Shown here piece by piece: positions 1-64,000 of a DNA stretch of 64,000 bases. Source of the stretch: an uncultured Clostridia bacterium (GTDB taxonomy: Bacteria > Bacillota > Clostridia > Christensenellales > Borkfalkiaceae); the NCBI GenBank assembly GCA_944367045.1, contig CALVWI010000001.1, forward strand, positions 83,051 to 147,050. The letters are read 5' to 3'. The notes under the pieces are model-generated. The model saw only the letters and a program-made list of their open reading frames with translations. It had not been told where the DNA came from and made no database searches. Within the stretch, counting starts at the first letter, position 1, and every line of letters starts with the position of its first letter. The position numbers and the translations under genes are program-made.

Positions 1-1
1 C

Positions 2-292
2 GAGATGTGCGGCACCGTCGCGGCGGCGGCCATGTGTATGGGGATGCTCTTCCCCGATATCTCCAAGAACGACATCTACGCCCTCGTGCAGGAACACGCC
101 TATAAGTTCCGCGAGAAAAACAAGACCTTCCTCTGCGGGGAGCTTTTAACCAACGCGGGCCTTCCCGCCGAGACCGAGCCCGTCGCCGAACCGCGCACGC
201 CCGAGTACTATCAAAAGCGGCCGTGCCCCAACCTTGTCTACGACGCGGCGGAGATCTTGGAGGACATCTTAAAGGAGCGCGGGGTGCTGTAA
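2..292 (+). CDS. C_GCAxxG_C_C family redox protein, C-terminal part (5' end outside window)
   Basis: The reading frame is already open at the first complete codon, so the N-terminus lies outside the window. The visible part begins with a Met-Cys-Gly stretch followed by an Ala-rich helix that matches the CGAxxGA portion of the C_GCAxxG_C_C family. Downstream are a Phe-Leu-Cys-Gly-Glu-Leu-Leu segment and a Pro-Cys-Pro-Asn-Leu-Val segment carrying the last two conserved cysteines, then the usual acidic C-terminal helix. Family members are small cysteine-rich proteins thought to be redox-active or metal-binding; no reaction is established. The neighbour downstream is a flavodoxin/ferredoxin fusion, which fits a redox theme, but about 180 bases and a promoter separate them, so they are not clearly one operon. 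Confidence 0.8.
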   Translation, partial: EMCGTVAAAAMCMGMLFPDISKNDIYALVQEHAYKFREKNKTFLCGELLTNAGLPAETEPVAEPRTPEYYQKRPCPNLVYDAAEILEDILKERGVL

Positions 293-386
293 ACGGCGTT
301 CCGAAAGGGGCGCGAGAGGGCTGCCTCATCATAGAAAAAGACTTCGGTGCGGGAAAATCGCGCCGAAATTTTTTTTGTCAAACCTA

Positions 387-415
387 TTTACAAGTTGAGA
401 TTTTCATGATAAAAT
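387..415 (+). promoter_or_regulatory. SigA-type promoter of the EFR1 gene
   Basis: TTTACA at 387-392 and TAAAAT at 410-415 are separated by 17 bases. A GGGAGG ribosome binding site follows about 45 bases further on, just before the ATG at 472. Confidence 0.6.
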
Positions 416-471
416 CAAGATGAGTCATAGGAACATATGACAAGGGCGATTGTCTACGGGAGGCGATCATC

Positions 472-1413
472 ATGAAGATCCTGCTCATCTACTTTACGGG
501 CACCTACAACACGCGCTACCTCACCGACAAGGTGGAGGCGGAGTTCGTGCGCCGCGGACATATCGTCGACCGTGTGGAGATCGACTGCGAGACGCCCGTT
601 TGCGACACGGCGGGGTACGACCTTCTCGGCTTCGGCTATCCCATCTACGGGTTCAATTCGCCGCTGCCCTTCAACCGCTACACGAAGAAGCTCACCATCC
701 GTGCGGGGCAGAAGTTCTTCATCTACAAGAACAGCGGGGAGACGCTCGCGCTCAACAATGCCTCGAGCCGCATTCTTCTCCGCCGCATGCAGGCGAGCGG
801 GGCGGTGCTCGCGGGGGAGTACCACTTCGTCATGCCCTACAATATCCACTTCGCCTTCGAGAAGGACTTCGTGCGCGAGATCTTGGACTATGACAACAAG
901 CTCCTCCGCATCATGGCGTATAAATTGGAGCGCGGCATCGTCGAGACGCTCGAGAGCAACATCTTCTACGACCTCGCCGCGGCGGCGGTGTCCATCCAGA
1001 AGTTGGGCGGGCCCGTCAACTCCTTCTTCTACCGCGTGGACGAGACGAAGTGCGTCAAGTGCGGGCTGTGCGTGAAGAGCTGCCCCGAGAAGAACATCCG
1101 CTTCGAGGACGGCAAGGTGAAGTTTTCTCACAAGTGCGATATGTGCATGCGCTGTTCCTTCTACTGTCCGCAGGACGCCATCCACATCGGCATGCTCGAC
1201 GGCTGGCGCGTCAACGGCGACTACGGCCTTGCCAAGCTCGACCGCGAGGGGCCGCCCGCAAAGCCGTATATTACGGAAGAGAGCAGCGGCTTCTATGAGT
1301 GCTATAAAAAGTACTTCGCTGACATCGACGCGGAGTACGAGCGGCTGTTCGGATTGAACAGAGAGCCCCGGGAACTTGCGCCCGAGGAACTTGCAGAGGG
1401 CCGCGCCATTTGA
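472..1413 (+). CDS. EFR1 family ferrodoxin (flavodoxin-like domain fused to 2x[4Fe-4S] ferredoxin)
   Basis: This 313-residue cytoplasmic protein starts with a flavodoxin-like fold: a beta strand, then a phosphate-binding-type loop (YFTGTYNTRYL, about residues 7-17), then the FGYPIYGFNSP region. Two bacterial-ferredoxin motifs follow, with cysteines at 194, 197, 200 and 204 and at 222, 225, 228 and 232, enough for two [4Fe-4S] clusters. This layout defines the EFR1 family, presumed to move electrons between FMN and iron-sulfur centres in anaerobes; the physiological partner is unknown. The start is set by GGGAGG 9 bases upstream. It has its own promoter and ends just before a strong hairpin shared with the convergent kinase gene. 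Confidence 0.88.
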   Translation: MKILLIYFTGTYNTRYLTDKVEAEFVRRGHIVDRVEIDCETPVCDTAGYDLLGFGYPIYGFNSPLPFNRYTKKLTIRAGQKFFIYKNSGETLALNNASSRILLRRMQASGAVLAGEYHFVMPYNIHFAFEKDFVREILDYDNKLLRIMAYKLERGIVETLESNIFYDLAAAAVSIQKLGGPVNSFFYRVDETKCVKCGLCVKSCPEKNIRFEDGKVKFSHKCDMCMRCSFYCPQDAIHIGMLDGWRVNGDYGLAKLDREGPPAKPYITEESSGFYECYKKYFADIDAEYERLFGLNREPRELAPEELAEGRAI

Positions 1414-1428
1414 ATAAGGATATGGAAA

Positions 1429-1460
1429 GGGGCCGCCGACGCGAACGCGTCGGCGGCCCC
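1429..1460. terminator. Bidirectional hairpin between convergent genes
   Basis: A perfect 15-bp GC-rich inverted repeat (GGGGCCGCCGACGCG / CGCGTCGGCGGCCCC) lies between the EFR1 stop and the kinase stop. It probably terminates both transcripts, although the T-tract is poor on either strand. Confidence 0.65.
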
Positions 1461-1466
1461 TCAAAC

Positions 1467-2285
1467 TCAGCCGATATAAATTTTCGTGCAGGGGACGTCA
1501 CCCGCGAGTACGGCGCGGATGGTGTACTTCGCGCTTGCGATATACACCGTCGTGCCCTGTGCGGCGGCCTCCTTGACGTACTCGAGCTTGGCCTTCGCCC
1601 CGTTCGCGCCCGCCCGCGACGCGCCCTCGCAGTACCGCTTACATTCCTCGATGTGCTCGGTGAGCTCGTAGGCGTCCTTGCCCGCGATGGTGCGAATGAG
1701 CGTCGAAGGGTCCTCGGGATCGGCGTAGATGCCCTCCGTGCTCGTGAACACGATGAGGTTCTTCGCCCTCACGAGGCAGGCGATGCGTGAGGCCGTCTCG
1801 TCGTTGTCGACGCCCTCAAACACGTGCCCACCGCCCTTGCGAAGCGCCGCGATCTCCATGCGGCGGTTCTCTTCGTTGGAGACGGGGTCGTTGTAGTTGA
1901 CGATGGGAATGGCGTTCTGCTCGCGGCAGCGAAGGAGGAGAGATTTCAGGTGCTCGCTCTTCTTTTCGTCGTTGAAGTGCCCGTGTTCGACGAGCACCTG
2001 CCGCACCGAATAGCCCGGGTCGATGAACTGGCGGTAGGTCTGCATGAGGATGGCCTGCCCCTGTGCGGCGTAGTCCGTCTTGGCGTTCTCGCCCGTAAGC
2101 TCCTTGCCGCCGCGGGAGAGGTGGTCGAGGCGGCCGATCTCCGTCGCACCGCTCGAGACCCAGATGTAGCCCGGGCGAAGCTCGCGCGAGAGGCGGGCGA
2201 CGCGCGTATAGTCGATGATGCCGTCCTCCCGGTCGATGAGCGCCATCGAGCCGATCTTGCCCACGAGTTCGGTATCGAAAGTCAT
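1467..2285 (-). CDS. Glutamate 5-kinase-like amino acid kinase without PUA domain
   Basis: The 272-residue product has the amino-acid-kinase fold in the order seen in glutamate 5-kinase: a VGKIGS phosphate-binding loop near the N-terminus, VSSGA, a YAAQGQ helix, NYNDPVSNEE in the substrate region, DNDETASRIACL, a FTSTEGIYADPE nucleotide loop, and a Gly-Ala-Asn-Gly-Ala-Lys-Ala-Lys segment near the end. ProB would phosphorylate glutamate for proline synthesis. However, several ProB signatures are altered (VSSGATEIG rather than VSSGAI-type; GANGAKAK rather than GTGGM-type), the PUA domain is absent, and no proA lies alongside. It could therefore be a ProB or a related kinase with another carboxylate substrate. 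The start follows an AAAGGAG ribosome binding site. Confidence 0.7.
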   Translation of the reverse strand: MTFDTELVGKIGSMALIDREDGIIDYTRVARLSRELRPGYIWVSSGATEIGRLDHLSRGGKELTGENAKTDYAAQGQAILMQTYRQFIDPGYSVRQVLVEHGHFNDEKKSEHLKSLLLRCREQNAIPIVNYNDPVSNEENRRMEIAALRKGGGHVFEGVDNDETASRIACLVRAKNLIVFTSTEGIYADPEDPSTLIRTIAGKDAYELTEHIEECKRYCEGASRAGANGAKAKLEYVKEAAAQGTTVYIASAKYTIRAVLAGDVPCTKIYIG

Positions 2286-2333
2286 ATTGATCTCCTTTCT
2301 GCCCCCAAAGAGGGGCGTCTCTCATTCCCGAAT

Positions 2334-2362
2334 ATCATAACATGGAAACAAGAAAATTGCAA
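2334..2362 (-). promoter_or_regulatory. Promoter of the amino acid kinase gene
   Basis: On the minus strand TTGCAA (2357-2362) and TATGAT (2334-2339) are 17 bases apart. The leader of about 45 bases ends in AAAGGAG before the ATG. Confidence 0.6.
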
Positions 2363-2373
2363 ATACTTTTCTC

Positions 2374-2781
2374 ATGCGAAAAGTATTGTTGTGCGCGGCG
2401 CTCTCCCTCTGCCTCCTGTTTTCGGGGTGCGAGGCGAGCGAACTCTCCTCCCTCGAGGAAATTTCCTCGCCCTATGCGGGGGAGTACTTCTGCGAAAAGC
2501 TCACGCTGGGCGGCAGGGACGTTCTGTCCCTCTTTGAGAAGGTCACGCTCACCCTCGAGCGGGACGGCACGTTCGCGCTCTCCTACAAAAAGAAGGGCGG
2601 GGGAGAGGGCGGCCTTGCGGGGAGCTATACCCTCGATGGCGAACAGAATACCGTCTCCTTCACCATCGAGGGCGAGGACGGGGAGACGACGCGCGTCTTT
2701 CCCTACGAGAAGGGCCGCATCTTCTTTGAGGTGCCCATTTTAGGCAGGCTCCTGTTTGCAGAATTTGCGCCGCATGCCTGA
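2374..2781 (+). CDS. Small predicted lipoprotein, unknown function
   Basis: The 135-residue protein opens with a short basic segment, a hydrophobic stretch and a lipobox (LLFSGC, Cys at about residue 19), so it should be lipid-anchored on the outer face of the membrane. The remainder is predicted mainly beta, with alternating polar and hydrophobic strands and a Gly/Lys loop, and resembles small lipocalin-like domains found in many clostridial lipoproteins; this is a resemblance only. No ribosome binding site is visible before the ATG and no good promoter is seen, so expression may be low, or the mRNA may be leaderless from a poor AATACT -10. No function can be assigned. Confidence 0.65.
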   Translation: MRKVLLCAALSLCLLFSGCEASELSSLEEISSPYAGEYFCEKLTLGGRDVLSLFEKVTLTLERDGTFALSYKKKGGGEGGLAGSYTLDGEQNTVSFTIEGEDGETTRVFPYEKGRIFFEVPILGRLLFAEFAPHA

Positions 2782-2819
2782 AATTTCTTAAATTTCTTTC
2801 AAAAGCATAGAACATACGT

Positions 2820-2848
2820 TTGTATCTTTGCCGTCGATGTGGTATAAT
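2820..2848 (+). promoter_or_regulatory. Extended -10 promoter implying a leaderless helicase mRNA
   Basis: TTGTAT (2820-2825), a 17-base spacer and TGG-TATAAT (-10 at 2843-2848) form a good promoter. The ATG at 2855 begins after only six bases, where transcription itself should start, so there is no room for a Shine-Dalgarno site. Confidence 0.65.
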
Positions 2849-2854
2849 AGAGGC

Positions 2855-4114
2855 ATGGAAGCGTTGGAGCCCATTCGCCTCACCAAGGACCAGGAGGAGG
2901 CGGCCGCCCTCATCGAGGAGTGGTTTCTGCACCTGAATAATCAGATCTTCGTCCTCTGCGGCTACGCGGGCACGGGGAAGACGTACCTCGTCGACCACGT
3001 CGTGCGGGCGTTGGGGCTGAAGGCAGGGGAGAGCGCCGTGTTCGTCACGCCGACGGGCAAGGCGGCCTCCGTCTTACTTCGCGCCGGAACGCCCGCGGGC
3101 ACGCTGCACAGCCTCATCTACACCCTCGAGGAGGAGATCGACGTCAACGAGGACGGCGAAGTCGTCTCCGAACGCTTCCTGCGCTTCGTGCGGCGGGAGA
3201 AGATCGACCCCGACATCAAGCTCATCGTCGTGGACGAGACGTCGATGGTCTCTGACGAGATGCTGCGCGACCTTCTCTCCTACGGCGTCAAGTGCCTCTT
3301 CTGCGGCGACCCCGCCCAGCTGCCGCCCGTCGGAGGGAGCAACACCCTTTTGACCATGCCCTGCTACACGCTGACGCAGATCGTGCGCCAGCAGGAGGAC
3401 GACCCCATCGTGCGGCTCGCCGCCATGGCGCGGGCGGGGGAGTATATCCCCATCGGCGAATACGGCCCGCGCGCCGTCGTCATCTCGGGAAGGGACTTCG
3501 GCGAAAAGGAGCGCGCGCACTTCCTCCCCAAGGCCGACCAGATCATCGCGGGGAGCAACCGCCTGCGCGGCCGCTTAAACAGCGACTGCCGAAGGTATCT
3601 CGGCATCTCGCCCGACTGTAAGCTCCCCATCGACGGAGAGAAGCTCATCTGCACGCTGAATAATTGGAGCAAGGCGCTCGACAGGGACAAGACCTTTCAC
3701 CTCGTCAACGGCATCATCGGAAAGTGCTACAACGTGAGGGAGCAGCAGGACGGGCTCTTGCAGCTCGACTTTCAGGCGGACTTTCTGCCCGACGTCTGCC
3801 GCGATCTCCCCGTGGATGCGGGCATCTTCACCGAGGGGCGGTACTTCCACGGCTACGGCGACAAGGCGTGCACGCTCGAGAACGGCACGCTCGTGCATGA
3901 GAAGAACTATGAGTGCCTGCGCCGCTTCAAGGTGCGGCGGGAGGACACCATCGACCGCTTCGAGTTCGCCTATGCCGTCACCTGCCACAAGGCGCAGGGC
4001 TCGGAGTACGACTTCGTCATCGTGTTCGACGAGTCCCGCCTCTTCGAGGACAGCTCGCGCTGGCTCTACACCGCCATCACGCGCGCCAAGAAGAAGCTCA
4101 TCATTGTAAGATAG
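2855..4114 (+). CDS. AAA family ATPase / RecD-Dda-like DNA helicase
   Basis: This 419-residue superfamily 1 helicase has motif I GYAGTGKT (Lys42), a TPTGKAA motif Ia, a VVDETSMV Walker B (Asp127-Glu128), [11 protein letters not shown] (motif III) and a C-terminal UvrD_C_2-type block ending [11 protein letters not shown]...[11 protein letters not shown]. That combination matches Dda/RecD2-type 5'-3' helicases, but the long N-terminal region of full RecD2 (over 700 residues) is absent, so it is closer to compact Dda-like or exodeoxyribonuclease V alpha-like ATPases. It probably acts in DNA repair or replication restart in the cytoplasm. A TTG 27 bases upstream would extend the protein, but it overlaps the promoter and is rejected. 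It stands alone as a transcription unit. Confidence 0.87.
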
Positions 4115-4120
4115 TATAAG

Positions 4121-4148
4121 CGGCGGGAGGCCAAATGGCCTCCCGCCG
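4121..4148. terminator. Bidirectional terminator hairpin
   Basis: A perfect 13-bp inverted repeat (CGGCGGGAGGCCA / TGGCCTCCCGCCG) separates the convergent helicase and MATE genes. Confidence 0.7.
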
Positions 4149-4156
4149 CGAATGGT

Positions 4157-5572
4157 TTATTTTGCTTCAGGTTGCTCCGTCGTCGTCTCGGGCGGGGCGT
4201 TTTTGAGCATCTTCTTTAGAGTGAAGATCATGGTGAGGAAGCTCGCAAGTCCCCCGACGAAGTTGGAGATGGGCTCTGCGATGAACACGCCGTTCACCCC
4301 GAGGCCCAAACGGGGCAGCAGGATGGTGAGCGGCACGACGATGATGATCTTGCGGAACAGCGAGAAGAACACCGCCTGTTTGGCCTTGCCGAGGCCGACG
4401 AAGGTGCTCTGCCCCGTGAACTGGAAGGCCATGAAGAAGAAGCCGAAGAAGTAGAGGTGCATGGCGGGCACGCCCAAGTCGAGGAGCTCGGCGTCCTCCA
4501 CGAAGATGGAGAGGAGCGGCCTCGGGAAGAGGAAGAGAATGAGCCAGACGACCGCCATGTAGGAAACGCCGATGATCGCCGTGAAGGCCATCGCCTGCCA
4601 GATCCGTTTGTATTTCCCCGCGCCGAGGTTGTACCCGATGACGGGCTGCGAGGCGTTCGTCAGCCCCTGAATGGGCAGCGAGACGACGTCGCGCAGGGAG
4701 TTGAGGGCGGTCATGATGCCGATATACATGTCCGCGAGCATGACGCCGCTCACGCTCTTGAGCGTCGCATTGCAGGCGATCTGCACCGCGCCGTTGGAGG
4801 CGTTCATCACGAACCCCGTCGTCCCGAGCGCCAAGATGCTCTTTAAGATGCGCGCCTCGGGCTTGAAGTTGCTCTTTCTCAGCTTCAAGGAAGTCTTCTT
4901 GCTGCAGAGGAAGAGCAGCACCCACACGCAGGAGACGGCCTGCGAGATGACCGTCGCGATGGCCGCGCCCGCGACGCCCATGTCGAACACGAAGATGAAG
5001 AGGGGGTCGAGTGCGATGTTGACGACGGCGCCCGCCGCGACCGTCACCATGCCGTACTTGGTGTATCCCTGCACGTTGATGAAGCCGTTCATGCCCGTCG
5101 AGAGCATGACGAGGGGCGTGCCGATGAGGTAGATATTGAGGTATTCGGCGGCGTAGGGGTAAGTGGAGTCACTCGCGCCGAATAAATAGAGGATGGGTTT
5201 CATCAGGGGATAGCAGAGCGCCATCACGAGGACGGAGCAGGCAAGGAGCGCCGTGAAGGTGTTGCCCATGATCTTTTCGGCGTGCGCGGTCTCGTGGCGG
5301 CCGCGGTCGATGGAGCAGAGCGGCGCGCCGCCCGTGCCGAATAAGTTGGTGAAGGCGAGCACCAAGGTCACGATGGGGAAGGTCAGCCCCAGCCCCGTGA
5401 AGGCATTCGCGGAGTCGACGGGAAGGTGCCCGATGTAGATGCGGTCGACGAGGTTGTAGAGCATCTGCACGAGCATGGCGATCGTCATGGGCACGGCAAG
5501 GCGCGCGATGTGGCGCCGCACGCTGCCTTGCGAAAAGTCATTCTTTTGTTCGTCGGAAATGGCTGCTTTCAT
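4157..5572 (-). CDS. MATE family multidrug/Na+ antiporter
   Basis: The 471-residue integral membrane protein has about twelve hydrophobic helices in two homologous halves, as usual for MATE exporters (450-480 residues). Typical segments are the VPMTIAMLVQMLYNLVDRIYIG opening block (seen in part as PMTIAMLVQMLYNLVD), a GASDSTYPYAAEYL interhelical region, and the second-half GLTNASQPVIGYNLGAGKYKR, the family's conserved AxxPxxGYNxGA signature. It would expel cationic compounds using a Na+ or H+ gradient. It lies 27 bases downstream of the Tet-like GTPase on the same strand, so the two are probably co-transcribed. The N-terminal 15 residues are polar and cytoplasmic; the C-terminus ends in a short Thr/Glu-rich tail. 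Confidence 0.92.
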   Translation of the reverse strand: MKAAISDEQKNDFSQGSVRRHIARLAVPMTIAMLVQMLYNLVDRIYIGHLPVDSANAFTGLGLTFPIVTLVLAFTNLFGTGGAPLCSIDRGRHETAHAEKIMGNTFTALLACSVLVMALCYPLMKPILYLFGASDSTYPYAAEYLNIYLIGTPLVMLSTGMNGFINVQGYTKYGMVTVAAGAVVNIALDPLFIFVFDMGVAGAAIATVISQAVSCVWVLLFLCSKKTSLKLRKSNFKPEARILKSILALGTTGFVMNASNGAVQIACNATLKSVSGVMLADMYIGIMTALNSLRDVVSLPIQGLTNASQPVIGYNLGAGKYKRIWQAMAFTAIIGVSYMAVVWLILFLFPRPLLSIFVEDAELLDLGVPAMHLYFFGFFFMAFQFTGQSTFVGLGKAKQAVFFSLFRKIIIVVPLTILLPRLGLGVNGVFIAEPISNFVGGLASFLTMIFTLKKMLKNAPPETTTEQPEAK

Positions 5573-5599
5573 ATTCTCATGGAAGGGCGGCAGAGGCCG

Positions 5600-7480
5600 T
5601 CATTTTTTGTAGGCTCCCCGCGCGTGGAGGATCCAAAGGGAGCGGTCGAGGGGATCGACGCCCACGCGCTCGCGGCTCTCGCCCACGCCCTCGGGGCAGG
5701 GACGGTAACACTTGAGCGTGAGAAGGACGGACGCCCGTCCGCCCGAGAGGGAGGCAAGTAATTCGTTGAGGCCGAAGGTCTCGCCCGCGGGGATCTCGGC
5801 ATCGAGCGCGAAGTTCCCGCCCTCCGCAAGGGGAGTGCCGAGGACGGCGCGCCGCTCCTTGAGGGCCGATAGAATTTTCCCCATCGCCTTCTCGGGGGCA
5901 GAGAGGGAGAGCGAGAGGATGGGCTCCAAAAGTACGCTCCCCGCATTTCTGAGGCCGTCGTGGATGCCCATCGGCGTCGCGACGAAGAAGTCGAGGGGGT
6001 GGGTGTGCTGCGGGTGGTCCTCGCCGTCGACGAGGGTGACTTTGAGGTCGGTCACCTGCCAGCCGAGCCGCCCCTGCTCCAAAGCCCTCGGCACCGAGAC
6101 GCGGACATGCTCCTGATAGCGGTAGGCGATCTTCTTCTCCGAACAGACGCTCTCATAGACGAGCCCGCTGCCCTCGGGAAGGGGTTCGAGATAGAACTTG
6201 ACGACCGCCCAGCAGGGCTTGGGCATGGTGTAGCACTCAAAGCCCCACGCGGGGCGGGCGATGGTCTCGCGGTAGACGACGGAGGGCGCGCCCGTCTCGG
6301 CCTGAATGTGATAGCGCTCGAGAAGGGTATCTTTCAGCACTTCCGCCTGCACGCCGCCCGCGATGGCGACGCTTAAGTTTCGTTTCTCGGGCACCCATTC
6401 GAGGGAGAGCGACGGCCATTCGTCCGAAAGCTCTTCAAGCGCCTTTCTGAGGGCGGGCAGATCGTCCGCCGTCACCTTGACGCGGAAATAGGGCGAAGGG
6501 GGAGCGTAGGGAATGGGGGGCTTTGCGCCCAGAAAGTCGCCCGCGCGCACGTCGGAAAGGCCCGTGACCGCGCCCGTTTCGCCGTCCGTGAGGGTGTCGA
6601 CGTCCTCGTATTTTCCCCCGCGGATGCGCTTCAACTGCCCAGCCTTGAAGGAGCTGCCCGTGCGGAGGTTTTTGACTTCCTGCCGCACCGAGAGCGTGCC
6701 GCCGAAGAGGCGAATGTGGGCGAGCTTCCCGAGTCCCGCGCGGTGCTCCACCTGATAGACGAACGCCGAGAAGGGGGCGTCCTCGTGCCGCTCGAAGGAG
6801 AAATAGCGGGTGAGCGCGGTGAGAAGTTCCTTCACGCCCGCGCCCGTGCGCGCACTGCCATATAGAAGGGGCGCAATTTTGCCCTCGGAGCACGCCTTCT
6901 GCAGCGCCGCCGTGAGCGCCTCCTCGGAGAGCGAACCTTCGAGGTATCGTTCGAGCAGCGTCTCGTCGCCGAGGGCGGTCACCGCCTCTTCCGCAATGTC
7001 AACGGCGCCGTTCGGCGCGTTGAGGGGGAGAATTTCCCTTGTCAGGCGGCGGGAGAGGGGCTCCAAGACGTTTGGCGAGGGCTCCAAGTCGCATTTGTTG
7101 ACAAAGAGGACGAGCGGGAGGGCGCGCTTTTCGATGAGGGAGAGAAGGAGCTCTGTCTGCGCCTCCACGCCGTCGCGCGCGGAGATGATGACGACCGCAA
7201 CGTCCACCGCTGCGAGGGCGAGCTCGGTCTCCTCGGAAAAATCGGCATGGCCGGGGGTGTCGATGAGGTCGAACTTCACCCCGCCGTATTCAAATGTCAC
7301 GGTCGCATCGCGCACGGAGATGCCGCGGGCGCGCTCGACGGAGAGGAAATCGAGAGAGGAAGTCCCCTCGTCCACGCTCCCCTTTTGGCGGAGCGCTCCG
7401 CTCTCGAGAAGGAGCCGCTCGGAAAGCGTCGTCTTGCCCGCGTCGATGTGCGCGAAGATGCCGATATTCAGCGTTCTCAT
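5600..7480 (-). CDS. Tet(M)-like ribosomal protection / translation-factor GTPase
   Basis: This 626-residue EF-G relative carries all GTPase motifs: AHIDAGKTT (residues 10-18), an effector loop, DTPGHADF, and NKCD, followed by an EF-G domain II to V order as in Tet(M/O/W) (about 640 residues). The C-terminal domain has the GSVLLEP segment corresponding to tetracycline-protection proteins rather than housekeeping EF-G. Sequence divergence is visible across domain IV and the C-terminus, so it may be a true tetracycline-resistance factor or one of the chromosomal translation-factor GTPases of unknown drug range. The frame is open far upstream, but the ATG at 7480 is chosen because the protein family begins there and because a consensus promoter ends 7 bases before it; the mRNA should be leaderless. 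MATE follows in the same unit. Confidence 0.85.
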   Translation of the reverse strand: MRTLNIGIFAHIDAGKTTLSERLLLESGALRQKGSVDEGTSSLDFLSVERARGISVRDATVTFEYGGVKFDLIDTPGHADFSEETELALAAVDVAVVIISARDGVEAQTELLLSLIEKRALPLVLFVNKCDLEPSPNVLEPLSRRLTREILPLNAPNGAVDIAEEAVTALGDETLLERYLEGSLSEEALTAALQKACSEGKIAPLLYGSARTGAGVKELLTALTRYFSFERHEDAPFSAFVYQVEHRAGLGKLAHIRLFGGTLSVRQEVKNLRTGSSFKAGQLKRIRGGKYEDVDTLTDGETGAVTGLSDVRAGDFLGAKPPIPYAPPSPYFRVKVTADDLPALRKALEELSDEWPSLSLEWVPEKRNLSVAIAGGVQAEVLKDTLLERYHIQAETGAPSVVYRETIARPAWGFECYTMPKPCWAVVKFYLEPLPEGSGLVYESVCSEKKIAYRYQEHVRVSVPRALEQGRLGWQVTDLKVTLVDGEDHPQHTHPLDFFVATPMGIHDGLRNAGSVLLEPILSLSLSAPEKAMGKILSALKERRAVLGTPLAEGGNFALDAEIPAGETFGLNELLASLSGGRASVLLTLKCYRPCPEGVGESRERVGVDPLDRSLWILHARGAYKK

Positions 7481-7487
7481 GGGGGAT

Positions 7488-7516
7488 ATTGTAGCACGGA
7501 AGGGGGAGAATGTCAA
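7488..7516 (-). promoter_or_regulatory. Promoter of the Tet-like GTPase, leaderless
   Basis: On the minus strand TTGACA (7511-7516), 17 bases and TACAAT (7488-7493) are followed by 7 C-rich bases and the ATG at 7480. No Shine-Dalgarno site fits. Confidence 0.7.
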
Positions 7517-7568
7517 TGTTGCCTGCGCGCGGAGAGGGCGGGGAAAGCGGGAAATTTGCGAAAAACTC

Positions 7569-7597
7569 TTTACACGCGCCCGATTTTGGTATATAAT
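7569..7597 (+). promoter_or_regulatory. Promoter of the membrane-protein pair
   Basis: TTTACA (7569-7574) and TATAAT (7592-7597) with a 17-base spacer. An AAAGGAGG ribosome binding site lies just before the ATG at 7631. Confidence 0.7.
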
Positions 7598-7630
7598 GGG
7601 AAAGAGTGAAATCTTAAAAGGAGGTGCGGA

Positions 7631-8452
7631 ATGAGGATCGTCTACGACCACTGGACGTATATTTTCAAAAACCTGTGGTTCATTCTGCCCTTTGCGGTCA
7701 TTCCCGCGCTCTTTCTTTCCCTCTCGATGGACTTTTCTGCCATCGAGGCCTTTTGGCGCGGCCTGTTTACGGGGGATTTCGTCACCGACTGGTTCGAGAT
7801 CTTCTCCGCCTTCAGCCTCTTCGGCTTCGGCACCGCGCTCGACATCGTGTATGCCGTCTGCGGCGTCGTGTGCGTGCTCGTGTTTATGTCCCTGACGCTC
7901 GCGTTCGTCGAAAAGCACATGCGCATCGGCAAGCGGTCGCTCTCGGGCATCCTCTCGCAGTTCCGCGGCGTGTTCGCGCCCGTCACGGGCATGATGCTCG
8001 TCGTCCTCGTCCTCTATGAGGCATGGGCGCTCGTGCTCTCCGCCATGCTCTATTCCATTCTGTCCGTCGCGTCGACGGCGGCGGTCATCGCCTTGTCGCT
8101 CGTCGTCATTGTGGTCTTTTTTGCGGCACTTTTATATCTCATCTCGCTCATCTATCTCTGCCTTCCGTGCATGCAGATGACGGGCCTCGGCCCCCTTCAG
8201 TCACTGCTCTATTCCTACCGCCTGATGGTGGGGGTGCGCGGGAGACTCCTTCTGTCCCTTCTGATGTCCTTCCTGCCCGCCGCGCTCATCGTGTGGGGGG
8301 CGTCCTTCCTGCCCGAGGCCGCATCCGTCATCATCGGCCTCGTGCTCTTCACCTTCCTCTTCATGAGCTACTGCGTTCGCATGGAGACCTTCTACTTCGC
8401 GACGGACAAGCTCGACAGAGAGGACCTTCTCATGAGTTACAGGGAGCTTTAA
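7631..8452 (+). CDS. Polytopic membrane protein of unknown function (first of a pair)
   Basis: The 273-residue protein shows about six hydrophobic helices with short charged loops and no recognisable catalytic motif. A start at 7631 is fixed by an excellent AAAGGAGG site. The overall pattern (long hydrophobic pairs with a central cytoplasmic loop containing KHMRIGKRSL) resembles bacterial membrane domains such as the glycerophosphodiesterase membrane region or DUF975-type proteins, but I cannot identify the family. It is separated by a single base from the next membrane protein, whose architecture is similar; the two probably form one complex or are ancient duplicates. Confidence 0.75.
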   Translation: MRIVYDHWTYIFKNLWFILPFAVIPALFLSLSMDFSAIEAFWRGLFTGDFVTDWFEIFSAFSLFGFGTALDIVYAVCGVVCVLVFMSLTLAFVEKHMRIGKRSLSGILSQFRGVFAPVTGMMLVVLVLYEAWALVLSAMLYSILSVASTAAVIALSLVVIVVFFAALLYLISLIYLCLPCMQMTGLGPLQSLLYSYRLMVGVRGRLLLSLLMSFLPAALIVWGASFLPEAASVIIGLVLFTFLFMSYCVRMETFYFATDKLDREDLLMSYREL

Positions 8453-8453
8453 C

Positions 8454-9428
8454 ATGGCTATCAAACGCGCGCTTCGGCTTCTCACCGACAACTTCACGAA
8501 CACCTTCAAGCTGCTCTTATACCGCCTTGTGATGGGGGCGCTCTTCGTGGGGCTCTCCTACTTCATTCTCGATCTCGGCCTTCGCAGCCTTCTCGAGGGG
8601 CCGGAGATGCAGAACGTCATCACGATGGTGGGCGACTTCTTCGAGGCGCTCTTCTCGGGACGCACGGGGTATCTCGAGGCCTTCCGCGAGAACTTCACCG
8701 AGGCCTTAAAACAGCTCCTCACCGCCTTTACGGCAGACTTGAGCTCTATCATCGGCTCGTTCGCGGGCGTCGTGGTGCTCTATCTCGTGTTCCGCTTTTT
8801 GAACGGCATGGCGACGTTCGCCATGATGAGCATCTCCTTCGACAGGATGTCCGCCTTCGGCAAGACGAGCTTCTCCGCCGCCTACTTCGAAAACCTGGGC
8901 CGCGCGGTGCGCTATCACCTGCTGTACGTGCCCATCTCCTTCGTGTATGACGTCCTGTCGCTCGCGCTGTGCTGGTTCCTGTTCTTCTATACCCCCTCGC
9001 TCATGGGGGAAACGAGCGTCCTCACCGTCTTCGTGGGGCTCTCGCTCACCGTCGCCGCCTATATCATCCTGCAGTCGCTCAAGATGACCTTCATCTCCTC
9101 GTGGATGCCCTATGCCGTCGAGCACAAGAAGGTCATTGCGGGACTTAAAGACAGCTTCACGCTGAAGGGCAAGTTCGTGCGGCGCTTCGTGAGCTTTCTT
9201 TTGGCCATCTATCTCATGGTCGTCATCAACGTCGTGTGCGCGTTCTGCACGCTGGGGAGCCTGCTCCTCATCTCGCTGCCTGCAAGCAGCTTATATCTTC
9301 TCTGGCTGCAGCTCGTCCTCTATTACCACGAGAACGGAAGAAAGTACTATCTCCACGCCCGCAAGGTGGTGGGGGATGCCGAGGACATGCCCGTCGAGAG
9401 CGAGATCGACCTCGACCTTGAGAGCTGA
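8454..9428 (+). CDS. Polytopic membrane protein of unknown function (second of a pair)
   Basis: The 324-residue protein starts one base after the preceding stop, so the two are almost certainly translationally coupled. It has about six transmembrane helices and an acidic, Asp/Glu-rich C-terminal tail after residue 300 that should be cytoplasmic. The central region contains the motif SFDRMSAFGKTSFSAAYFEN between helices, comparable in position to KHMRIGKRSLSGILSQF in its partner, which supports a paralogous pair. No enzyme motif, transporter signature or binding domain could be recognised, and no function is proposed. Confidence 0.75.
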   Translation: MAIKRALRLLTDNFTNTFKLLLYRLVMGALFVGLSYFILDLGLRSLLEGPEMQNVITMVGDFFEALFSGRTGYLEAFRENFTEALKQLLTAFTADLSSIIGSFAGVVVLYLVFRFLNGMATFAMMSISFDRMSAFGKTSFSAAYFENLGRAVRYHLLYVPISFVYDVLSLALCWFLFFYTPSLMGETSVLTVFVGLSLTVAAYIILQSLKMTFISSWMPYAVEHKKVIAGLKDSFTLKGKFVRRFVSFLLAIYLMVVINVVCAFCTLGSLLLISLPASSLYLLWLQLVLYYHENGRKYYLHARKVVGDAEDMPVESEIDLDLES

Positions 9429-9476
9429 TTTGAGAAACAACGGCGCGGGCATCCCGTGCCGAGAAGGAGTAGTGAT

Positions 9477-11195
9477 ATGAATTATCGGGAAAATTATCAG
9501 AAATGGCTGAACGACGCCCGCCTTTCCGAGGCGGACAGGCAGGAGCTTCTCTCCATCAAGGATGACGAGAAGGCCATCGAGTACCGCTTCGGCGGCGAGC
9601 TCGAGTTCGGCACGGCAGGCATGCGCGGCATCATCGGCTGCGGCATGAACATGATGAACGTCTACACCGTCATGCGCGCGACGCAGGGGCTTTCCATGTA
9701 TATCAAGACGCTCTCTCAAGAGGACCAGGCGCGCGGCGTCGTCATCTCCTACGACACCCGCCGCAACAGCCGTCTGTTCGCCGAGAAGGCGGCCTCCGTG
9801 CTCGCGAAGAACGGCATCAAGGCGTACCTCTTCGACGACGTGCACCCCGTGCCCATGCTCTCGTATGCGGTGCGTTACTTAAAGACCATCGCGGGCATCA
9901 TGATCACGGCGTCGCACAACCCCAAGGAATACAACGGCTATAAGGTCTACGGCGAGGACGGCGCGCAGATGTCCCCCGAGGCAACGGCCATCGTCGTCAA
10001 GTACATCGAGGAAATCAAGGACTACCTCTCCGTCACGGGGGGCGACAAGAGCCCGCTCATCGTCTCCGTGCCCAAGGCAGTGGACGACACCTACATTCAG
10101 GAGCTCACCAAGCTCACCCTCTCCAAGGAGGCCGTCGAGAAGTGCGGAAAGGACTTGAAGCTCGTCTATACGCCCGTCCACGGCAGCGGCTATGTGCCCG
10201 TCATGCGCATTTTGAAGACGCTGGGCATCAACGTCACCGTCGTCGAGGAGCAGACCGTCAAGGATACCGAGTTCTCCACCGTCAAGGTGCCCAACCCCGA
10301 GTTTAAGGAGACGCTCTCCATGGGCATCGACCTTGCGAATAAGATCAACGCGGACGTCGTGTTCGGCACCGACCCCGACTCCGACCGCCTCGGCGTCGCC
10401 GTCAAGAACGACAAGGGCGAGTTCATCGCGCTCTCGGGCAACCAGGTGGGTATCCTGCTTCTCGACTACATCCTCACCCGCCTCAAGGAGGAGAACGCGC
10501 TGCCCAAGAACGCGGCCGTCGTCAAGTCCTTCGTCTCGACGGGCATGGCAAAGGCCATCTGCGACGACTTCGGCGTTGCGATGTTCGAGACGCCCGTCGG
10601 CTTCAAGTTCATCGGCGAGAAGATCAAGCAGTGGGAGCAGGACGGTTCGCACACCTTCGTGTTCGGCTTCGAGGAGTCGTGCGGGTACCTCCGCGGCACC
10701 CACGCGCGCGACAAGGACGCCGTCGTCGCCTCCATGCTCTGCGCCGAGATGGTCTGCTACTACACCTACATCGGCAAGACGGTCTGGGGCAGGCTGCAGG
10801 AAATTTACGCAAAGTACGGCTTCGTGCTCGATAAGAACATCTCCATTCAGTACTCCGGCCTCAACGCCATGAAGGAGATGAACGCCGTCGTCGACGCGCT
10901 CAAGACCGAGAAGGTGGAGCGCTTCGGCACCCTCGACGTGGAGGCGGTGCGCGACTATTCCGCATCCGTCCGCCGCGACAAGGAGGGCAACGAGTCGCAC
11001 ATCGACATTCCCAAGTGCAACTGCGTCTACTACGAGCTCAAGGGCGGCTCCTTCATCTGCGTGCGCCCTTCGGGCACCGAGCCCAAGCTCAAGATCTACT
11101 ACTCCATCCGCGCCAAGGACGAGGCCGCGGCCGAGGCAGAGCTTGAAAAGTGCAAGGCTTCCGTGCAGGAGCTTTTAGACAGCGTCAAGAAGTAA
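9477..11195 (+). CDS. Phospho-sugar mutase (phosphoglucomutase/phosphomannomutase family)
   Basis: The 572-residue alpha-D-phosphohexomutase has the catalytic serine loop TASHNPKEYNGYK (Ser146), the Mg-binding loop GTDPDSDRLG, the sugar-binding loop GFEESCGYL and the phosphate-binding loop RPSGTEPKLKIYY near the C-terminus. It interconverts hexose 1- and 6-phosphates in the cytoplasm, feeding glycolysis or nucleotide-sugar synthesis. Its length fits the Bacillus PgcA type, which acts on glucose. An earlier in-frame GTG exists, but the ATG at 9477 is preceded by AGAAGGAG at good distance. The gene follows the membrane pair by 48 bases with no obvious promoter and ends in a strong terminator. 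Confidence 0.93.
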   Translation: MNYRENYQKWLNDARLSEADRQELLSIKDDEKAIEYRFGGELEFGTAGMRGIIGCGMNMMNVYTVMRATQGLSMYIKTLSQEDQARGVVISYDTRRNSRLFAEKAASVLAKNGIKAYLFDDVHPVPMLSYAVRYLKTIAGIMITASHNPKEYNGYKVYGEDGAQMSPEATAIVVKYIEEIKDYLSVTGGDKSPLIVSVPKAVDDTYIQELTKLTLSKEAVEKCGKDLKLVYTPVHGSGYVPVMRILKTLGINVTVVEEQTVKDTEFSTVKVPNPEFKETLSMGIDLANKINADVVFGTDPDSDRLGVAVKNDKGEFIALSGNQVGILLLDYILTRLKEENALPKNAAVVKSFVSTGMAKAICDDFGVAMFETPVGFKFIGEKIKQWEQDGSHTFVFGFEESCGYLRGTHARDKDAVVASMLCAEMVCYYTYIGKTVWGRLQEIYAKYGFVLDKNISIQYSGLNAMKEMNAVVDALKTEKVERFGTLDVEAVRDYSASVRRDKEGNESHIDIPKCNCVYYELKGGSFICVRPSGTEPKLKIYYSIRAKDEAAAEAELEKCKASVQELLDSVKK

Positions 11196-11211
11196 TTGAA
11201 CGTGACATCGG

Positions 11212-11250
11212 GCGCCGCCCGCGGCAAATTTGCCGCGGGCGGCGCTTTTC
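11212..11250 (+). terminator. Terminator of the phosphohexomutase gene
   Basis: A perfect 17-bp inverted repeat (arms start GCGCCGCCCGCGGCAAA) is followed by TTTTCTT. Confidence 0.85.
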
Positions 11251-11329
11251 TTCCCCAAAAGTTCTTCGATACTTTTTGGGAGCCCTGTTTTTTTCTTCCC
11301 CAAAAGTTCTTCGATACTTTTTGGGAGCC
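11246..11329 (+). repeat. Two identical 39-bp hairpin-forming tandem units
   Basis: The 39-bp unit at 11246-11284 is repeated without change at 11291-11329 (period 45). Each contains CCCAAAAGT and ACTTTTTGGG arms around TCTTCGAT and is followed by a T-run, so each can act as an intrinsic terminator; together with the GC hairpin upstream this makes three in series. This accounts for most of the 309-base gene-free stretch 11196-11504; the rest holds the next gene's promoter. Confidence 0.8.
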
Positions 11330-11412
11330 TTTTTTTTGGGGGCTCTGCCGCGCAAAATCGCACGGTGGGCACCCAATTTATTTTAGACAAAGCTAAAATG
11401 TTCTTCTTTTTC

Positions 11413-11451
11413 TTGACAAATTTGCGCAATTTGGATATCATTTGATATAAT
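11413..11451 (+). promoter_or_regulatory. Promoter with overlapping operator-like palindromes upstream of the ArsR-like gene
   Basis: TTGACA (11413-11418) pairs with TATCAT (11436-11441, 17-base spacer); an extended TGA-TATAAT lies at 11443-11451. Between and over these are two palindromes: CAAATT-N5-AATTTG (11417-11433) and ATATCA-TT-TGATAT (11435-11448). They are well placed to be repressor sites, possibly for the gene's own product. Confidence 0.6.
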
Positions 11452-11504
11452 AAACGTATGCAGCGGGGCGGCGGGAACGCCCCTCGGGAAAAAGGGGATC
11501 GCAC

Positions 11505-12416
11505 ATGATCTATCTCAAGGACTTCAAGCAGGGGAAACTCTTATATGAGGCGCTCGATTCGGACATCCGCCTCGGCATCTTGGACGAGCTCTTGCAGAAG
11601 GGCGAGCTCAACCTCGCCCACTTTGCGAAAGTTTTCGGCGTCTCCAACGGCGCCATCACCGCGCACGTCAAAAAACTCTACGAGGCCGGCCTCATCGAGA
11701 TCACGACCTCCTCGGGCAAGCGCGGCACGCAAAAAATTTGCCGCCTCGCCGCCGACAAGATCGTCATCGACTTCGTCAACAACGTGCAGGCGGAGGGCAG
11801 GGTGGAGAGCGCCCACATCGACATCGGCCACTACGTCAGCTACGACATTCACCCGACCTGCGGCATCGCGACGCCCGAGAAGATGATCGGCCGCTTCGAC
11901 GACCCGACCTGCTTCTCCTATCCCGAGCGTATCAAGGCGGGCATCCTGTGGTTCGCGTGGGGGCACGTCGAGTACCTCATCCCCAACTACCTCACGCCCG
12001 AGAGCGAACTTCTGGAGCTGCAATTTTCCATGGAGCTTGCGAGCGAGGCCCCGGGCTACGCCGCCTACTACCCGAGCGACATCCACTTCGCCGTCAACGG
12101 GCACGAGCTCGGCTACTTCAAGAGCCGCGGCGAGTACAACGACCGCACGGGCAACTGCAACCCCGCGTGGTGGTGGGGCAACCTCGGCCAGTACGGCAAG
12201 AAGGTGCTCGTCGTCGTCAACCGCCACGGGAGCTACATCTGCGGGTTCAAGGTGTCCGATACGACCCTGCAGGACCTCGCCTTGAAGGCGGGCGATCAGA
12301 TCCGCTTCCGCATCTTCGTTCCCGAGGACGCCGTCCACCGCGGGGGAGCCACCCTCTTCGGCCGCGGCTTCGGGGACTATGATGAGGGGATAGTTTGCAA
12401 CTTTGTTACTAAGTAG
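11505..12416 (+). CDS. ArsR-like HTH regulator with large C-terminal domain
   Basis: Residues 20-85 form a winged helix-turn-helix (SDIRLGILDELLQKGELNLAHFA, quoted here in part as LGILDELLQKG, then FGVSNGAITAHVKKLYEAGLI). The remaining 220 residues are a separate, mostly beta domain rich in aromatic residues, including NPAWWWGNLGQYG, not found in classical ArsR/SmtB metal sensors of about 100 residues. Related long ArsR-like regulators occur in Bacillota next to sugar-metabolism genes, so the C-terminal part may bind a carbohydrate-like effector; this is inference. The gene lies upstream of the glycerol-1-phosphate dehydrogenase/isomerase pair and may control both itself and them. No CxC metal site is present. 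Confidence 0.75.
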   Translation: MIYLKDFKQGKLLYEALDSDIRLGILDELLQKGELNLAHFAKVFGVSNGAITAHVKKLYEAGLIEITTSSGKRGTQKICRLAADKIVIDFVNNVQAEGRVESAHIDIGHYVSYDIHPTCGIATPEKMIGRFDDPTCFSYPERIKAGILWFAWGHVEYLIPNYLTPESELLELQFSMELASEAPGYAAYYPSDIHFAVNGHELGYFKSRGEYNDRTGNCNPAWWWGNLGQYGKKVLVVVNRHGSYICGFKVSDTTLQDLALKAGDQIRFRIFVPEDAVHRGGATLFGRGFGDYDEGIVCNFVTK

Positions 12417-12524
12417 TTCCGAGCAAAAATCTGCGGCGCAATACTTTGTCGGGCTTGCATCTCTTTGCTCTCACTTCGGGGGCCCCGGCTTTTCGTTAAA
12501 TGATATTCCTTAACAGGTGAATAT

Positions 12525-13649
12525 ATGGACATTTCGGCATTATCTCAGCGGTTTCACATCAATGCGGAGCGCGTGCAGGACGGCAAATTCCCCGTCTTCT
12601 GCGATCGCGTCAAGGGGAAGCGCGTCTTGCTCGTCTCGGACGAGGTCACGAAGCGCTTCGCCCTTCCTCTCCTTACTTCTTTGCAGGAGTGCGGCGTCAA
12701 TGCCTCGCTCTTCACCCTTCCCGAGGAGGAGCCCGTCGCGGACGAGGCGACCGTCGCCCGCGTCATGGAGGCGGGAAAGGACTATGACTATCTCCTCGCC
12801 GTCGGTTCGGGCACGCTCAACGATCTGTGCAAGCGCTCGGGCTTTCTCCTTCACAAGGAGAGCGGCGTGTATGCGACCGCTCCTTCGATGGACGGCTACA
12901 CCTCGGGCGTCACGCCCCTCATCGAGAAGGGGTTCAAGATCACGCGCGACGCGCAGACGGCCTCCGACGTTTTGATGGATTTCTCCGTGCTCAAAGCGGC
13001 GCCCAGCATCATGATCGGCGCGGGCGTGGGGGACATTCTCGCCAAGTACTGCTGCCTCACCGACTGGCGCATTTCGCGCGACCTCAAGGGTGAAAAGTAC
13101 AACGAGGAGGCGGCGTCGCTCATGTATAACGCCGTGCGCGCCTGTGACGAGAGCCTTCCCGCCCTCTTTACGGGCAAGGATGAGGGCGTCGAAAAGCTCA
13201 TGGAGGCGCTCCTCATCTCGGGCTATGCGATGGTCATTGCAGGGAGTTCCCGCCCCGCCTCGGGCGCGGAGCACCACATGAGCCACTTCCTCGAGATGGA
13301 CTTTTTGAAGCGCGGCAAGCGCATTCCGCTCCATGGCATCAAGGTGGGGCTGGGTACCGCCGTCTCGCTCTATCTCTATCATACGTTGGAAAGACGCCGC
13401 GATTTCAAGGGCAAGGAAATTGTCTTGAAAGAGGCCGAGGGGCTGCCCGAGAGCGAGTTCGTCCTCTCGACGCTCAAAAGGCTCGGCTGCCCCACGCGGT
13501 TCTCCGAGCTCGACGTCTCGCCCGAGACGGTGCGCACCATGTTCTTTGAAGCCTACAAGATCCGCGACCGCTTCACCATCCTCACCCTCTACAACGAGGA
13601 AGGGCTGATGAAGGACACTGCGGACGAGCTCATGGAGAAGTTCTACTGA
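12525..13649 (+). CDS. Glycerol-1-phosphate dehydrogenase-like (AraM/EgsA family)
   Basis: The 374-residue protein belongs to the iron-dependent alcohol dehydrogenase superfamily, in the branch of sn-glycerol-1-phosphate dehydrogenases such as Bacillus AraM. Visible markers are the nucleotide-binding VGSGTLND, the substrate region APSMDGYTSG, and the metal ligands in GAGVGDILAKY (Asp), GAEHHMSHFLEM (His) and PLHGIKVGLG (His). AraM reduces dihydroxyacetone phosphate to glycerol 1-phosphate using Ni2+ or Zn2+. In bacteria this feeds heptaprenylglyceryl lipids or sugar-acid metabolism rather than archaeal membranes. Its stop overlaps the start of the sugar isomerase by one base, so they are coupled. 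Confidence 0.85.
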   Translation: MDISALSQRFHINAERVQDGKFPVFCDRVKGKRVLLVSDEVTKRFALPLLTSLQECGVNASLFTLPEEEPVADEATVARVMEAGKDYDYLLAVGSGTLNDLCKRSGFLLHKESGVYATAPSMDGYTSGVTPLIEKGFKITRDAQTASDVLMDFSVLKAAPSIMIGAGVGDILAKYCCLTDWRISRDLKGEKYNEEAASLMYNAVRACDESLPALFTGKDEGVEKLMEALLISGYAMVIAGSSRPASGAEHHMSHFLEMDFLKRGKRIPLHGIKVGLGTAVSLYLYHTLERRRDFKGKEIVLKEAEGLPESEFVLSTLKRLGCPTRFSELDVSPETVRTMFFEAYKIRDRFTILTLYNEEGLMKDTADELMEKFY

Positions 13650-14437
13650 TGCAGGCGGGCATCTCGACGGCGACGCTCTTCCTGCGCCGCAACAACGAGG
13701 ACGCGCTCGCCCTCTTCAGGGAGTGGGGCGTGCCCGTCGCGGAAGTCTTTTTGACGTCCTTCTCGGAGTACGACCCCGCCTTCGCGCAGCTGTGCGCCGA
13801 GCGCAAGGGGGAGGTGAAGGTGCATTCCGTGCACGTCCTCAACACGCAATTCGAGCCGCAGCTCTACGCCGCCCACCCGCGCGTCTTGGCGGACGCATTC
13901 GGTCTCCTTCGCCGCACGATGGAGAGCGCCCGCGTCTTGGGAGCGGGGCACTACACCTTTCACGGCGTCGCGAGGCTCAAGCGCACCTTCCGCGAAAATC
14001 TGCCCAAATCGGGCGAGCAGACGAAGGGCATCGCCGAGGTGTGCGAAAGCTACGGCGTGCAGCTGTGCTACGAGAACGTCGAGTGGGCGCTCTACAACCG
14101 CCCGGGCGTGTTTTCCGTTCTCAAAGAGCATTGCCCTTCGCTCGGCGGCGTGCTCGATTTGAAACAGGCGCGCATCACGGGGTTCGACTATTTCGATTAC
14201 TTAAAGGAGATGGGCGAAAGTCTCACGCACGTCCATGTGAGCGACATCACGGCGGAGGGCAAGATGTGCCTTCCGGGGAAGGGCGTCTTCGACTTCCCGC
14301 TGCTCCTTCGAAGGCTCCGCGACGTCGGCTTTTCGGGCCCGCTCCTCATCGAGAACTATTCGGGCGACTACGGGGACGAGGACGAACTTCGCGCCTCCTT
14401 CGAGTGGCTTGCAGGCCTTACGGAACACAGCAAATAG
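13649..14437 (+). CDS. Sugar phosphate isomerase/epimerase (xylose isomerase-like TIM barrel)
   Basis: The 262-residue protein has the AP-endonuclease-2/xylose-isomerase-like TIM-barrel pattern: an early EVFLTSF strand, HVLNTQFEPQ, an AGHYTFHG strand, CYENVEWALYN with the metal-binding Glu, LDLKQARITG, HVHVSDITAEGK with the conserved His and Asp, and LLIENYS with the last Glu. It should bind a divalent metal and isomerise or epimerise a sugar or sugar phosphate; the substrate is not deducible. It begins in a TGATG overlap with the dehydrogenase gene, which suggests consecutive steps in one pathway. The ABC transporter follows after 10 bases. Confidence 0.82.
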   Translation: MQAGISTATLFLRRNNEDALALFREWGVPVAEVFLTSFSEYDPAFAQLCAERKGEVKVHSVHVLNTQFEPQLYAAHPRVLADAFGLLRRTMESARVLGAGHYTFHGVARLKRTFRENLPKSGEQTKGIAEVCESYGVQLCYENVEWALYNRPGVFSVLKEHCPSLGGVLDLKQARITGFDYFDYLKEMGESLTHVHVSDITAEGKMCLPGKGVFDFPLLLRRLRDVGFSGPLLIENYSGDYGDEDELRASFEWLAGLTEHSK

Positions 14438-14447
14438 GGGGAAATTT

Positions 14448-16883
14448 ATGCTGCAAATAAGGGACCTTACCAAACGCTACACGACCAAGGGGGAGACCGT
14501 CGAGGCGCTCGACCACGTCTCTTTGGACTTTCCCGAGACGGGCATGGTGTTCCTGCTCGGCAAGTCGGGGAGCGGCAAATCGACGCTCCTGAACCTTGCG
14601 GGCGGGCTCGATTCGCCCGACGAAGGGGAGATCATCGTCAAGGGCAAGTCCTCCAAGGACTTCACCCCGAGCGACTTCGACTCCTACCGCAACACCTACG
14701 TCGGCTTCATCTTTCAGGAGTACAACATCTTAAACGAGCTGACGGTGGGGGAGAACGTCGCGCTCGCCCTGCAGCTGCAGGGAAAGCCCAAGGACAGGGC
14801 CCGTATTTCCGAGCTCCTCTCCATGGTGGACCTTCAGGGCTATGCCGACCGCAAGCCCAACACCCTCTCGGGCGGGCAGAAGCAGCGCGTCGCCATCGCT
14901 CGGGCGCTCGTCAAGGAGCCCGAGATCATCATGGCGGACGAGCCCACGGGCGCACTCGACTCGCAGACGGGCGCGCAGGTCTTCGACACCTTAAAGAAGC
15001 TCTCCAAGGAGAAACTCGTCGTGGTCGTCTCGCATGACAGGGACTTTGCCGAGACGTACGCCGACCGCATCATCGAACTTCGCGACGGCAAGGTGGTCTC
15101 CGACGTCACCCGTTCGGGCGAAGGGGGAGAGGTGAAGAACGTCGTCGAAGCGGGGCCCAAGAAGCTCACCGTTGTGAGCGGCGCCGCCCTCACGGAGGAG
15201 GACGAGACGCGCATTCTGCAGTTCCTCCGCGCCAACAAGGGGAGCGTGGTACTCTCCGCCGAGAAGGAGGACCAGCCCGCCGCGGCGGCGCAGAGCACGG
15301 GCACCTTCGCTCCCTCCGACACGACGCCCGCTCCCCGCGAGGAGAACACGGCGTCCTTCATTCCCTCGCACTTCCCCGCGCGCTATGCCTTCAAGATGGG
15401 CGCGGCGAGTCTGAAGTTCAAGCCCTTCCGCCTCGTCGTGACCGTCCTGCTCGCGGCCATCGCGTTCATCGTGTTCGGCGTGTTCTCGACGATGATCACC
15501 TACTCGCCCGCCGACATGGGCGTCACGGGGCTCGTGGGTTCCTCCTACGGCGCCGCGGTGCTCCAGAAGAAGCTCATCATGCACGGCGTGGACAGCAACG
15601 GGCAGGAGTACACCCGCCGTCTCCCCGTGTCGGGCTCCGCGAATTTCGTCGAGGAGGAAGTCTCCGCCATCCGCGAGGACACCGGCCTCAACTTCATTCC
15701 CGTCTACGACTTCGCCTCCACGTCGCTGAGTATTCGCCCCTCCTTCGCGCTCGAGAGCAGCAGTGTCTATACGGAGAGCGCCTTCTACGAGGAGGTCGAC
15801 GGCTTCACGGGCTTTGCCGAGGTCTCGTATATCCTCGACGACCCCGACTACACCCTCGTCGCGGGGAGCTATCCCGAGGAGGTCAACGAGGGCATCGTCT
15901 CGAAGACCGTCGCGGACGCCTTCCTGCAGTTCGGCTACCGCCTGACGAGCGACGCCGACCCCGAGGCCATCAACTCCTACGAGGACCTCATCGGCAAGAG
16001 CATCCGCGTCAACGTGGGCATCACGAGCACCGTCTATGTGACGGTGACGGGCGTGTTCGACGCGGGCGAGGACTTCTCCGCCTTCGACGCGCTCAAGACG
16101 GGCGAGGGCGTCTCGACGAGCGAGATGGAGGAGCTCGCCGAGAGCTTTTCCGACGTCTTTTATAACTCCATGGCCTCCGTCTGCTTTGTCACGGACGGCT
16201 TCTACGAGGGCAACACCTATTTCGACACCGCCCAGCGCGAGTACCGCTCGCTGCTCCTGCTCGTCGAGCAGAACGGCGGCACGACGTCCTACACCGAGGA
16301 GTCCGCGTCAAACCGCCGCTATCAGCGGCTCATGGTGTCGCTCTCCTCCGACCGCGAGGGCATCGCGGAGACGCTTTTCACCTACTACGGGAGAGAGGAG
16401 GCGGAGCTCGATCTGAGCTATGCGCTTCCCTACGAGTTCCTCGGCGACATCGACGACGGGCAGGAAGTCTATACGCTCATCTTCCCCGTCATCGGGGCGG
16501 CGGCGGGCGTTCTGGCCGTCTTTGCGGCGCTGCTTCTCTTCAGTTTCATCTCGCAGAGCATCAACAATAAGAAGAAGGAGATCGGCATTCTCCGCGCCGT
16601 GGGCGCACGGGGCATCGACGTGTTTAAGATCTTCATCGTCGAGGGCATCGCCGTGACGCTCATCTGCCTCGTCCTCGGCATCTTGGGGAGCCTTGCGGCC
16701 TGCGCGCTCACCAACGGCATTCTCATCTCGGAAGGCATCCTCGCCTACGACTTCTTCCTCTTCACCTGGAAGAACGCGCTCATCCTCTTCGGCATCGCCG
16801 CCGTCACGGCCGTCGTCGCAACGGGCATCCCCGTCGCGGTGTTCTCGAGGAAGAAGCCCGTCGAGACCATTCGCTCCGTCTAA
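14448..16883 (+). CDS. MacB-like ABC transporter, fused ATPase-permease (FtsX type)
   Basis: The 811-residue protein joins an ATPase (residues 1-230: Walker A GKSGSGKST at 38-46, LSGGQKQR signature, Walker B IIMADEPTGALD, and a switch His in VVSHD) to a linker of about 80 low-complexity residues (Ala/Pro/Thr/Glu) and an FtsX-type permease. The permease has one helix near residue 320, a large extracellular domain of about 330 residues, and three C-terminal helices with the EIGILRAVGARG coupling motif. Such type VII systems do not carry solutes across the membrane in the usual way but transmit force to export peptides or antibiotics or to act on the cell wall. The start follows a GGGGG-type site. 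An upstream in-frame start lies inside the previous gene and is rejected. Confidence 0.9.
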   Translation: MLQIRDLTKRYTTKGETVEALDHVSLDFPETGMVFLLGKSGSGKSTLLNLAGGLDSPDEGEIIVKGKSSKDFTPSDFDSYRNTYVGFIFQEYNILNELTVGENVALALQLQGKPKDRARISELLSMVDLQGYADRKPNTLSGGQKQRVAIARALVKEPEIIMADEPTGALDSQTGAQVFDTLKKLSKEKLVVVVSHDRDFAETYADRIIELRDGKVVSDVTRSGEGGEVKNVVEAGPKKLTVVSGAALTEEDETRILQFLRANKGSVVLSAEKEDQPAAAAQSTGTFAPSDTTPAPREENTASFIPSHFPARYAFKMGAASLKFKPFRLVVTVLLAAIAFIVFGVFSTMITYSPADMGVTGLVGSSYGAAVLQKKLIMHGVDSNGQEYTRRLPVSGSANFVEEEVSAIREDTGLNFIPVYDFASTSLSIRPSFALESSSVYTESAFYEEVDGFTGFAEVSYILDDPDYTLVAGSYPEEVNEGIVSKTVADAFLQFGYRLTSDADPEAINSYEDLIGKSIRVNVGITSTVYVTVTGVFDAGEDFSAFDALKTGEGVSTSEMEELAESFSDVFYNSMASVCFVTDGFYEGNTYFDTAQREYRSLLLLVEQNGGTTSYTEESASNRRYQRLMVSLSSDREGIAETLFTYYGREEAELDLSYALPYEFLGDIDDGQEVYTLIFPVIGAAAGVLAVFAALLLFSFISQSINNKKKEIGILRAVGARGIDVFKIFIVEGIAVTLICLVLGILGSLAACALTNGILISEGILAYDFFLFTWKNALILFGIAAVTAVVATGIPVAVFSRKKPVETIRSV

Positions 16884-16922
16884 AAAAGGACGCAAAAACT
16901 GTTTTCTCGCGCCCGAAAGCAT

Positions 16923-16951
16923 TTGACAAGGCAAAAAAAGTCTGCTATAAT
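16923..16951 (+). promoter_or_regulatory. Consensus promoter of rpsU
   Basis: TTGACA (16923-16928), 17 bases, TATAAT (16946-16951): a perfect SigA consensus as expected for a ribosomal protein gene. Confidence 0.88.
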
Positions 16952-17008
16952 GGGCAGGCAACTTGAAAGAGGGCAAATAAGTGCTGCGGCGAAGGAGGGT
17001 TGAATAGG

Positions 17009-17185
17009 ATGTCTACCATCAGAGTCGGCGAAAACGAGAATCTCGAAAACGCGCTGCGCCGTTTCAAGAGAAAGTGCTCCCGCGACGGCATCATCGGGGA
17101 TCTCCGCAAGAAGGAGTTCTACGAAAAGCCTTCCGTGAAGAAGAGAAAGAAGGCGGAAGCAGCCAGAAAGAGAAGCAGAAACTAA
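17009..17185 (+). CDS. rpsU: 30S ribosomal protein S21
   Basis: The 58-residue protein is the full length of bS21 and shows its features: an N-terminal IRVGENE segment, the basic [14 protein letters not shown] helix, the [11 protein letters not shown] turn, and a Lys/Arg-rich tail. It sits on the small-subunit platform near the 3' end of 16S rRNA and helps Shine-Dalgarno recognition, which is of interest because several genes in this window appear leaderless. The ATG at 17009 is preceded by AAGGAGG. An alternative TTG nine bases upstream would add three residues and is less likely. A perfect promoter precedes it and a hairpin terminator follows at once. Confidence 0.96.
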
Positions 17186-17190
17186 AGATG

Positions 17191-17220
17191 AAAACCGTAA
17201 CGATGCGTTACGGTTTTTTT
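17191..17220 (+). terminator. Terminator of rpsU
   Basis: A 12-bp stem (AAAACCGTAACG / CGTTACGGTTTT), ATG loop and a T-run: a classic intrinsic terminator. Confidence 0.9.
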
Positions 17221-17265
17221 CTTGCGAAAAATGTCGAAACAAAGCGAATAATGGGGTAAAAAGGC

Positions 17266-17661
17266 ATGGAGCGGACGTTGAAATCGCTTGCAAAAGAGGC
17301 CAAGGCGCGCATGAAGAAGGGGTTTTGGAGACAGTGCGAGGAGGAACTCGACGCACACCTCAAGGATGCGCGCGAGCAGGGGATCAGCGAAAGCAGGATG
17401 GAGCAGTATTTCAAGGGCAAAGTCACGGGCCGCATCAAGGGGGAGGCGCCCGACGAATTCTATCTCAAAGTCAAAAAACTGCTCTTGGAGGAAGGGGAGG
17501 TCTCCGACGCCATCGGACGGCTCACCGATAAGGAGTACTACGATACCCTCTCGTATGAGGAAAAGCAGCGCTATACCTTGGAGCTTTCGGGGAAGTACTT
17601 AAAGGCTTTGGAGCGGTTCAAGCGGGAGGAGCAGTTCGAGCGCAGAAAGCCGCAGGGCTGA
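17266..17661 (+). CDS. Conserved-looking hypothetical protein downstream of rpsU
   Basis: The 131-residue soluble protein is strongly charged and predicted almost entirely helical: a Lys/Arg-rich N-terminal helix, KDAREQGISESRMEQYFKGK, then an acidic LLLEEGEVSDAIGRL helix and a C-terminal segment rich in Glu, Lys and Arg. In many Bacillota the gene after rpsU is yqeY (GatB/YqeY domain), but the YqeY signature residues are not apparent here, so I do not equate them. The size and position suggest it may occupy the same slot. An AAAGG site lies just upstream of the ATG, and the rpsU terminator separates the two genes. Function unknown. Confidence 0.7.
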   Translation: MERTLKSLAKEAKARMKKGFWRQCEEELDAHLKDAREQGISESRMEQYFKGKVTGRIKGEAPDEFYLKVKKLLLEEGEVSDAIGRLTDKEYYDTLSYEEKQRYTLELSGKYLKALERFKREEQFERRKPQG

Positions 17662-17713
17662 ACACGGCCGGCGGAAAGCGCGGCGGACAGGCCGTTCGGC
17701 GCGGGGCAAATGC

Positions 17714-17742
17714 TTGTCGAATTTCGGCGGATATGGTATAAT
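17714..17742 (+). promoter_or_regulatory. Extended -10 promoter implying leaderless pcrA mRNA
   Basis: TTGTCG (17714-17719), 17 bases, then TGG-TATAAT (-10 at 17737-17742). ATG codons lie at 17750 and 17759, at or just after the expected transcription start. Confidence 0.68.
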
Positions 17743-17749
17743 GTTTTTC

Positions 17750-20116
17750 ATGAACGATATGAAGCTCAATGAAGAACAGCGGCTGCCCGTCGAGACGACG
17801 GAGGGGGCCGTGCTCGTGCTCGCGGGCGCGGGCAGCGGCAAGACGCGCGTTTTGACGGCGCGCATCGCCCACCTCGTGGAGGATCTCGGCGTCCCGCCCG
17901 AGAATATCCTCGCCATCACCTTTACCAACAAGGCCGCAAACGAGATGAAGGAGCGGCTCTCCCTCATCGCCGATACCCGCCGCATGTGGGTGAGTACCAT
18001 CCACTCCATGTGCGTGCGCATCTTAAGGATGTATGCGGACAAGCGCGGCCTCACACAGAACTTTTCCATCTATTCCGAGCAGGAGCGCACCGCCGTCATC
18101 AAACAGGCGTTCAAGGAATGCGGCTTCGACGAGGACGACCTCTTGAAGAGCATCAAGTGGCACATCTCCAACGCCAAGATGCTCGGCCTTTCCCCGCGCG
18201 AATATGCCGTAAAATATCGAACCGAGCGCAACGTCGAGGAAGCGGTGAAGGTCTACGAGAAGTACGATGCGCACTTAAAGCAGAACAACGCGCTCGATTT
18301 CGATGACCTCCTCACTGAGGCGCGCGACCTGCTCGCCTCCGACAAAGAGGCGCGGGAGTATCTCGCGGGCAAGTTCCGCTATATCCACGTCGACGAGTTT
18401 CAGGACACCAACGCCGTGCAGTTCGACATCGTGAAATTGCTTGCGAGCGTGCACGGCAACCTCTTTGTGGTGGGCGACGACGACCAGTCCATCTACGGCT
18501 GGCGCGGGGCGCAGATCGAGAACATTCTCCACTTCGAGCGCACCTATCCCAACGCCAAGACCTTCAAACTGCAGCAGAACTACCGCTCCACGAAGGCCAT
18601 TCTGGCGCTTGCGAATGCGTCCATTTCTCACAACCTCAACCGCAAGGGCAAGCAGCTGTGGACTGAGAACGAGGCGGGCGAGAAGCCCGTGTGGTATGAG
18701 GCGGACGAGGAGGCGGGTGAGGCGCTCTATGCGGCGCGGCTCATTTCCGAACTGCGCCGTCAGGGCTACAAGCTCTCCGACTTCGCCGTGCTCATGCGCA
18801 TCAACGCCCTCACGCGCTCCTTCGAGCAGGAATTTACCAAGTACGGCATCGCCTACAAGGTGTTCGGCGGCTTCCGCTTCTATGAGCGCAAGGAGATCAA
18901 GGACGTCCTTGCCTACCTTCGCCTCATCTCCAACCCGTTCGACAGCGAGGCCGTCTCGCGCATCATCAACGTGCCGAGAAGGGGCATCGGCGAGAAGACG
19001 ATGGAGACCCTCCGCGCCTATGCGGACAGGGAGGAGCTCTCCCTCTACGACGCCGTCCTCGACTGCGACCTTCTTCCCCTCACCGAGGGCGTCAAGAAGA
19101 AGCTGCGCGACTTCGGCAAGTATATCAAGGAGCTCGTGATAGAGGCGCAGGAGGCGCCCGTCAACGAGCTCGTGACGACGCTCATGGAGACCTCGGGCAT
19201 GCGGGAGATGTATCTCGACGGCACGGACGAGGGCGCGGCAAAACTCGCGAACTTGGACGAGTTCATGAACTCCGTCGACGAGTTCGTGCGCATGAACCCC
19301 GAGGCGACGCTTTCCGACTATCTCCAGCAGATCACGCTGTATTCGGACACCGACGAGATGGACGAGAGCGACTATGTGACCATCGCGACCATTCACGCCG
19401 TCAAGGGCCTCGAGTTCCGCTGCGTCTTTTTGTGCGGGCTCGAGGAGAACATCATGCCCACCTCGCGCGCGCAGGATTCCCCCGAGGCGCTCGAGGAGGA
19501 GCGGCGGCTCATGTACGTCGCCATCACGCGGGCGAGGGAACGGCTCTGGCTCACGCGCAGCCGCTCGCGCTACCTCTACGGAAGGCGGGAGCAGACCGTG
19601 CGCTCGGAATTTGTCGACGAGCTCAAGGACGAGCTGGGCATCGAGGACACGAAAGCCCGCTACGGCGGCGACTTCGGCGACGAGGACGGCGGCGGCTATG
19701 GCTACGGCTACAGTGCGCGGCGCTCCTACGGCGGGTACGGCGGCTACGGGAGCGGGTATCAAAGTTCCGCCCCGAGAAGGGTAGGGAGGGCCTCCGACGA
19801 CGAGGGGTTCCGCACTTACGGGAGCGGCAAGGCCGTCTCAAAGAGCGTGCCCGCGAGGAGCGAGAAGAAGGCGCCCGTTCGCTTCGGCAACGTGGGCGTC
19901 ACATCTTCGACGGCTTCGCAGACCGCGCAGAAGGCGGCGGGGAAGGACCTCTCGGGCTACAAGGAGGGCGTCAAGGTGCGCCACCCCCGCTTCGGCGAGG
20001 GCGTCGTCACGGGCGTGAGGGGAGCGGGCAGCAACGTCATCGTCACCGTCCGTTTCGATACGGCGGGAAACAAGGACCTCGCCGCGGCGCTCGCGCCCTT
20101 GGAGATCGTCGGATAG
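17750..20116 (+). CDS. pcrA: ATP-dependent DNA helicase PcrA/UvrD
   Basis: This superfamily 1A 3'-5' helicase of 788 residues (PcrA is usually 720-760) shows the Q-motif LNEEQ, GAGSGKT (Lys31), TFTNKAANEMKERL, VDEFQDTNAVQ, GDDDQSIYGWRGA, QQNYRST, TIHAVKGLEF and VAITRARERL. It works in nucleotide excision repair and in removing RecA or stalled complexes. The C-terminus ends in a Tudor-like module (VRHPRFGEGVVTGV) that binds RNA polymerase in PcrA. Between them is an unusual Gly/Tyr-rich linker around residues 645-675. The start was placed at 17750 because the -10 element overlaps any earlier codon; 17759 is also possible. ligA follows after 9 bases. Confidence 0.95.
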   Translation: MNDMKLNEEQRLPVETTEGAVLVLAGAGSGKTRVLTARIAHLVEDLGVPPENILAITFTNKAANEMKERLSLIADTRRMWVSTIHSMCVRILRMYADKRGLTQNFSIYSEQERTAVIKQAFKECGFDEDDLLKSIKWHISNAKMLGLSPREYAVKYRTERNVEEAVKVYEKYDAHLKQNNALDFDDLLTEARDLLASDKEAREYLAGKFRYIHVDEFQDTNAVQFDIVKLLASVHGNLFVVGDDDQSIYGWRGAQIENILHFERTYPNAKTFKLQQNYRSTKAILALANASISHNLNRKGKQLWTENEAGEKPVWYEADEEAGEALYAARLISELRRQGYKLSDFAVLMRINALTRSFEQEFTKYGIAYKVFGGFRFYERKEIKDVLAYLRLISNPFDSEAVSRIINVPRRGIGEKTMETLRAYADREELSLYDAVLDCDLLPLTEGVKKKLRDFGKYIKELVIEAQEAPVNELVTTLMETSGMREMYLDGTDEGAAKLANLDEFMNSVDEFVRMNPEATLSDYLQQITLYSDTDEMDESDYVTIATIHAVKGLEFRCVFLCGLEENIMPTSRAQDSPEALEEERRLMYVAITRARERLWLTRSRSRYLYGRREQTVRSEFVDELKDELGIEDTKARYGGDFGDEDGGGYGYGYSARRSYGGYGGYGSGYQSSAPRRVGRASDDEGFRTYGSGKAVSKSVPARSEKKAPVRFGNVGVTSSTASQTAQKAAGKDLSGYKEGVKVRHPRFGEGVVTGVRGAGSNVIVTVRFDTAGNKDLAAALAPLEIVG

Positions 20117-22069
<1,953 letters not shown>

Positions 22070-22112
22070 GCGCACGGTGCGCGTATTCAGCGCCGCTTTA
22101 TTGAAACATGGC

Positions 22113-22151
22113 CGCCCCCGCCGCGCATTCCCGCGCGGCGGGGGCGTTTTT
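22113..22151 (+). terminator. Terminator of pcrA-ligA
   Basis: A perfect 14-bp stem (CGCCCCCGCCGCGC / GCGCGGCGGGGGCG), 6-base loop, and TTTTT. Confidence 0.9.
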
Positions 22152-22184
22152 CCCTAAATTCCGCATTCTCTTGCCTAAAAGCAC

Positions 22185-22213
22185 TTGAAAAACGGCGCTG
22201 AATGTGGTATAAT
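22185..22213 (+). promoter_or_regulatory. Promoter of the yicC-rlmN operon
   Basis: TTGAAA (22185-22190) and TGG-TATAAT (-10 at 22208-22213), 17-base spacer. A leader of about 45 bases with GGAGG precedes the ATG at 22264. Confidence 0.8.
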
Positions 22214-22263
22214 GAGCTATCACAGAAAATCGGCGCATTGTCGCCGCGGAGGCAGGGTAAGAG

Positions 22264-23133
22264 ATGTACAGCATGACAGGCTTCGGCAAGGGAGAATACC
22301 GCGAAGGAGGCCTCACCGTCACCGTCGAGTTGAAGTCGGTCAACAATCGCTTTTTGGATCTCGCCGTCAAGTGCCCGCACGCGCTCAGCGCCTATGAGGA
22401 GGACGTGCGCGCGCTTCTTCGCTCCCGCTTCGCCCGCGGCCGCATCGACGTGTTCGTGTCGCTTTCCGACCTTCGTGAGAAGCCCAAGACGCCCCGCGTC
22501 GACGTCGCCCTCGCGGAAGGGTACTTGAAGGCCGCCAACGAGCTCTGGGAGCGGACGGGTGCGACGAACGACGTCACCGTCTCCTATCTCCTGCGCCTTC
22601 CCGACGTCGTCAGATTCGAGGAGGAAGAGGGGGAGGACAATGCCTTGAAGCCCGCGCTCCTTTCAGCCGCCGAGAAGGCTGCGGACGCGCTCGAGAAGAT
22701 GCGCTTTGCCGAGGGCGAACGCCTCAAAGCCGACGTGCTCGCGCGGGGGAAGGAGATCGCTTCTCTCCGCGATCAGATGGAGCTGCGCGCCCCGCTCGTC
22801 GCCAAGGAGTACCGCGAAAAGCTCACCGAGCGCATTCAGGAGTATCTCGACGGAAAGGCGGACGAGACGCGCATTCTGACGGAGGCAGCCGTCTTTGCCG
22901 ACAAGTGCAGCATCGACGAGGAACTCACGCGCTTGAAGTCCCACATCGCGGAGCTTAATTGCATTGCAGAGGAGCGGACGGTGGGCAGGAAGCTCGACTT
23001 CCTCATTCAGGAATTCAACCGCGAGTGCAACACCGTGTGCAGCAAGAGCAACGACTCGGAACTCACCGCGCTCGCGCTCAAGATGAAGAACGAGATCGAA
23101 AAGGTGCGCGAGCAGATCCAGAATCTCGAATAA
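22264..23133 (+). CDS. yicC: YicC/YloC family endoribonuclease
   Basis: The 289-residue protein has the YicC N-terminal domain, which starts with the hallmark MYSMTGFGKGEY, and the C-terminal DUF1770-type helical domain ending KSNDSELTALALKMKNEIEKV (part of it quoted). Recent work shows YicC and YloC are hexameric endoribonucleases that degrade RNA, including small RNAs. It is the first gene of an operon that in Bacillus continues with remA, gmk and rpoZ; here remA is missing and gmk starts 7 bases after the stop. Length and start agree with the family. Confidence 0.93.
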   Translation: MYSMTGFGKGEYREGGLTVTVELKSVNNRFLDLAVKCPHALSAYEEDVRALLRSRFARGRIDVFVSLSDLREKPKTPRVDVALAEGYLKAANELWERTGATNDVTVSYLLRLPDVVRFEEEEGEDNALKPALLSAAEKAADALEKMRFAEGERLKADVLARGKEIASLRDQMELRAPLVAKEYREKLTERIQEYLDGKADETRILTEAAVFADKCSIDEELTRLKSHIAELNCIAEERTVGRKLDFLIQEFNRECNTVCSKSNDSELTALALKMKNEIEKVREQIQNLE

Positions 23134-23140
23134 CAGGACT

Positions 23141-23707
23141 ATGAAGCACAGGCTGTATATCATTTCCGGCCCCTCGGGGGTCGGCAAGGGGACGCTCGTC
23201 AAGCTCCTTTTAAAAGAGGACGAAAGTTTGGCGCTCTCCGTCTCGTGTACGACGAGAAAGCCCCGCGAGGGCGAAAAGGACGGCGTCGACTACTTCTTCC
23301 TCACGAAGGAGGAGTTCTTAAAGCGCGTCGAAGAGGACGGCTTTTTGGAGTACGACGAGCACTTCGGCAACTACTACGGCACGCCCAAGAGTTTCGTGCG
23401 CGAGCAGATGAAAGAAAAATCGGTCATCCTGGAGATCGACGTCGTGGGCGCGCTCAACGTGAGGAACCGCTGCGGGGAGGAATTTTCCCCCGTGCTCATC
23501 CTCGTCATTCCGCCCGATGAGGAGACGCTTGTAAAGCGCCTCGAGGGAAGGGCCTCGGAGGATGAAAACGCCCTGCGCGAGCGGCTTGCCCGCGCGAAAT
23601 ATGAGCTCTCGCTCAAGGATAAATACGATTATGTCGTCGTCAACGACGATCTCGGGGCGACCGTCAAGCGCCTCCACGAGATCATCCTGGCGGAAAATGC
23701 GAAATAA
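23141..23707 (+). CDS. gmk: Guanylate kinase
   Basis: The 188-residue enzyme phosphorylates GMP to GDP with ATP. It carries the P-loop SGPSGVGKGT near the N-terminus, the GMP-binding SCTTRKPREGEKDGVDYFF block, YGTPKSFVREQM, the Walker-B-like VILEIDVVGALNVR, and the lid region with ASEDENALRERLARAKYE. Length is near the family norm of about 205. It lies between yicC and rpoZ as in most Firmicutes, with only short gaps (7 and 15 bases), so it is part of the same transcript. Confidence 0.96.
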   Translation: MKHRLYIISGPSGVGKGTLVKLLLKEDESLALSVSCTTRKPREGEKDGVDYFFLTKEEFLKRVEEDGFLEYDEHFGNYYGTPKSFVREQMKEKSVILEIDVVGALNVRNRCGEEFSPVLILVIPPDEETLVKRLEGRASEDENALRERLARAKYELSLKDKYDYVVVNDDLGATVKRLHEIILAENAK

Positions 23708-23722
23708 TAAAGGAGACGGACT

Positions 23723-23944
23723 ATGATCAATGAACCTTCGGTAGATGCACTCGTCAGAAAACTCGGCACGGAGGACAACCCCGTCAGCCGCTATGAACTT
23801 TGCGTGGTCGTCGCAAAGCGCACGCGCCAGATCATCGAGCAGATGCAGGCGACGGGCGTCACGGAACTTCCCGGCAAGCAGAAGGAGATCGTCCTCGCCT
23901 GCCAGGAGATCATGAACGGCAAAGTACACATCTCGAGGGACTAA
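23723..23944 (+). CDS. rpoZ: DNA-directed RNA polymerase omega subunit
   Basis: The 73-residue protein matches omega in size and in its conserved pieces: an early SRYELCVVVAKRTRQI helix, which packs around the beta-prime C-terminus, and a downstream acidic helix with KEIVLACQEIMNGKV. It stabilises RNA polymerase. An AAAGGAG site precedes the ATG. In the usual order coaBC comes next; here it is replaced by 61 bases with a weak CCCCGT/ACGGGG hairpin (about 23957-23973) and then priA. Confidence 0.92.
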   Translation: MINEPSVDALVRKLGTEDNPVSRYELCVVVAKRTRQIIEQMQATGVTELPGKQKEIVLACQEIMNGKVHISRD

Positions 23945-24005
23945 GCTCCCTCCAACGCCCCGTCATAAACGGGGCAATTTACTATTTGGGAAAGAGGAAG
24001 GGCGC

Positions 24006-26174
24006 ATGATCGCAGAGGTGATCGTAGACATCGCACACAGCGAGGTGGACAGGATATTCGATTACGTCTGCGACGAGGGCGTCTTGCCCGGCATGCGCGT
24101 CACCGTGCCCTTCGGAAGGAGCGTTACGACGGGCTTTGTCATGCGGGTGAAGGAAGAAAGTTCCCTTCCGCCCGAGAAGCTCAAAAAGGTCTACCGCGTC
24201 CTCGACGACGTGCCCGCTTTGAATTCCGAGTGCCTCGCCCTTGCCGACAAGCTCACCCGCCGCTACCGCTGCCCCAAGGCGCTCGTTTTAAGGCTCTTTC
24301 TCCCCGCAGAGATGCGCACGGGGAAGGTCTCCGAGCGCTACAAGACGGTCGTCTCGTTTACGGGCGACATCGACTTCATTCCCCCGCGGGCAAGAAGGCA
24401 GAGGGAGCTCGCCGCGTTTCTTCTCGAGAACGGCGAGGCGGACTCGGGCCCCCTTCGCGAGGCGTTCGGGGGCGCCGTCAAGGCGCTCGAAGAGCGGGGA
24501 ATGCTGCACCTCGAGCGGCGGCGCGTCTTCCGCGATCCTTACGAAAATTTGCAAAAGAGCGCGCCCGTCCGTCCGCTCACGCCCGCCCAAGAAGGGGCGG
24601 TCGAGACCATCGAACACACTTCCAAGACGGTGACGCTCATTCACGGCGTGACGGGGAGCGGCAAGACGGAGATCTACCTCACCCTCATCGCCCATGCCCT
24701 CGAAGAAGGCAGAAGCGCCATCTTTTTGGTGCCCGAAATTTCCCTGACGCCGCAGATGTTCTCGCAGCTCAGAGCGCGGTTCGGCGCAAATTGCGCCATT
24801 CTGCACAGCGGCCTCTCGGCGGGGGAACGCTTCGACGAGTGGGAGCGGCTGCGCTCGGGCGACGCCAAGATCGCCATCGGCGCGCGTTCGGCGGTGTTTG
24901 CGCCGCTTGAAAACATCGGCGTCATCGTCATCGACGAGGAGCACGACGGCAGCTACAGCTCGGAGAGCACGCCCCGCTACAACACCTTCGATGTCGCCCT
25001 CCTCCGCGCCAAGCACAACGGGTGCAAGCTGGTTTTAGGCAGCGCGACGCCCTCCATTGAGACCTACCGCCGCGCCAAGGAGGGGGAGTTCGAACTCATC
25101 ACCCTCCCGGAGCGCATCAACCGCCGCCCCATGCCCGAGGTGCAGCTCGTCGATATGCGGCGGGAAGTGAAACGGGGAAATCCCTCGCCCTTCTCGGCGG
25201 TACTGAAAGAAAAGCTCGAGGCTTGTCTTGCACGGGGCGATCAGGCCATTCTGTTTTTGAACCGCAGGGGGTATTCGCAGACGGTCATCTGCCGCGACTG
25301 CGGATACGTCGCCAAGTGCGAGCACTGCGACGTCTCCCTCACCTATCACAGCGAGGAAAACTGCCTCAAGTGCCACTACTGCGGCACCAAGTACCATATG
25401 CTCTCCGCCTGTCCGCAGTGCGGGAGCGTACACATCAACTACGTCGGCACGGGCACCCAGCGCGTGGAGCGCGAACTCAAAAAACTCTACCCTTCGGCGC
25501 GCATCCTCCGCATGGACAACGACACGACGAGCGGAAAGGAGGGGCACCTCAAGATCTTGCAGCGCTTCACGGCGCGCGAGGCGGACATCCTCGTCGGCAC
25601 GCAGATGGTCGCCAAGGGGCACGACTTCCCGTTCGTGACGCTCGTGGGCATCCTCGATGCGGACATGAGCCTGCACTTTCCCGATTACCGCAGCGGCGAG
25701 CGCACCTTTCAGCTCGTCACGCAGGTCGCGGGCAGGAGCGGAAGAGCCGAGAACCGCGGCGAGGTCGTTCTGCAGACGTACGACCCCGACAACTACATTC
25801 TGCGCTATGCGGCGTCCTACGATTACGAGGGCTTCTACGCTCACGAGATCGGTATGCGGCAGGCCATGGCATTCCCGCCCTTTGCGCGCATCGTGCGCGT
25901 GATGGTGACGTCGGAGGACGACAAGCTCGCCCTCGCGGCCTTAAAACAAGTGTACACCGCCTTGCAGCGCGTGTATGCCGAGGAAGCGGAGAAGTTCCTC
26001 TTCTTCAACAAGATGCACGCGCCCGTCAAGCGCATCCAGAATAAATTCCGCTATCAGGTGCTCATGCGCCTTACGGACGGAGAACCGCTTCCCCGCATCT
26101 ACGACATCGCGGCGGAGGCAAACAGCAAAGACGTCTTAGTCTATGTCGAGGAAAACCCCGGCAATTTGAGTTAA
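24006..26174 (+). CDS. priA: Primosomal replication restart helicase PriA
   Basis: The 722-residue protein has the 3'-DNA-binding domain (residues 1-100), a winged helix, and superfamily 2 helicase lobes: GVTGSGKTEIYL (Lys220), a DEEHDGSYSSE box, GSATPSIET, VGTQMVAKGHDFPFV and the QVAGRSGRAE motif VI. Between the lobes lies the eight-cysteine zinc-binding insert (CRDCGYVAKCEHC ... CPQCG). It recognises abandoned replication forks and loads the replicative helicase. Length is slightly under the usual 730-800. It precedes def and fmt by 10 bases and is in the conserved Firmicutes position. Confidence 0.96.
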   Translation: MIAEVIVDIAHSEVDRIFDYVCDEGVLPGMRVTVPFGRSVTTGFVMRVKEESSLPPEKLKKVYRVLDDVPALNSECLALADKLTRRYRCPKALVLRLFLPAEMRTGKVSERYKTVVSFTGDIDFIPPRARRQRELAAFLLENGEADSGPLREAFGGAVKALEERGMLHLERRRVFRDPYENLQKSAPVRPLTPAQEGAVETIEHTSKTVTLIHGVTGSGKTEIYLTLIAHALEEGRSAIFLVPEISLTPQMFSQLRARFGANCAILHSGLSAGERFDEWERLRSGDAKIAIGARSAVFAPLENIGVIVIDEEHDGSYSSESTPRYNTFDVALLRAKHNGCKLVLGSATPSIETYRRAKEGEFELITLPERINRRPMPEVQLVDMRREVKRGNPSPFSAVLKEKLEACLARGDQAILFLNRRGYSQTVICRDCGYVAKCEHCDVSLTYHSEENCLKCHYCGTKYHMLSACPQCGSVHINYVGTGTQRVERELKKLYPSARILRMDNDTTSGKEGHLKILQRFTAREADILVGTQMVAKGHDFPFVTLVGILDADMSLHFPDYRSGERTFQLVTQVAGRSGRAENRGEVVLQTYDPDNYILRYAASYDYEGFYAHEIGMRQAMAFPPFARIVRVMVTSEDDKLALAALKQVYTALQRVYAEEAEKFLFFNKMHAPVKRIQNKFRYQVLMRLTDGEPLPRIYDIAAEANSKDVLVYVEENPGNLS

Positions 26175-26184
26175 GGAGGAGACT

Positions 26185-26640
26185 ATGATCCGCAAGATCG
26201 TTCAGATCGGAGACAAGGTGCTGCGCGAAAAGTGCAAGCCCGTGGAAAAGTTCGACGAGGAGCTTTTTACCCTTCTCGACGATATGAAGGAGACCTTAAA
26301 GGACGCCAAGGGCGCGGGCCTTGCCGCTCCCCAGGTGGGCGTTCCCGTCCGCGCCGTCGTCGTCGACGTCGAGGAGGGCTTCTTTGAATTTATCAACCCC
26401 GTGTTCGTGTGGCAGAAGGGGGAGCAGACGGGCCCCGAGGGGTGCCTCTCCGTCCGCGGCAAGGAGGGCATCGTCACCCGCCCCTCCAAGGTGAAGATCG
26501 TCTATCGCGACCGCGAGGGCAACCGCTGCTCCATCGTCGCGCACGACTTCTTCGCCCGCGCCGTCTGCCACGAACTCGATCATTTGGACGGCATCATCTA
26601 CACCGATAAGGCCGCCCGCGTCTACGATGAGGAGGACTGA
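26185..26640 (+). CDS. def: Peptide deformylase
   Basis: The 151-residue metalloenzyme removes the formyl group from new polypeptides. The three family motifs are intact: GAGLAAPQVG (motif 1), EGCLS with the metal ligand Cys87 (motif 2), and HELDH with His129, catalytic Glu130 and His133 (motif 3). It is a type 1 enzyme of standard length. A GGAGG site precedes the start. Its TGA overlaps the ATG of fmt by one base, coupling the paired enzymes that remove and add the formyl group. Confidence 0.96.
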   Translation: MIRKIVQIGDKVLREKCKPVEKFDEELFTLLDDMKETLKDAKGAGLAAPQVGVPVRAVVVDVEEGFFEFINPVFVWQKGEQTGPEGCLSVRGKEGIVTRPSKVKIVYRDREGNRCSIVAHDFFARAVCHELDHLDGIIYTDKAARVYDEED

Positions 26641-27566
26641 TGAAACTGCTCTTTGCGGGGACGCCCGCCTTTGCGGTGGAGCCCCTTGAAAAACTGCACT
26701 CCGCGTTCGGCGTCTCCGCCGTTTTGACGCAGCCCGACCGTCCGCAGGGGAGAAAGGGCGTCCTGACGCCCCCTCCCGTCAAGAAGGCGGCGCTCGAGCT
26801 CGGCATCCCCGTGCTCCAGCCCGAGAGCCTGAAGCGCGATCCCTCCGTCCTCTTTCAGGCGGGCGGGGCGCTGCTCGTCACCTGCGCCTACGGGCAGATC
26901 CTGACGCAGGAAGTGCTCGATCTCTACCCCTTGGGCGTGTGGAACGTCCACGCGAGCCTGCTGCCCGCCTACCGCGGTGCGGCGCCCATTCCGCGCGTCA
27001 TCATGGACGGCTGCCGCGAAACGGGCATCACCATCATGAAGACCAACATCGGCCTCGACACGGGGGACATCTTCCTTCAGGAAAAGTGCCCCATCTACGA
27101 CGAGGACACGGCGGAGACGCTCTCCTCCCGCCTCTCTTCCTTGGGCGCGGAGCTCATCGTCAAGGCCGTGAGACGCATTTTAGAGCACGACGCCACCCTC
27201 ACCCCGCAGGGGGAGGGCGGCTTCACCTGCAAGAAGGTCGCACGTACGCAAGTCGACTTTTCCAAGAGCGCGCGCGAGGTGTCCTGCCTCATTCGCGGCC
27301 TCTCGCCCGACCCGCTCGCCTACGGCGTCTGCCACGGGCACACGCTCAACTTCTACTTCGCCGCCGAGGAGCAGTCGGAAAGCGACGCACCCTTCGGCAC
27401 CGTGCTGTCGGCGTCCCCCAAGGGCGGGCTCGTCATCAAGTGCGGGGAGGGGGCGGTGCGCGTCGTCGAGGTGCAGCCCTCGGGCGGCAAGCGCATGTCC
27501 GTGCGCGACTTCCTCAACGGCAATAAACTCAAAGAGGGCATGCGCTTTGACCAACCCGTTCTATGA
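26640..27566 (+). CDS. fmt: Methionyl-tRNA formyltransferase
   Basis: The 308-residue enzyme transfers a formyl group from 10-formyltetrahydrofolate to initiator Met-tRNA. It shows the N-terminal FAGTPAFAVEPLEKL start, the catalytic-core motif NVHASLLPAYRGAAPI with the conserved Asn and His, the downstream DTGDIF segment with the catalytic Asp, and the small C-terminal OB-like domain from about residue 205. Length is typical (about 310). The last 20 bases overlap the start of rsmB, which indicates tight coupling. Confidence 0.95.
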   Translation: MKLLFAGTPAFAVEPLEKLHSAFGVSAVLTQPDRPQGRKGVLTPPPVKKAALELGIPVLQPESLKRDPSVLFQAGGALLVTCAYGQILTQEVLDLYPLGVWNVHASLLPAYRGAAPIPRVIMDGCRETGITIMKTNIGLDTGDIFLQEKCPIYDEDTAETLSSRLSSLGAELIVKAVRRILEHDATLTPQGEGGFTCKKVARTQVDFSKSAREVSCLIRGLSPDPLAYGVCHGHTLNFYFAAEEQSESDAPFGTVLSASPKGGLVIKCGEGAVRVVEVQPSGGKRMSVRDFLNGNKLKEGMRFDQPVL

Positions 27567-28773
27567 TCCCTACCGCGTCCTTCTGAAGGTGTACGGCGAG
27601 GGGGCGCGCCTCAAGCTCGCCCTTGCAAATACCGACCTCGAAGAGCTCAACCGCGCCCGCACCGTCAAGACGGTGTACGGCGTTCTCGAGCACGATGCGT
27701 ATCTTTCCCGCTGCATTGCGGCGTTCGCCGAGAAGACGCCCAAACAGAGCGTGCGCGTGCTTCTCAAAATTGCATTATACAACCTCATCTATCTCGAAAA
27801 GCCGCGCTATTACGTCGCCGATACCGCCGTGGAGCTTACAAAGAAGCTGGGAAAAGGCGGAATGGCGGGCTTCGTCAACGCTTTCTTGAGGAAGTTCGAC
27901 GAAGGCAAGGTCACCCTTCCCGAGGGCGCGGAGGGGCTTGCAATTCGCTCCAACTATCCGCTGTTTGCAGTCGAATGTATCTTGAAAGAGTACGGCGGCC
28001 GCGCGGAAAATATTTTATTCGCCAAGAGCCACGGCGTGACCGTCCGCTTCGAGCGCGGCGAGGAAACTTACCTCACCCGCCCGCACGAGGAGACGCCGTT
28101 CCCGCATATGTTCATCTTCCCGCACTTCGTCCGCGACGAGGGGTTTGACCGCGGAGACTACACCTTTCAGTCGGTGGGGTCTGCCGCCATCTGTTCCGTC
28201 GTGGAGCCGTGCGAGAATTTGCTCGACGCCTGCGCCGCACCGGGCGGCAAGAGCGTGCTGCTCGCGAAAAAATGTAAACAGGTGACAGCCTGCGAGCTGC
28301 ACCCGCACCGCACCGCGCTCATCGAGAGCTACATCTCCCGCATGGGAGTTACCAACGTCCATGCCGAGACGGGCGACTCGACCCTCTTCCGTCCCGATTG
28401 GGAGGGAAAATTCGAGGGCGTTCTGTGCGATGTGCCATGCTCGGGTCTCGGAACGCTCGCAGAGAACCCCGATCTCGCCCTCAATAAAAAGGAAGAGGAC
28501 CTCAAGGGCCTCAACGAGACGCAGGCGGCCATTCTTTCCAACTGCTCCCGCTATGTCGCCGAGGGAGGCCATCTCTACTATTCGACATGTTCGCTTTTGC
28601 AGGAGGAGAACGACGATATCGTCGCCGCCTTCTTGAAGGCGCACCCCGACTTTGAAGTGTGTGAGGCGGATTGCTCGCTCGACCATGTGAGAACGCAGTT
28701 CGGGCTGCAATTTCTGCCCGATACCGCTTTCGGCGCGGGGTTCTACGTCGCAAAGCTCAGGAGAAAGGCATGA
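27547..28773 (+). CDS. rsmB: 16S rRNA (cytosine-967-C5)-methyltransferase
   Basis: The 408-residue protein has an N-terminal NusB-like helical domain (residues 1-130) and a C-terminal SAM-dependent domain with DACAAPGGKS (motif I), the motif IV CDVPCSGLG whose Cys298 is the base-release residue, and STCSLLQEEND whose Cys348 is the methyl-transfer nucleophile. It methylates C967 of 16S rRNA. It overlaps fmt at the start and rlmN at the end (ATGA), so three rRNA/translation genes are coupled. At 408 residues it is a little shorter than the usual 430-450. Confidence 0.94.
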   Translation: MTNPFYDPYRVLLKVYGEGARLKLALANTDLEELNRARTVKTVYGVLEHDAYLSRCIAAFAEKTPKQSVRVLLKIALYNLIYLEKPRYYVADTAVELTKKLGKGGMAGFVNAFLRKFDEGKVTLPEGAEGLAIRSNYPLFAVECILKEYGGRAENILFAKSHGVTVRFERGEETYLTRPHEETPFPHMFIFPHFVRDEGFDRGDYTFQSVGSAAICSVVEPCENLLDACAAPGGKSVLLAKKCKQVTACELHPHRTALIESYISRMGVTNVHAETGDSTLFRPDWEGKFEGVLCDVPCSGLGTLAENPDLALNKKEEDLKGLNETQAAILSNCSRYVAEGGHLYYSTCSLLQEENDDIVAAFLKAHPDFEVCEADCSLDHVRTQFGLQFLPDTAFGAGFYVAKLRRKA

Positions 28774-29834
28774 AGGACATCTTACAGGACTTATCCCTCC
28801 CCGAATTAGAGGTGCTCGTCCTATCTTTGGGCGAGAAGAAGTTCCGCGCCGTGCAGATCTTTCAGGGCCTCATGCAGGGGAAGAAGATCTCCGAACTTCC
28901 CGTATCCGCCACACTTCGCGCGCAGCTTCTCGAAAAATACGAGGACGAACCCGTGCGTATTCAGGAGGTGTTCACCTCTGCGGACGGCACCAAGAAGTAC
29001 CTCTTCGCGCTGGCGGACGGCAACCTCATCGAGAGCGTCCTCATGAAGTACAAGTACGGCGCGACGCAGTGCGTCTCCACGCAGGTGGGCTGCCGCATGG
29101 GCTGCAAGTTCTGCGCCTCCACCCTGAACGGGCTTCTCCGCAACCTCACGGCGGGGGAAATTCTCTCCGAGATCCTCGTCGTCAACCGCTCGGAGGGGGG
29201 AACGCTCAAGGAGCGCGCCGTGCACAACGTCGTGCTCATGGGCAGCGGCGAACCCTTCGACAACTACGACAACGTCGTCAAATTTTTGCGCCTTCTCACG
29301 GCCGAGGGCGGCATCAACATCAGCGCGCGCAACGTGAGCCTTTCGACGTGCGGGCTTGTGCCCAAGATGCGCGCCTTTGCCGAGGAGGGTATTCCGCTCA
29401 ACCTAACCGTGTCGCTTCACGCCTCGACGGACGAGGAGCGCGCCCGCACCATGCCCGTCGCCAACGCCTATAAAATTGCTGACATTCTGAAGGCGTGCGA
29501 CTACTACTTCCAAAAGACGGGCAGACGCTACATCTTCGAGTACAGCCTCATCGGGGGCGAGAACAGCGACGAAAAGCACGCCCACGCTCTTGCGGCGCTT
29601 TTAAAGGGGCGGCCCTGTCACGTCAATCTCATTCGCCTCAACGAGGTCAAGGAGCGCACCTTAAAGACGGTGACCGAGAAGGACGCCTACCGCTTTTTGG
29701 GGTATCTCGAGAAGGACGGCATTTCCGCGACCCTCCGCCGCAGCATGGGCAACGACATCGGGGGGGCTTGCGGACAGCTGAGAGCGAGCTATTTAAAGGA
29801 TAAGGAAAACGACGGCCGTTCGGCCGAAGAATAA
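28770..29834 (+). CDS. rlmN: 23S rRNA (adenine-2503-C2)-methyltransferase
   Basis: The 354-residue radical SAM enzyme has the CX3CX2C iron-sulfur motif (Cys108, Cys112, Cys115 in GCRMGCKFC), the GSGEPFDNYDNV glycine-rich loop, VSLSTCGLVPKM, and a conserved C-terminal segment (GGACGQLRASY) with the methyl-carrying cysteine. It methylates A2503 of 23S rRNA and A37 of some tRNAs. The ATG at 28770 overlaps the rsmB stop by four bases; longer upstream frames lie inside rsmB. In Bacillus prpC, prkC and rsgA follow here; they are absent, and rpe starts 36 bases on. Confidence 0.96.
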   Translation: MKDILQDLSLPELEVLVLSLGEKKFRAVQIFQGLMQGKKISELPVSATLRAQLLEKYEDEPVRIQEVFTSADGTKKYLFALADGNLIESVLMKYKYGATQCVSTQVGCRMGCKFCASTLNGLLRNLTAGEILSEILVVNRSEGGTLKERAVHNVVLMGSGEPFDNYDNVVKFLRLLTAEGGINISARNVSLSTCGLVPKMRAFAEEGIPLNLTVSLHASTDEERARTMPVANAYKIADILKACDYYFQKTGRRYIFEYSLIGGENSDEKHAHALAALLKGRPCHVNLIRLNEVKERTLKTVTEKDAYRFLGYLEKDGISATLRRSMGNDIGGACGQLRASYLKDKENDGRSAEE

Positions 29835-29870
29835 AGGCGGCGAAAGCTGCGAAAAAATTGGGGGAAAGTT

Positions 29871-30530
29871 ATGTTACAAGTCAAGGTTGCTCCGTCCATT
29901 TTGGCGGGGGATTTTGCCCGCATGGGCGAGACGGTCAAGACGCTTCAGGACTGCGGCGCGGACTACATCCACTGTGACGTGATGGACGGCAATTTCGTGC
30001 CCACCATCACCTTCGGCGATCAGATGATCCGCCATATCCGTCCCTACACCACGCTGCCGCTCGACTGTCATTTGATGGTCCTCAGACCCGAGACGCGGCT
30101 CGAGGGCTTCGCACGGGCGGGGGCGAACATGGTCACCGTCCACGTCGAGGAGTGCCGCGAGAACACGGTCCAGATGCTCCGCCTCATCAAGAACTACGGG
30201 ATGCGCGCCTCCGCGGTCATCAACCCGAACACGCCCGTCGAGAGCATCTTCGACGCGGTGGGGGAGGCAGACATGCTGCTTCTCATGAGCGTGCACCCCG
30301 GCTGGGGCGGCCAGCGGTTTATTCCCGAGACGCTCGAGAAGATCGAACGCCTCCGCACCTTCTGCGTGTGCGCGGGAAAGCCCGAGCTCGACATCGAGGT
30401 GGACGGCGGCATCACCGAGGAGAACGTCAAGGACGTCATCTCCGCGGGCGCGAACGTCATCGTGGCGGGCAGCACGGTGTTCCGTTCGAGCGACATGAAG
30501 GCGACCATCGCCAAACTGAGGGGAGAATGA
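29871..30530 (+). CDS. rpe: Ribulose-phosphate 3-epimerase
   Basis: The 219-residue TIM-barrel enzyme interconverts ribulose 5-phosphate and xylulose 5-phosphate in the pentose phosphate pathway. Signatures include the N-terminal VAPSILAGDFARMGE, the metal-binding HCDVMDGNFVPTITFG and CHLMV, SVHPGWGGQRFIP, and the phosphate-binding VDGGI and GANVIVAGSTVF strands. Length and start fit the family. It keeps its conserved place upstream of thiN, with an ATGA overlap, but directly follows rlmN because the kinase/phosphatase/rsgA block is gone. Confidence 0.96.
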   Translation: MLQVKVAPSILAGDFARMGETVKTLQDCGADYIHCDVMDGNFVPTITFGDQMIRHIRPYTTLPLDCHLMVLRPETRLEGFARAGANMVTVHVEECRENTVQMLRLIKNYGMRASAVINPNTPVESIFDAVGEADMLLLMSVHPGWGGQRFIPETLEKIERLRTFCVCAGKPELDIEVDGGITEENVKDVISAGANVIVAGSTVFRSSDMKATIAKLRGE

Positions 30531-31129
30531 AAGCTGTCATCTTACTCAACGGAGAGCCCTTCCGTGGAGAAATCGAAGAGGACGCCTACGTCTATTGCTG
30601 CGACGGGGCGTACAAGTGGGCGAAGGACAAGGTGCGCATCGACGAAAATTTGGGGGACTACGACTCGCTCCCCATCATTCCGATGCCCGCGCCCAAGGAG
30701 ATCTACCCCTCCGAAAAGAACCAGACGGACGGGGAGATCGCGCTCCACCGCGCCATTGCGGCGGGGGCGGACCGCATCGTCATCTACGGCGGCGGGGGTG
30801 CAAGAGAGGACCACTTCCTCGGCAATTTGCACCTTCTCTATGCCGCTCACAAGCGGGGCGTGCGCGCCGAGATGGTCACCAACTACTCGCGCATCTTCGT
30901 GGGCGAGGGGCTCGTCACCGTCTCGGGATACAAGGGCAAGACGGTCTCCGTGCTGCCCTTCGGGGGAGACGTGCTCATCAAGACGAGCGGCGGCTTCAAG
31001 TACCCCTTGGAGGAACTCAAGCTCTGCTACGGCTCGACGCGCGGCATCTCCAACATCGCCGAGGACGACGATGCGTATCTCCTTGCGGAGGGGCCCGTGC
31101 TCATCATGATCGATAAGGAGGCGGTATGA
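30527..31129 (+). CDS. thiN: Thiamine diphosphokinase
   Basis: The 200-residue enzyme converts thiamine to thiamine diphosphate. Seen are the early YVYCCDGAYKWAK segment, the NLGDYDSLP substrate motif (D-x-D-S), NQTDGEIALHRAI, the ribose/phosphate region IYGGGGAREDHFLGN matching the conserved GGRxDH motif with Ala-Arg-Glu-Asp-His, and a C-terminal beta domain with the GISN motif. It begins within the rpe stop (ATGA) and its own stop overlaps the start of the dipeptidase. It corresponds to yloS/thiN in the Bacillus order. Confidence 0.9.
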   Translation: MKAVILLNGEPFRGEIEEDAYVYCCDGAYKWAKDKVRIDENLGDYDSLPIIPMPAPKEIYPSEKNQTDGEIALHRAIAAGADRIVIYGGGGAREDHFLGNLHLLYAAHKRGVRAEMVTNYSRIFVGEGLVTVSGYKGKTVSVLPFGGDVLIKTSGGFKYPLEELKLCYGSTRGISNIAEDDDAYLLAEGPVLIMIDKEAV

Positions 31130-32049
31130 GATATCAATACTGCGACATGCACTGCGATACACTGACGGCGGAGGGGGCGCTTCAGGCGACGCCTGAGCGG
31201 CACAAGCAGGGAGGGTGTTACCTTCAATGCTTTGCGGCCTTCCTCTTCCGTCCGGACGGCTCGCTCTACCGCCGCGCCCTCGCGCTCTTCGACAAGTTCG
31301 ACGGCTGGTGCAAAGACTACGGGCTCAATCGCGTGCGGCAGTATTCCGATCTCAAGGAGGGCGTCGTCAACGGCATCCTCACGGTGGAGGAGGGCGGCGC
31401 CATCGACGGCGACCTTGCAAAGCTCGACGAGTTCTGCGAGCGCGGCGTGCGCATGATGACGCTGACGTGGAACTTCCCCAACCGCCTCGGCTATCCCAAC
31501 CTTCCCGACTACGCGGGGCGCCCCGCGGGCACGCGCGAGAGGGAAAAGGGCCTCACCGAGTTCGGAAAGAGCGTCGTGGAGCGCATGAAGGAGCTCCACA
31601 TGATCGTCGATGTCTCGCACGGGAGCGACAAGCTCGTCTATGACGTCGCGGCGGCGATGGGGGAGACGCCCTTCGTCGCGAGCCATTCCAACGCCGCGTC
31701 CGTTCTGGACGTCCCTCGCAACCTGACGGACGACGAGATCCGCCTCATCGCAAAGAGCGGCGGCGTGGTGGGGCTCAACTTCTGCGCCGACTTCCTCTCC
31801 CAGGACAAGAGCCGCGAGGGGCTGCGGGCGGCGGCGCTCGCCCACGCAAAGGCCATCATCAACGCGGGCGGGGAGGACGTGCTCGCCCTCGGCAGCGACT
31901 TCGACGGCATCCCCGAGAACGCCTTTCTGCGCTCTCCCGCCGATGTGCCGACGCTCCTTTCCGACTTTGAGAGAGCGTTCGGCTCGCGCGTCACCGAAAA
32001 GATCGCAAAGGACAACTTCCTGCGCGTCTTTAAGGCGGTGTGCGGTTGA
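31126..32049 (+). CDS. Membrane dipeptidase family (peptidase M19) amidohydrolase
   Basis: The 307-residue protein has the M19 zinc ligands in YCDMHCDTL (His and Asp), a metal-bridging Glu in TVEEGGAI, two further His in VDVSHGS and VASHSNA, and ALGSDFDGIP at the C-terminal side. M19 enzymes hydrolyse dipeptides, including D-amino-acid dipeptides from the cell wall. There is no signal peptide, so it is cytoplasmic despite the family name. Its ATG overlaps the thiN stop by four bases, and it interrupts the usual thiN-rpmB-asp23 succession. It ends in a pair of strong hairpins. Confidence 0.9.
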   Translation: MRYQYCDMHCDTLTAEGALQATPERHKQGGCYLQCFAAFLFRPDGSLYRRALALFDKFDGWCKDYGLNRVRQYSDLKEGVVNGILTVEEGGAIDGDLAKLDEFCERGVRMMTLTWNFPNRLGYPNLPDYAGRPAGTREREKGLTEFGKSVVERMKELHMIVDVSHGSDKLVYDVAAAMGETPFVASHSNAASVLDVPRNLTDDEIRLIAKSGGVVGLNFCADFLSQDKSREGLRAAALAHAKAIINAGGEDVLALGSDFDGIPENAFLRSPADVPTLLSDFERAFGSRVTEKIAKDNFLRVFKAVCG

Positions 32050-32100
32050 GACTGGTACCTATGCGCTATTGTATCTGTATGTGCAGATGAATTGTGTGAC

Positions 32101-32136
32101 GCAGCGGCGGCTTGCCTTTTGGCAAGCCGCCGCTGC
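32101..32136 (+). terminator. Hairpin downstream of the dipeptidase gene
   Basis: A perfect 16-bp stem (GCAGCGGCGGCTTGCC / GGCAAGCCGCCGCTGC) with TTTT loop, followed by TTTATAG. Confidence 0.8.
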
Positions 32137-32141
32137 TTTAT

Positions 32142-32182
32142 AGAAGCGCCCGCCGCGGCTTTGAGCCGCGGCGGGCGCTTCT
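32142..32182 (-). terminator. Hairpin downstream of rarA
   Basis: A perfect 19-bp stem with a 3-base loop lies directly after the rarA stop on the minus strand, back to back with the plus-strand hairpin. Confidence 0.7.
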
Positions 32183-32184
32183 GC

Positions 32185-33531
32185 TTATTCTTCATTTTTG
32201 GGCTTCTTGGGGGCATGGGCCTTCTTCCACGCCTTGATCTCCTCGAGCCGCTCCTTGAACGCGCCCTCGCGCCCCTCCTCGGTGGGGCGGTAGTACTCCT
32301 TCCCGACGAGCGAATCGGGCAGGCACTGCATCGTGGAGAGCTTGTCCTCGGTGTCGTGCGCATAGACATACCCCTTGCCGTAGTCGAGCTCCTTCATGAG
32401 CTTTGTGGGCGCGTTCCGGATGACGAGCGGCACGGGCTCGGCGAGCATCGTTAAAGCGTCCTTTTTGGCGCTCTCATACGCCATGTAGAGGGCGTTTGAC
32501 TTGGGCGCGAGCGACATATAGACGACGGCCTCGGTGAGGTGTACGGAGCACTCGGGCATGCCGATGAGCCTGCACGCCTCGAAGGCGGCGATAGAGAGGC
32601 GCAGCGCCTGCGGGTCGGCAAGGCCGATGTCCTCGGAGGCGAACCGCGTCACCCGCCGCGCGATGTAGATGGGGTCCTCGCCCGCCTCCAGCATACGCGC
32701 CAGCCAGTAGACGGCGGCGTCGGGGTCGGAGTTGCGCATGGACTTGTGCAGCGCCGAGATGAGGTTGTAGTGCTCCTCGCCCGTCTTGTCGTAGAGGAGC
32801 GACTTCCGCGACGTGCACTGCTCGATGGTCTCATTCGTCACGGTCACGGCGCCATTTTCGTCCATGTCGCCGTTGAGGACGGCCATCTCCAAGGTCGAAA
32901 GAGCGCTCCTCGCGTCGCCGTTCGCGAAGTTTGCGATGAGCTCGATGGCCTCGTCCGAGATCGTCACCTTCTGCCCTCCGAAGCCGCGCTCGTCCGTGAG
33001 CGCATGGCGCAGGAGTTTTTCGAGGTCCTCGGGCTTCAACGCCTGCAAGACGAACACCTTGCAGCGCGAAAGGAGCGCCCCGTTGACTTCGAACGAGGGG
33101 TTCTCCGTCGTCGCACCGATGAGGATGATGGAGCCCTTCTCGACATAGGGGAGGAAGGCGTCCTGCTGCGCCTTGTTGAAGCGGTGGATCTCGTCCACGA
33201 AGAGGATGGTCTTTTCCCCGAAGCGGCGGCTGTTCTCTGCCTCGCTCATCACCTGTTTTATCTCCTTGATGCCGCTCGTCACGGCGGAGAAGTCGATGAA
33301 CTTCGCCTTCGTCCTCCGCGCGATGATGCGGGCGAGCGTCGTCTTGCCGACGCCGGGCGGGCCCCAGAAGATCATGGAGCCTATTTTGTCCTGCTCGATG
33401 AGGCGGCGCAGCACCTTCCCTTGGCCTAAAAGGTGTTCCTGCCCGTAGAACTCATCGAGATCCCGCGGGCGCAGGCGGGCGGCGAGGGGCTCCTCCATGG
33501 GCGATTCAAACAGCGTGGGTTGATAGGTCAT
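32185..33531 (-). CDS. rarA: Replication-associated recombination protein A (RarA/MgsA)
   Basis: The 448-residue AAA+ ATPase of the clamp-loader class has Walker A FWGPPGVGKTT, Walker B TILFVDEIHRFN, sensor 1 ATTENPSFE, an arginine finger region LLSRCKVF, and the C-terminal tetramerisation domain typical of RarA/Mgs1/WRNIP1 (ERxxxYRPTEEGRE near the end). It acts at stalled forks. The start is set at the ATG preceded by GGGAGG at 33531; longer frames run through the promoter. The gene is inserted, in opposite orientation, between the thiN and rpmB positions of the conserved cluster. Confidence 0.94.
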   Translation of the reverse strand: MTYQPTLFESPMEEPLAARLRPRDLDEFYGQEHLLGQGKVLRRLIEQDKIGSMIFWGPPGVGKTTLARIIARRTKAKFIDFSAVTSGIKEIKQVMSEAENSRRFGEKTILFVDEIHRFNKAQQDAFLPYVEKGSIILIGATTENPSFEVNGALLSRCKVFVLQALKPEDLEKLLRHALTDERGFGGQKVTISDEAIELIANFANGDARSALSTLEMAVLNGDMDENGAVTVTNETIEQCTSRKSLLYDKTGEEHYNLISALHKSMRNSDPDAAVYWLARMLEAGEDPIYIARRVTRFASEDIGLADPQALRLSIAAFEACRLIGMPECSVHLTEAVVYMSLAPKSNALYMAYESAKKDALTMLAEPVPLVIRNAPTKLMKELDYGKGYVYAHDTEDKLSTMQCLPDSLVGKEYYRPTEEGREGAFKERLEEIKAWKKAHAPKKPKNEE

Positions 33532-33583
33532 GCTGCCTCCCTTGCGGCAAAGCGGTGCCGCAAAACTTTCAAAGGATACATAC

Positions 33584-33612
33584 AGTTTACCGCGAAAGGG
33601 GCAAACTGTCAA
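33584..33612 (-). promoter_or_regulatory. Promoter of rarA
   Basis: Minus-strand TTGACA (33607-33612), 17 bases, TAAACT (33584-33589). Confidence 0.75.
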
Positions 33613-33627
33613 GGGGGAAAGTGCGCG

Positions 33628-33653
33628 AAAAAACGGCCTCCCGAAGGAGACCG
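33628..33653 (-). terminator. Terminator of rpmB
   Basis: Minus-strand stem CGGTCTCC / GGAGGCCG around a TTCG tetraloop, then TTTTTT. Confidence 0.88.
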
Positions 33654-33680
33654 CATTTCTCGCTTTTCGCAACTTAACGC

Positions 33681-33869
33681 TTAAACACGCTCGATCTTGT
33701 TGCTCTTGAGGCATCTTGCGCAGACGTAGTCGCTGACGACCTTGCCGTCCTTCACAAAGGAAACTTTCTGCACGTTTGCCTGGAACGTCCTGCGGGTCTT
33801 ACGGTTGGAGTGGCTGACGTTGTTGCCCGACGTCTGGCCCTTCCCGCACACACTGCATACTCTCGACAT
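33681..33869 (-). CDS. rpmB: 50S ribosomal protein L28
   Basis: The 62-residue bL28 is of the cysteine-containing type: CSVCGKG near the start and CARCLKSN near the end form a zinc ribbon. The central [16 protein letters not shown] is the family signature. Its orientation opposite to asp23-fakA is conserved with Bacillus. The leader of about 65 bases contains a small CGCGGA/TCCGCG hairpin, and GGTGGAGATC supplies the ribosome binding site. A longer reading frame upstream overlaps the promoter and is rejected. Confidence 0.95.
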
Positions 33870-33942
33870 GATCTCCACCTCCGATGGGTCTATTCCACGA
33901 ATTTTGCACGCGGAAAGCCTCCGCGCGGTCATCAATGGCAAT

Positions 33943-33971
33943 ATGATAGCATTTCCTCGCAAAAAAAGCAA
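33943..33971 (-). promoter_or_regulatory. Promoter of rpmB
   Basis: Minus-strand TTGCTT (33966-33971), 17 bases, TATCAT (33943-33948). Confidence 0.6.
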
Positions 33972-34033
33972 TCAAAAAGGGGAAGAAAAGGGCAATTTTT
34001 TTGGGGAAACAGGGAAAAATTTTTCAATAACGC

Positions 34034-34062
34034 TTGCAAAATTCCTTGTTATGGGTTAGAAT
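34034..34062 (+). promoter_or_regulatory. Promoter of asp23-fakA-recG
   Basis: TTGCAA (34034-34039), 17 bases, TAGAAT (34057-34062). A TAGGAGAG site precedes the ATG at 34089. Confidence 0.7.
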
Positions 34063-34088
34063 ATACCTGTTAAGTTTAGGAGAGCACT

Positions 34089-34439
34089 ATGTCTGTATCA
34101 ACGAGCAATGCCTATGGTAAGATTTCCATTTCCGACCTTGCGATCGCGAAGGTCGCCTCTCGTGCGGCCGTCGAAAGCTACGGGATCGTGGATACCGTTG
34201 CGCATCGTTTTTCCGATACGCTCGCCGAACTGCTCGGAAAGGATGCGGGGGGCAAGGGCGTCCGTGTGGCGACCTCGGGCAACCGTATCTACATTGACGT
34301 CTACGTCCTCATCAAGTACGGCGTCTCCATCGAAGCGGTCGCAGAATCGCTCAAGGAGGCCATCAAGTACAAGGTGGAAAAGTTCACGGGTATGATTGTG
34401 GACACGGTGAACGTCAACGTCATGGGCTTGAAAATTTAG
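34089..34439 (+). CDS. Asp23/Gls24 family envelope stress response protein
   Basis: The 116-residue protein is a YloU-type Asp23 domain: ISISDLAIAKVASRAAVESYGIV (quoted in part as DLAIAKVASRAA), a central variable loop with LLGKDAGGKG, the strand pair VATSGNRIYIDVYVLIKYG, and the C-terminal YKVEKFTGMIVDTVNVNV. Such proteins are small cytoplasmic or membrane-associated factors linked to envelope or alkaline stress and to fatty-acid kinase. It precedes fakA by 139 bases, which hold only a short GCGCAGA/TCTGCGC hairpin (from about 34468), as in the Bacillus yloU-yloV pair. Confidence 0.93.
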   Translation: MSVSTSNAYGKISISDLAIAKVASRAAVESYGIVDTVAHRFSDTLAELLGKDAGGKGVRVATSGNRIYIDVYVLIKYGVSIEAVAESLKEAIKYKVEKFTGMIVDTVNVNVMGLKI

Positions 34440-34578
34440 CCTTTTCGCCGCTCTTTGGCGGCATCTGCGCAGAGAGGGGACTTTCTGCGCGCCTTCTGCG
34501 TTTGCAGTATTTCTTGCCGAGGGGTGCGAAAAGTGACGGAGCTCACGGCGATCATAGCGGAAGTGTAAGGAGCATTCT

Positions 34579-36225
34579 ATGCAAAAAACGATCAACTGTG
34601 CGCTATTCAGGAAGATGGTCCTGGTCGGCGCAAAAATGTTGGAAAATAATCGGGCGAAGGTGGATTCACTCAACGTCTTCCCCGTTCCCGACGGCGACAC
34701 GGGTACGAATATGTCGCTCACCATGCAGTCGGCGGTCAAGGAGCTTGCAACGACTTCCTCCAACACCTTCATGGAAGTGTGCGACTGCGTCTCAAAGGGC
34801 GCCCTGCGCGGAGCGCGCGGCAACTCGGGCGTCATCCTTTCGCAGATCTTCCGCGGCATCTGCTCGGTGCTCCGCGTGAGCAAACCCGAAGTGGATACCC
34901 GCACCTTCGCAAAGGCGATGGAGCAGGGCACCAAGGTCGCGTACAACGCCGTGTCTATTCCCAAGGAGGGCACCATCCTCACCGTCGTGCGCTATATGAG
35001 CGAATTCGCGACCAAGAACGCGGGCAAGTATAAGGACTTCGAGACTTTCCTTCCCGCCGTCATCGCAGAGGGCGACAGGGCGCTCGCAATGACCCCGGAG
35101 CTCCTTCCCGTCCTCAAGAAGGCGGGCGTCGTGGACTCGGGCGGCGTGGGCCTCATGACCATCATGCGCGGCTTCCAGGCGGCCATCATGGGCGAAGAAG
35201 TCGCCTCCGATATCCAGACCGAGGCCGTCCAGCAGGCGGCGGAGGCCGAGTTCGGCGACAATTCCGACATCATCAGCATGGACCTCGGCGACATTCAGTA
35301 CGCCTACTGCACGGAATTCTTCGTCATTAACTTAAAGAAGAGCACTACGCTTGCCGACATCGACAAGCTGCGCGAGAACCTGATGGGCATCGGCGACAGC
35401 GTCATCTGCATCGGAGACCTTGAAATGATCAAGGTGCACGTCCACACCAACAGCCCGGGCGTCGCGCTCACCTATGCTTTGGAGCTCGGCGAACTCGACC
35501 GCCCCAAGATCGAGAACATGCTCGAGCAGAACAGGGCGTTGAAGGCCAAGATCGAGGCCGAGAAGAAGGATCAGGGCATGCTCGCCATCTGTGCGGGCGA
35601 CGGCATCCGCGACATCTTCAAGGACCTCTTTGTCGACCGCGTCATCGAGGGCGGTCAGACGATGAACCCCTCCGCATCCGACATCGCGACGGCGGTGCAG
35701 AAGATCAATGCGGAGAACGTGTTCGTCTTCCCCAACAACAAGAACATCATCTTAGCGGCAGAGCAGGCGAAGGCGCTTGTCGACAACCGCACCATTCACG
35801 TCATTCCCACCAAGAACGTGCCGCAGGGCTTTGCGGCGGCGCTCGCGTTCAGCCCCGAGGCGAGCCTCGAGGAGAACAAGACCAACATGATCCACGCGCT
35901 CGACAACGTCAAGGCAGGGCAGGTGACGCACGCCGTGAGAACGACCAACGTCAACGGCTTCTCCATCACCGAGGGCGACATCATCGGCCTCGACGACAAG
36001 AAGATCCTTGCCAAGAGCAACTCCATCGAGGAGACCGTTTTGGCCCTTCTCGAAAAGCTCAAGGAGGATCAGCACGAAGTCATCACTCTCTACTACGGCG
36101 AGGGCGTGACCGAGGACGACGCCAAGGCGCTCTCCGAGAAGGTCGCCGAGAAATTCCCCGACTGCGACGTCGACTATCACTACGGCGGCCAGCCCGTCTA
36201 CTACTACCTCCTCTCCTTGGAGTGA
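34579..36225 (+). CDS. fakA: DAK2 domain fatty acid kinase FakA/YloV
   Basis: The 548-residue protein has an N-terminal Dak2 ATP-binding domain with the FPVPDGDTGTNM metal/ATP motif and GARGNSGVILSQIFRG, a middle domain of about 130 residues, and a C-terminal DegV-like YloV domain from about residue 330 (CAGDGIRDIFKDL; FVFPNNKNIILAA). FakA phosphorylates fatty acids held by FakB (DegV) proteins for phospholipid synthesis. Length matches Bacillus YloV (553). An AAGGAG site precedes the ATG. A FakB partner is not in this window. Confidence 0.94.
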   Translation: MQKTINCALFRKMVLVGAKMLENNRAKVDSLNVFPVPDGDTGTNMSLTMQSAVKELATTSSNTFMEVCDCVSKGALRGARGNSGVILSQIFRGICSVLRVSKPEVDTRTFAKAMEQGTKVAYNAVSIPKEGTILTVVRYMSEFATKNAGKYKDFETFLPAVIAEGDRALAMTPELLPVLKKAGVVDSGGVGLMTIMRGFQAAIMGEEVASDIQTEAVQQAAEAEFGDNSDIISMDLGDIQYAYCTEFFVINLKKSTTLADIDKLRENLMGIGDSVICIGDLEMIKVHVHTNSPGVALTYALELGELDRPKIENMLEQNRALKAKIEAEKKDQGMLAICAGDGIRDIFKDLFVDRVIEGGQTMNPSASDIATAVQKINAENVFVFPNNKNIILAAEQAKALVDNRTIHVIPTKNVPQGFAAALAFSPEASLEENKTNMIHALDNVKAGQVTHAVRTTNVNGFSITEGDIIGLDDKKILAKSNSIEETVLALLEKLKEDQHEVITLYYGEGVTEDDAKALSEKVAEKFPDCDVDYHYGGQPVYYYLLSLE

Positions 36226-36276
36226 GCAGCGGGACACAATTTCCTTTATAAAAAAAGTCTTTAGTTTCGAAATGTT

Positions 36277-36306
36277 CCCCGCGGTGCGTTTGTTGCCGCG
36301 GGGTTT
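36277..36306 (+). terminator. Hairpin between fakA and recG
   Basis: An 8-bp stem CCCCGCGG / CCGCGGGG with an 11-base loop and a short TTT; probably a weak terminator or attenuator before recG. Confidence 0.5.
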
Positions 36307-36368
36307 ATGTTAAAGTGCGGGCGCGCGGCTCTTTTTGAGGGACTGCGCACCCCGAAAGGGAGGCGAAG

Positions 36369-38372
36369 ATGCAGCTCACGGACGTCAAGGGCATCGCGGA
36401 GAAGCGCGCAAAGGAACTCAACAAGCTCGGCATTTTCACGGCGGAGGATCTCGTCCGCTACTATCCGCGCACCTATCTCGACATGACGAACCGCGTCTCC
36501 GTGCGCGAGGTCTTGAATAACGATACGGCCCTCATTGCGGCGAAGATCACCTACATCGAGCCCGTGCGCTACACCGGCCGCGTGCGCTTTTTGCGGGCGC
36601 ATCTTGCGCAGGACGGCGACACCTTCACCGCCGTTTGGTTCAACATGCCCTACCTTGCAAAGACGCTCAAAGAGGGCGATTACCTCTTCTACGGGCGCGT
36701 TCAGAACAAGTACGGGCAGATCTCCCTCGTCAACCCGACCTTCGAGCCGATGGCCGCGAACGCGCGTTTGAAGGGCCTTGTGCCCGTCTATCCGCTGCGC
36801 GCGTCGCTCACCCAGCGGGCGGTGCGCACGGCGGTGCAGGCCGCGCTCAAGTGCGTCTCGCCGCCCTCCGTTATCCCCTCGGAGCTCATCGCAAAGTACG
36901 GTCTCGCCTCCCTTGCGTGGGCGTATCGCACCATCCACGCGCCACAGACCCAAGACGAGCGCATGCGTGCGAGCGAGCGCATCGCGCTTGAAGAGTATTT
37001 CACGCTCGTCTCGGCGTTCAAGCTCATCAAGGGGGATAAGAACGAGGTACGGCAAACGCGCTATATTGTGATGGAAGCGGAGGTCGCTCAATTCATGCAC
37101 CGCTTTTCTTTTGAGTTTACAAAAGGTCAGCGCTCGGCGGTGCGGGCCATCTACGACGACGTGACGGGCCCCACGCGCATGAACCGACTCCTTCAGGGCG
37201 ACGTCGGCAGCGGCAAGACGGCGGTGGCGCTCACGGGCATTTACATGGCCGTGAAGAGCGGGCATCAGGCGGTGTACCTCTCCCCGACGGAGGTTTTGGC
37301 GGCGCAGAACGGCGCGCTGCTCGAGAAGATGTTTCCCGAATACCGCGTGGGATACCTTGCGGGTTCGAGCTCTGCGGCGGAAAAAAAAGCCGTCAAGGCG
37401 GCGCTCAAGGCGGGGGAGATCGACATTCTCTGCGGCACTCACGCCGTGCTGCAGGGCGATGTGCACTTTGCCGACCTCGCCTTCTGCGTGTGTGACGAGC
37501 AGCACCGCTTCGGCGTGGCGCAGCGCAACGCCCTCACCGAAAAGGGGGCGAGCCCCGACGTGCTCGTCATGTCCGCGACGCCCATCCCGCGCACGCTCTC
37601 GCTCATCGTGTACGGCGATCTCGACGTCACGACCATTCCCGATAAGCCCAAAGAGCGGCAGGAGATCGCGACGGCCATCGTGCCCCTCAGAAAGTATAAC
37701 GATATGCTCGACTATGTGCGGGGAGAGGTCAAGCGCGGCAAACAGGCGTACTTCGTCTGCGCGAAGATCGAAGACGACGAGGGGCAGGTCACGTCCGTCA
37801 CCGAGCTCTTTGAGGAACTCCGCGCGCGCATGCCGGACATAAGATTCGGCCTTCTCCACGGCAAGATGAAGGAGAAGGACAAGACCGCCGTCATGACCGC
37901 CTTCAAGCGGGGGGAGCTCGATTGCCTCGTCTCCACGACGGTCATCGAGGTGGGCGTCGACGTCCCCAATGCGACCATCATGGCCATCATGAATGCCGAA
38001 CGGTTCGGGCTCTCGCAGCTGCATCAGCTCCGAGGCCGCGTCGGTAGGGGAAAGGACAAGAGTTGGTGCTTCCTCCTCGTCGGCTCCGAGAGCGAGACGG
38101 CGATCGAGCGGCTGCGCATCTTAAAGGAGACGAACGACGGGTTTAAGCTCGCCGAGAAGGACCTGGAACTGCGCGGGAGCGGCGATTTCTTTGGAACGCG
38201 CCAGAGCGGCAAGTTCTTGAGCGAGATTAAGCACCTCAAGTACTCCTCGGACATCATTTTCCTCGCAAAGAGGCTGTCCGACGAGGCGTTCGAGCGCCAT
38301 CTGAACTATGATGAGATCAAACGCGTCGCAATCGACAAGTATGAGAGCCTCAAGGACGTCGTTTTGAACTAA
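36369..38372 (+). CDS. recG: ATP-dependent DNA helicase RecG
   Basis: The 667-residue monomeric helicase begins with KGIAEKRAKELNKLGI and an OB-like wedge domain (residues 50-150), followed by helicase lobes with motif I GDVGSGKTAVA (Lys283), the DEQH box CDEQHRFGVAQR, SATPIPRTL, VSTTVIEVGVDVPNA and the RGRVGRGKDKS motif VI, plus the TRG region (SGDFFGTRQSG). It reverses stalled replication forks and processes branched DNA. Length is close to the 680-690 norm. GGGAGG precedes the start. It closes the conserved yicC-to-recG block and ends at a terminator. Confidence 0.96.
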   Translation: MQLTDVKGIAEKRAKELNKLGIFTAEDLVRYYPRTYLDMTNRVSVREVLNNDTALIAAKITYIEPVRYTGRVRFLRAHLAQDGDTFTAVWFNMPYLAKTLKEGDYLFYGRVQNKYGQISLVNPTFEPMAANARLKGLVPVYPLRASLTQRAVRTAVQAALKCVSPPSVIPSELIAKYGLASLAWAYRTIHAPQTQDERMRASERIALEEYFTLVSAFKLIKGDKNEVRQTRYIVMEAEVAQFMHRFSFEFTKGQRSAVRAIYDDVTGPTRMNRLLQGDVGSGKTAVALTGIYMAVKSGHQAVYLSPTEVLAAQNGALLEKMFPEYRVGYLAGSSSAAEKKAVKAALKAGEIDILCGTHAVLQGDVHFADLAFCVCDEQHRFGVAQRNALTEKGASPDVLVMSATPIPRTLSLIVYGDLDVTTIPDKPKERQEIATAIVPLRKYNDMLDYVRGEVKRGKQAYFVCAKIEDDEGQVTSVTELFEELRARMPDIRFGLLHGKMKEKDKTAVMTAFKRGELDCLVSTTVIEVGVDVPNATIMAIMNAERFGLSQLHQLRGRVGRGKDKSWCFLLVGSESETAIERLRILKETNDGFKLAEKDLELRGSGDFFGTRQSGKFLSEIKHLKYSSDIIFLAKRLSDEAFERHLNYDEIKRVAIDKYESLKDVVLN

Positions 38373-38392
38373 AATACAAAAAACCACAAAAT

Positions 38393-38425
38393 AACCGCTT
38401 TCCTCATAGGGGAGAGCGGTTTTTT
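38393..38425 (+). terminator. Terminator of recG
   Basis: Stem AACCGCTTTCC / GGAGAGCGGTT with one wobble pair, then TTTTT. Confidence 0.85.
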
Positions 38426-38455
38426 GATACCGTGATCGCGAAAAATGTCGTTTTG

Positions 38456-38532
38456 CATAGTACTATGTCTGACATAATCGCATTTTTAGTAATACTATGT
38501 CACGCATAATTAATACTATGTCTGACATAGTA
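38456..38532. promoter_or_regulatory. Array of three phased palindromes, unknown regulator sites
   Basis: TACTATGTC-centred sites begin at 38461, 38493 and 38514. The third (TACTATGTC-T-GACATAGTA) is a perfect 9-1-9 palindrome; the other two are degenerate in the right half. Starts are 32 and 21 bases apart, close to three and two helical turns. The array lies between the recG terminator and the terminator of the convergent zinc-ribbon gene, so it serves neither as a usual promoter operator. It explains most of the 228-base gap 38373-38600. Confidence 0.55.
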
Positions 38533-38559
38533 ATAAAGTATGTTGTATAAATCGGGCGT

Positions 38560-38587
38560 AAAAAATCCCGTCCCAGAAGGGGCGGGA
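38560..38587 (-). terminator. Terminator of the zinc-ribbon membrane protein gene
   Basis: Minus-strand stem TCCCGCCCC / GGGACGGGA with TTCT loop, followed by TTTTTT. Confidence 0.85.
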
Positions 38588-38600
38588 AGCTTTCTTTTCA

Positions 38601-38993
38601 TCAGGCATACATTGCCATGAATACGATGTAGGAGATGATCACCATCAGGATGGCGAGCAGGGCGCATCCGAGGCAGATGAGATGCAGGAGCTTGTCGAGC
38701 GGTTTCTTCTCGCTCTTGCGGTACCCGAAGAGCGTCAGGATGAACGCCGCTACGCCGCAGTAGAGGAGGGTCGTGACGAATACCGTGGGATTTCTGAGAG
38801 CCAGGAATACGATATTAAAGATGGTAAAGATGACGATGAGCGCCGAGAGGAGCAGGGCCGTCAGCGTGCACGGGTGCGTGTCCTCAAGGAAGTTTGCCTT
38901 CTTCTCGGGCTCCATACGCTTGACTTCCGCCCCGCAGTCGGGGCACTTGACGCTGTCGTCGGGAATCTCTTTTCCGCAATGGCTGCAAAACAT
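38601..38993 (-). CDS. Zinc-ribbon membrane protein of unknown function
   Basis: The 130-residue protein begins with a zinc ribbon, MFCSHCGKEIPDDSVKCPDC, two CxxC pairs as in the zinc_ribbon_2 family. A 20-residue linker leads into three or four hydrophobic helices (about residues 43-125) separated by a basic GYRKSEKKPLDKLL loop. Proteins of this layout are common in Clostridia and of unknown role. The ATG at 38993 has AAAAGGAG eight bases upstream; longer frames extend through the promoter. It is a single-gene unit convergent with recG. Confidence 0.82.
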   Translation of the reverse strand: MFCSHCGKEIPDDSVKCPDCGAEVKRMEPEKKANFLEDTHPCTLTALLLSALIVIFTIFNIVFLALRNPTVFVTTLLYCGVAAFILTLFGYRKSEKKPLDKLLHLICLGCALLAILMVIISYIVFMAMYA

Positions 38994-39015
38994 ATGAGTT
39001 CTCCTTTTTTCTTTT

Positions 39016-39044
39016 AGTTTATCATGCGGAAGGAGCATTGTCAA
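39016..39044 (-). promoter_or_regulatory. Promoter of the zinc-ribbon membrane protein gene
   Basis: Minus-strand TTGACA (39039-39044), 17 bases, TAAACT (39016-39021). Confidence 0.75.
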
Positions 39045-39105
39045 GACCTTTCTATAAATTCTCCTTTCAGTTTATGCGTTTTATGGCGCTGTTTCGTCCG
39101 TTTTG

Positions 39106-39133
39106 TTTGACTTTTTGTCCGATTTGGTATAAT
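39106..39133 (+). promoter_or_regulatory. Promoter of ssrA
   Basis: TTTGACT (from 39106) and TGG-TATAAT (-10 at 39128-39133); spacer 15-16 bases. The mature 5' end lies about 20 bases further on. Confidence 0.7.
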
Positions 39134-39154
39134 ATATGGTAACAGATCTCGTTT

Positions 39155-39536
39155 GGGCCTGTATTGGATTCGATTGCAAGCGGAATCTGTCGGATGCACG
39201 TCGGAGGCTCGGCTCCGTAAAAACGGGAATTTTTTAAATGCTGATAAGAAAAGCAGAAGATCTGTCGCTGCACGTGCAACTCGCCGCGTAGCGCTTGCGG
39301 CCTAACTTTTTAGGCTCCGTCTCCTTCAGGCTGCCCACGGCCTGATACGAGGCGTCAATTGAGTGGGGAACTCTTCTCTTCGGCTGACTTCCCCCGTTGA
39401 GAGGTGATTTTCGGAAGTATGCTCAAAAAAAGGTCGTCGGTGAACTTTTTTTGGGCGAGACCGATCGCCGACTAAGCGTGTAGTATCCGCGGAGGAACCT
39501 TGTAAGACCGCAGTTCGATTCTGCGCAGGTCCACCA
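39155..39536 (+). ncRNA. ssrA: tmRNA (SsrA)
   Basis: The RNA of about 382 bases rescues stalled ribosomes. Its tRNA-like ends pair: 5' GGGCCTG with 3' CAGGTCC, including the G3-U wobble needed by alanyl-tRNA synthetase, then A-CCA encoded in the genome. The T arm is CGCAG-TTCGATT-CTGCG, and the 5' side has the conserved TTGGATTCGA. The tag reading frame most likely resumes at the GCA at 39253 and ends at the TAG at 39289-39291, giving Ala-Glu-Asp-Leu-Ser-Leu-His-Val-Gln-Leu-Ala-Ala. The last residues are QLAA rather than the usual ALAA. It follows the recG block, and a terminator lies directly downstream. Confidence 0.95.
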
Positions 39537-39540
39537 AAAA

Positions 39541-39573
39541 AGAAACGCCGCCTTGTGCGGCGTTTCTATTTTG
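39541..39573 (+). terminator. Terminator of ssrA
   Basis: Stem AGAAACGCCGC / GCGGCGTTTCT with CTTGT loop, then ATTTTG. Confidence 0.88.
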
Positions 39574-39634
39574 TGACCAGCCAAATTGACTGCGCTGCAG
39601 GTCGCCCCGCCTGTGGCGGGCTGCGTTCGGAATC

Positions 39635-40522
39635 ATGAAGGCATTAAATCTCATCGTGGGAATAATTTTTCCATCGTTCAAAAATATCGCTCGCATAAGT
39701 GCACTCCGCCAAGTAAATTATTTTGTTCAAAACGATGCGAATCTTGTTAGAGATAATGTTCCGCCCTACTTGACTATTGTAAAAGATGATCATACTGATG
39801 CGGTAATAAACAGAAGGATAGATTTATCCGGAGTCTCGCCTGAATGGAAAAAGAATAAAAAGCATTTCAAACAGAATTGCGTCATTATTTATATAATGGA
39901 TTGCCTGAACAAGAAATGGCGCGGCTCGGGCGATAGGAAATTAAATAGTATTCTTGTAAACAATTCTTACTATTCCAGAACTGTCCCTTGGGATGAATTG
40001 GAAAGGACATTAGATATGTGGTTTGATACGGTTTTGGAAGAACGCAATGAGGAACAGCGTGTTGCCAATCCTGATGAGTGCGACAGGATATTGTTAAATG
40101 TGATATATGCTCAGACTTTTAATGCCATTGATCATTTGGGCGAGAAAAATTTCGACATTGAACATCTGGCAACGAAAGGCGCTCTTCGTGACTATTTAAA
40201 TAAGATTAATTCCGGAAAGCCGGATTCCGAAAGATTAAAGCTTCCAATCAGTTCCTTTGGGAATCTCTGTTATTTGCCGGAGGTAAGCAACCGCTCAAAG
40301 GGCAAAAAAACAATTTACCAGGATGTTGCCTATTTAAATACTCAAAGCATACAAGACATAGAAGAAAAATATACTTTTACTGTCCATGCGGATATGGAAT
40401 GGCTTGAAGAGGACTCATACGATAGGGATACTCTTAAAGAAAAATATATTGGGTTCATTCGCAAAAGATGGGGCAAGCAGAAGGAGAAGATTAAGTCATG
40501 CTTGTATCCGGCGAATCCTTGA
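39635..40522 (+). pseudogene. Probable 5'-truncated DUF1524/GmrSD-type HNH nuclease remnant
   Basis: The open frame encodes 295 residues but has no ribosome binding site or promoter and starts 100 bases after ssrA. The C-terminal half has FDIEHLATKGAL followed by SSFGNLCYLPEVSNRSKGKK, which matches the His and Asn positions of the HNH-like DUF1524 domain in GmrSD/DUF262 restriction proteins. The N-terminal DUF262 domain those proteins carry (a further 250-300 residues) is missing. The DNA is clearly richer in A+T than the neighbours and uses different codons (AAA, AAT, ATT), which indicates transfer. It could instead be a complete gene for a smaller nuclease, but the missing start signals favour a remnant of a defence gene lost at an integration site. 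Confidence 0.5.
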
Positions 40523-40549
40523 TTAAGGTATAAGTTGATATTTTTACAG

Positions 40550-40585
40550 TAACCTCGGCGATGGCATTGGATATCGCCGAGGTTA
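40550..40585 (+). terminator. Hairpin after the HNH remnant
   Basis: A perfect 13-bp stem TAACCTCGGCGAT / ATCGCCGAGGTTA with a 10-base loop, followed by an AT-rich stretch. Confidence 0.55.
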
Positions 40586-40654
40586 TATATTCTTGGGAAG
40601 CGACCTTTCAAAATAGTTACCTTTTTAATACATTGTGTCGAGGGGCGAAAAAAG

Positions 40655-40678
40655 AGCCGGGCGAACAGCTCGGCTTTG
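40655..40678 (+). terminator. Second hairpin in the 40523-40821 gap
   Basis: Stem AGCCGGGC / GCTCGGCT (one wobble) with a GAACA loop and TTTGCTGTTTG tail. Apart from the two hairpins nothing was recognised in this 299-base gap. Confidence 0.45.
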
Positions 40679-40821
40679 CTGTTTGAAACGATGATTTTTT
40701 GGATGACGGCAAGCAATTTTCTGCGATGCTCCAAACAAAGACGGGAGCGAGGTAGGATTCTTTCGGGGTGCAGACGGGGTGAAAAGGCACGAAAATTCCT
40801 CTGAAAGGTAAAAGGAGTATT

Positions 40822-41058
40822 ATGCAGCAGATAAAACTTGAAACAAACGAACTTGGCCTTAAAGTATTCATCAACGGCGTGCCCGACATCTCCCTCATGC
40901 CTGAAGAGACGAAAGAGGGGTTTTTAAGGACGTTGGAGCGGGAAATTGCGGAATATGGCTTGGAGGGGGCGGCGCGGAAGGGGACGCTTTTTGATTTGAA
41001 GATAATTTTGCAATCGAGAGTTATTTTTTACAATACGTATGATTCAACAGTTGTATAA
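40822..41058 (+). CDS. Small hypothetical protein running into the GH1 promoter
   Basis: The 78-residue product starts after a good AAAAGGAG site. Residues 1-55 look like an ordinary soluble protein (KLETNELGLKVFINGVPD, then an amphipathic helix). The last 17 or so residues are encoded by the bipartite AraC-type site and -10 of the downstream GH1 gene (41006-41059). The stop codon itself overlaps the -10. This suggests the gene lost its original 3' end when the glycan locus was joined here. Function unknown. Confidence 0.5.
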   Translation: MQQIKLETNELGLKVFINGVPDISLMPEETKEGFLRTLEREIAEYGLEGAARKGTLFDLKIILQSRVIFYNTYDSTVV

Positions 41059-41059
41059 T
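41006..41059 (+). promoter_or_regulatory. Promoter of the GH1 operon with bipartite AraC-type site
   Basis: TTTTGCAATCG (41006-41016), 11 bases, TTACAATAC (41028-41036), 17 bases, TATAATG (41054-41060). The half-sites start 20 bases apart. There is no -35 consensus, which fits activation. The transporter promoter at 46800 has the same layout. Confidence 0.65.
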
Positions 41060-41100
41060 GAGAGCGCGATCTGGAATAGGGTCGCATAAGAGAGGCTGTA

Positions 41101-42402
41101 ATGAGTTTTTGTAAGAATTTTATGTGGGGTGCGGCAACGGCTGCCTTTCAGGTGGAAGGCGCGTATGCGCAGGACGGAAAGGGACCGAGCATCTGGGACG
41201 AATTGAGCGAGGGCAAGATCCTGCACGGCGATACGGGAAATGTCGCAGCCGATCATTACCGGCGTTGGCGCGAGGATATTGCCCTTATGCGGGAGATCGG
41301 GATCAATGCCTATCGTTTTTCTGTCAGTTGGGCGCGCATCTTCCCTTCGGGAGACGAGGTCAACGAGAGGGGGCTTGCCTTTTACCGAGAGCTTGTCAGA
41401 GCCTTAAAGGAGGCGGGGATCGAGCCTGTCTGTACGCTCTATCACTGGGATCTTCCCATGTGGCTGCACGAGCGCGGCGGGTGGCTCAATGAGGAGACGG
41501 CTCTCAAATTTGCAGAGTTTGCCCGTACTGTATGTGAGGCGCTTTCGGAAGATGTCAGGTATTGGATCACCATCAATGAACCGCAGTCGTTTATTTGCGC
41601 GGGATACGAAAGCGGAGTACATGCGCCCTTCGAGTCATATCCGCTTCCGGTACTCAGAAAAATTTCTCGTATCGTTATGCTGGCGCACGGCATGGCGGTC
41701 AGGGAGATCAGGGAATGGGCAGAATTGAAGCCCTTCATCGGATACGCGCCGACGGCGAGTGTGTTTGTTCCGTACGATGATTCTGAGGAAGAGATCCGAC
41801 GTGCGCGGGAGAGGACGTTCTCGGTGGAGCGGGCGGGCAGCGCGGCGTGGTGGTCCGATCCCATTGTAGCGGGGGTCATCCCCGATGGGTTTGAGGACGT
41901 TCTCTCCCGAGAGGACATGGCAACCATCTGTCAGCCCCTTGATTTCTATGCGTTTAATGTCTATACCGCGTTGAATTACGAGGCGGAGGAGAAACGCTTT
42001 ATAAAGAGCGGGATGCCTCGCACCGCCTTCGGGTGGGTCATCGACCCGAAGAGTATCTACTGGGCGGCAAAGTTTTTTTATGAAAGATATCGGCTTCCCA
42101 TTTTGGTCACGGAAAACGGGATGGCGAACGTCGACTTTCCGATGCACGACAAGAGGGTGCGCGATCCTCAGCGCATCGAATACATCCGCTGCTATCTTAC
42201 GGAGCTGAAGCGCGCTTCGGAGGAGGGGATCCCCGTCGTAGGCTACTTCTATTGGTCGCTGCTCGATAACCTCGAGTGGGCGATGGGATACGATATGCGC
42301 TTCGGGCTCATCTACGTCGATTTTCAGACGCAGGAGAGGACGCTCAAAGATTCCGCTTATTACTACCGCAGCGTCATTGAGCAAAACGGGGAGGACTTAT
42401 GA
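41101..42402 (+). CDS. GH1 family beta-glycosidase
   Basis: The 433-residue retaining glycosidase has the acid/base Glu160 in TINEP and the nucleophile Glu338 in VTENGM, the N-terminal signature FMWGAATAAFQVEGA, and YFYWSLLDNLEWAMGY near the end. GH1 enzymes in Bacillota act on beta-glucosides, beta-galactosides or their 6-phosphates. Residues typical of phospho-specific enzymes could not be confirmed, and no PTS is nearby, so a non-phosphorylated substrate is likelier. There is no signal peptide. It is the first gene of a three-gene operon with the GH78-like enzyme (4-base overlap) and the esterase. GAGAGG precedes the ATG. Confidence 0.93.
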   Translation: MSFCKNFMWGAATAAFQVEGAYAQDGKGPSIWDELSEGKILHGDTGNVAADHYRRWREDIALMREIGINAYRFSVSWARIFPSGDEVNERGLAFYRELVRALKEAGIEPVCTLYHWDLPMWLHERGGWLNEETALKFAEFARTVCEALSEDVRYWITINEPQSFICAGYESGVHAPFESYPLPVLRKISRIVMLAHGMAVREIREWAELKPFIGYAPTASVFVPYDDSEEEIRRARERTFSVERAGSAAWWSDPIVAGVIPDGFEDVLSREDMATICQPLDFYAFNVYTALNYEAEEKRFIKSGMPRTAFGWVIDPKSIYWAAKFFYERYRLPILVTENGMANVDFPMHDKRVRDPQRIEYIRCYLTELKRASEEGIPVVGYFYWSLLDNLEWAMGYDMRFGLIYVDFQTQERTLKDSAYYYRSVIEQNGEDL

Positions 42403-44468
42403 GCACACCTTTTACAAAGGCGAAATGGATCTGGCTCGATGCGGAGAGATATCCCGATCATCAGGAGAGCGCCTATACGTTCTTTTGCGAGAAGAAATCG
42501 TATTGTGTCGCGCATTTCAAAAAGACGTTCTTTTGCGAGGAAACGGTCGCGCAAAGCACCACGTATGTGAGTGCGGACTGCAAATATCTGCTGTGGCTGA
42601 ACGATGAGATCGTTTCTCGCGGGCCGGCGGCCGTGGGCGGGGACTACGGAAACACGCAGCCTCTCGGCTACCGCTTCTTCGATCGTCCGTACCTTGCATA
42701 CCGAAAGGGCGAAAATACGGTGGAGGCGCTCGTTGTGCTGCAGCCTGCGATGGAGAGCGACTATTCGGACGGGCACGGAGGGTTTATTTTTGAGTCCGAT
42801 ATCGTGTATGCGAGCGGGAGAGAAAAACGTTTCATTTCGGACGAAAGTTGGGCTGCGAGGAAGGACGAGGCGTTTGAGCGCACGTTTTATACCGACTTGA
42901 CCAAGAAGAGCGGGCCTTTTTTTCCGGCCGAGGTTTCGGAATTTCCCCGCCATTTGGTCGAAAAGAATATTCCGGAGCTGGCGTGTACGCCCCATCGCCC
43001 GGTCGGGGACGGGGAGTTCGCGGTTCGGGAGGGCGGGAGCGTCCTTCTCGATTTCGGCAAGGTGTTCAGCGGATATCTGCGGCTTTTTGGCCGTTCTGAG
43101 GGGGAGAGCGCTCTCACGATGGAATTTTTCGAGCGGGAAGGCTATCCCATTACCTTCCGCGATTCGGGGAAGGAGCATTTGAAACTTCCCGAGGGCCCGT
43201 TCGCTTTTACGCATCTGCATCTCAGGAGCGCGCGGTATGTAAAGATCACGGCGGAGCGAGGAGGGGCCGTCTTCCGTGCGGCGTTCGATCATGTTGTCTA
43301 TCCGGCTCTGAGACGCGGGAGCTTTCGCTGCAGCGATGAGCGGCTTGAACGCATCTACGAGGTGTGCGTCCGCACAACGCTGAACTGCATGAACACTTAC
43401 CACATGGATTCCCCCGTTCATCAGGAGGCGATCGGCTGTACGGGCGATTATCTCATTCAAAGCCTTGTGGGCTACTATGCGTTCGGGGATACTGCTCTCA
43501 CGCGCCTCGACTTGTGGCGGGACTGCAGATACTTTGAGCTGAAGAACGGGCATCGCCTGCACACCGCTTACGGTATAATCTGGGTGGAATGGCTGCTCGA
43601 TTATGTGAGATATTCCGGCGATATGGACTTTCTCGCTCAGGCCGAGAACGCCCTGAATATCCTGATGGCACGCTATGAGAGCTATCTTGACGAAAACGGC
43701 ATCGTTTCCCGTTCGCACAACTTCTGGTTCATCGATTGGTCGCTTCCGGAGGGGATCGGAATGGAGGACGCAAAGATCGTGTGGCAGGCTGCGCTCACGG
43801 CGTTCACCTACCGTGGGTTCGCCTGTGCGGCCGAACTCATGTACAGGCTCGGCAAAACAGCTTTGGCCGAACACTACGACTGCGTTGCGGCGGCCATCAG
43901 GAGAGGGTTCTGCACTGTCTTTTGGGACGAGGAGAGGGGCCTGTATTTCGGCGGTCTCGAGAGGGACGGCACTGTCGGGAGAAAGTACTTTGGAACGCAG
44001 GAGAACATTCTTGCCGTTCTGTTCGGCCTGACAGACCGCGATCCCGTCGCCATCATGGAGAAGGTGGTGAACGACGGCAGCCTGACGCAGCCGCAGCCAT
44101 ACTTTATGCACTTTCTCTTTCAGGCGCTCAACAAAGTCGGGCTGTTTGAAAAGTACGCTCTCGGACTGCTGCTGCAATGGGTGGACCTGCTTGCCGAGTG
44201 CGACAGCTCTCTCAAAGAGATCCGCGGGGAGATGCCGGGCTGCGATTATTCGCACGCGTGGTCGGCGACGCCTGCCTTTGTCATGCCGGCCCTCATTCTG
44301 GGAGTTTCTCCCGCTGCAGACGGGTTCGCAAAGATCGGATTTGAGCCGCATCTCTGCGGGTTGGAATGGGCGGAGGGGGTCATCCCCACGCCGCATGGAG
44401 ATTACTTCGTGCGCATCGACGCAAATGGAAAGAAGATGGTAAAATTGCAAGGAGAAAAGGTATCATGA
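42399..44468 (+). CDS. GH78-like alpha-L-rhamnosidase family protein
   Basis: The 689-residue protein has the GH78 plan: an N-terminal beta region (residues 1-300) with the WIWLD start common to this family, an (alpha/alpha)6 barrel from about 310 to 620, and a short C-terminal beta domain (KIGFEPHLCGLEWAEG). The family's acid loop D-[CS]P-R-x-E-x-x-G-W-x-G-D appears as DSPVHQEAIGCTGD (Asp337, Glu343, Asp350) with Cys in place of Trp and His-Gln before the Glu. It would release rhamnose or a similar sugar from glycosides in the cytoplasm; the altered loop may mean a different substrate. Overlaps of four bases at both ends show tight coupling to GH1 and the esterase. Confidence 0.82.
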   Translation: MSTPFTKAKWIWLDAERYPDHQESAYTFFCEKKSYCVAHFKKTFFCEETVAQSTTYVSADCKYLLWLNDEIVSRGPAAVGGDYGNTQPLGYRFFDRPYLAYRKGENTVEALVVLQPAMESDYSDGHGGFIFESDIVYASGREKRFISDESWAARKDEAFERTFYTDLTKKSGPFFPAEVSEFPRHLVEKNIPELACTPHRPVGDGEFAVREGGSVLLDFGKVFSGYLRLFGRSEGESALTMEFFEREGYPITFRDSGKEHLKLPEGPFAFTHLHLRSARYVKITAERGGAVFRAAFDHVVYPALRRGSFRCSDERLERIYEVCVRTTLNCMNTYHMDSPVHQEAIGCTGDYLIQSLVGYYAFGDTALTRLDLWRDCRYFELKNGHRLHTAYGIIWVEWLLDYVRYSGDMDFLAQAENALNILMARYESYLDENGIVSRSHNFWFIDWSLPEGIGMEDAKIVWQAALTAFTYRGFACAAELMYRLGKTALAEHYDCVAAAIRRGFCTVFWDEERGLYFGGLERDGTVGRKYFGTQENILAVLFGLTDRDPVAIMEKVVNDGSLTQPQPYFMHFLFQALNKVGLFEKYALGLLLQWVDLLAECDSSLKEIRGEMPGCDYSHAWSATPAFVMPALILGVSPAADGFAKIGFEPHLCGLEWAEGVIPTPHGDYFVRIDANGKKMVKLQGEKVS

Positions 44469-45496
44469 AGCAAAGAGAGATCGTTTTGAACGAAGAGCGG
44501 AACGTTCGGCTCGTTCCCTATATCCTGGAGTGCGGCGGCGAGTTTACGCACACCCGAAAACGGCCTGCGGTGCTGGTCGTTCCCGGGGGAGCCTATCTGT
44601 ACTGCTCGGCGCGGGAGGCGGAGCCGGTCGCACTTGCCTACAATGCGGCGGGATACCACGCCTTTGTGCTGTACTATTCCGTCGGGAAGGATGTGGGGGA
44701 CTTTGCGCCCCTTTGTGACTTCGATGCCGCAATGGAGCACATTCTCTGCCATGCGGAGGAGTACGGGGTGGAGTGCGGCAAGATCGCTGCGATCGGGTTT
44801 TCGGCGGGCGGTCATCTGGTGGCGTGCGCTTCCGCAATGGCGGAGCACAGGCCGTTTGCCTCCATTCTCGGCTATCCCGTCACTTCTTCAAAATTGCAGC
44901 GGGTACTCAACTTCCTGCTGCCCGTCGCCGCCGAGGCGGTCTGCCCCGGCATGCCTCCCGTGTTTCTCTTCTCTTCCCGCACGGATATCCTGGTGGATGC
45001 TTCGGATACCGCGGAATTTCTCGAAGCGCTCTGTCTTGCGGGGGTGAGCTATGAGTGCCGCACGTATTCGTTTGCGGAGCACGGCTTTTCGCTCGGAACA
45101 TATGAAATGATCGGCGACGGCGAAGGACAGTGCTGCAGGGTCGGAGATTGGTTTCCCGCTTCCCTGAGCTGGCTCCGCGAGGCGGAGCGGGGGCTGCTGC
45201 GGCGTCCGCTTGTCGGTGCGCAGCGGGACGGCAGGACCCCGTTCCTGTCCATCCGCAATTCGACGTCCTATCTCTTCGGGAACAAGACCGCGCGCGAGCT
45301 GACGGAAGCCGTTCTGGACGGAGTGCCTCTTTCGGACGGGGAGTTTGCCGCTCCGCTTTCACATGTCCTGTGGGGAAGGAAGATCGGGCTTTCCCGTATC
45401 CGAGGGCTTGAGAGAGAGCTGTCGCATATCCGGGATGACCGGTTCCCGCTGGAAGAGATCTTTGACGAGATGGCAAAGTCGGCAAACAGAAGATGA
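44465..45496 (+). CDS. Alpha/beta hydrolase (carbohydrate esterase-like) with C-terminal extension
   Basis: The 343-residue enzyme has an alpha/beta-hydrolase domain of about 235 residues with PGGAYLYCS (oxyanion loop), nucleophile Ser113 in IGFSAGGHL, Asp174 in SSRTDILVD and His206 in FAEHGFS. This is the arrangement of the BD-FAE/acetyl-xylan-esterase-like (AXE1/Lip) group that removes acetyl or feruloyl groups from sugars. The last 100 residues are unusual: after the catalytic domain a segment (RDGRTPFLSIRNSTSYLF...) resembles no common module. It has no signal peptide. The start overlaps the GH78-like stop, so it should act on the same imported glycosides. Confidence 0.83.
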   Translation: MKQREIVLNEERNVRLVPYILECGGEFTHTRKRPAVLVVPGGAYLYCSAREAEPVALAYNAAGYHAFVLYYSVGKDVGDFAPLCDFDAAMEHILCHAEEYGVECGKIAAIGFSAGGHLVACASAMAEHRPFASILGYPVTSSKLQRVLNFLLPVAAEAVCPGMPPVFLFSSRTDILVDASDTAEFLEALCLAGVSYECRTYSFAEHGFSLGTYEMIGDGEGQCCRVGDWFPASLSWLREAERGLLRRPLVGAQRDGRTPFLSIRNSTSYLFGNKTARELTEAVLDGVPLSDGEFAAPLSHVLWGRKIGLSRIRGLERELSHIRDDRFPLEEIFDEMAKSANRR

Positions 45497-45504
45497 GCAG
45501 ACAA

Positions 45505-45533
45505 AAAATGAGCGGTTACGAACCGCTCATTTT
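45505..45533. terminator. Bidirectional terminator overlapping the araC stop codon
   Basis: A perfect 13-bp stem AAAATGAGCGGTT / AACCGCTCATTTT with ACG loop. The plus strand continues TTTGTTTTG and the minus strand TTTTTTGT-like. The AraC regulator's stop (45516-45518) lies across the loop. Confidence 0.8.
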
Positions 45534-46751
45534 GTTTTGTTTTCGAAATTGTGTGGGCGTCATGCCGGTAATGCGCTTGAAGATGTTCTGGAAGTAGCTC
45601 TGCGAGGAGAAGGAGAGCAGTTCGGAGATCTCCGAGAGGGGTTTTTCGGAGAGAACGAGAAATTGTTTTGCCCGCTTGATCTTTTGTGCCTGGATATATG
45701 CGATCACGCTCACACCCATCGATTTTGAAAATTCGGAACAAAAGTACGACTTGCTGGCATGAACGTGGTCGGCGAGTTCCTGAAGGGTGATCCTCCTGTC
45801 GCAGTGCTCGTTGATGTAGGCGACCGCCTGATTGACGATGGGAACGTCCGAAACGTTTTTATATTTTTCATATTCCACCTGCTGACAAAAGTCGACCATC
45901 ATATTGAAGCGCAAGTCGACAAGTTTTTTGATGTCGTGGCAGTTTTCCGTCTTGGTGATGTATGCGTTCCGCATACGGTAGATGTCCTCTTGCGGAATGC
46001 CTGTCTCCAGGACGGCGTTGGATACGATGCCGATAGCGATGATACATTTGTCCTTTGCGGTGCGCAGAGAGGTGTATTCCGAGCCGCTTGTCATGACGTT
46101 CCCCGAGGCTTCCTGCCACATTCGCGTGAGCTGGTCGGTCATGCCGTTTTTGATGAGCGTCAGAAAGCGCCGCTCGTAGTCGTAGTAGTTGCTCTTTTCG
46201 ATCTCGCCGAATACGAGGTCTTCAAAGTGATACATTACCTCTCTGTGGATAGGGACATCGAATTCCGGGGAGGGCTTTACGACTTTCATGGAGTCCGGCG
46301 TGACGATCTTTCCCTGGGTCACCGCAATGAGGCTTGAGAGGATATATCCCACTCTTCCGATCTGCATGATGGGAATGGCGTTGAGATAGTTCTCGATCGA
46401 CTGATAGACGGCATCGCTGATGGGCACGTCCTTGATCTTCAGCGTACTGCCGAGGAAACTGTCGCGGTTGATCTCCACCGAGGGGATGGGACCGAGGAGC
46501 ACGGAGAGCGTGCTGTTCTTATTCCTGACATATCCGTATGAGAGCAGGTTGACCGATTGGAAGAGAACAAAATCTTCCTCCGTTGCGGAGGCGCGCATTC
46601 TGAGGTCCTTGCCCAGCAGGTCTTCAAACGCAGCGGGAAGGGGGACCAACTCTTCCTTTAAGATGAGCAGGTCGTTTTTGTAGACCCGGACGGGAATGCC
46701 GTAGATCTGGTGCAGGCATTGACAGTAATGGAGAAAGATTTCTTTTTTCAT
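45516..46751 (-). CDS. AraC family transcriptional regulator of the glycan locus
   Basis: The 411-residue protein ends in an AraC DNA-binding domain of about 100 residues: first helix-turn-helix ITLQELADHVHASKSYFCSEF, quoted in part as LQELADHVHASKSYF, and second PLSEISELLSFSSQSYFQNI with the family's F-K-R-I-x-G-M-T-P-x-Q-F-R ending. The N-terminal 290 residues are not a cupin and show no membrane helices; they contain a PocR-like or GAF-like sensor pattern I cannot name with confidence. It lies between the two glycan operons, divergent from the transporter, and probably activates both through TTACAATAC-type sites. The consensus promoter ends 7 bases before the ATG. Confidence 0.88.
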   Translation of the reverse strand: MKKEIFLHYCQCLHQIYGIPVRVYKNDLLILKEELVPLPAAFEDLLGKDLRMRASATEEDFVLFQSVNLLSYGYVRNKNSTLSVLLGPIPSVEINRDSFLGSTLKIKDVPISDAVYQSIENYLNAIPIMQIGRVGYILSSLIAVTQGKIVTPDSMKVVKPSPEFDVPIHREVMYHFEDLVFGEIEKSNYYDYERRFLTLIKNGMTDQLTRMWQEASGNVMTSGSEYTSLRTAKDKCIIAIGIVSNAVLETGIPQEDIYRMRNAYITKTENCHDIKKLVDLRFNMMVDFCQQVEYEKYKNVSDVPIVNQAVAYINEHCDRRITLQELADHVHASKSYFCSEFSKSMGVSVIAYIQAQKIKRAKQFLVLSEKPLSEISELLSFSSQSYFQNIFKRITGMTPTQFRKQNKMSGS

Positions 46752-46758
46752 GCTTTTT

Positions 46759-46787
46759 ATTATATGGCCATCTTTCCGTTCTGTCAA
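46759..46787 (-). promoter_or_regulatory. Consensus promoter of the AraC gene, leaderless
   Basis: Minus-strand TTGACA (46782-46787), 17 bases, TATAAT (46759-46764), then seven bases to the ATG at 46751. No Shine-Dalgarno sequence fits between. Confidence 0.72.
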
Positions 46788-46799
46788 GGAAAAGTCTGA

Positions 46800-46853
46800 T
46801 TTTACAATCGGCGGTAAAATCTTACAATACAAAAGGGGTGCCGCCGTTATAAT
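46800..46853 (+). promoter_or_regulatory. Promoter of the ABC transporter operon with bipartite AraC-type site
   Basis: TTTTACAATCG (46800-46810), 11 bases, TTACAATAC (46822-46830), 17 bases, TATAATG (46848-46854). Every spacing equals that of the GH1 promoter. A -35 consensus is lacking. Confidence 0.68.
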
Positions 46854-46881
46854 GAAGGCATATATGAGAAGGGAGGTAACT

Positions 46882-47883
46882 ATGGAAGATGTAAAGATCC
46901 TTGAGGATGAGGCGGCGGACGTCAGGCAAAAGAGACGTTCCAAAAAGGCCGATCCCAATCATGTGTCATGGAAGAAGGACTTCAAAAAGAGCTGGGTGAT
47001 CTATCTGATCTTTTTGGTCCCTCTTGTATGGCTCGTGTTGTTTCACTACATCCCTCTGTTCGGCATCATCATTGCCTGGAAAGATTATGACCCCTGGAAG
47101 GGCTTTTTCGGGAGTGAATGGAACGGTTGGGAAAACTGGGAGATGCTGTTCACGGGCGGCGGCGCGGATACGGGCGGGTTTCTGCTTGCGCTGCGCAACA
47201 CCTGTGTCATCGGATTGTTGAATCTGACGCTTGCGTTCCTGCCCGCCGTCATCTTTGCGCTCTTGGTCTCGCAGGTGCGCTTTCACAGGTTCCGCAGGAT
47301 CTGCCAGATGCTCTCCTATTTGCCCAACTTCGTTTCGGCGGTCGTCATCGTTCAGCTGATGCAGAACTTGCTCGGCAGGAACGGCCCCATCACGATGCTG
47401 CTCGTCAATGCCTTCGGGGCGCCCAATGTCGACTGGACGAATTACAATTCCGGTTGGTTCTGGATCTTCCATATGCTGTTCGGCATCTGGCAGGGGTTCG
47501 GGTTCGGCTCCATCGCATATGTTGCGGCCATCCACAATATCGACGACTCGCTCTACGAAGCGGCCGCACTTGACGGCGCAGACCGCTGGCAGATGATGTG
47601 GAAGATCACGATGCCTCAGATCCTGCCCATGATCCTGATGTATTGGATGCTGTCCATCGGCCTTGTGTTCAAGACGGGGTTCGACAAGACGCCGCTTCTT
47701 TACAACCCGACGACAAATGCGGACGTCGTGGATACGCTCTTTTCCTTCACGATGAGGCATACCCAGTCGAACGATCTCGGGATCTCAACGGCGTCGAGCT
47801 TGTTCCAGTCGGTCATCGGCACCACGCTCATGCTGTTTGCGAACTGGTTGAGCCGGAAGATGAGCGGCTTCTCGATCATCTGA
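46882..47883 (+). CDS. Carbohydrate ABC transporter permease, LplB type
   Basis: The 333-residue membrane protein has a charged cytoplasmic N-terminus of 45 residues and six transmembrane helices. The binding-protein-dependent permease EAA loop is EAAALDGADRWQMMWKITMP, in the form typical of LplB/YteP permeases for complex oligosaccharides. The opening LVPLVWLVLFHYIPLFGIIIAWKDY block, seen here as FHYIPLFGIIIAWKDY, is also characteristic. It pairs with the next gene. The ATG follows GGGAGG. No ATPase gene lies in the operon, so a shared MsmK-type ATPase encoded elsewhere is expected. Confidence 0.92.
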   Translation: MEDVKILEDEAADVRQKRRSKKADPNHVSWKKDFKKSWVIYLIFLVPLVWLVLFHYIPLFGIIIAWKDYDPWKGFFGSEWNGWENWEMLFTGGGADTGGFLLALRNTCVIGLLNLTLAFLPAVIFALLVSQVRFHRFRRICQMLSYLPNFVSAVVIVQLMQNLLGRNGPITMLLVNAFGAPNVDWTNYNSGWFWIFHMLFGIWQGFGFGSIAYVAAIHNIDDSLYEAAALDGADRWQMMWKITMPQILPMILMYWMLSIGLVFKTGFDKTPLLYNPTTNADVVDTLFSFTMRHTQSNDLGISTASSLFQSVIGTTLMLFANWLSRKMSGFSII

Positions 47884-47896
47884 TAAGGAGGGGAGA

Positions 47897-48832
47897 ATGA
47901 AAGATCTTGTCAAATCAAACGGCCGGAAGCAGGGGAAACGACGGATCAAGGGGGGAATGGTCACAAAGCCCACGGCGGGCGGCGTGATCGCAGATATCGT
48001 CATTACGGCCATCGTTGCGCTCGCGGCATTCATCTGCATCATTCCCATGTGGCACGTCCTTATGTCGTCCATTTCCGACGGCTATGATATCTACAACTAT
48101 TCGGGGATCGCGCTCGTTCCTCGCGGAGAGGTGACCTTTGGCGCATACAAGGAGCTGTTCGCCTTTCAGGATGGTTTGCTTTGGATCGGCCTCATGAATA
48201 CGTTCATCTATACGTTCGGAACGGTCGGCATCGGCGTATGCATCAATGTGTGCGCGGGGTATGCGCTCTCCCGAAAGACCAAACTCGGTCCCGTGATGGC
48301 CCTTCTGTGCGTCTTTTCGGTCATGTTCTCGGGCGGTATGGCGCCCCTCTACTGGGTGGTGGACAGCTTGCATCTGACGAATACCTACTTCTCGGTCATT
48401 CTGACGGAGTGTACGATGGGTATGAGCATGGTCCTCGCGGGAATGGCGTTCAAGAGCGTGCCGGAGGACACTGTGGAAGCGGCGAGGATCGACGGCGCCG
48501 GCCATATCAGGGTCATGTTCCAGATCATGCTTCCGCAGTGCATCAACATCTTTATGGTGACCATTCTCATGACGTTCATCAATTCGTGGAACTCATATGT
48601 AGGCGTGCAGCTCTATAACGGATTTGACTCCAATTTATATTCTCTGCAGCTCGTCATCGATCAGTTTAAGCAGGTCATCGACAGTCTGATGAGCGGAGGG
48701 ACGCCGCCCTATGAGATGTATCCCGTTCAGTTTGCGGGTATCATATTTACAACGCTTCCCATCATGATCGCAATGCCGTTCTTCCAGAAGCAGCTGGAGA
48801 GAGGCGTCATCACGGGGGCTGTCAAAGGATAA
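47897..48832 (+). CDS. Carbohydrate ABC transporter permease, YtcP type
   Basis: The 311-residue partner permease has six helices and the EAA loop EAARIDGAGHIRVMFQIMLP. The SSISDGYDIYNYSGIALVPRG region after helix 1, and MAPLYWVVDSLHLTNTY between helices, are typical of YtcP/YteO-like permeases that work with LplB types. It lies 13 bases downstream with its own GGAGG site, and the solute-binding protein follows after 20 bases. Confidence 0.93.
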   Translation: MKDLVKSNGRKQGKRRIKGGMVTKPTAGGVIADIVITAIVALAAFICIIPMWHVLMSSISDGYDIYNYSGIALVPRGEVTFGAYKELFAFQDGLLWIGLMNTFIYTFGTVGIGVCINVCAGYALSRKTKLGPVMALLCVFSVMFSGGMAPLYWVVDSLHLTNTYFSVILTECTMGMSMVLAGMAFKSVPEDTVEAARIDGAGHIRVMFQIMLPQCINIFMVTILMTFINSWNSYVGVQLYNGFDSNLYSLQLVIDQFKQVIDSLMSGGTPPYEMYPVQFAGIIFTTLPIMIAMPFFQKQLERGVITGAVKG

Positions 48833-48852
48833 AAAACCGGGGAGGAAAATAT

Positions 48853-50859
48853 ATGAAGAAAAAGTTAGTGGCGGTTGTTTTGGCGGGGACGATGCTCGCG
48901 GGCTGCATGACCGGGTTTGCCGGGTGCAAAGGGAGCGGCGATCCCAACACATTCACATGGTTCGCGGTCACGGGGGAGCCTCTCTTTTACAGGGACTACA
49001 ATGAAAATCCGGTCGTCGAATATGTGACAAAGTATAAGACGTTCAACGGGGAGAACGGAGAGGAGAGCATCTCCTTCGAGTTCAATATCCCCGCTTCCGA
49101 CGAGGCTGCCCGCGAAAGTTTCTCCAACAAGATCAACAGCAGGAACTTTGAGGACGTCATGGATCCGACGATGTATGACGGTTCGCTTGCCGACCTCTAT
49201 GAGAATGACGTCATTCTCGATCTGACGCAGTACGTCACCGATCCCGAGGTCATGCCAAACCTTTCCAAATTCATTTCGGAAAATCCCGATCTGGTGCCCT
49301 ATATGCAGACGCCGCTTTCGGACGGCACACGTGCATTTTTGAAGATCCCGAGCGTTGCCGACGGCCTTGACGATACCATGCAGGCGTTCGGATACAACTA
49401 CCGCCGCGACTGGCTCATCAAGTACGGGACGCAGCCCGAGACCTTCTTCGACCCCATGACAGACGACGCGCCTCGCAGCAATCCCAAGGCGGGCGAAAAG
49501 TTCACGGGGGCATTCACGGAGAGAGCAGACGGCACGCGCCTTCCCGATTCCGAGATCGAATACACCAACGATACCGCGCTTCCCGAGGGAATGAACGGCG
49601 ACAGCTGGGAGGACGACCTCCTGTTCCCGAGCGGAAACAAGCACCCCGTCTATATCAGCGATTGGCAGTGGATGTTTGAGATCTACGAGCGGGCGCTCGA
49701 GGCGGAAAACATCAACGATGACGCCTATGTGATGAGCCTCTTTTATCCCGGCTATATCGCAAACGGCGACTTTGTGAGCGGATTTGGCGGCGGCGGCCCC
49801 CTTCTGTATAAGGACAAGGAGGATCACATCGCGCTCGGAACGACCGGACAGGGATTCCGTGCCTATCTCGAGTGCATGAACGATTGGTACGAGAGAGGCT
49901 GGATCGATCAGTACTTCAACTCCAAGACGGAGCCGTTCTATCAGACAGACAACGAGCGCGTTGCGGCAGGGAAGGTCCCCGTCTGGATGGGGAACGCTTC
50001 GAGGCTGGGCACAAGGCTCGTCAACGACGACAGCGGATATGAAAAGACGCAGGGAGCCATCGTATTCGGCGCGGCGACGCCCATCAACGATATTCCCGCC
50101 TATGACGGCGATCCTCAGACGAGCGATTATTCCAAGCAGGTGACGGCGGAAGAGGCGAGAGAGGCGATGAACGGCGGCGAAGGCAGTGCCTATATGATGC
50201 AGACTCCTTACTGCATTTTCCAGAACGAACGCATGGGCGGCGGCGTCGTTATCTCCAAGAGCGCCGAACAGAAGAATCTGAAACTGCTTCTGAGCTTCTT
50301 CGATTACTTCTACAGCGAGGAGGGCGCGCTGCTTCTCACCATTGGTTTGAATAAAGAGCAGTATGAACTTACGCAGAACAAGACGTATGCGGAGAACGGT
50401 CTGGTGAATGGCGCCTATACCGTGATCGAGGAGAACGGCGAGACAAAATATCTCGTGGACCAAGCCATCGTGACCTCCACGCGCAACCTTGAAAGCGCTG
50501 CCAAAGCAAGGGTGATCCCGGGTCTCACTTACGTCACGAAGCGGACCTACGGTTATGCGGACAGCTATATCGAGAGCCGCCATCAGTGGACGAAGTACGA
50601 GGCGACGGGATTCCTCGGCGCCATGATCAACGGGCAGCTCTCGCCCGAGGCGTCCGAGCTGGGCGGCGACGTCTACACTCCGTTGGAACAGAACTATCTG
50701 TATAAGAATGTCTATAAATTCGTCAAGGGCGAAACGCCTCTCGACGATGCGAGTTGGGCGACCTTCTGTGCGGGGGTCATGAACTTCAAGAACAAGGGCA
50801 AGACGGTGAACGATCTTCTTCAGTCGTATGAGACCCTGTTCGACGAACTCTACCGTTAA
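48853..50859 (+). CDS. Extracellular solute-binding lipoprotein of the oligosaccharide transporter
   Basis: The 668-residue protein has a signal peptide with a lipobox (MLAGC, Cys18; a second candidate Cys25) and should be anchored outside the membrane. It belongs to the LipO/YtcQ type of family 1 solute-binding proteins, with FNIPASDEAARESFSNKI-like N-lobe strands and an SDWQWMFEIYERAL segment. These proteins bind oligosaccharides such as unsaturated rhamnogalacturonides. At 668 residues it is about 100 longer than usual, with inserts such as the 49450-49610 region. It sits after its two permeases. Confidence 0.9.
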   Translation: MKKKLVAVVLAGTMLAGCMTGFAGCKGSGDPNTFTWFAVTGEPLFYRDYNENPVVEYVTKYKTFNGENGEESISFEFNIPASDEAARESFSNKINSRNFEDVMDPTMYDGSLADLYENDVILDLTQYVTDPEVMPNLSKFISENPDLVPYMQTPLSDGTRAFLKIPSVADGLDDTMQAFGYNYRRDWLIKYGTQPETFFDPMTDDAPRSNPKAGEKFTGAFTERADGTRLPDSEIEYTNDTALPEGMNGDSWEDDLLFPSGNKHPVYISDWQWMFEIYERALEAENINDDAYVMSLFYPGYIANGDFVSGFGGGGPLLYKDKEDHIALGTTGQGFRAYLECMNDWYERGWIDQYFNSKTEPFYQTDNERVAAGKVPVWMGNASRLGTRLVNDDSGYEKTQGAIVFGAATPINDIPAYDGDPQTSDYSKQVTAEEAREAMNGGEGSAYMMQTPYCIFQNERMGGGVVISKSAEQKNLKLLLSFFDYFYSEEGALLLTIGLNKEQYELTQNKTYAENGLVNGAYTVIEENGETKYLVDQAIVTSTRNLESAAKARVIPGLTYVTKRTYGYADSYIESRHQWTKYEATGFLGAMINGQLSPEASELGGDVYTPLEQNYLYKNVYKFVKGETPLDDASWATFCAGVMNFKNKGKTVNDLLQSYETLFDELYR

Positions 50860-50881
50860 ACCCATTCATGCGAGGGAAAAT

Positions 50882-52987
50882 ATGATGAAAAACTTGAAAA
50901 AGAACATGATGGCCGCAGTGCTTGCCTGCTGCTTTATCGTGCCCGCCGCGCTTGCGGGCTGCACCGAAAAACCCTGTACGGAGCACGTTGATGCGGATAA
51001 CGACAATATCTGCGATGTCTGCGGGGCAGCGCTCGGCGAGACGCCCTCCGAAGTCAAGGATACCGACGGGCGTTGGATCTGGGAGGACGACGGTTTCTCC
51101 GTCATCCTCAAACTCAAAGAGGACAACACGTTCTATATGAGCATCTTCTTTGCGGAGAGCGCGACGGCGGGGACTTGGGAACTGAGAGACGAGCCGAGAG
51201 ATTACTATAAGATCGCATCGGGCGCAGTGCCCGCAGAGGGCGACGATCAGACCAAGTACACGGCGGACAAGACGCTTGTCCTCACAGCATACGACGGGTC
51301 CGTTTACTGCGGCGCATATGCGGATGGCACTATCTGGAACCTCAATGTCGGCATGGGTACGCGCTCGCTGAGTCACGAAGCCGACTATGACTGGAAGGAA
51401 GAGGAGGAGGTGAGCGTCGAGGTCGTCAAGGTCAGCCTTCCCAAGGATGCCAATGCCAACCTCGTCCTCTACCACACCAAGACCTTCTCCGATCAGCTCG
51501 ACGGTTATACCGAGGGCACGTGGGAGACAACTTCCGAGGGCTATGCCCTCAAAGATGACGAGGGGAACGACCATGCTGTCATCACGAGGGTGGAGAACGG
51601 GATGTGTACCTACACGCCCGCGGGCGGCGCTGCGATCGAACTCTACGAGACGGCATGGACGCCCCTCTATGAACTCAAGGACGGTGCCGCGACGGGGGAG
51701 GATTCCTACACGCTTAAACTGTGGGAGGACGGCTCGGCCGATCTTGAAAAGGTAGACGGCAGGACGTATCTGCGAACGACAGAGGCCTCCGGGACCTGGT
51801 CGGACGAAAACGGAGTGCTCACGCCTGTCCTCGGCGATCATGATGTTACCGTCGAAAATAAGGACGGCGTCCTCACCGTGACCATCGAACTTTCCGATGT
51901 CACCGTCATAACGAGCATCCGTCTTGCCGACGTGTATGCCGCGGAAGTCGAGGGTCAGCCTTCCTACATCACTGTTGTCGAGAATTCCACGCAGCTTTCC
52001 GCAAGCAACGACGGCACCTATTCGCTTACGGGGGAAGTCTCCGCGATGGGCGCAGGCGGGAAAGTGACCTATGCTTCGGGAACGTTTGACGCGCAGACCA
52101 TGCAGTTTACCTACAAGACGTATTCCAAGTCGGAGAGCGGCGAGGAGACGGAGGGCGAGGCTGTCGCAAGTCCCGTTCTTGTCGGCAGCGAGCTCAAACT
52201 CATCTTCGAACACGTCAAGATGGATGCTTCCGCGATCGTTCCAGGACAGATGTTCGACGTCGGGAAGGTCACGGTCTCGCTCGGGGCGGCATCGGCCTGG
52301 GACGCACTTGCAGATTATACCGCCGAGGACATCACCGAAACTTATACAAGTTCCTCCTTTATCACGGTGGACAGTGCAGATCTCTTCATGAAGGACGGTG
52401 CATTTGCCGTGACCTTCCATGTCACCATTCCCGCGATGGGGGCAACCATCGACTATCCCGCATGGCTCGGGACCTACTCGGAAGAGAACGGCGTCGTCAC
52501 GTTTACCGTTCCCGCTGCCGAGGAGGGAGGTGAGGACACGACATTCACGAGTCGGGACGGCGTCGTCTCCTTCATCGGATTCACGGTGCCTAATCTCGGC
52601 GCGACGGTGGATATGCAGTTTGCCATTGCCAATAAGACGACGACTTATGCCGATATCAACGGAGATGTGCCTCGTCAGACGGCAGGCCAAAGCAATGCGA
52701 CCGTCGACAGAGCTTACCTTGCCATGAAAGAGGGGACGTTCACCATCACGATCGATGCGACTGCCGTGGCATACGGCGGAATGGAAGTTGCCGGGGTCGA
52801 ACTCTTTGAGGGGGAATGTGTTCTCAACCAGGATGGCTCCTATACGTTTATCGTCGGGGAACAGAAATATGTCGTCAAGGGGGCGGACGGGTACTATACG
52901 TTTACCTTCGGAACGGCAGAGGAAGGCTATCAGCTTATGGGTGCCTTTAACGTGGGTGTGCTCACATTTGTGTTTGACATCGCTTGA
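50882..52987 (+). CDS. Large lipoprotein with repeated lipocalin-like beta domains, unknown ligand
   Basis: The 701-residue protein has a signal peptide and lipobox (ALAGC, Cys about 24), then a short HVDADNDNICDVCGA motif, a two-Cys calcium- or metal-like loop frequent in clostridial surface proteins. The rest is built of repeated beta units with phrases such as GTWELRDE, GTWETTSEG and GTWSDENG, then Y-S-L-T-G-E and YTFTFG near the end; these recur at about 90-110 residue spacing. That resembles chains of lipocalin-like domains. It is the fourth gene of the transporter operon, so it may hold or sense the glycan at the surface. No catalytic motif was found. Confidence 0.78.
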   Translation: MMKNLKKNMMAAVLACCFIVPAALAGCTEKPCTEHVDADNDNICDVCGAALGETPSEVKDTDGRWIWEDDGFSVILKLKEDNTFYMSIFFAESATAGTWELRDEPRDYYKIASGAVPAEGDDQTKYTADKTLVLTAYDGSVYCGAYADGTIWNLNVGMGTRSLSHEADYDWKEEEEVSVEVVKVSLPKDANANLVLYHTKTFSDQLDGYTEGTWETTSEGYALKDDEGNDHAVITRVENGMCTYTPAGGAAIELYETAWTPLYELKDGAATGEDSYTLKLWEDGSADLEKVDGRTYLRTTEASGTWSDENGVLTPVLGDHDVTVENKDGVLTVTIELSDVTVITSIRLADVYAAEVEGQPSYITVVENSTQLSASNDGTYSLTGEVSAMGAGGKVTYASGTFDAQTMQFTYKTYSKSESGEETEGEAVASPVLVGSELKLIFEHVKMDASAIVPGQMFDVGKVTVSLGAASAWDALADYTAEDITETYTSSSFITVDSADLFMKDGAFAVTFHVTIPAMGATIDYPAWLGTYSEENGVVTFTVPAAEEGGEDTTFTSRDGVVSFIGFTVPNLGATVDMQFAIANKTTTYADINGDVPRQTAGQSNATVDRAYLAMKEGTFTITIDATAVAYGGMEVAGVELFEGECVLNQDGSYTFIVGEQKYVVKGADGYYTFTFGTAEEGYQLMGAFNVGVLTFVFDIA

Positions 52988-53026
52988 CGCGATCGTAACC
53001 CCCTATCAGTTGCGGTCAGCAACGAA

Positions 53027-53060
53027 AGAGCCGCAGGAAGATCCTTGCGGCTCTCTTATT
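53027..53060 (+). terminator. Hairpin after the lipoprotein gene
   Basis: Stem AGAGCCGCAGGA / TCCTTGCGGCTCT with one bulge and AGA loop, then CTTATT. It may partly terminate transcription and lower expression of the enzymes downstream. Confidence 0.65.
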
Positions 53061-53074
53061 ATGAGGAGATTTCT

Positions 53075-55090
53075 ATGCAGGAACGTAAAAAGTTATATGA
53101 CCCCTCCGCCGATGAGGCATTTCAGAAGCCGTTCATCGACCGCGATGAATGGCTGGAACGTGAAGGGTACCGCTGTCGCTATGTGCACGGCGGATTTGAA
53201 GGAACAGAGCTGAGATTTGCCTTTTTCTTTCCCGAGGCAGACGCCTATCGGGGACGGTTTTTCCACTATCTTTCTCCCGTACAGGGGGATGAGAACGCCG
53301 CTCTCTCCATGCACGGGATGGAGGACAGGATCGGATTTGCCGTCACGCACGGTGCGTACTATGTAGAGTCCAATATGGGCGTCGCTTCCTTTGCCTCCAT
53401 GCGGGATACCACGATCATCTATCGGGCTTCTGCGGCGGCAGCAGAATTTTCGCGAAAGACGGCGCGCGAGATGTACGGCGGAGGGCGTCCGTACGGCTAT
53501 GTCTACGGAGGCAGCGGCGGGAGCTATAAGACGTTTGCGTGTATTGAAAATACCGCCGTATGGGACGGCGCCGTGCCCTATGTGACGGGGACCCCCGTCT
53601 CCATCCCGAACAGCTTCACCATGCGTGCGCGTGCCAAGCGCGTTCTGCGCAGGGTACTTCCGCTGATCGCCGATCATACGGAACCGGGCGGCATCGAAAA
53701 GGAGGAATTGTATTCCAAAATGACGGACGAGGAGGCCGCCGTTCTCGAGGAGGCGACGCGCTTTGGCTTTCCGATGCGCGACTGGTTCATGTATTCCATC
53801 CTCGACGACGGTTCTTTGCCCATCTTCGTGCAGATGCTGCGGGCGGCAGATCCTGAATACTATACCGACTTCTGGACGAAAGAGGGGTATTTCGGGGCGG
53901 ATCCGAACAACTCGGTCAACCGCGACCGCATCAGGTTTGAAGCGAGGATCGTGGAGATGAACATTCCCGGCGTAGAGGAGCGGAAGGACGCATGCCCGAC
54001 GGGTGCGGATGACGCCTGGAAGCGGGGCAGGGTCTCGCTTGAGGGAAAAGCATGGCTGCGCCTCGACCGTTCGTTTCCGTCCGATGCGTATGTGCAGGGA
54101 ACGTATGTCACCCTGATAAGCGGCGAGAGCAGAGGTTACAGCGTGGTCCTCAAAGAGGGGAGGGGCGACATCGCCGTCATAGAACCTTTCTTCGGTGCCT
54201 GTGATTTTGCGGAAAAGTTCGCAAACGTGAAACCCGGCGACGGTGTTTTGGTGGATAATTCCGACTACATCGCGCTGCAATCGCTTCATATCCATCAGAC
54301 GCCAAAGAGCGGTTATCCGTCGTGGAACGTCTATCGCAATGCCGACGGCACGCCCAAGTACCCGCAGCGCCCCTTGGATTTCGGTCTTCGGTTTGCGCGC
54401 GGCGGCTGCGGTTCCGTTCAATCGGGTGATTTCGGAAATGCGAAGGTCATTGCGGTTGCCGCGCTCATGGACGAGAGCGCTCTCCCGTGGATGGCAGATT
54501 GGTATCGCCGTCTCGTGCAAGAGGTGCGCGGCGATGATGCGCCCCATTACAGATTGTGGTATGTCGACCGCGCCTTCCACGGTGATCAGGAGCGGACGCC
54601 CGACGATCTGCACCTTGTAAGCTATCTCGGTGTGCTGCATTCCGCGCTTCTGAGCGTCTCCGATTGGGTCGAGCGCGGGATCGCACCAAACGAGACGACG
54701 GTCTATTCCGTTGAGGAGGGCATCGTGACGGCACCCGACGACGCGAGACTGCGCAAGGGCGTGCAGCCCACCGTCTCGCTCCTCGCGGGCGGCGAAAAGT
54801 GCGCCGTCTGCAGATGCGGAGAGGAAGTGGAATTTGCAGCCCGTATCGTGCTCCCCGAACGCGGCGGAAGGCTGACGGCCGTCGAGTGGAGCTTTGATGG
54901 ACGATCCGATTATCCCGAAAAGGGAACGTTCCTCTCGGACGGGGAGACTGCTGAGGCTTATGCCCGGCATCGCTTCGAGCAGGCGGGGACGTACTTCGTT
55001 GCGGTGCGCTGTATCTCACAGCTGCGCGGAGAGGACGACCGCTTCACACGCATCTTTGCGCTTGACCGCGTGAGGGTGACTGTAAAATGA
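53075..55090 (+). CDS. Unknown cytoplasmic hydrolase with GGSGG nucleophile motif and PKD-like C-terminus
   Basis: The 671-residue protein has no signal peptide. A GXSXG-type motif YGGSGGSYK (Ser147), preceded by PYGYVYGG, indicates an alpha/beta-hydrolase nucleophile elbow; later LMDESALPWMADW and LHLVSYLG are candidates for the remaining triad residues. The order recalls tannase/feruloyl-esterase-like families, but I cannot match it. Residues 570-670 look like a PKD/Ig-like domain (AVEWSFDGRSDYPEKG ... FEQAGTYFVAVRC), odd for a cytosolic enzyme. It starts after GAGGAG behind an internal hairpin and is 27 bases from the GH3. A role in removing an ester group from the same glycan is inferred only from context. 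Confidence 0.7.
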   Translation: MQERKKLYDPSADEAFQKPFIDRDEWLEREGYRCRYVHGGFEGTELRFAFFFPEADAYRGRFFHYLSPVQGDENAALSMHGMEDRIGFAVTHGAYYVESNMGVASFASMRDTTIIYRASAAAAEFSRKTAREMYGGGRPYGYVYGGSGGSYKTFACIENTAVWDGAVPYVTGTPVSIPNSFTMRARAKRVLRRVLPLIADHTEPGGIEKEELYSKMTDEEAAVLEEATRFGFPMRDWFMYSILDDGSLPIFVQMLRAADPEYYTDFWTKEGYFGADPNNSVNRDRIRFEARIVEMNIPGVEERKDACPTGADDAWKRGRVSLEGKAWLRLDRSFPSDAYVQGTYVTLISGESRGYSVVLKEGRGDIAVIEPFFGACDFAEKFANVKPGDGVLVDNSDYIALQSLHIHQTPKSGYPSWNVYRNADGTPKYPQRPLDFGLRFARGGCGSVQSGDFGNAKVIAVAALMDESALPWMADWYRRLVQEVRGDDAPHYRLWYVDRAFHGDQERTPDDLHLVSYLGVLHSALLSVSDWVERGIAPNETTVYSVEEGIVTAPDDARLRKGVQPTVSLLAGGEKCAVCRCGEEVEFAARIVLPERGGRLTAVEWSFDGRSDYPEKGTFLSDGETAEAYARHRFEQAGTYFVAVRCISQLRGEDDRFTRIFALDRVRVTVK

Positions 55091-55117
55091 ATGACGAAAT
55101 CTTTCAAAGGAGTTTTT

Positions 55118-56908
55118 ATGGTAGATCTCAAAGCAAGACCCTTTTATCTTTCCGATGAGCAGATCGCATGGGTGGAAAACATCATCGACTCGATGAGCAA
55201 AGAGGAAAAAATCGGCCAGCTCTTCGTCCACCTCACGGGCGTGAGTAAGGAGGAGGACGTTCGCGAGGAAGTCGGCAAAATGCACATGGGCGGCATCCGC
55301 TTCAATCCCCGCTCCAAAGAGGACATGTGGGAGATGAACTACAACTTCCAGAAGTTCTCAAAGGTGCCCGTGCTCTCCGCCGTCAACGTGGAGGCGGGCG
55401 GCAACGGCGCGTCGCGCGATGGTACCTTCATCGGCAATGAGATGAAGATCGCCGCGACGGGGGACACGAAGTACGCCTATGAGCTCGGCCGCATCTGCGG
55501 CATCGAGACCAAGGCGACGGGCTCCAACATGGCGTTCGCGCCCATCGTCGACCTCGTGAGGAACTGGCACAACCCGGGCATCTCGGTGCGCGGCTTCGGA
55601 GCCGACCCCGATATGGTGCTCGCGATGAGCAAGGAGTACTTCCGCGGCATTTCGGAGAGCGGCATTGTCTGCGCGATGAAGCACTTCCCGGGCGACGGCT
55701 CGGACGAGCGCGATCCCCACATCGCAACGAGCGTCAACGCGCTCTCGATGGAAGAGTGGGATAATTCCTACGGCAAAGTCTATCGCGGCATGATCGAGGC
55801 GGGCGTGCAAGCCGTCATGCCCGGTCACATCATGATGCCTGCCTATCAGCGGCACTTCCACCCCGGGCTCAAGGATGAAGATTTGAAGCCCGCGACGCTC
55901 TCGAAGGAGATCTTGGGCGACCTTCTTCGCGGCAAGCTCGGCTTCAACGGGCTCATCGTCTCGGACGCCTCGCACATGGTCGGCCTCACGGGCAGGGCAA
56001 AGCGGAGCGAGCTCGTTCCCGGAGCCATCATGGCGGGCATCGATATGTTCCTCTTCTACAACGACATCGAAGAGGACACCGAGTTCATGACGGACGCCTA
56101 CGACAAGGGCATCCTCACCGAGGAGAGACTCCGCGACGCCCTCCGACGTATCCTCGGCCTCAAAGCGGTCTTGGGGCTCGATAAGTTCACCCTCGAGAAC
56201 TTCCCCCAAAAGGAGGGGCTTGACGCGATCGGAAAGCCCGAATACAAGGAGATCGCCAAGGAAGTCGCCGACAAGGCGGTGACGCTCGTCAAGCACACGG
56301 AGGACATCTTCCCCGTCGCGCCAGAGAAGTATAAGCGCGTCCTGCTCGTCTCGGTGGGGCCTGATCCTAATCCTTCCCTCGTGCGGGCGGGAATGTGTGC
56401 CGACGGTTCCAAGCTCAAACAGCAGCTCCTCGAAAAGCTCACGGAACGCGGTTTTTCTGTAGAGGAATATGTCGACCCCGTTGCGAAATTGGTGAAGATG
56501 CTTGAAACGCTTCCGCCCGATCGGGACCCCATCAAGCTGCTCAACAAGGGCAACAAGGGGGCGTACGGCAACAAGCAGAAGGTCTCCGCGCTCACCGACA
56601 ACTACGACCTCGTCATCTGCTACGCGAACGTCTCCTCGACGATGCGCACGACGCAGCGCTTGGAGTGGGCGATTTCCAAGGGCGGCTGGGATAACCCGTG
56701 GTACGTCAACGAGATCCCGACCATCTTCATCTCCTTCAACTGCCCGTTCCATTTGGTGGACGTGCCGCAGGTGAAGAACTTCATCAATTGCTACGATGCG
56801 AACGAAGTCACCGTCGACGCCGTCATAGACAAGCTCACGGGCAAGAGCTCTTTTACGGGCACTTCTCCCGTCGATGCCTTCTGCGGCATGCTCGACACGA
56901 GGTTTTAA
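55118..56908 (+). CDS. GH3 family glycosidase, NagZ-like active site
   Basis: The 596-residue protein has a GH3 N-terminal TIM barrel: KMHMGGIRFNPR, AVNVEAGGNGASRDG, KHFPGDGSDERDPH and the nucleophile Asp283 in VSDASHMVG. The His201 in the Asp-Pro-His position is the acid/base arrangement of NagZ-type beta-N-acetylglucosaminidases, rather than the C-terminal Glu of beta-glucosidases. The C-terminal 200 residues form an extra Rossmann-like domain. It lacks a signal peptide. The codon use is more like the GC-rich core than its neighbours. The ATG at 55118 follows AAAGGAG; 55091 is an alternative in-frame ATG without a site. Confidence 0.87.
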   Translation: MVDLKARPFYLSDEQIAWVENIIDSMSKEEKIGQLFVHLTGVSKEEDVREEVGKMHMGGIRFNPRSKEDMWEMNYNFQKFSKVPVLSAVNVEAGGNGASRDGTFIGNEMKIAATGDTKYAYELGRICGIETKATGSNMAFAPIVDLVRNWHNPGISVRGFGADPDMVLAMSKEYFRGISESGIVCAMKHFPGDGSDERDPHIATSVNALSMEEWDNSYGKVYRGMIEAGVQAVMPGHIMMPAYQRHFHPGLKDEDLKPATLSKEILGDLLRGKLGFNGLIVSDASHMVGLTGRAKRSELVPGAIMAGIDMFLFYNDIEEDTEFMTDAYDKGILTEERLRDALRRILGLKAVLGLDKFTLENFPQKEGLDAIGKPEYKEIAKEVADKAVTLVKHTEDIFPVAPEKYKRVLLVSVGPDPNPSLVRAGMCADGSKLKQQLLEKLTERGFSVEEYVDPVAKLVKMLETLPPDRDPIKLLNKGNKGAYGNKQKVSALTDNYDLVICYANVSSTMRTTQRLEWAISKGGWDNPWYVNEIPTIFISFNCPFHLVDVPQVKNFINCYDANEVTVDAVIDKLTGKSSFTGTSPVDAFCGMLDTRF

Positions 56909-56911
56909 GCT

Positions 56912-59332
56912 ATGGAACGCATTCAATGGGATGAAGGCTGGGAGTTTGCGGAGAACGCCCCGCCCACGATCTATCCTTATTTTAAGCCCGAACAGAGGGT
57001 CACGCTTCCGCACGATATCTCCATTTCGCACGCGCCCGAGAGGGGCCTCCCCGAGGGCGAGGCGTGCGGCTATCTTGGGGGAACGATGGGAACGTACATG
57101 AAGTTCTTTCGTCTTTCCGAGGCCTGGCGCGGCAAGCGCGTGCTGCTCGAGGCGGACGGCGCATATTGCAATGCGGAAGTCGATCTGAACGGACACCTGC
57201 TCTCGGTGGAACCCAACGGATATACGCCCTTTCGGGTGGACCTGACGCAGTATCTGTCCGAGAGTGAAAACCGCCTGACCATCTTTGTGAACAACACGAT
57301 CCCCCGCAATTCCCGATGGTACACGGGATCGGGCATCTACCGCCATGTGCGGCTGCGCGTTTCAGCGCAGGTACATCTTTCGCCCGATCCGCTCTTTCTG
57401 CGTACGGAGCGCGTTGAGGACGGAACAGCCTTTCTCCTCGCAGAAGTTTTTGCGGAGAATCACACTTTAAAGGCGTGTGCCGTGCGCGCGAAGATTTCCC
57501 TCTACCGCGATGAGGGTAGAGGAAAGCCGCACGGAGCCAAGTGTGAAGGATACGGGGAATGTGACATCTTCCTTTCCCCCTGTTCGGAGGGTAGGGGCAG
57601 GGTGCGTATCGCCGTTCAGGACGCGCGCCTTTGGGACATCCATTCTCCCGAGCTGTACATTGCCGAAGTGCAGCTCCTCGAAGAGGGCAGGCTCATCGAT
57701 CGGGATGAGGAATTGTTCGGGATCAGAACGATCTCGCTCGATCCCGTCAACGGATTCAAGCTGAACGGAAAGGAGAGAAAGTTAAAAGGGGGCTGCATCC
57801 ATCACGACAACGGGTTGCTGGGTGCCGTTTCGCTCTATGATGCCGAATATCGCCGCTTAAAAAAACACAAGGAGAACGGCTTCAATGCGATTCGCGGGGC
57901 GCACAATCCCATGTCGCGCGAGTTGTTGGAGGCGTGCGATCGGCTCGGGCTCGTCTTCTTCGCCGAGGCGTTCGACGTTTGGTCGATGAGGAAATGCGTC
58001 AACGACTATCATCTGCACTTTGCGGACCGCCGCGAACGCGATCTGACGGCCCTTATTCGCAGGGACCGCAACCATCCCTGCATCATTTGCTGGTCGATCG
58101 GGAATGAGGTGGGGGAGCGGAACGGCGCGGCAGGCGGTGCGGCGCTGTGCGCGGAACTTTCGGAGAAAGTGCGCTCACTCGACGATACGCGGTTTGTGAC
58201 GGCAGCGGTCCCGAGTATGTTCAACGGATTGCTCGATGAGGATGCGCGCCGTATCGCAGAGGAGCTTGACCGCCCCGAGGATTTTCAGAACGGCATCACG
58301 CCCTATACGCAGTCTGTCTGGGCAGACCGCACCGAGGCATTCTGCGCTCCGCTCGATCTTGTCGGCTATAATTATTTGGAGATGCGCTATGAAGAAGATC
58401 TTCGGCGTTATCCGTCGCGCATTATCTGCGGTACGGAGAGCTTCCCCAATCGGATTGCAGACATCTGGGAGAAGGTGGAGAGCCTTCCGCGCGTGATCGG
58501 CGACTTTGTCTGGACGAGCTGGGATTACATCGGAGAGGCTTGGATCGGAATGTATTTCTTAAAGGATGAGCCTGAGCGCGAAACCCTGTATCCTGCCCGA
58601 GCGGCTAATTGCGCCTGTTTCGATCTGATCGGCGACGAACGCCCCGCCCTTGCCTTTCACAGGATCGCGTGGGGCAGTAAGGAGACATATCTCGCGGTTC
58701 ATCACCCCTCGGAATTCGGCAGGGAGATCGTGCGGTCGGCTTGGTCGTGGTGCGGCGCGGAGCCGTGTTGGGCGTATCCCGGTTTTGAGGGACGCTCGCT
58801 CTCCGTTGAAGTGTACAGCAGGGCGGATACCGTTGAACTGTGTATCAACGGGGTTTCTCTCGGGCGGAAGAACGTGGGAACGGAACGAAAAAACACCGCC
58901 GTCTTTGCTGCTGTGTATGAGGCAGGCGAGATCGCTGCGATCAGTTATGATGCGGACGGAAGGGAGGTCTCACGCTGCAAGCTAAAAACGCCGGGAGAGG
59001 CTTGCGGGCTGCGCCTTTCTGCCGACAGGACGGAGCTTTCCGCCGACGGAGAGTCGCTTTCCTTCGTGGAGGTGACCGTTGTCGATGCCGACGGCGAACG
59101 GGTACCCGTTTGCGACATGGAGCTTAAGGCCTGTGTCACGGGAGAGGCTTCTCTCGCCGCGTTCGGTTCGGCCTGTCCTTCGACGGAAGAGCGATATACG
59201 GATGGCTCGTTCAAAGCCTACCGCGGGCGGGCGCTTGCTGTCGTCCGCGCGGGAACGGGTTGCGGAAAGGCGGAGTTGACCGTCTCCTGCGAAAAATTTC
59301 CGCCTGAGAAGATAGCATTGACGCTCAAATAA
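56912..59332 (+). CDS. GH2 family glycosidase (beta-galactosidase/beta-glucuronidase group), first copy
   Basis: The 806-residue enzyme has the GH2 sugar-binding jelly roll (residues 1-150, NGHLLSVEPNGYTPF and SRWYTGSGIYRHV), an Ig-like domain, and a TIM barrel with GGCIHHDNGLLG, the acid/base Glu399 in WSIGNEVGE and the probable nucleophile Glu509 in ICGTESFPN. C-terminal DUF4982-like and Ig domains follow from about residue 600. It has no signal peptide, so it is intracellular. It starts only 3 bases after the GH3. A paralogue of the same architecture is at 60354. Confidence 0.92.
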   Translation: MERIQWDEGWEFAENAPPTIYPYFKPEQRVTLPHDISISHAPERGLPEGEACGYLGGTMGTYMKFFRLSEAWRGKRVLLEADGAYCNAEVDLNGHLLSVEPNGYTPFRVDLTQYLSESENRLTIFVNNTIPRNSRWYTGSGIYRHVRLRVSAQVHLSPDPLFLRTERVEDGTAFLLAEVFAENHTLKACAVRAKISLYRDEGRGKPHGAKCEGYGECDIFLSPCSEGRGRVRIAVQDARLWDIHSPELYIAEVQLLEEGRLIDRDEELFGIRTISLDPVNGFKLNGKERKLKGGCIHHDNGLLGAVSLYDAEYRRLKKHKENGFNAIRGAHNPMSRELLEACDRLGLVFFAEAFDVWSMRKCVNDYHLHFADRRERDLTALIRRDRNHPCIICWSIGNEVGERNGAAGGAALCAELSEKVRSLDDTRFVTAAVPSMFNGLLDEDARRIAEELDRPEDFQNGITPYTQSVWADRTEAFCAPLDLVGYNYLEMRYEEDLRRYPSRIICGTESFPNRIADIWEKVESLPRVIGDFVWTSWDYIGEAWIGMYFLKDEPERETLYPARAANCACFDLIGDERPALAFHRIAWGSKETYLAVHHPSEFGREIVRSAWSWCGAEPCWAYPGFEGRSLSVEVYSRADTVELCINGVSLGRKNVGTERKNTAVFAAVYEAGEIAAISYDADGREVSRCKLKTPGEACGLRLSADRTELSADGESLSFVEVTVVDADGERVPVCDMELKACVTGEASLAAFGSACPSTEERYTDGSFKAYRGRALAVVRAGTGCGKAELTVSCEKFPPEKIALTLK

Positions 59333-59350
59333 TAAAGGGAGGTGATGTCT

Positions 59351-60025
59351 GTGGAAAAAGCAGCAATGCGGCATGTGCCTGACGAGGCGGCATTGGAGCG
59401 CTATCGGCGTGAAGTGGCGGTCAAACTGCAAAATTACCGTGCGCTCAATGCCGTATGCAAGAAGGGGCAGATCGTCTTTGCCGGGTCTTCGCTCATGGAG
59501 GAATTTCCGATTGCTGAATTTGTTCAAAATGATACGCTTCCGATCTGTGTCTACAACCGCGGGGTGAGCGGAGCTGTGACGGGGGATCTTATCAGCTATC
59601 TCGATGTTGTGGTGCTTGGCCTCGCTCCCTCAAAAGTGTTTTTGAATATTGGCACGAATGACCTGTCCGACCCCGTCTTTGAGGTGGAGGCTCTGTCTTC
59701 TCGGTACGAGATCATTTTGCAAAAGATCGCGGAACATCTTCCCGAGACGGAAGTCTATATGATGGCGTTTTATCCTATGAATGAGGGCGCGGCGGGAGGA
59801 AGCGCATTCGGGGGCAGGACAAACGAGCGGATCGCACGGGCAAATACCGTCCTTTGCGCATTGGCGGGACACACGCCCCGCTGCCGTTATATTGACGTCA
59901 ATCAGGGTCTGTATGATAAAAACGGCGCTTTGCGGGCGGAATTTACCTATGACGGGGTCCATATGTATGTGGCGGCATATGAGATCGTTTACAGGAACTT
60001 GCGCCGCTATCTGAAAGGTGAATGA
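59351..60025 (+). CDS. SGNH/GDSL family hydrolase
   Basis: The 224-residue esterase has block I VFAGSSLMEEF with the catalytic Ser, block II NRGVSG with the oxyanion Gly, block III NIGTNDLS with Asn, and block V YDGVHM with the Asp-His dyad. SGNH enzymes of this size in glycan loci remove acetyl groups from sugars. A strong AAAGGGAGG site overlaps an ATG at 59345 and lies 8 bases before a GTG at 59351, so the GTG is preferred; the ATG would add two residues. The end touches the start of the PQ-loop-like gene. Confidence 0.87.
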   Translation: MEKAAMRHVPDEAALERYRREVAVKLQNYRALNAVCKKGQIVFAGSSLMEEFPIAEFVQNDTLPICVYNRGVSGAVTGDLISYLDVVVLGLAPSKVFLNIGTNDLSDPVFEVEALSSRYEIILQKIAEHLPETEVYMMAFYPMNEGAAGGSAFGGRTNERIARANTVLCALAGHTPRCRYIDVNQGLYDKNGALRAEFTYDGVHMYVAAYEIVYRNLRRYLKGE

Positions 60026-60367
60026 ATGGAAGCAACGATCATGGCATTTGAGACGGTCATGGTGGCCTGTTTCGGGATCAGCTGGCCGTTTTCTGTGGCG
60101 AAGTCCTATCGTGCGCGGACAACGAGGGGCAAGAGCCTCGTGTTTCTTTTGGCGATTTGGATTGGGTATATTTTCGGCGTTGCCGGGAAGATCATGCAGG
60201 CGGTCGAACTTGGCTCCGTTGCATACGTGTTTTATTTCTACGTATTCAATCTCATTGTTGTATCTGCCGATCTTATCCTTTATTTTCGCAATCATAGGCT
60301 TGACCGCATGGCGATGGAGGAGGCTGGCGGGGAGCGGCCTCGGGAGGGGAGCGATGAAAAAAATTGA
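60026..60367 (+). CDS. Small membrane protein, PQ-loop/SemiSWEET-like
   Basis: The 113-residue protein has three hydrophobic helices, then a charged C-terminal tail of about 20 residues. The first helix leads into GISWPFSVAKSYRARTTRGKSL, quoted in part as WPFSVAKSYRARTTRG, which has the Pro-x-x-x-x-K-S-x-R-x-x-x-x-G-K-S pattern of PQ-loop repeats in SemiSWEET sugar transporters, although the Pro-Gln dipeptide is Pro-Phe. SemiSWEETs have three helices and work as dimers moving sugars. In this operon it might release cleaved monosaccharides or move a small sugar. The stop overlaps the second GH2 start by 14 bases. Confidence 0.6.
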   Translation: MEATIMAFETVMVACFGISWPFSVAKSYRARTTRGKSLVFLLAIWIGYIFGVAGKIMQAVELGSVAYVFYFYVFNLIVVSADLILYFRNHRLDRMAMEEAGGERPREGSDEKN

Positions 60368-62738
60368 TTTCGGTCGGAATTGGCGGCTGTCGGACCATCA
60401 GACGCAGACGGAAAAGGACATCCATTTGCCCTATGATGCCACGATCGGGACGCAGCGCGATCCCGACATCCGCATCGGGTATCTCTGCGCGTTCTATCAC
60501 GGCGGGAAATACGAGTACGAGAAGCGGTTTTCTTTCTCGGAAGGCGGGGAGGCCGTCTATCTCGAGTTTGAGGGCATCTACCGCAACAGCGAGATCTATG
60601 TGAACGGCAAAAAGATCGATTCGCTCGTGAACGGCTATATCCCCGTTTGCCTTTGCATCGACGAGTACCTCCATGCGGGTGAGAACACCGTGAAGGTGAC
60701 CATCGACACGCCCTACAACGACCATTCGCGCTGGTATGCGGGCAGCGGGATCTATCGCGACGCCTTCCTCTACGTCGGGAACGTTCGCCATATCCCGCCG
60801 CACAGCGTCAAAGTTAGGACGCTCTCCCATGACCCCGCCGTCATCGAGGTCTTCTGTCCCGTCGAAGGGGTGCGCTATCGCGTCTTGGACGGCGAGAGAG
60901 AAGTCGCCGAGGGAGAGGGCACCTGCGCGCGCATCGCTGTTCCAGATGCAAAGCTCTGGAGCGACGAGACGCCCAACCTCTACACCCTCCGTGCCGAACT
61001 TATGGAGGACGGCAAGGTCGTCGATACGGACGAGGTGCGCTTCGGTATCCGCACACTCGCATGGAACAGCGTCGAGGGCTTCCTTGTCAACGGAAGGAGG
61101 ACGCTGCTTCGCGGCGGGTGCATCCACTGCGACAACGGCGTTTTGGGCACGGTCACGACGCGCAAGACCGAACTCCGCCGCGCCAAAAAAATCAAAGCGG
61201 CGGGTTTCAACGCCATCCGCAGCGCCCATCATCCCATGTCGCCCGCGCTTTTGGAGGCCTGTGACGAGGTGGGGCTCTTTGTCATGGACGAAGGGTTCGA
61301 TATGTGGTACCGCATGAAGAACCGCAACGACTTCTCCCGCTCCTTCGCGGCGGAATATCCCCGCATCCTTCGGGCGATGGCGGAGAAGGACTATAACCAT
61401 CCCTCCGTCGTGATGTACTCCATCGGGAATGAGATCCCTGAGATCGGCTCGCTGAAGGGCATCCGCTACGGAAAGGACATGATCCGCATCCTCAAGGAGC
61501 TCGACGGCACGCGCCCCGTGCTCATGTGTCCGAGCATGCGGCTTGCGCAGGACTTCCTCTTCGGGATGCCCTACGACAAGGTGGACGAGGACGAGTACCT
61601 CAAGGACCCCGAACATCAGAAGGAGGACTTTGAGCACTACATCAAGGTGTGGACGCGCGGCCTCGTCAATCTCCTCGACGTGTTTGAATACACCGACGAG
61701 CGCAAGGCGCAGGACGAGCGCGCGACAAAGGAGCTCTACGACCTTCTCGACATGGCTGGCTACAACTACTACGGCGAGTACTACGAGGCGTTGCACGAAG
61801 TGCACCCCGAGCGCGTCATCGTCGGCACCGAGACGGAGGGGAACAAGCTCTCCTATCACTTCAGGAAGATGCGGGAGCATCCCTATGTCATCGGCGACTT
61901 TGTATGGACGCTTCAGGACCATCTCGGCGAGTGCAACTGCTGCGAGCTGCACTACGGCGAGGAGAAGGTCGAAAAGAACTACCCGTGGGTGACCAACTGG
62001 TGCGGCAAGCTCGACCTCATCGGCGACGAGAACATCACCGCGCACCGCTACCGCATGGTGTGGGGCTTGGAGAAGGGCATTGTCCTCGCCGCTCAGCCGC
62101 CCGTGCACGACGGCGTCGAGGCGAAGTTCAACAATGACCGCGAGACGGACGCCGTGATGAGCTGGTCCTTCGATGGCTGCGAGGGAAACAAGACGTACAT
62201 CGACGTCGTTTCGGATGCACCCCTCGTCGAAGTCTTTGTGAATGGTACTTCCCTCGGAAGGAAGCGAACGGAAGATTACTCGGCGCGATATTTCTGTCGC
62301 TATCAAAGAGGCGAGGTGACTGCCGCCGGGTGCGATGAAGACGGAAGGGAGCTTTATCTCAGTTCCTTGAAGTCAGCGGGCGAAGAGACGAGGCTCGACG
62401 TTCGTCCCGAAAGAGAAGTGCTGTATGCGAACGGACGCGACCTTTGCTTTATCCCGATTGCCGTGACCGATGCGGCCGGGATCGTAAAGGCATATCCGGA
62501 GCATACGATCCGGGTGTGCGTGACGGGTGCGGGAAGCCTTGCCGCGCTCGGAAGCGCTGCGTTCAAGACAGCCGAGAGCTATGTGGACGATACGCATACG
62601 ACTTTTATGGGAAAATGCCTTGCCGTCGTTCGTTCCGGGACTGAGGCGGGGGAAATCGTCGTGTGCGTCAGCTGCGACGGGGCCGAGGGGGCCGCTTTTT
62701 CCATCCGTGTTGTGCCGTCGGAGGAAGATGCTGTCTGA
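60354..62738 (+). CDS. GH2 family glycosidase (beta-galactosidase/beta-glucuronidase group), second copy
   Basis: The 794-residue enzyme has the same order as the first copy: jelly roll (YVNGKKIDSLVNGYIP, SRWYAGSGIYRD), Ig-like domain, and TIM barrel with GGCIHCDNGVLG, the acid/base Glu360 in YSIGNEIPE and nucleophile Glu493 in IVGTETEGN. DUF4982-like and C-terminal Ig domains complete it. No signal peptide is present. The ATG after GGGAGGGGAG lies inside the preceding gene. Codon use changes near 62200: the first 600 codons are GC-rich like the core genome, the last 180 are not. The paired copies probably cleave different linkages. Confidence 0.92.
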   Translation: MKKIDFGRNWRLSDHQTQTEKDIHLPYDATIGTQRDPDIRIGYLCAFYHGGKYEYEKRFSFSEGGEAVYLEFEGIYRNSEIYVNGKKIDSLVNGYIPVCLCIDEYLHAGENTVKVTIDTPYNDHSRWYAGSGIYRDAFLYVGNVRHIPPHSVKVRTLSHDPAVIEVFCPVEGVRYRVLDGEREVAEGEGTCARIAVPDAKLWSDETPNLYTLRAELMEDGKVVDTDEVRFGIRTLAWNSVEGFLVNGRRTLLRGGCIHCDNGVLGTVTTRKTELRRAKKIKAAGFNAIRSAHHPMSPALLEACDEVGLFVMDEGFDMWYRMKNRNDFSRSFAAEYPRILRAMAEKDYNHPSVVMYSIGNEIPEIGSLKGIRYGKDMIRILKELDGTRPVLMCPSMRLAQDFLFGMPYDKVDEDEYLKDPEHQKEDFEHYIKVWTRGLVNLLDVFEYTDERKAQDERATKELYDLLDMAGYNYYGEYYEALHEVHPERVIVGTETEGNKLSYHFRKMREHPYVIGDFVWTLQDHLGECNCCELHYGEEKVEKNYPWVTNWCGKLDLIGDENITAHRYRMVWGLEKGIVLAAQPPVHDGVEAKFNNDRETDAVMSWSFDGCEGNKTYIDVVSDAPLVEVFVNGTSLGRKRTEDYSARYFCRYQRGEVTAAGCDEDGRELYLSSLKSAGEETRLDVRPEREVLYANGRDLCFIPIAVTDAAGIVKAYPEHTIRVCVTGAGSLAALGSAAFKTAESYVDDTHTTFMGKCLAVVRSGTEAGEIVVCVSCDGAEGAAFSIRVVPSEEDAV

Positions 62739-62766
62739 GATCGCTTTCGGAAATGGAGAAATGTGT

Positions 62767-63606
62767 GTGACAAAGACATTGCTTGTATATGAAAAGAGGA
62801 AACCATTCCTCCTCTGCGTGGACAGCGACGGCTGTGCGATGGACACGATGAACATCAAGCACTTCCGCTGCTTCGGCCCCTGTTTTGCGGACGAGTGGGG
62901 GATCGAAGGGGGGCGTGCCCGCGAAAGGGCGCTCCGCCGCTGGAACGAGATCAACCTCTATGAGCGCACCCGCGGCATCAACCGCTTCAAGGCGCTCGCG
63001 CTCATCTTGACGGAGCTCTATCCCGATAATGACGACATCGCCGCCTTCCTGAAGTGGGCGAACGAGGCGAAGGAACTTTCCGAGCGCGCCCTCGAGCGCG
63101 AGATAGCGGGTGGCGCCAGCGCGGTCTTCGAAAAGGCGCTCAACTGGTCGCGCGCCGTCAACAAGTGTATCGGCGAGCTCTCGGAGGACGAAAAACAGGC
63201 ATTTTCGGGCGTCAAGGAGGCGTTTGAGGCTGCCAAAGCGCAGTTCGACATCGCCGTCGTCTCGAGCGCCAACTTCGACGCCGTCGCCGAGGAATGGGAG
63301 CGCAGTCACCTTCTCGAGGACGTCGACGTCCTCACCACCCAGCGCGACGGCAGCAAGGCGCATTGCATCTCCGAGCTTCTCAAAAAGGGGTACGCGAAGG
63401 AGCGCGTCCTCATGGTGGGGGACGCCCCGGGCGACCTTGCGGCGGCCGAGGAGAACGGCGTTAGCTTCTATCCCGTCCTCGTGCGCTTGGAAAAGGAGAG
63501 TTGGGCGCGCCTTCCCGCCCTCTTGCAAAAGTTTGTCAAGGGCGAGGCGGCCGAGGAACTCTTCGCTCTCCGTCAACGATTCTTCGATAATCTGCGGGCA
63601 GATTGA
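62767..63606 (+). CDS. HAD superfamily hydrolase
   Basis: The product of about 279 residues opens with a beta strand and the HAD nucleophile motif FLLCVDSDGCAMDTM (Asp-Ser-Asp), has a large helical cap (residues 40-150), motif II in VVSSANF, a motif III Lys in KGYAKERVL, and motif IV MVGDAPGDLAAAEENG. It would be a phosphatase or phosphomutase acting on a small phosphorylated metabolite, perhaps a sugar phosphate from the cleaved glycan. The start is uncertain: GGAG at 62755 fits GTG 62767 best, ATG 62761 is too near, and ATG 62728 overlaps the GH2 end. Confidence 0.83.
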   Translation: MTKTLLVYEKRKPFLLCVDSDGCAMDTMNIKHFRCFGPCFADEWGIEGGRARERALRRWNEINLYERTRGINRFKALALILTELYPDNDDIAAFLKWANEAKELSERALEREIAGGASAVFEKALNWSRAVNKCIGELSEDEKQAFSGVKEAFEAAKAQFDIAVVSSANFDAVAEEWERSHLLEDVDVLTTQRDGSKAHCISELLKKGYAKERVLMVGDAPGDLAAAEENGVSFYPVLVRLEKESWARLPALLQKFVKGEAAEELFALRQRFFDNLRAD

Positions 63607-63617
63607 ACGGCTTCATT

Positions 63618-63713
63618 GAAAAATAGTGATAAATTCTCAAACCGTGTGATATAAAGTGAAAAATACTGCAATCTTTTTTGGCGCAGACCTGTTATAATCG
63701 AGATAAGATTATC
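63618..63713 (+). promoter_or_regulatory. Promoter region of the sugar kinase gene
   Basis: GAAAAATA occurs at 63618 and 63658, exactly 40 bases apart. TGT-TATAAT (extended -10, 63693-63698) has no -35 match. A GATAA-GA-TTATC palindrome lies just downstream at 63702-63713. This looks like an activator- and/or repressor-controlled promoter. Confidence 0.45.
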
Positions 63714-63730
63714 ATTGGGAGGATGCTGCC

Positions 63731-64000
63731 TTGAAGATCGTAACTTTAGGAGAGATCATGCTGCGCCTCTGCCCCGAGGAGCGCGAACGCTTCGTGCAGG
63801 CAGACCGCTTTACCGCCGTCTACGGCGGGGGTGAGGCCAACGTCGCCGTCAGCCTTGCAACGCTTGGAGAGGAGAGCGTCTTCGTCTCCAAAGTGCCCGA
63901 TAACGAGCTGGGGCAGGCGGCGGTCAACAGCCTGCGCCGCTACGGCGTGGACACCCGTCACATCGTGCGCGGCAAGGGGCGGCTGGGCATCTACTTTTTG
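63731..64000 (+). CDS. PfkB family sugar kinase, KdgK-like (3' end outside window)
   Basis: The first 90 residues are visible. They start with KIVTLGEIMLRLCPEE and include YGGGEANVAVSLATLG, the N-terminal PfkB signature, and SKVPDNELGQAAVNSL, in the form seen in 2-dehydro-3-deoxygluconate (KDG) kinases. KDG kinase phosphorylates the end product of uronate breakdown. The start codon is TTG at 63731, 8 bases after GGGAGG; no in-frame ATG fits the family start. If it is KdgK, uronic acids would be among the sugars from this locus, which would suit a GH2 beta-glucuronidase. Confidence 0.75.
   Translation, partial: MKIVTLGEIMLRLCPEERERFVQADRFTAVYGGGEANVAVSLATLGEESVFVSKVPDNELGQAAVNSLRRYGVDTRHIVRGKGRLGIYFL

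Follow-up and report, generated by a model that had tools for sequence, protein, structure and literature searches.

Promoters lying against start codons predict an inherited class of leaderless genes in Candidatus Gallimonas

Introduction

Four unrelated genes in a 64,000-nucleotide stretch of DNA from an uncultured Clostridia bacterium (the window; positions 83,051 to 147,050 of contig CALVWI010000001.1, assembly GCA_944367045.1) have promoters which end a few bases before the ATG, and this raises the question of whether they are transcribed without a leader and, if so, whether they belong to a real class with a link to stress, as the original prediction had proposed. The lineage concerned is Candidatus Gallimonas, which we take to be a member of the Christensenellales in GTDB. 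No paper pairing 'leaderless mRNA' with 'Christensenellales', or 'leaderless' with 'Gallimonas', was found in the open-access literature.

Results

Four promoters and their genes

The promoters were checked by reading the sequence at their coordinates and by scripted re-cutting (Table 1). All four were confirmed at the predicted positions, with 17-base spacers, a distance of 6 or 7 bases between the -10 and the ATG (N6 or N7) and no Shine-Dalgarno (SD) site at usable spacing before any of the four ATGs. A GAGG is present at the RecD-like helicase, where a single base separates it from the ATG. An extended -10 (TGn) is found in three of the promoters and is absent, unlike in these, from that of the AraC regulator.

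Table 1. Promoters, genes and operator of the window, with promoters given as read on the coding strand
Feature	Position	Strand	Description
LexA (SOS)-type operator GAACATACGTTT	2810..2821	+	Pattern match; overlaps -35 of RecD-like helicase promoter
RecD-like helicase promoter	2820..2854	+	-35 2820-2825, -10 2843-2848, N6; TTGTAT-17-TATAAT-AGAGGC-ATG; extended -10
RecD/RecD2-like SF1B helicase, 419 aa	2855..4114	+	Predicted leaderless; AAA_30 and UvrD_C_2; RecD2 model below cut-off
GTPase promoter	7481..7516	-	-35 7511-7516, -10 7488-7493, N7; TTGACA-17-TACAAT-ATCCCCC-ATG; extended -10
EF-G-like GTPase, kin of tetracycline ribosomal protection proteins, 626 aa	5600..7480	-	Predicted leaderless
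pcrA promoter	17714..17749	+	-35 17714-17719, -10 17737-17742, N7; TTGTCG-17-TATAAT-GTTTTTC-ATG; extended -10
pcrA (UvrD/PcrA helicase), 788 aa	17750..20116	+	Predicted leaderless
AraC regulator promoter	46752..46787	-	-35 46782-46787, -10 46759-46764, N7; TTGACA-17-TATAAT-AAAAAGC-ATG
AraC-family regulator, 411 aa	45516..46751	-	Predicted leaderless; HTH_AraC

The GTPase scored 406 bits against the tet_protect model (cut-off 775) and PcrA 761 bits against TIGR01073 (cut-off 911), both below the cut-off. In the alignment of the AraC regulator to TIGR04094, likewise below cut-off, residue 12 matched model position 4, and its ATG therefore suits the full length of the family. In some pcrA loci, that of the window included, a further in-frame ATG, GTG or TTG was observed within a few residues of the start.

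Excess of the short spacing over chance

The genome to which the window belongs (G000; 1.887 Mb) was searched for TATAAT followed by ATG at every spacing from 0 to 30. There were 30 matches at N6 and 49 at N6 and N7 together, compared to a mean of 9.48 per spacing for the other 29 spacings, so that N6 exceeds the background beyond chance (Poisson P =8e-8 for N6, P =0.004 for N7 and P =6e-9 for both). A reversed-pattern control gave 1 match versus 30 at N6; as it was low over all spacings too (81 versus 324), the spacing control was relied on instead. In a 464-kb sample the N6 peak reached 14, while every other spacing from 0 to 59 gave 0-7 matches and N7 was not raised (4). The peak in this sample was seen with ATG only, being absent at N6/7 for GTG and TTG starts, as is expected if position +1 must be an A.

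Pattern matches alone are not proof, as 11 of the 30 N6 matches in G000 are not ORFs of at least 60 codons with a -35. Where both an ORF and a -35 accompanied an N6 match in three genomes (loci covered being 30/30, 30/39 and 30/57 of the matches), the base before the ATG was a pyrimidine (C or T) in 51 of the 52 cases; SD-led ATGs had one in 143 of 204 cases and the remaining N6 matches in 23 of 38.

When the search in the 464-kb sample was anchored on genes, an N6/7 promoter was found at 9 of 308 crude gene calls (longest ORFs of at least 150 codons, by which the GTPase start was missed), compared to a combined 11 for eight other spacing pairs, with each pair within N2-5 and N8-13 giving 0 or 1. 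None of the nine cases had an SD. The accompanying claim that most other genes have strong SD sites was only partly borne out, in that a crude test found a pentamer or hexamer resembling an SD upstream of at least one candidate start within the first 80 codons in 49% of the 308 calls, against 14% for control codons 80-160 of ORFs of at least 250 codons.

Distribution of the arrangement among lineages

Matches at N6-7 were compared with those at N13-14, using totals built from hand-copied counts. Across 37 genomes of the genus the figures were 2093 and 817 (2.6-fold), with a ratio above 1 in all 37, while across 298 genomes of the phylum they were 21311 and 24001 (0.89-fold), and a phylum-wide trait was rejected on this basis. 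The highest ratio in the phylum was 1.57, among 244 genomes with at least 40 matches. A matched-background check (3505 versus 3815) covered 109 of the 298 phylum genomes, hand-picked and incomplete for the stated range, and the survey of 298 is preferred. The survey and the published papers discussed below fit the view that leaderless mRNA is uncommon in Bacillota. In other families of the same order an excess at P <0.01 was found in 5 of 24 genomes (G038, G041, G049, G051 and G052), and the trait may extend beyond the genus.

One outlier, G003 (115 matches at N6-7), was set aside as a dispersed repeat and not genes, judging by the context of three loci, the few hexamers recurring among its matches and the identical sequence following the ATG in roughly half of 30 loci; G009 has similar repeats and an inflated count. 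Such repeats, which raise the counts of both genomes, are in keeping with the suggestion that TATAAT-N6-ATG is a product of chance or composition, or is carried by dispersed repeats. Against this, the totals are 1903 versus 788 when the two genomes are removed, the strict set of G000 consists of diverse protein genes, and the controls are low (N0-30 in G000, N13-14 in the genus); for the set as a whole this explanation was excluded, and its probability overall is negligible.

Conservation of the spacing between orthologues

All seven same-genus GTPase loci (that of the window and L165-L170) keep TTGACA, the 17-base spacer and a spacing of N6-8, even where the -10 reads TATTCT, TATCCT or TACACT. 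For the RecD-like helicase, 29 same-genus loci were compared, the window's included (L163, cut by a contig end, was left out, and L147 and L152, for which the script had picked an in-frame TTG, were re-read by eye). The spacing was N6 in 26 and N7 in 3, always to an ATG or, in two loci, a GTG, while the distance from the start to the conserved motif ranged from 4 to 15 codons, which argues that the start keeps its place relative to the -10 and not relative to the protein.

The pcrA gene was compared at 52 loci (L072 and L083, of 53, were left out as their N-terminus was missing), 48 of which have a -10. The spacing is bimodal, at N6-9 in 35 loci and N21-80 in 13 with nothing between, and 23 of the 35 short-spaced loci have N8-9. 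The constant spacing of the original prediction thus held within the window and widened to 6-9 across the relatives of pcrA. On a quick tree, in which L080 and L068 were flagged as long branches, 29 of the 31 rows in the clade of the window's pcrA have N6-9. Seventeen of the 52 rows are leadered or lack a visible -10 or the motif (L037, L066 and L067, with no -10 found, and L080, with no motif, were grouped with the leadered rows), so that not every member of the class is fixed; there are approximately seven label changes, at least four of them forced.

These comparisons bear on two other readings. Were the start codons wrong, translation would begin at downstream SD-led codons and the ATG would lie beside the -10 by chance, and the extra in-frame ATG, GTG or TTG near the pcrA start of some loci is consistent with this. 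The chances of such an error are slim, however, as protein domains begin only 2-8 residues past the ATG in several genes (EF-Tu GTP-binding at residue 2, PHP at 4, PcrA at 6, TsaE at 7 and HTH at 8) and as the helicase loci hold their start codon at N6/7 despite variable N-termini. Alternatively, the promoters may be real and incidental to translation, which would proceed mainly from longer transcripts arising by readthrough or from a second promoter upstream. This is improbable, albeit the least so of the readings that compete with leaderless expression, since neither the four genes nor the nine gene-anchored cases have an SD to serve a longer transcript, and since divergent orthologues retain the spacing.

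Gene content and the question of stress

The strict sets of G000 (19 genes) and G030 (20 genes) have 7 genes in common compared to approximately 0.25 expected (P ~1e-9, assuming 1,500 genes), shared genes being BLASTP matches within the strict sets and not whole-genome reciprocal matches. Among the members of the class are TsaE, GidB, thymidylate kinase, peptidases of the M24 and M50 families, a nucleoside hydrolase, an adenine deaminase and helix-turn-helix regulators.

A predicted operator of the same type as that of the lexA gene itself is present at the helicase promoter. The pattern NAAC-N4-GTTT, which accepts AAAC as well as GAAC, occupies the corresponding position in 25 of the 29 helicase loci (17 with strict GAAC, 8 with AAAC; 4 have none), and lexA in nine genomes (this one and eight of the same genus) has GAAC-N4-GTTT in five and AAAC-N4-GTTT, identified by eye, in four. 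GAAC-N4-GTTT, as found at the helicase of the window, is also described as the operator of the clostridial LexA regulon (PMC4234289); the word 'helicase' is absent from the main text of that paper, and the short RecD-like helicase of the Gallimonas group differs from what is described there in having the operator on a predicted leaderless promoter. The putative operator would act on transcription. Reading by eye showed that lexA, despite its operator, is preceded in each of the nine genomes by a leader containing GAGG or GGAG, which resemble an SD, and SOS control and leaderlessness are therefore separate. The GAACN4GTTY box was not found at the pcrA, GTPase or AraC promoters of the window; the other two GAACNNNNGTTY matches in the window, at 18101 and 36758, lie away from these promoters, and the three matches in total show no excess over the 4.3 expected.

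A dedicated stress-response class, with members chosen for 70S initiation under stress, would accord with the helicase operator and with the several DNA-repair members (pcrA and polA in G000, uvrC and ruvX in G030). It is nonetheless very unlikely, as most Pfam-named members are housekeeping enzymes, transporters and regulators, the box is confined to the helicase among the four promoters and lexA combines its operator with an SD-like site. No shared stress function or operator was identified, the Pfam families being diverse and the four genes having no common LexA box, and the proposed link to stress was not supported. In Deinococcus deserti, two genes whose transcription was mapped as starting on the A of the ATG showed no radiation induction of these leaderless transcripts (PMC3160421, PMC5552922), which also argues against a stress link as such.

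Discussion

Promoter geometry, its excess over chance, its conservation and its restriction to a lineage are all read from the sequence, and together with ATG specificity and the pyrimidine before the ATG they give the prediction of a real class of leaderless mRNAs good support. It is highly probable that normal promoters placed at start codons make these genes leaderless, and that this state, predicted for approximately 3% of genes, is inherited in Candidatus Gallimonas and its neighbours. We infer the 5' ends and the mode of ribosome loading as follows. A housekeeping promoter (-35, 17-base spacer and mostly an extended -10) would abut the gene, and RNA polymerase would start at the A of the start codon or within approximately 2 bases of this A, aided by the pyrimidine just 5' of it. 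The mRNA would then begin with AUG and be translated without an SD, the 5'-terminal AUG presumably being recognised by 70S ribosomes or by 30S subunits loaded with fMet-tRNA/IF2. At sites with N8-9 the mRNA may retain a leader of one to three bases, and transcripts running on from genes upstream could yield longer mRNAs as well. As the same genes appear leaderless in related species, this would be a standing, inherited mode of expression.

The arrangement resembles the 'TA-led' genes of Zheng et al. 2011 (PMC3160421), as described there, which have a TANNNT -10 box approximately 12 bp upstream of the start, with the -10 extended by TG in several genomes of low GC content, that of Lactococcus among them, and which average 4.2% of genes in those Firmicutes that have them. 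The Gallimonas genes share the distance (an excess of -10 boxes approximately 6-8 bases from the start), the extended TG and the share of a few per cent, with no SD and a predicted +1 at the ATG preceded by a pyrimidine. Leaderless genes of Firmicutes were reported there mainly from Lactobacillales and Mycoplasma (56 of 209 genomes), whereas the Gallimonas lineage belongs to the Clostridia and is GC-rich (58%). In the accounts given of C. difficile (PMC7438776), C. phytofermentans (PMC5171806) and C. autoethanogenum (PMC6873888), leaderless mRNAs are said to be few, or less common than elsewhere (respectively 15 genes, 4% of one TSS class and approximately 2% with <10 nt), and those of C. phytofermentans usually have an RBS and another TSS. 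The likeness lies in the few per cent or less of mapped starts that fall at a start codon; the Gallimonas cases differ in having no SD and in being conserved gene by gene across the genus. Deinococcus-Thermus and Actinobacteria have the same geometry, with leaderless shares averaging 39% and 19% of genes (PMC3160421, PMC5552922) compared to the approximately 3% predicted for the window's genome.

Set against the few leaderless genes of the mapped clostridia, this gut lineage would thus have a conserved class comprising the same genes across species. That the lineage keeps a defined leaderless set by selection, as a separate channel of expression (for example, one in which translation persists when SD-dependent initiation is limited), is a tentative and rather doubtful proposal; if true, it would provide a model in the Clostridia for comparing leaderless with SD-led pcrA across sister species. 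As pcrA alternates on the tree between a predicted leaderless and a leadered state, relatives offer a direct test of how leaderless initiation is gained and lost. Gene finders which expect an SD may misplace starts of this kind.

Promoters of four genes in the window

The original prediction described near-consensus promoters with 17-base spacers, a -10 hexamer ending six or seven bases before the ATG (N6 or N7) and no Shine-Dalgarno (SD) site upstream of four genes; read at their coordinates, on pieces cut by script, all four promoters were as described. The spacing was six bases for the RecD-like helicase and seven for the GTPase, pcrA and the AraC regulator. The helicase is short (419 aa). 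Close orthologues of the GTPase (61-92%), which scored well under the tetracycline-protection model cut-off, were found in 6 of 36 other genomes of the genus.

Features of the window, with positions and strand
Feature	Position	Strand	Remarks
Operator-form box GAACATACGTTT	2810-2821		overlaps -35 of helicase promoter
RecD2-like SF1B helicase	2855-4114	+	419 aa; RecD2 matched only partly
EF-G-like GTPase, tetracycline ribosomal protection protein relative	5600-7480	-	406 bits; model cut-off 775
PcrA	17750-20116	+	leaderless promoter
tmRNA gene	39155-39536		136 bits
AraC-family regulator	45516-46751	-	leaderless promoter

The source genome comprises 1.887 Mb in 46 contigs, with a GC content of 58% in a 464-kb sample (20 stretches totalling 400 kb, plus the window). 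The closest PcrA relatives were from an uncultured Clostridia bacterium (87%) and, nearest by name, Candidatus Gallimonas gallistercoris (84%); NCBI places Gallimonas in Clostridia incertae sedis.

Excess over chance and the predicted start site

TATAAT-N6-ATG occurred 30 times genome-wide (N6-7, 49; spacings 0-30 summed, 324), against a mean of 9.48 for the other 29 spacings (Poisson P ~8e-8 for N6, ~0.004 for N7). In the 464-kb sample 14 matches fell at N6 and 0-7 at each other spacing up to 59; there N7 was not elevated (4), and GTG and TTG starts gave no comparable N6/7 peak. Among 308 crude gene calls, 9 had a scored promoter at N6/7, none at N2-5 or N10-11 and one each at N8-9 and N12-13, and every spacing pair from N14 to N19 had 2-4; the class therefore represents about 3% of genes. 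The GTPase is absent from this gene-anchored count because its ORF extends far upstream.

A -10 ending six bases before the ATG would place +1 at the A of the start codon. A purine preceded by a pyrimidine is the preferred start site of RNA polymerase. C or T directly preceded the ATG in 19/19 N6 matches with an ORF of at least 60 codons and a -35 in the source genome, 20/20 in G030 and 12/13 in G009, two genomes of the same genus (30 of 30, 30 of 39 and 30 of 57 N6 matches taken, respectively), compared to 143/204 SD-led ATGs and 23/38 other N6 matches (P ~2e-6 and ~4e-6).

Promoter geometry, excess, conservation and lineage restriction are read directly from the sequences, and leaderless expression of these genes is highly likely. 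Transcription would initiate at the A of the ATG, and the mRNA would be translated without an SD site by 70S ribosomes or by 30S subunits primed with fMet-tRNA and IF2, as excerpts of PMC10783764 and PMC5397173 describe for leaderless mRNAs elsewhere.

Conservation

Full-length helicase loci were obtained from 29 of 37 genus genomes (a further locus, truncated at the edge of its contig, was left out). An extended -10 (TATAAT, TATACT, TACAAT or TAAAAT) was present in 29/29, the window's included, with spacers of 17 or 18 bases as picked by script and the start codon (GTG in two) at N6 in 26 and N7 in 3; two rows were read by eye, the script having picked an in-frame TTG. The start lay 4-15 codons from a conserved motif, which was not found in one locus.

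For pcrA (51 of 53 relatives' loci plus the window) a -10 was found in 48 loci, all with a 17-base spacer as picked, at N6-9 in 35 and N21-80 in 13, with nothing between. On the PcrA tree the window's clade was leaderless in 29/31, and about 7 label changes (at least 4 forced) were counted versus 14.5 with shuffled labels. The GTPase had TTGACA-17-(-10)-N6-8-ATG in 7/7 same-genus loci, including -10s TATTCT, TATCCT and TACACT; two relatives from other families (L171, L172) had SD-like starts, as judged by eye.

Between the 19 ORFs in the strict N6 set of the source genome and the 20 in that of G030 (drawn from its first 30 matches out of 39), seven were shared as likely orthologues (59-94% identity), where 0.25 would be expected if 1,500 genes are assumed. 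A conserved 85-aa protein (L018 in the source genome, without a Pfam match; L227 in G030) was leaderless in both.

Lineage restriction

Matches at N6-7 versus N13-14 numbered 2093 versus 817 in 37 same-genus genomes (ratio above 1 in all, P<0.01 in 34), 1668 versus 1585 in 24 other genomes of the order (significant in 5) and 21311 versus 24001 in 298 other phylum genomes (P<0.01 in one; highest ratio 1.57 among 244 with at least 40 matches), counts in which AT-rich genomes dilute the signal and with which small leaderless sets elsewhere are compatible. The trait is therefore characteristic of the window's genus and not of the phylum, and is perhaps also present in some neighbouring families. 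Without the repeat-bearing G003 and G009, the genus gave 1903 versus 788. The dispersed repeat, which carries TATAAT-N6-ATG and raises the counts in these two genomes (L104-L106, L110, L236, L246, L250 and others), reads TATAATAAGGACATGTTTCG ... CAACATGACGTGATT in G003 and TATAATTCCGTCATGTTGAGC in G009.

A leaderless signal was reported in 56/209 Firmicutes, concentrated in Lactobacillales and Mycoplasma (Zheng et al. 2011, PMC3160421), and, in the portion of that paper available, it is exactly the same as the one in this lineage. Excerpts on mapped clostridia give few leaderless transcripts: 15 genes in C. difficile (PMC7438776), ~2% in C. autoethanogenum (PMC6873888) and, in C. phytofermentans, 4% of one TSS class, where such genes mostly have an RBS and a second TSS as well (PMC5171806). 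In the open-access literature no paper was found that links leaderless mRNA to Christensenellales, or leaderlessness to Gallimonas; as far as these searches go, the kind of signal is thus already known and the lineage is new.

Putative LexA operator at the helicase

The operator pattern as such was no commoner in the window than expected by chance. An operator-form box stood at one fixed position in 25/29 helicase loci (17 GAAC, 8 AAAC), and the nine lexA genes of the genus, that of the source genome included, were preceded by GAAC-N4-GTTT in five cases and AAAC-N4-GTTT in four (partly by eye). The LexA sites of C. difficile, given mostly as GAAC-N4-GTTT in the part of PMC4234289 available, have the same form. 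The conserved box, the boxes before lexA and the C. difficile sites together make it very probable that the helicase is SOS-induced, within the SOS regulon of the genus. The nine lexA genes have such a box yet also a leader with SD-like GAGG or GGAG (partly by eye), so SOS control does not require leaderlessness.

Members of the class

By Pfam, members in the source genome comprised M24 peptidase, integrase, TsaE, HTH regulators, a radical SAM enzyme, heptaprenyl diphosphate synthase component I, GidB, a galactokinase-like kinase, cation efflux, acyl-ACP thioesterase, thymidylate kinase, PHP domain, nucleoside hydrolase, adenine deaminase and M50 peptidase, as well as DNA polymerase I (with TACAAT-N6); G030 added UvrC, a TilS-type protein, RuvX, shikimate kinase, aminotransferase-V and fumarase. 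As these Pfam names from the two genomes form a mixed, mostly housekeeping set, the suggested tie to stress is unsupported.

In G030 the fumarase gene and a CAAX-protease-like gene (L230/L231, G030:C15:18518-18602) are divergent, both ATGs lying at TATAAT-N6 with the -10s 55 bases apart, a putative two-way leaderless promoter; similar spacing, matched irrespective of gene identity, was listed in G029:C8, G015:C6, G003:C91 and G009:C24. A 61-aa cysteine-rich small protein was leaderless in G030 (L206, without a Pfam match) and G009 (L248). Its gene diverges from lexA in G030, and the counterpart in the source genome (L200, upstream of lexA) seemingly has a leader and an SD site, as read by eye.
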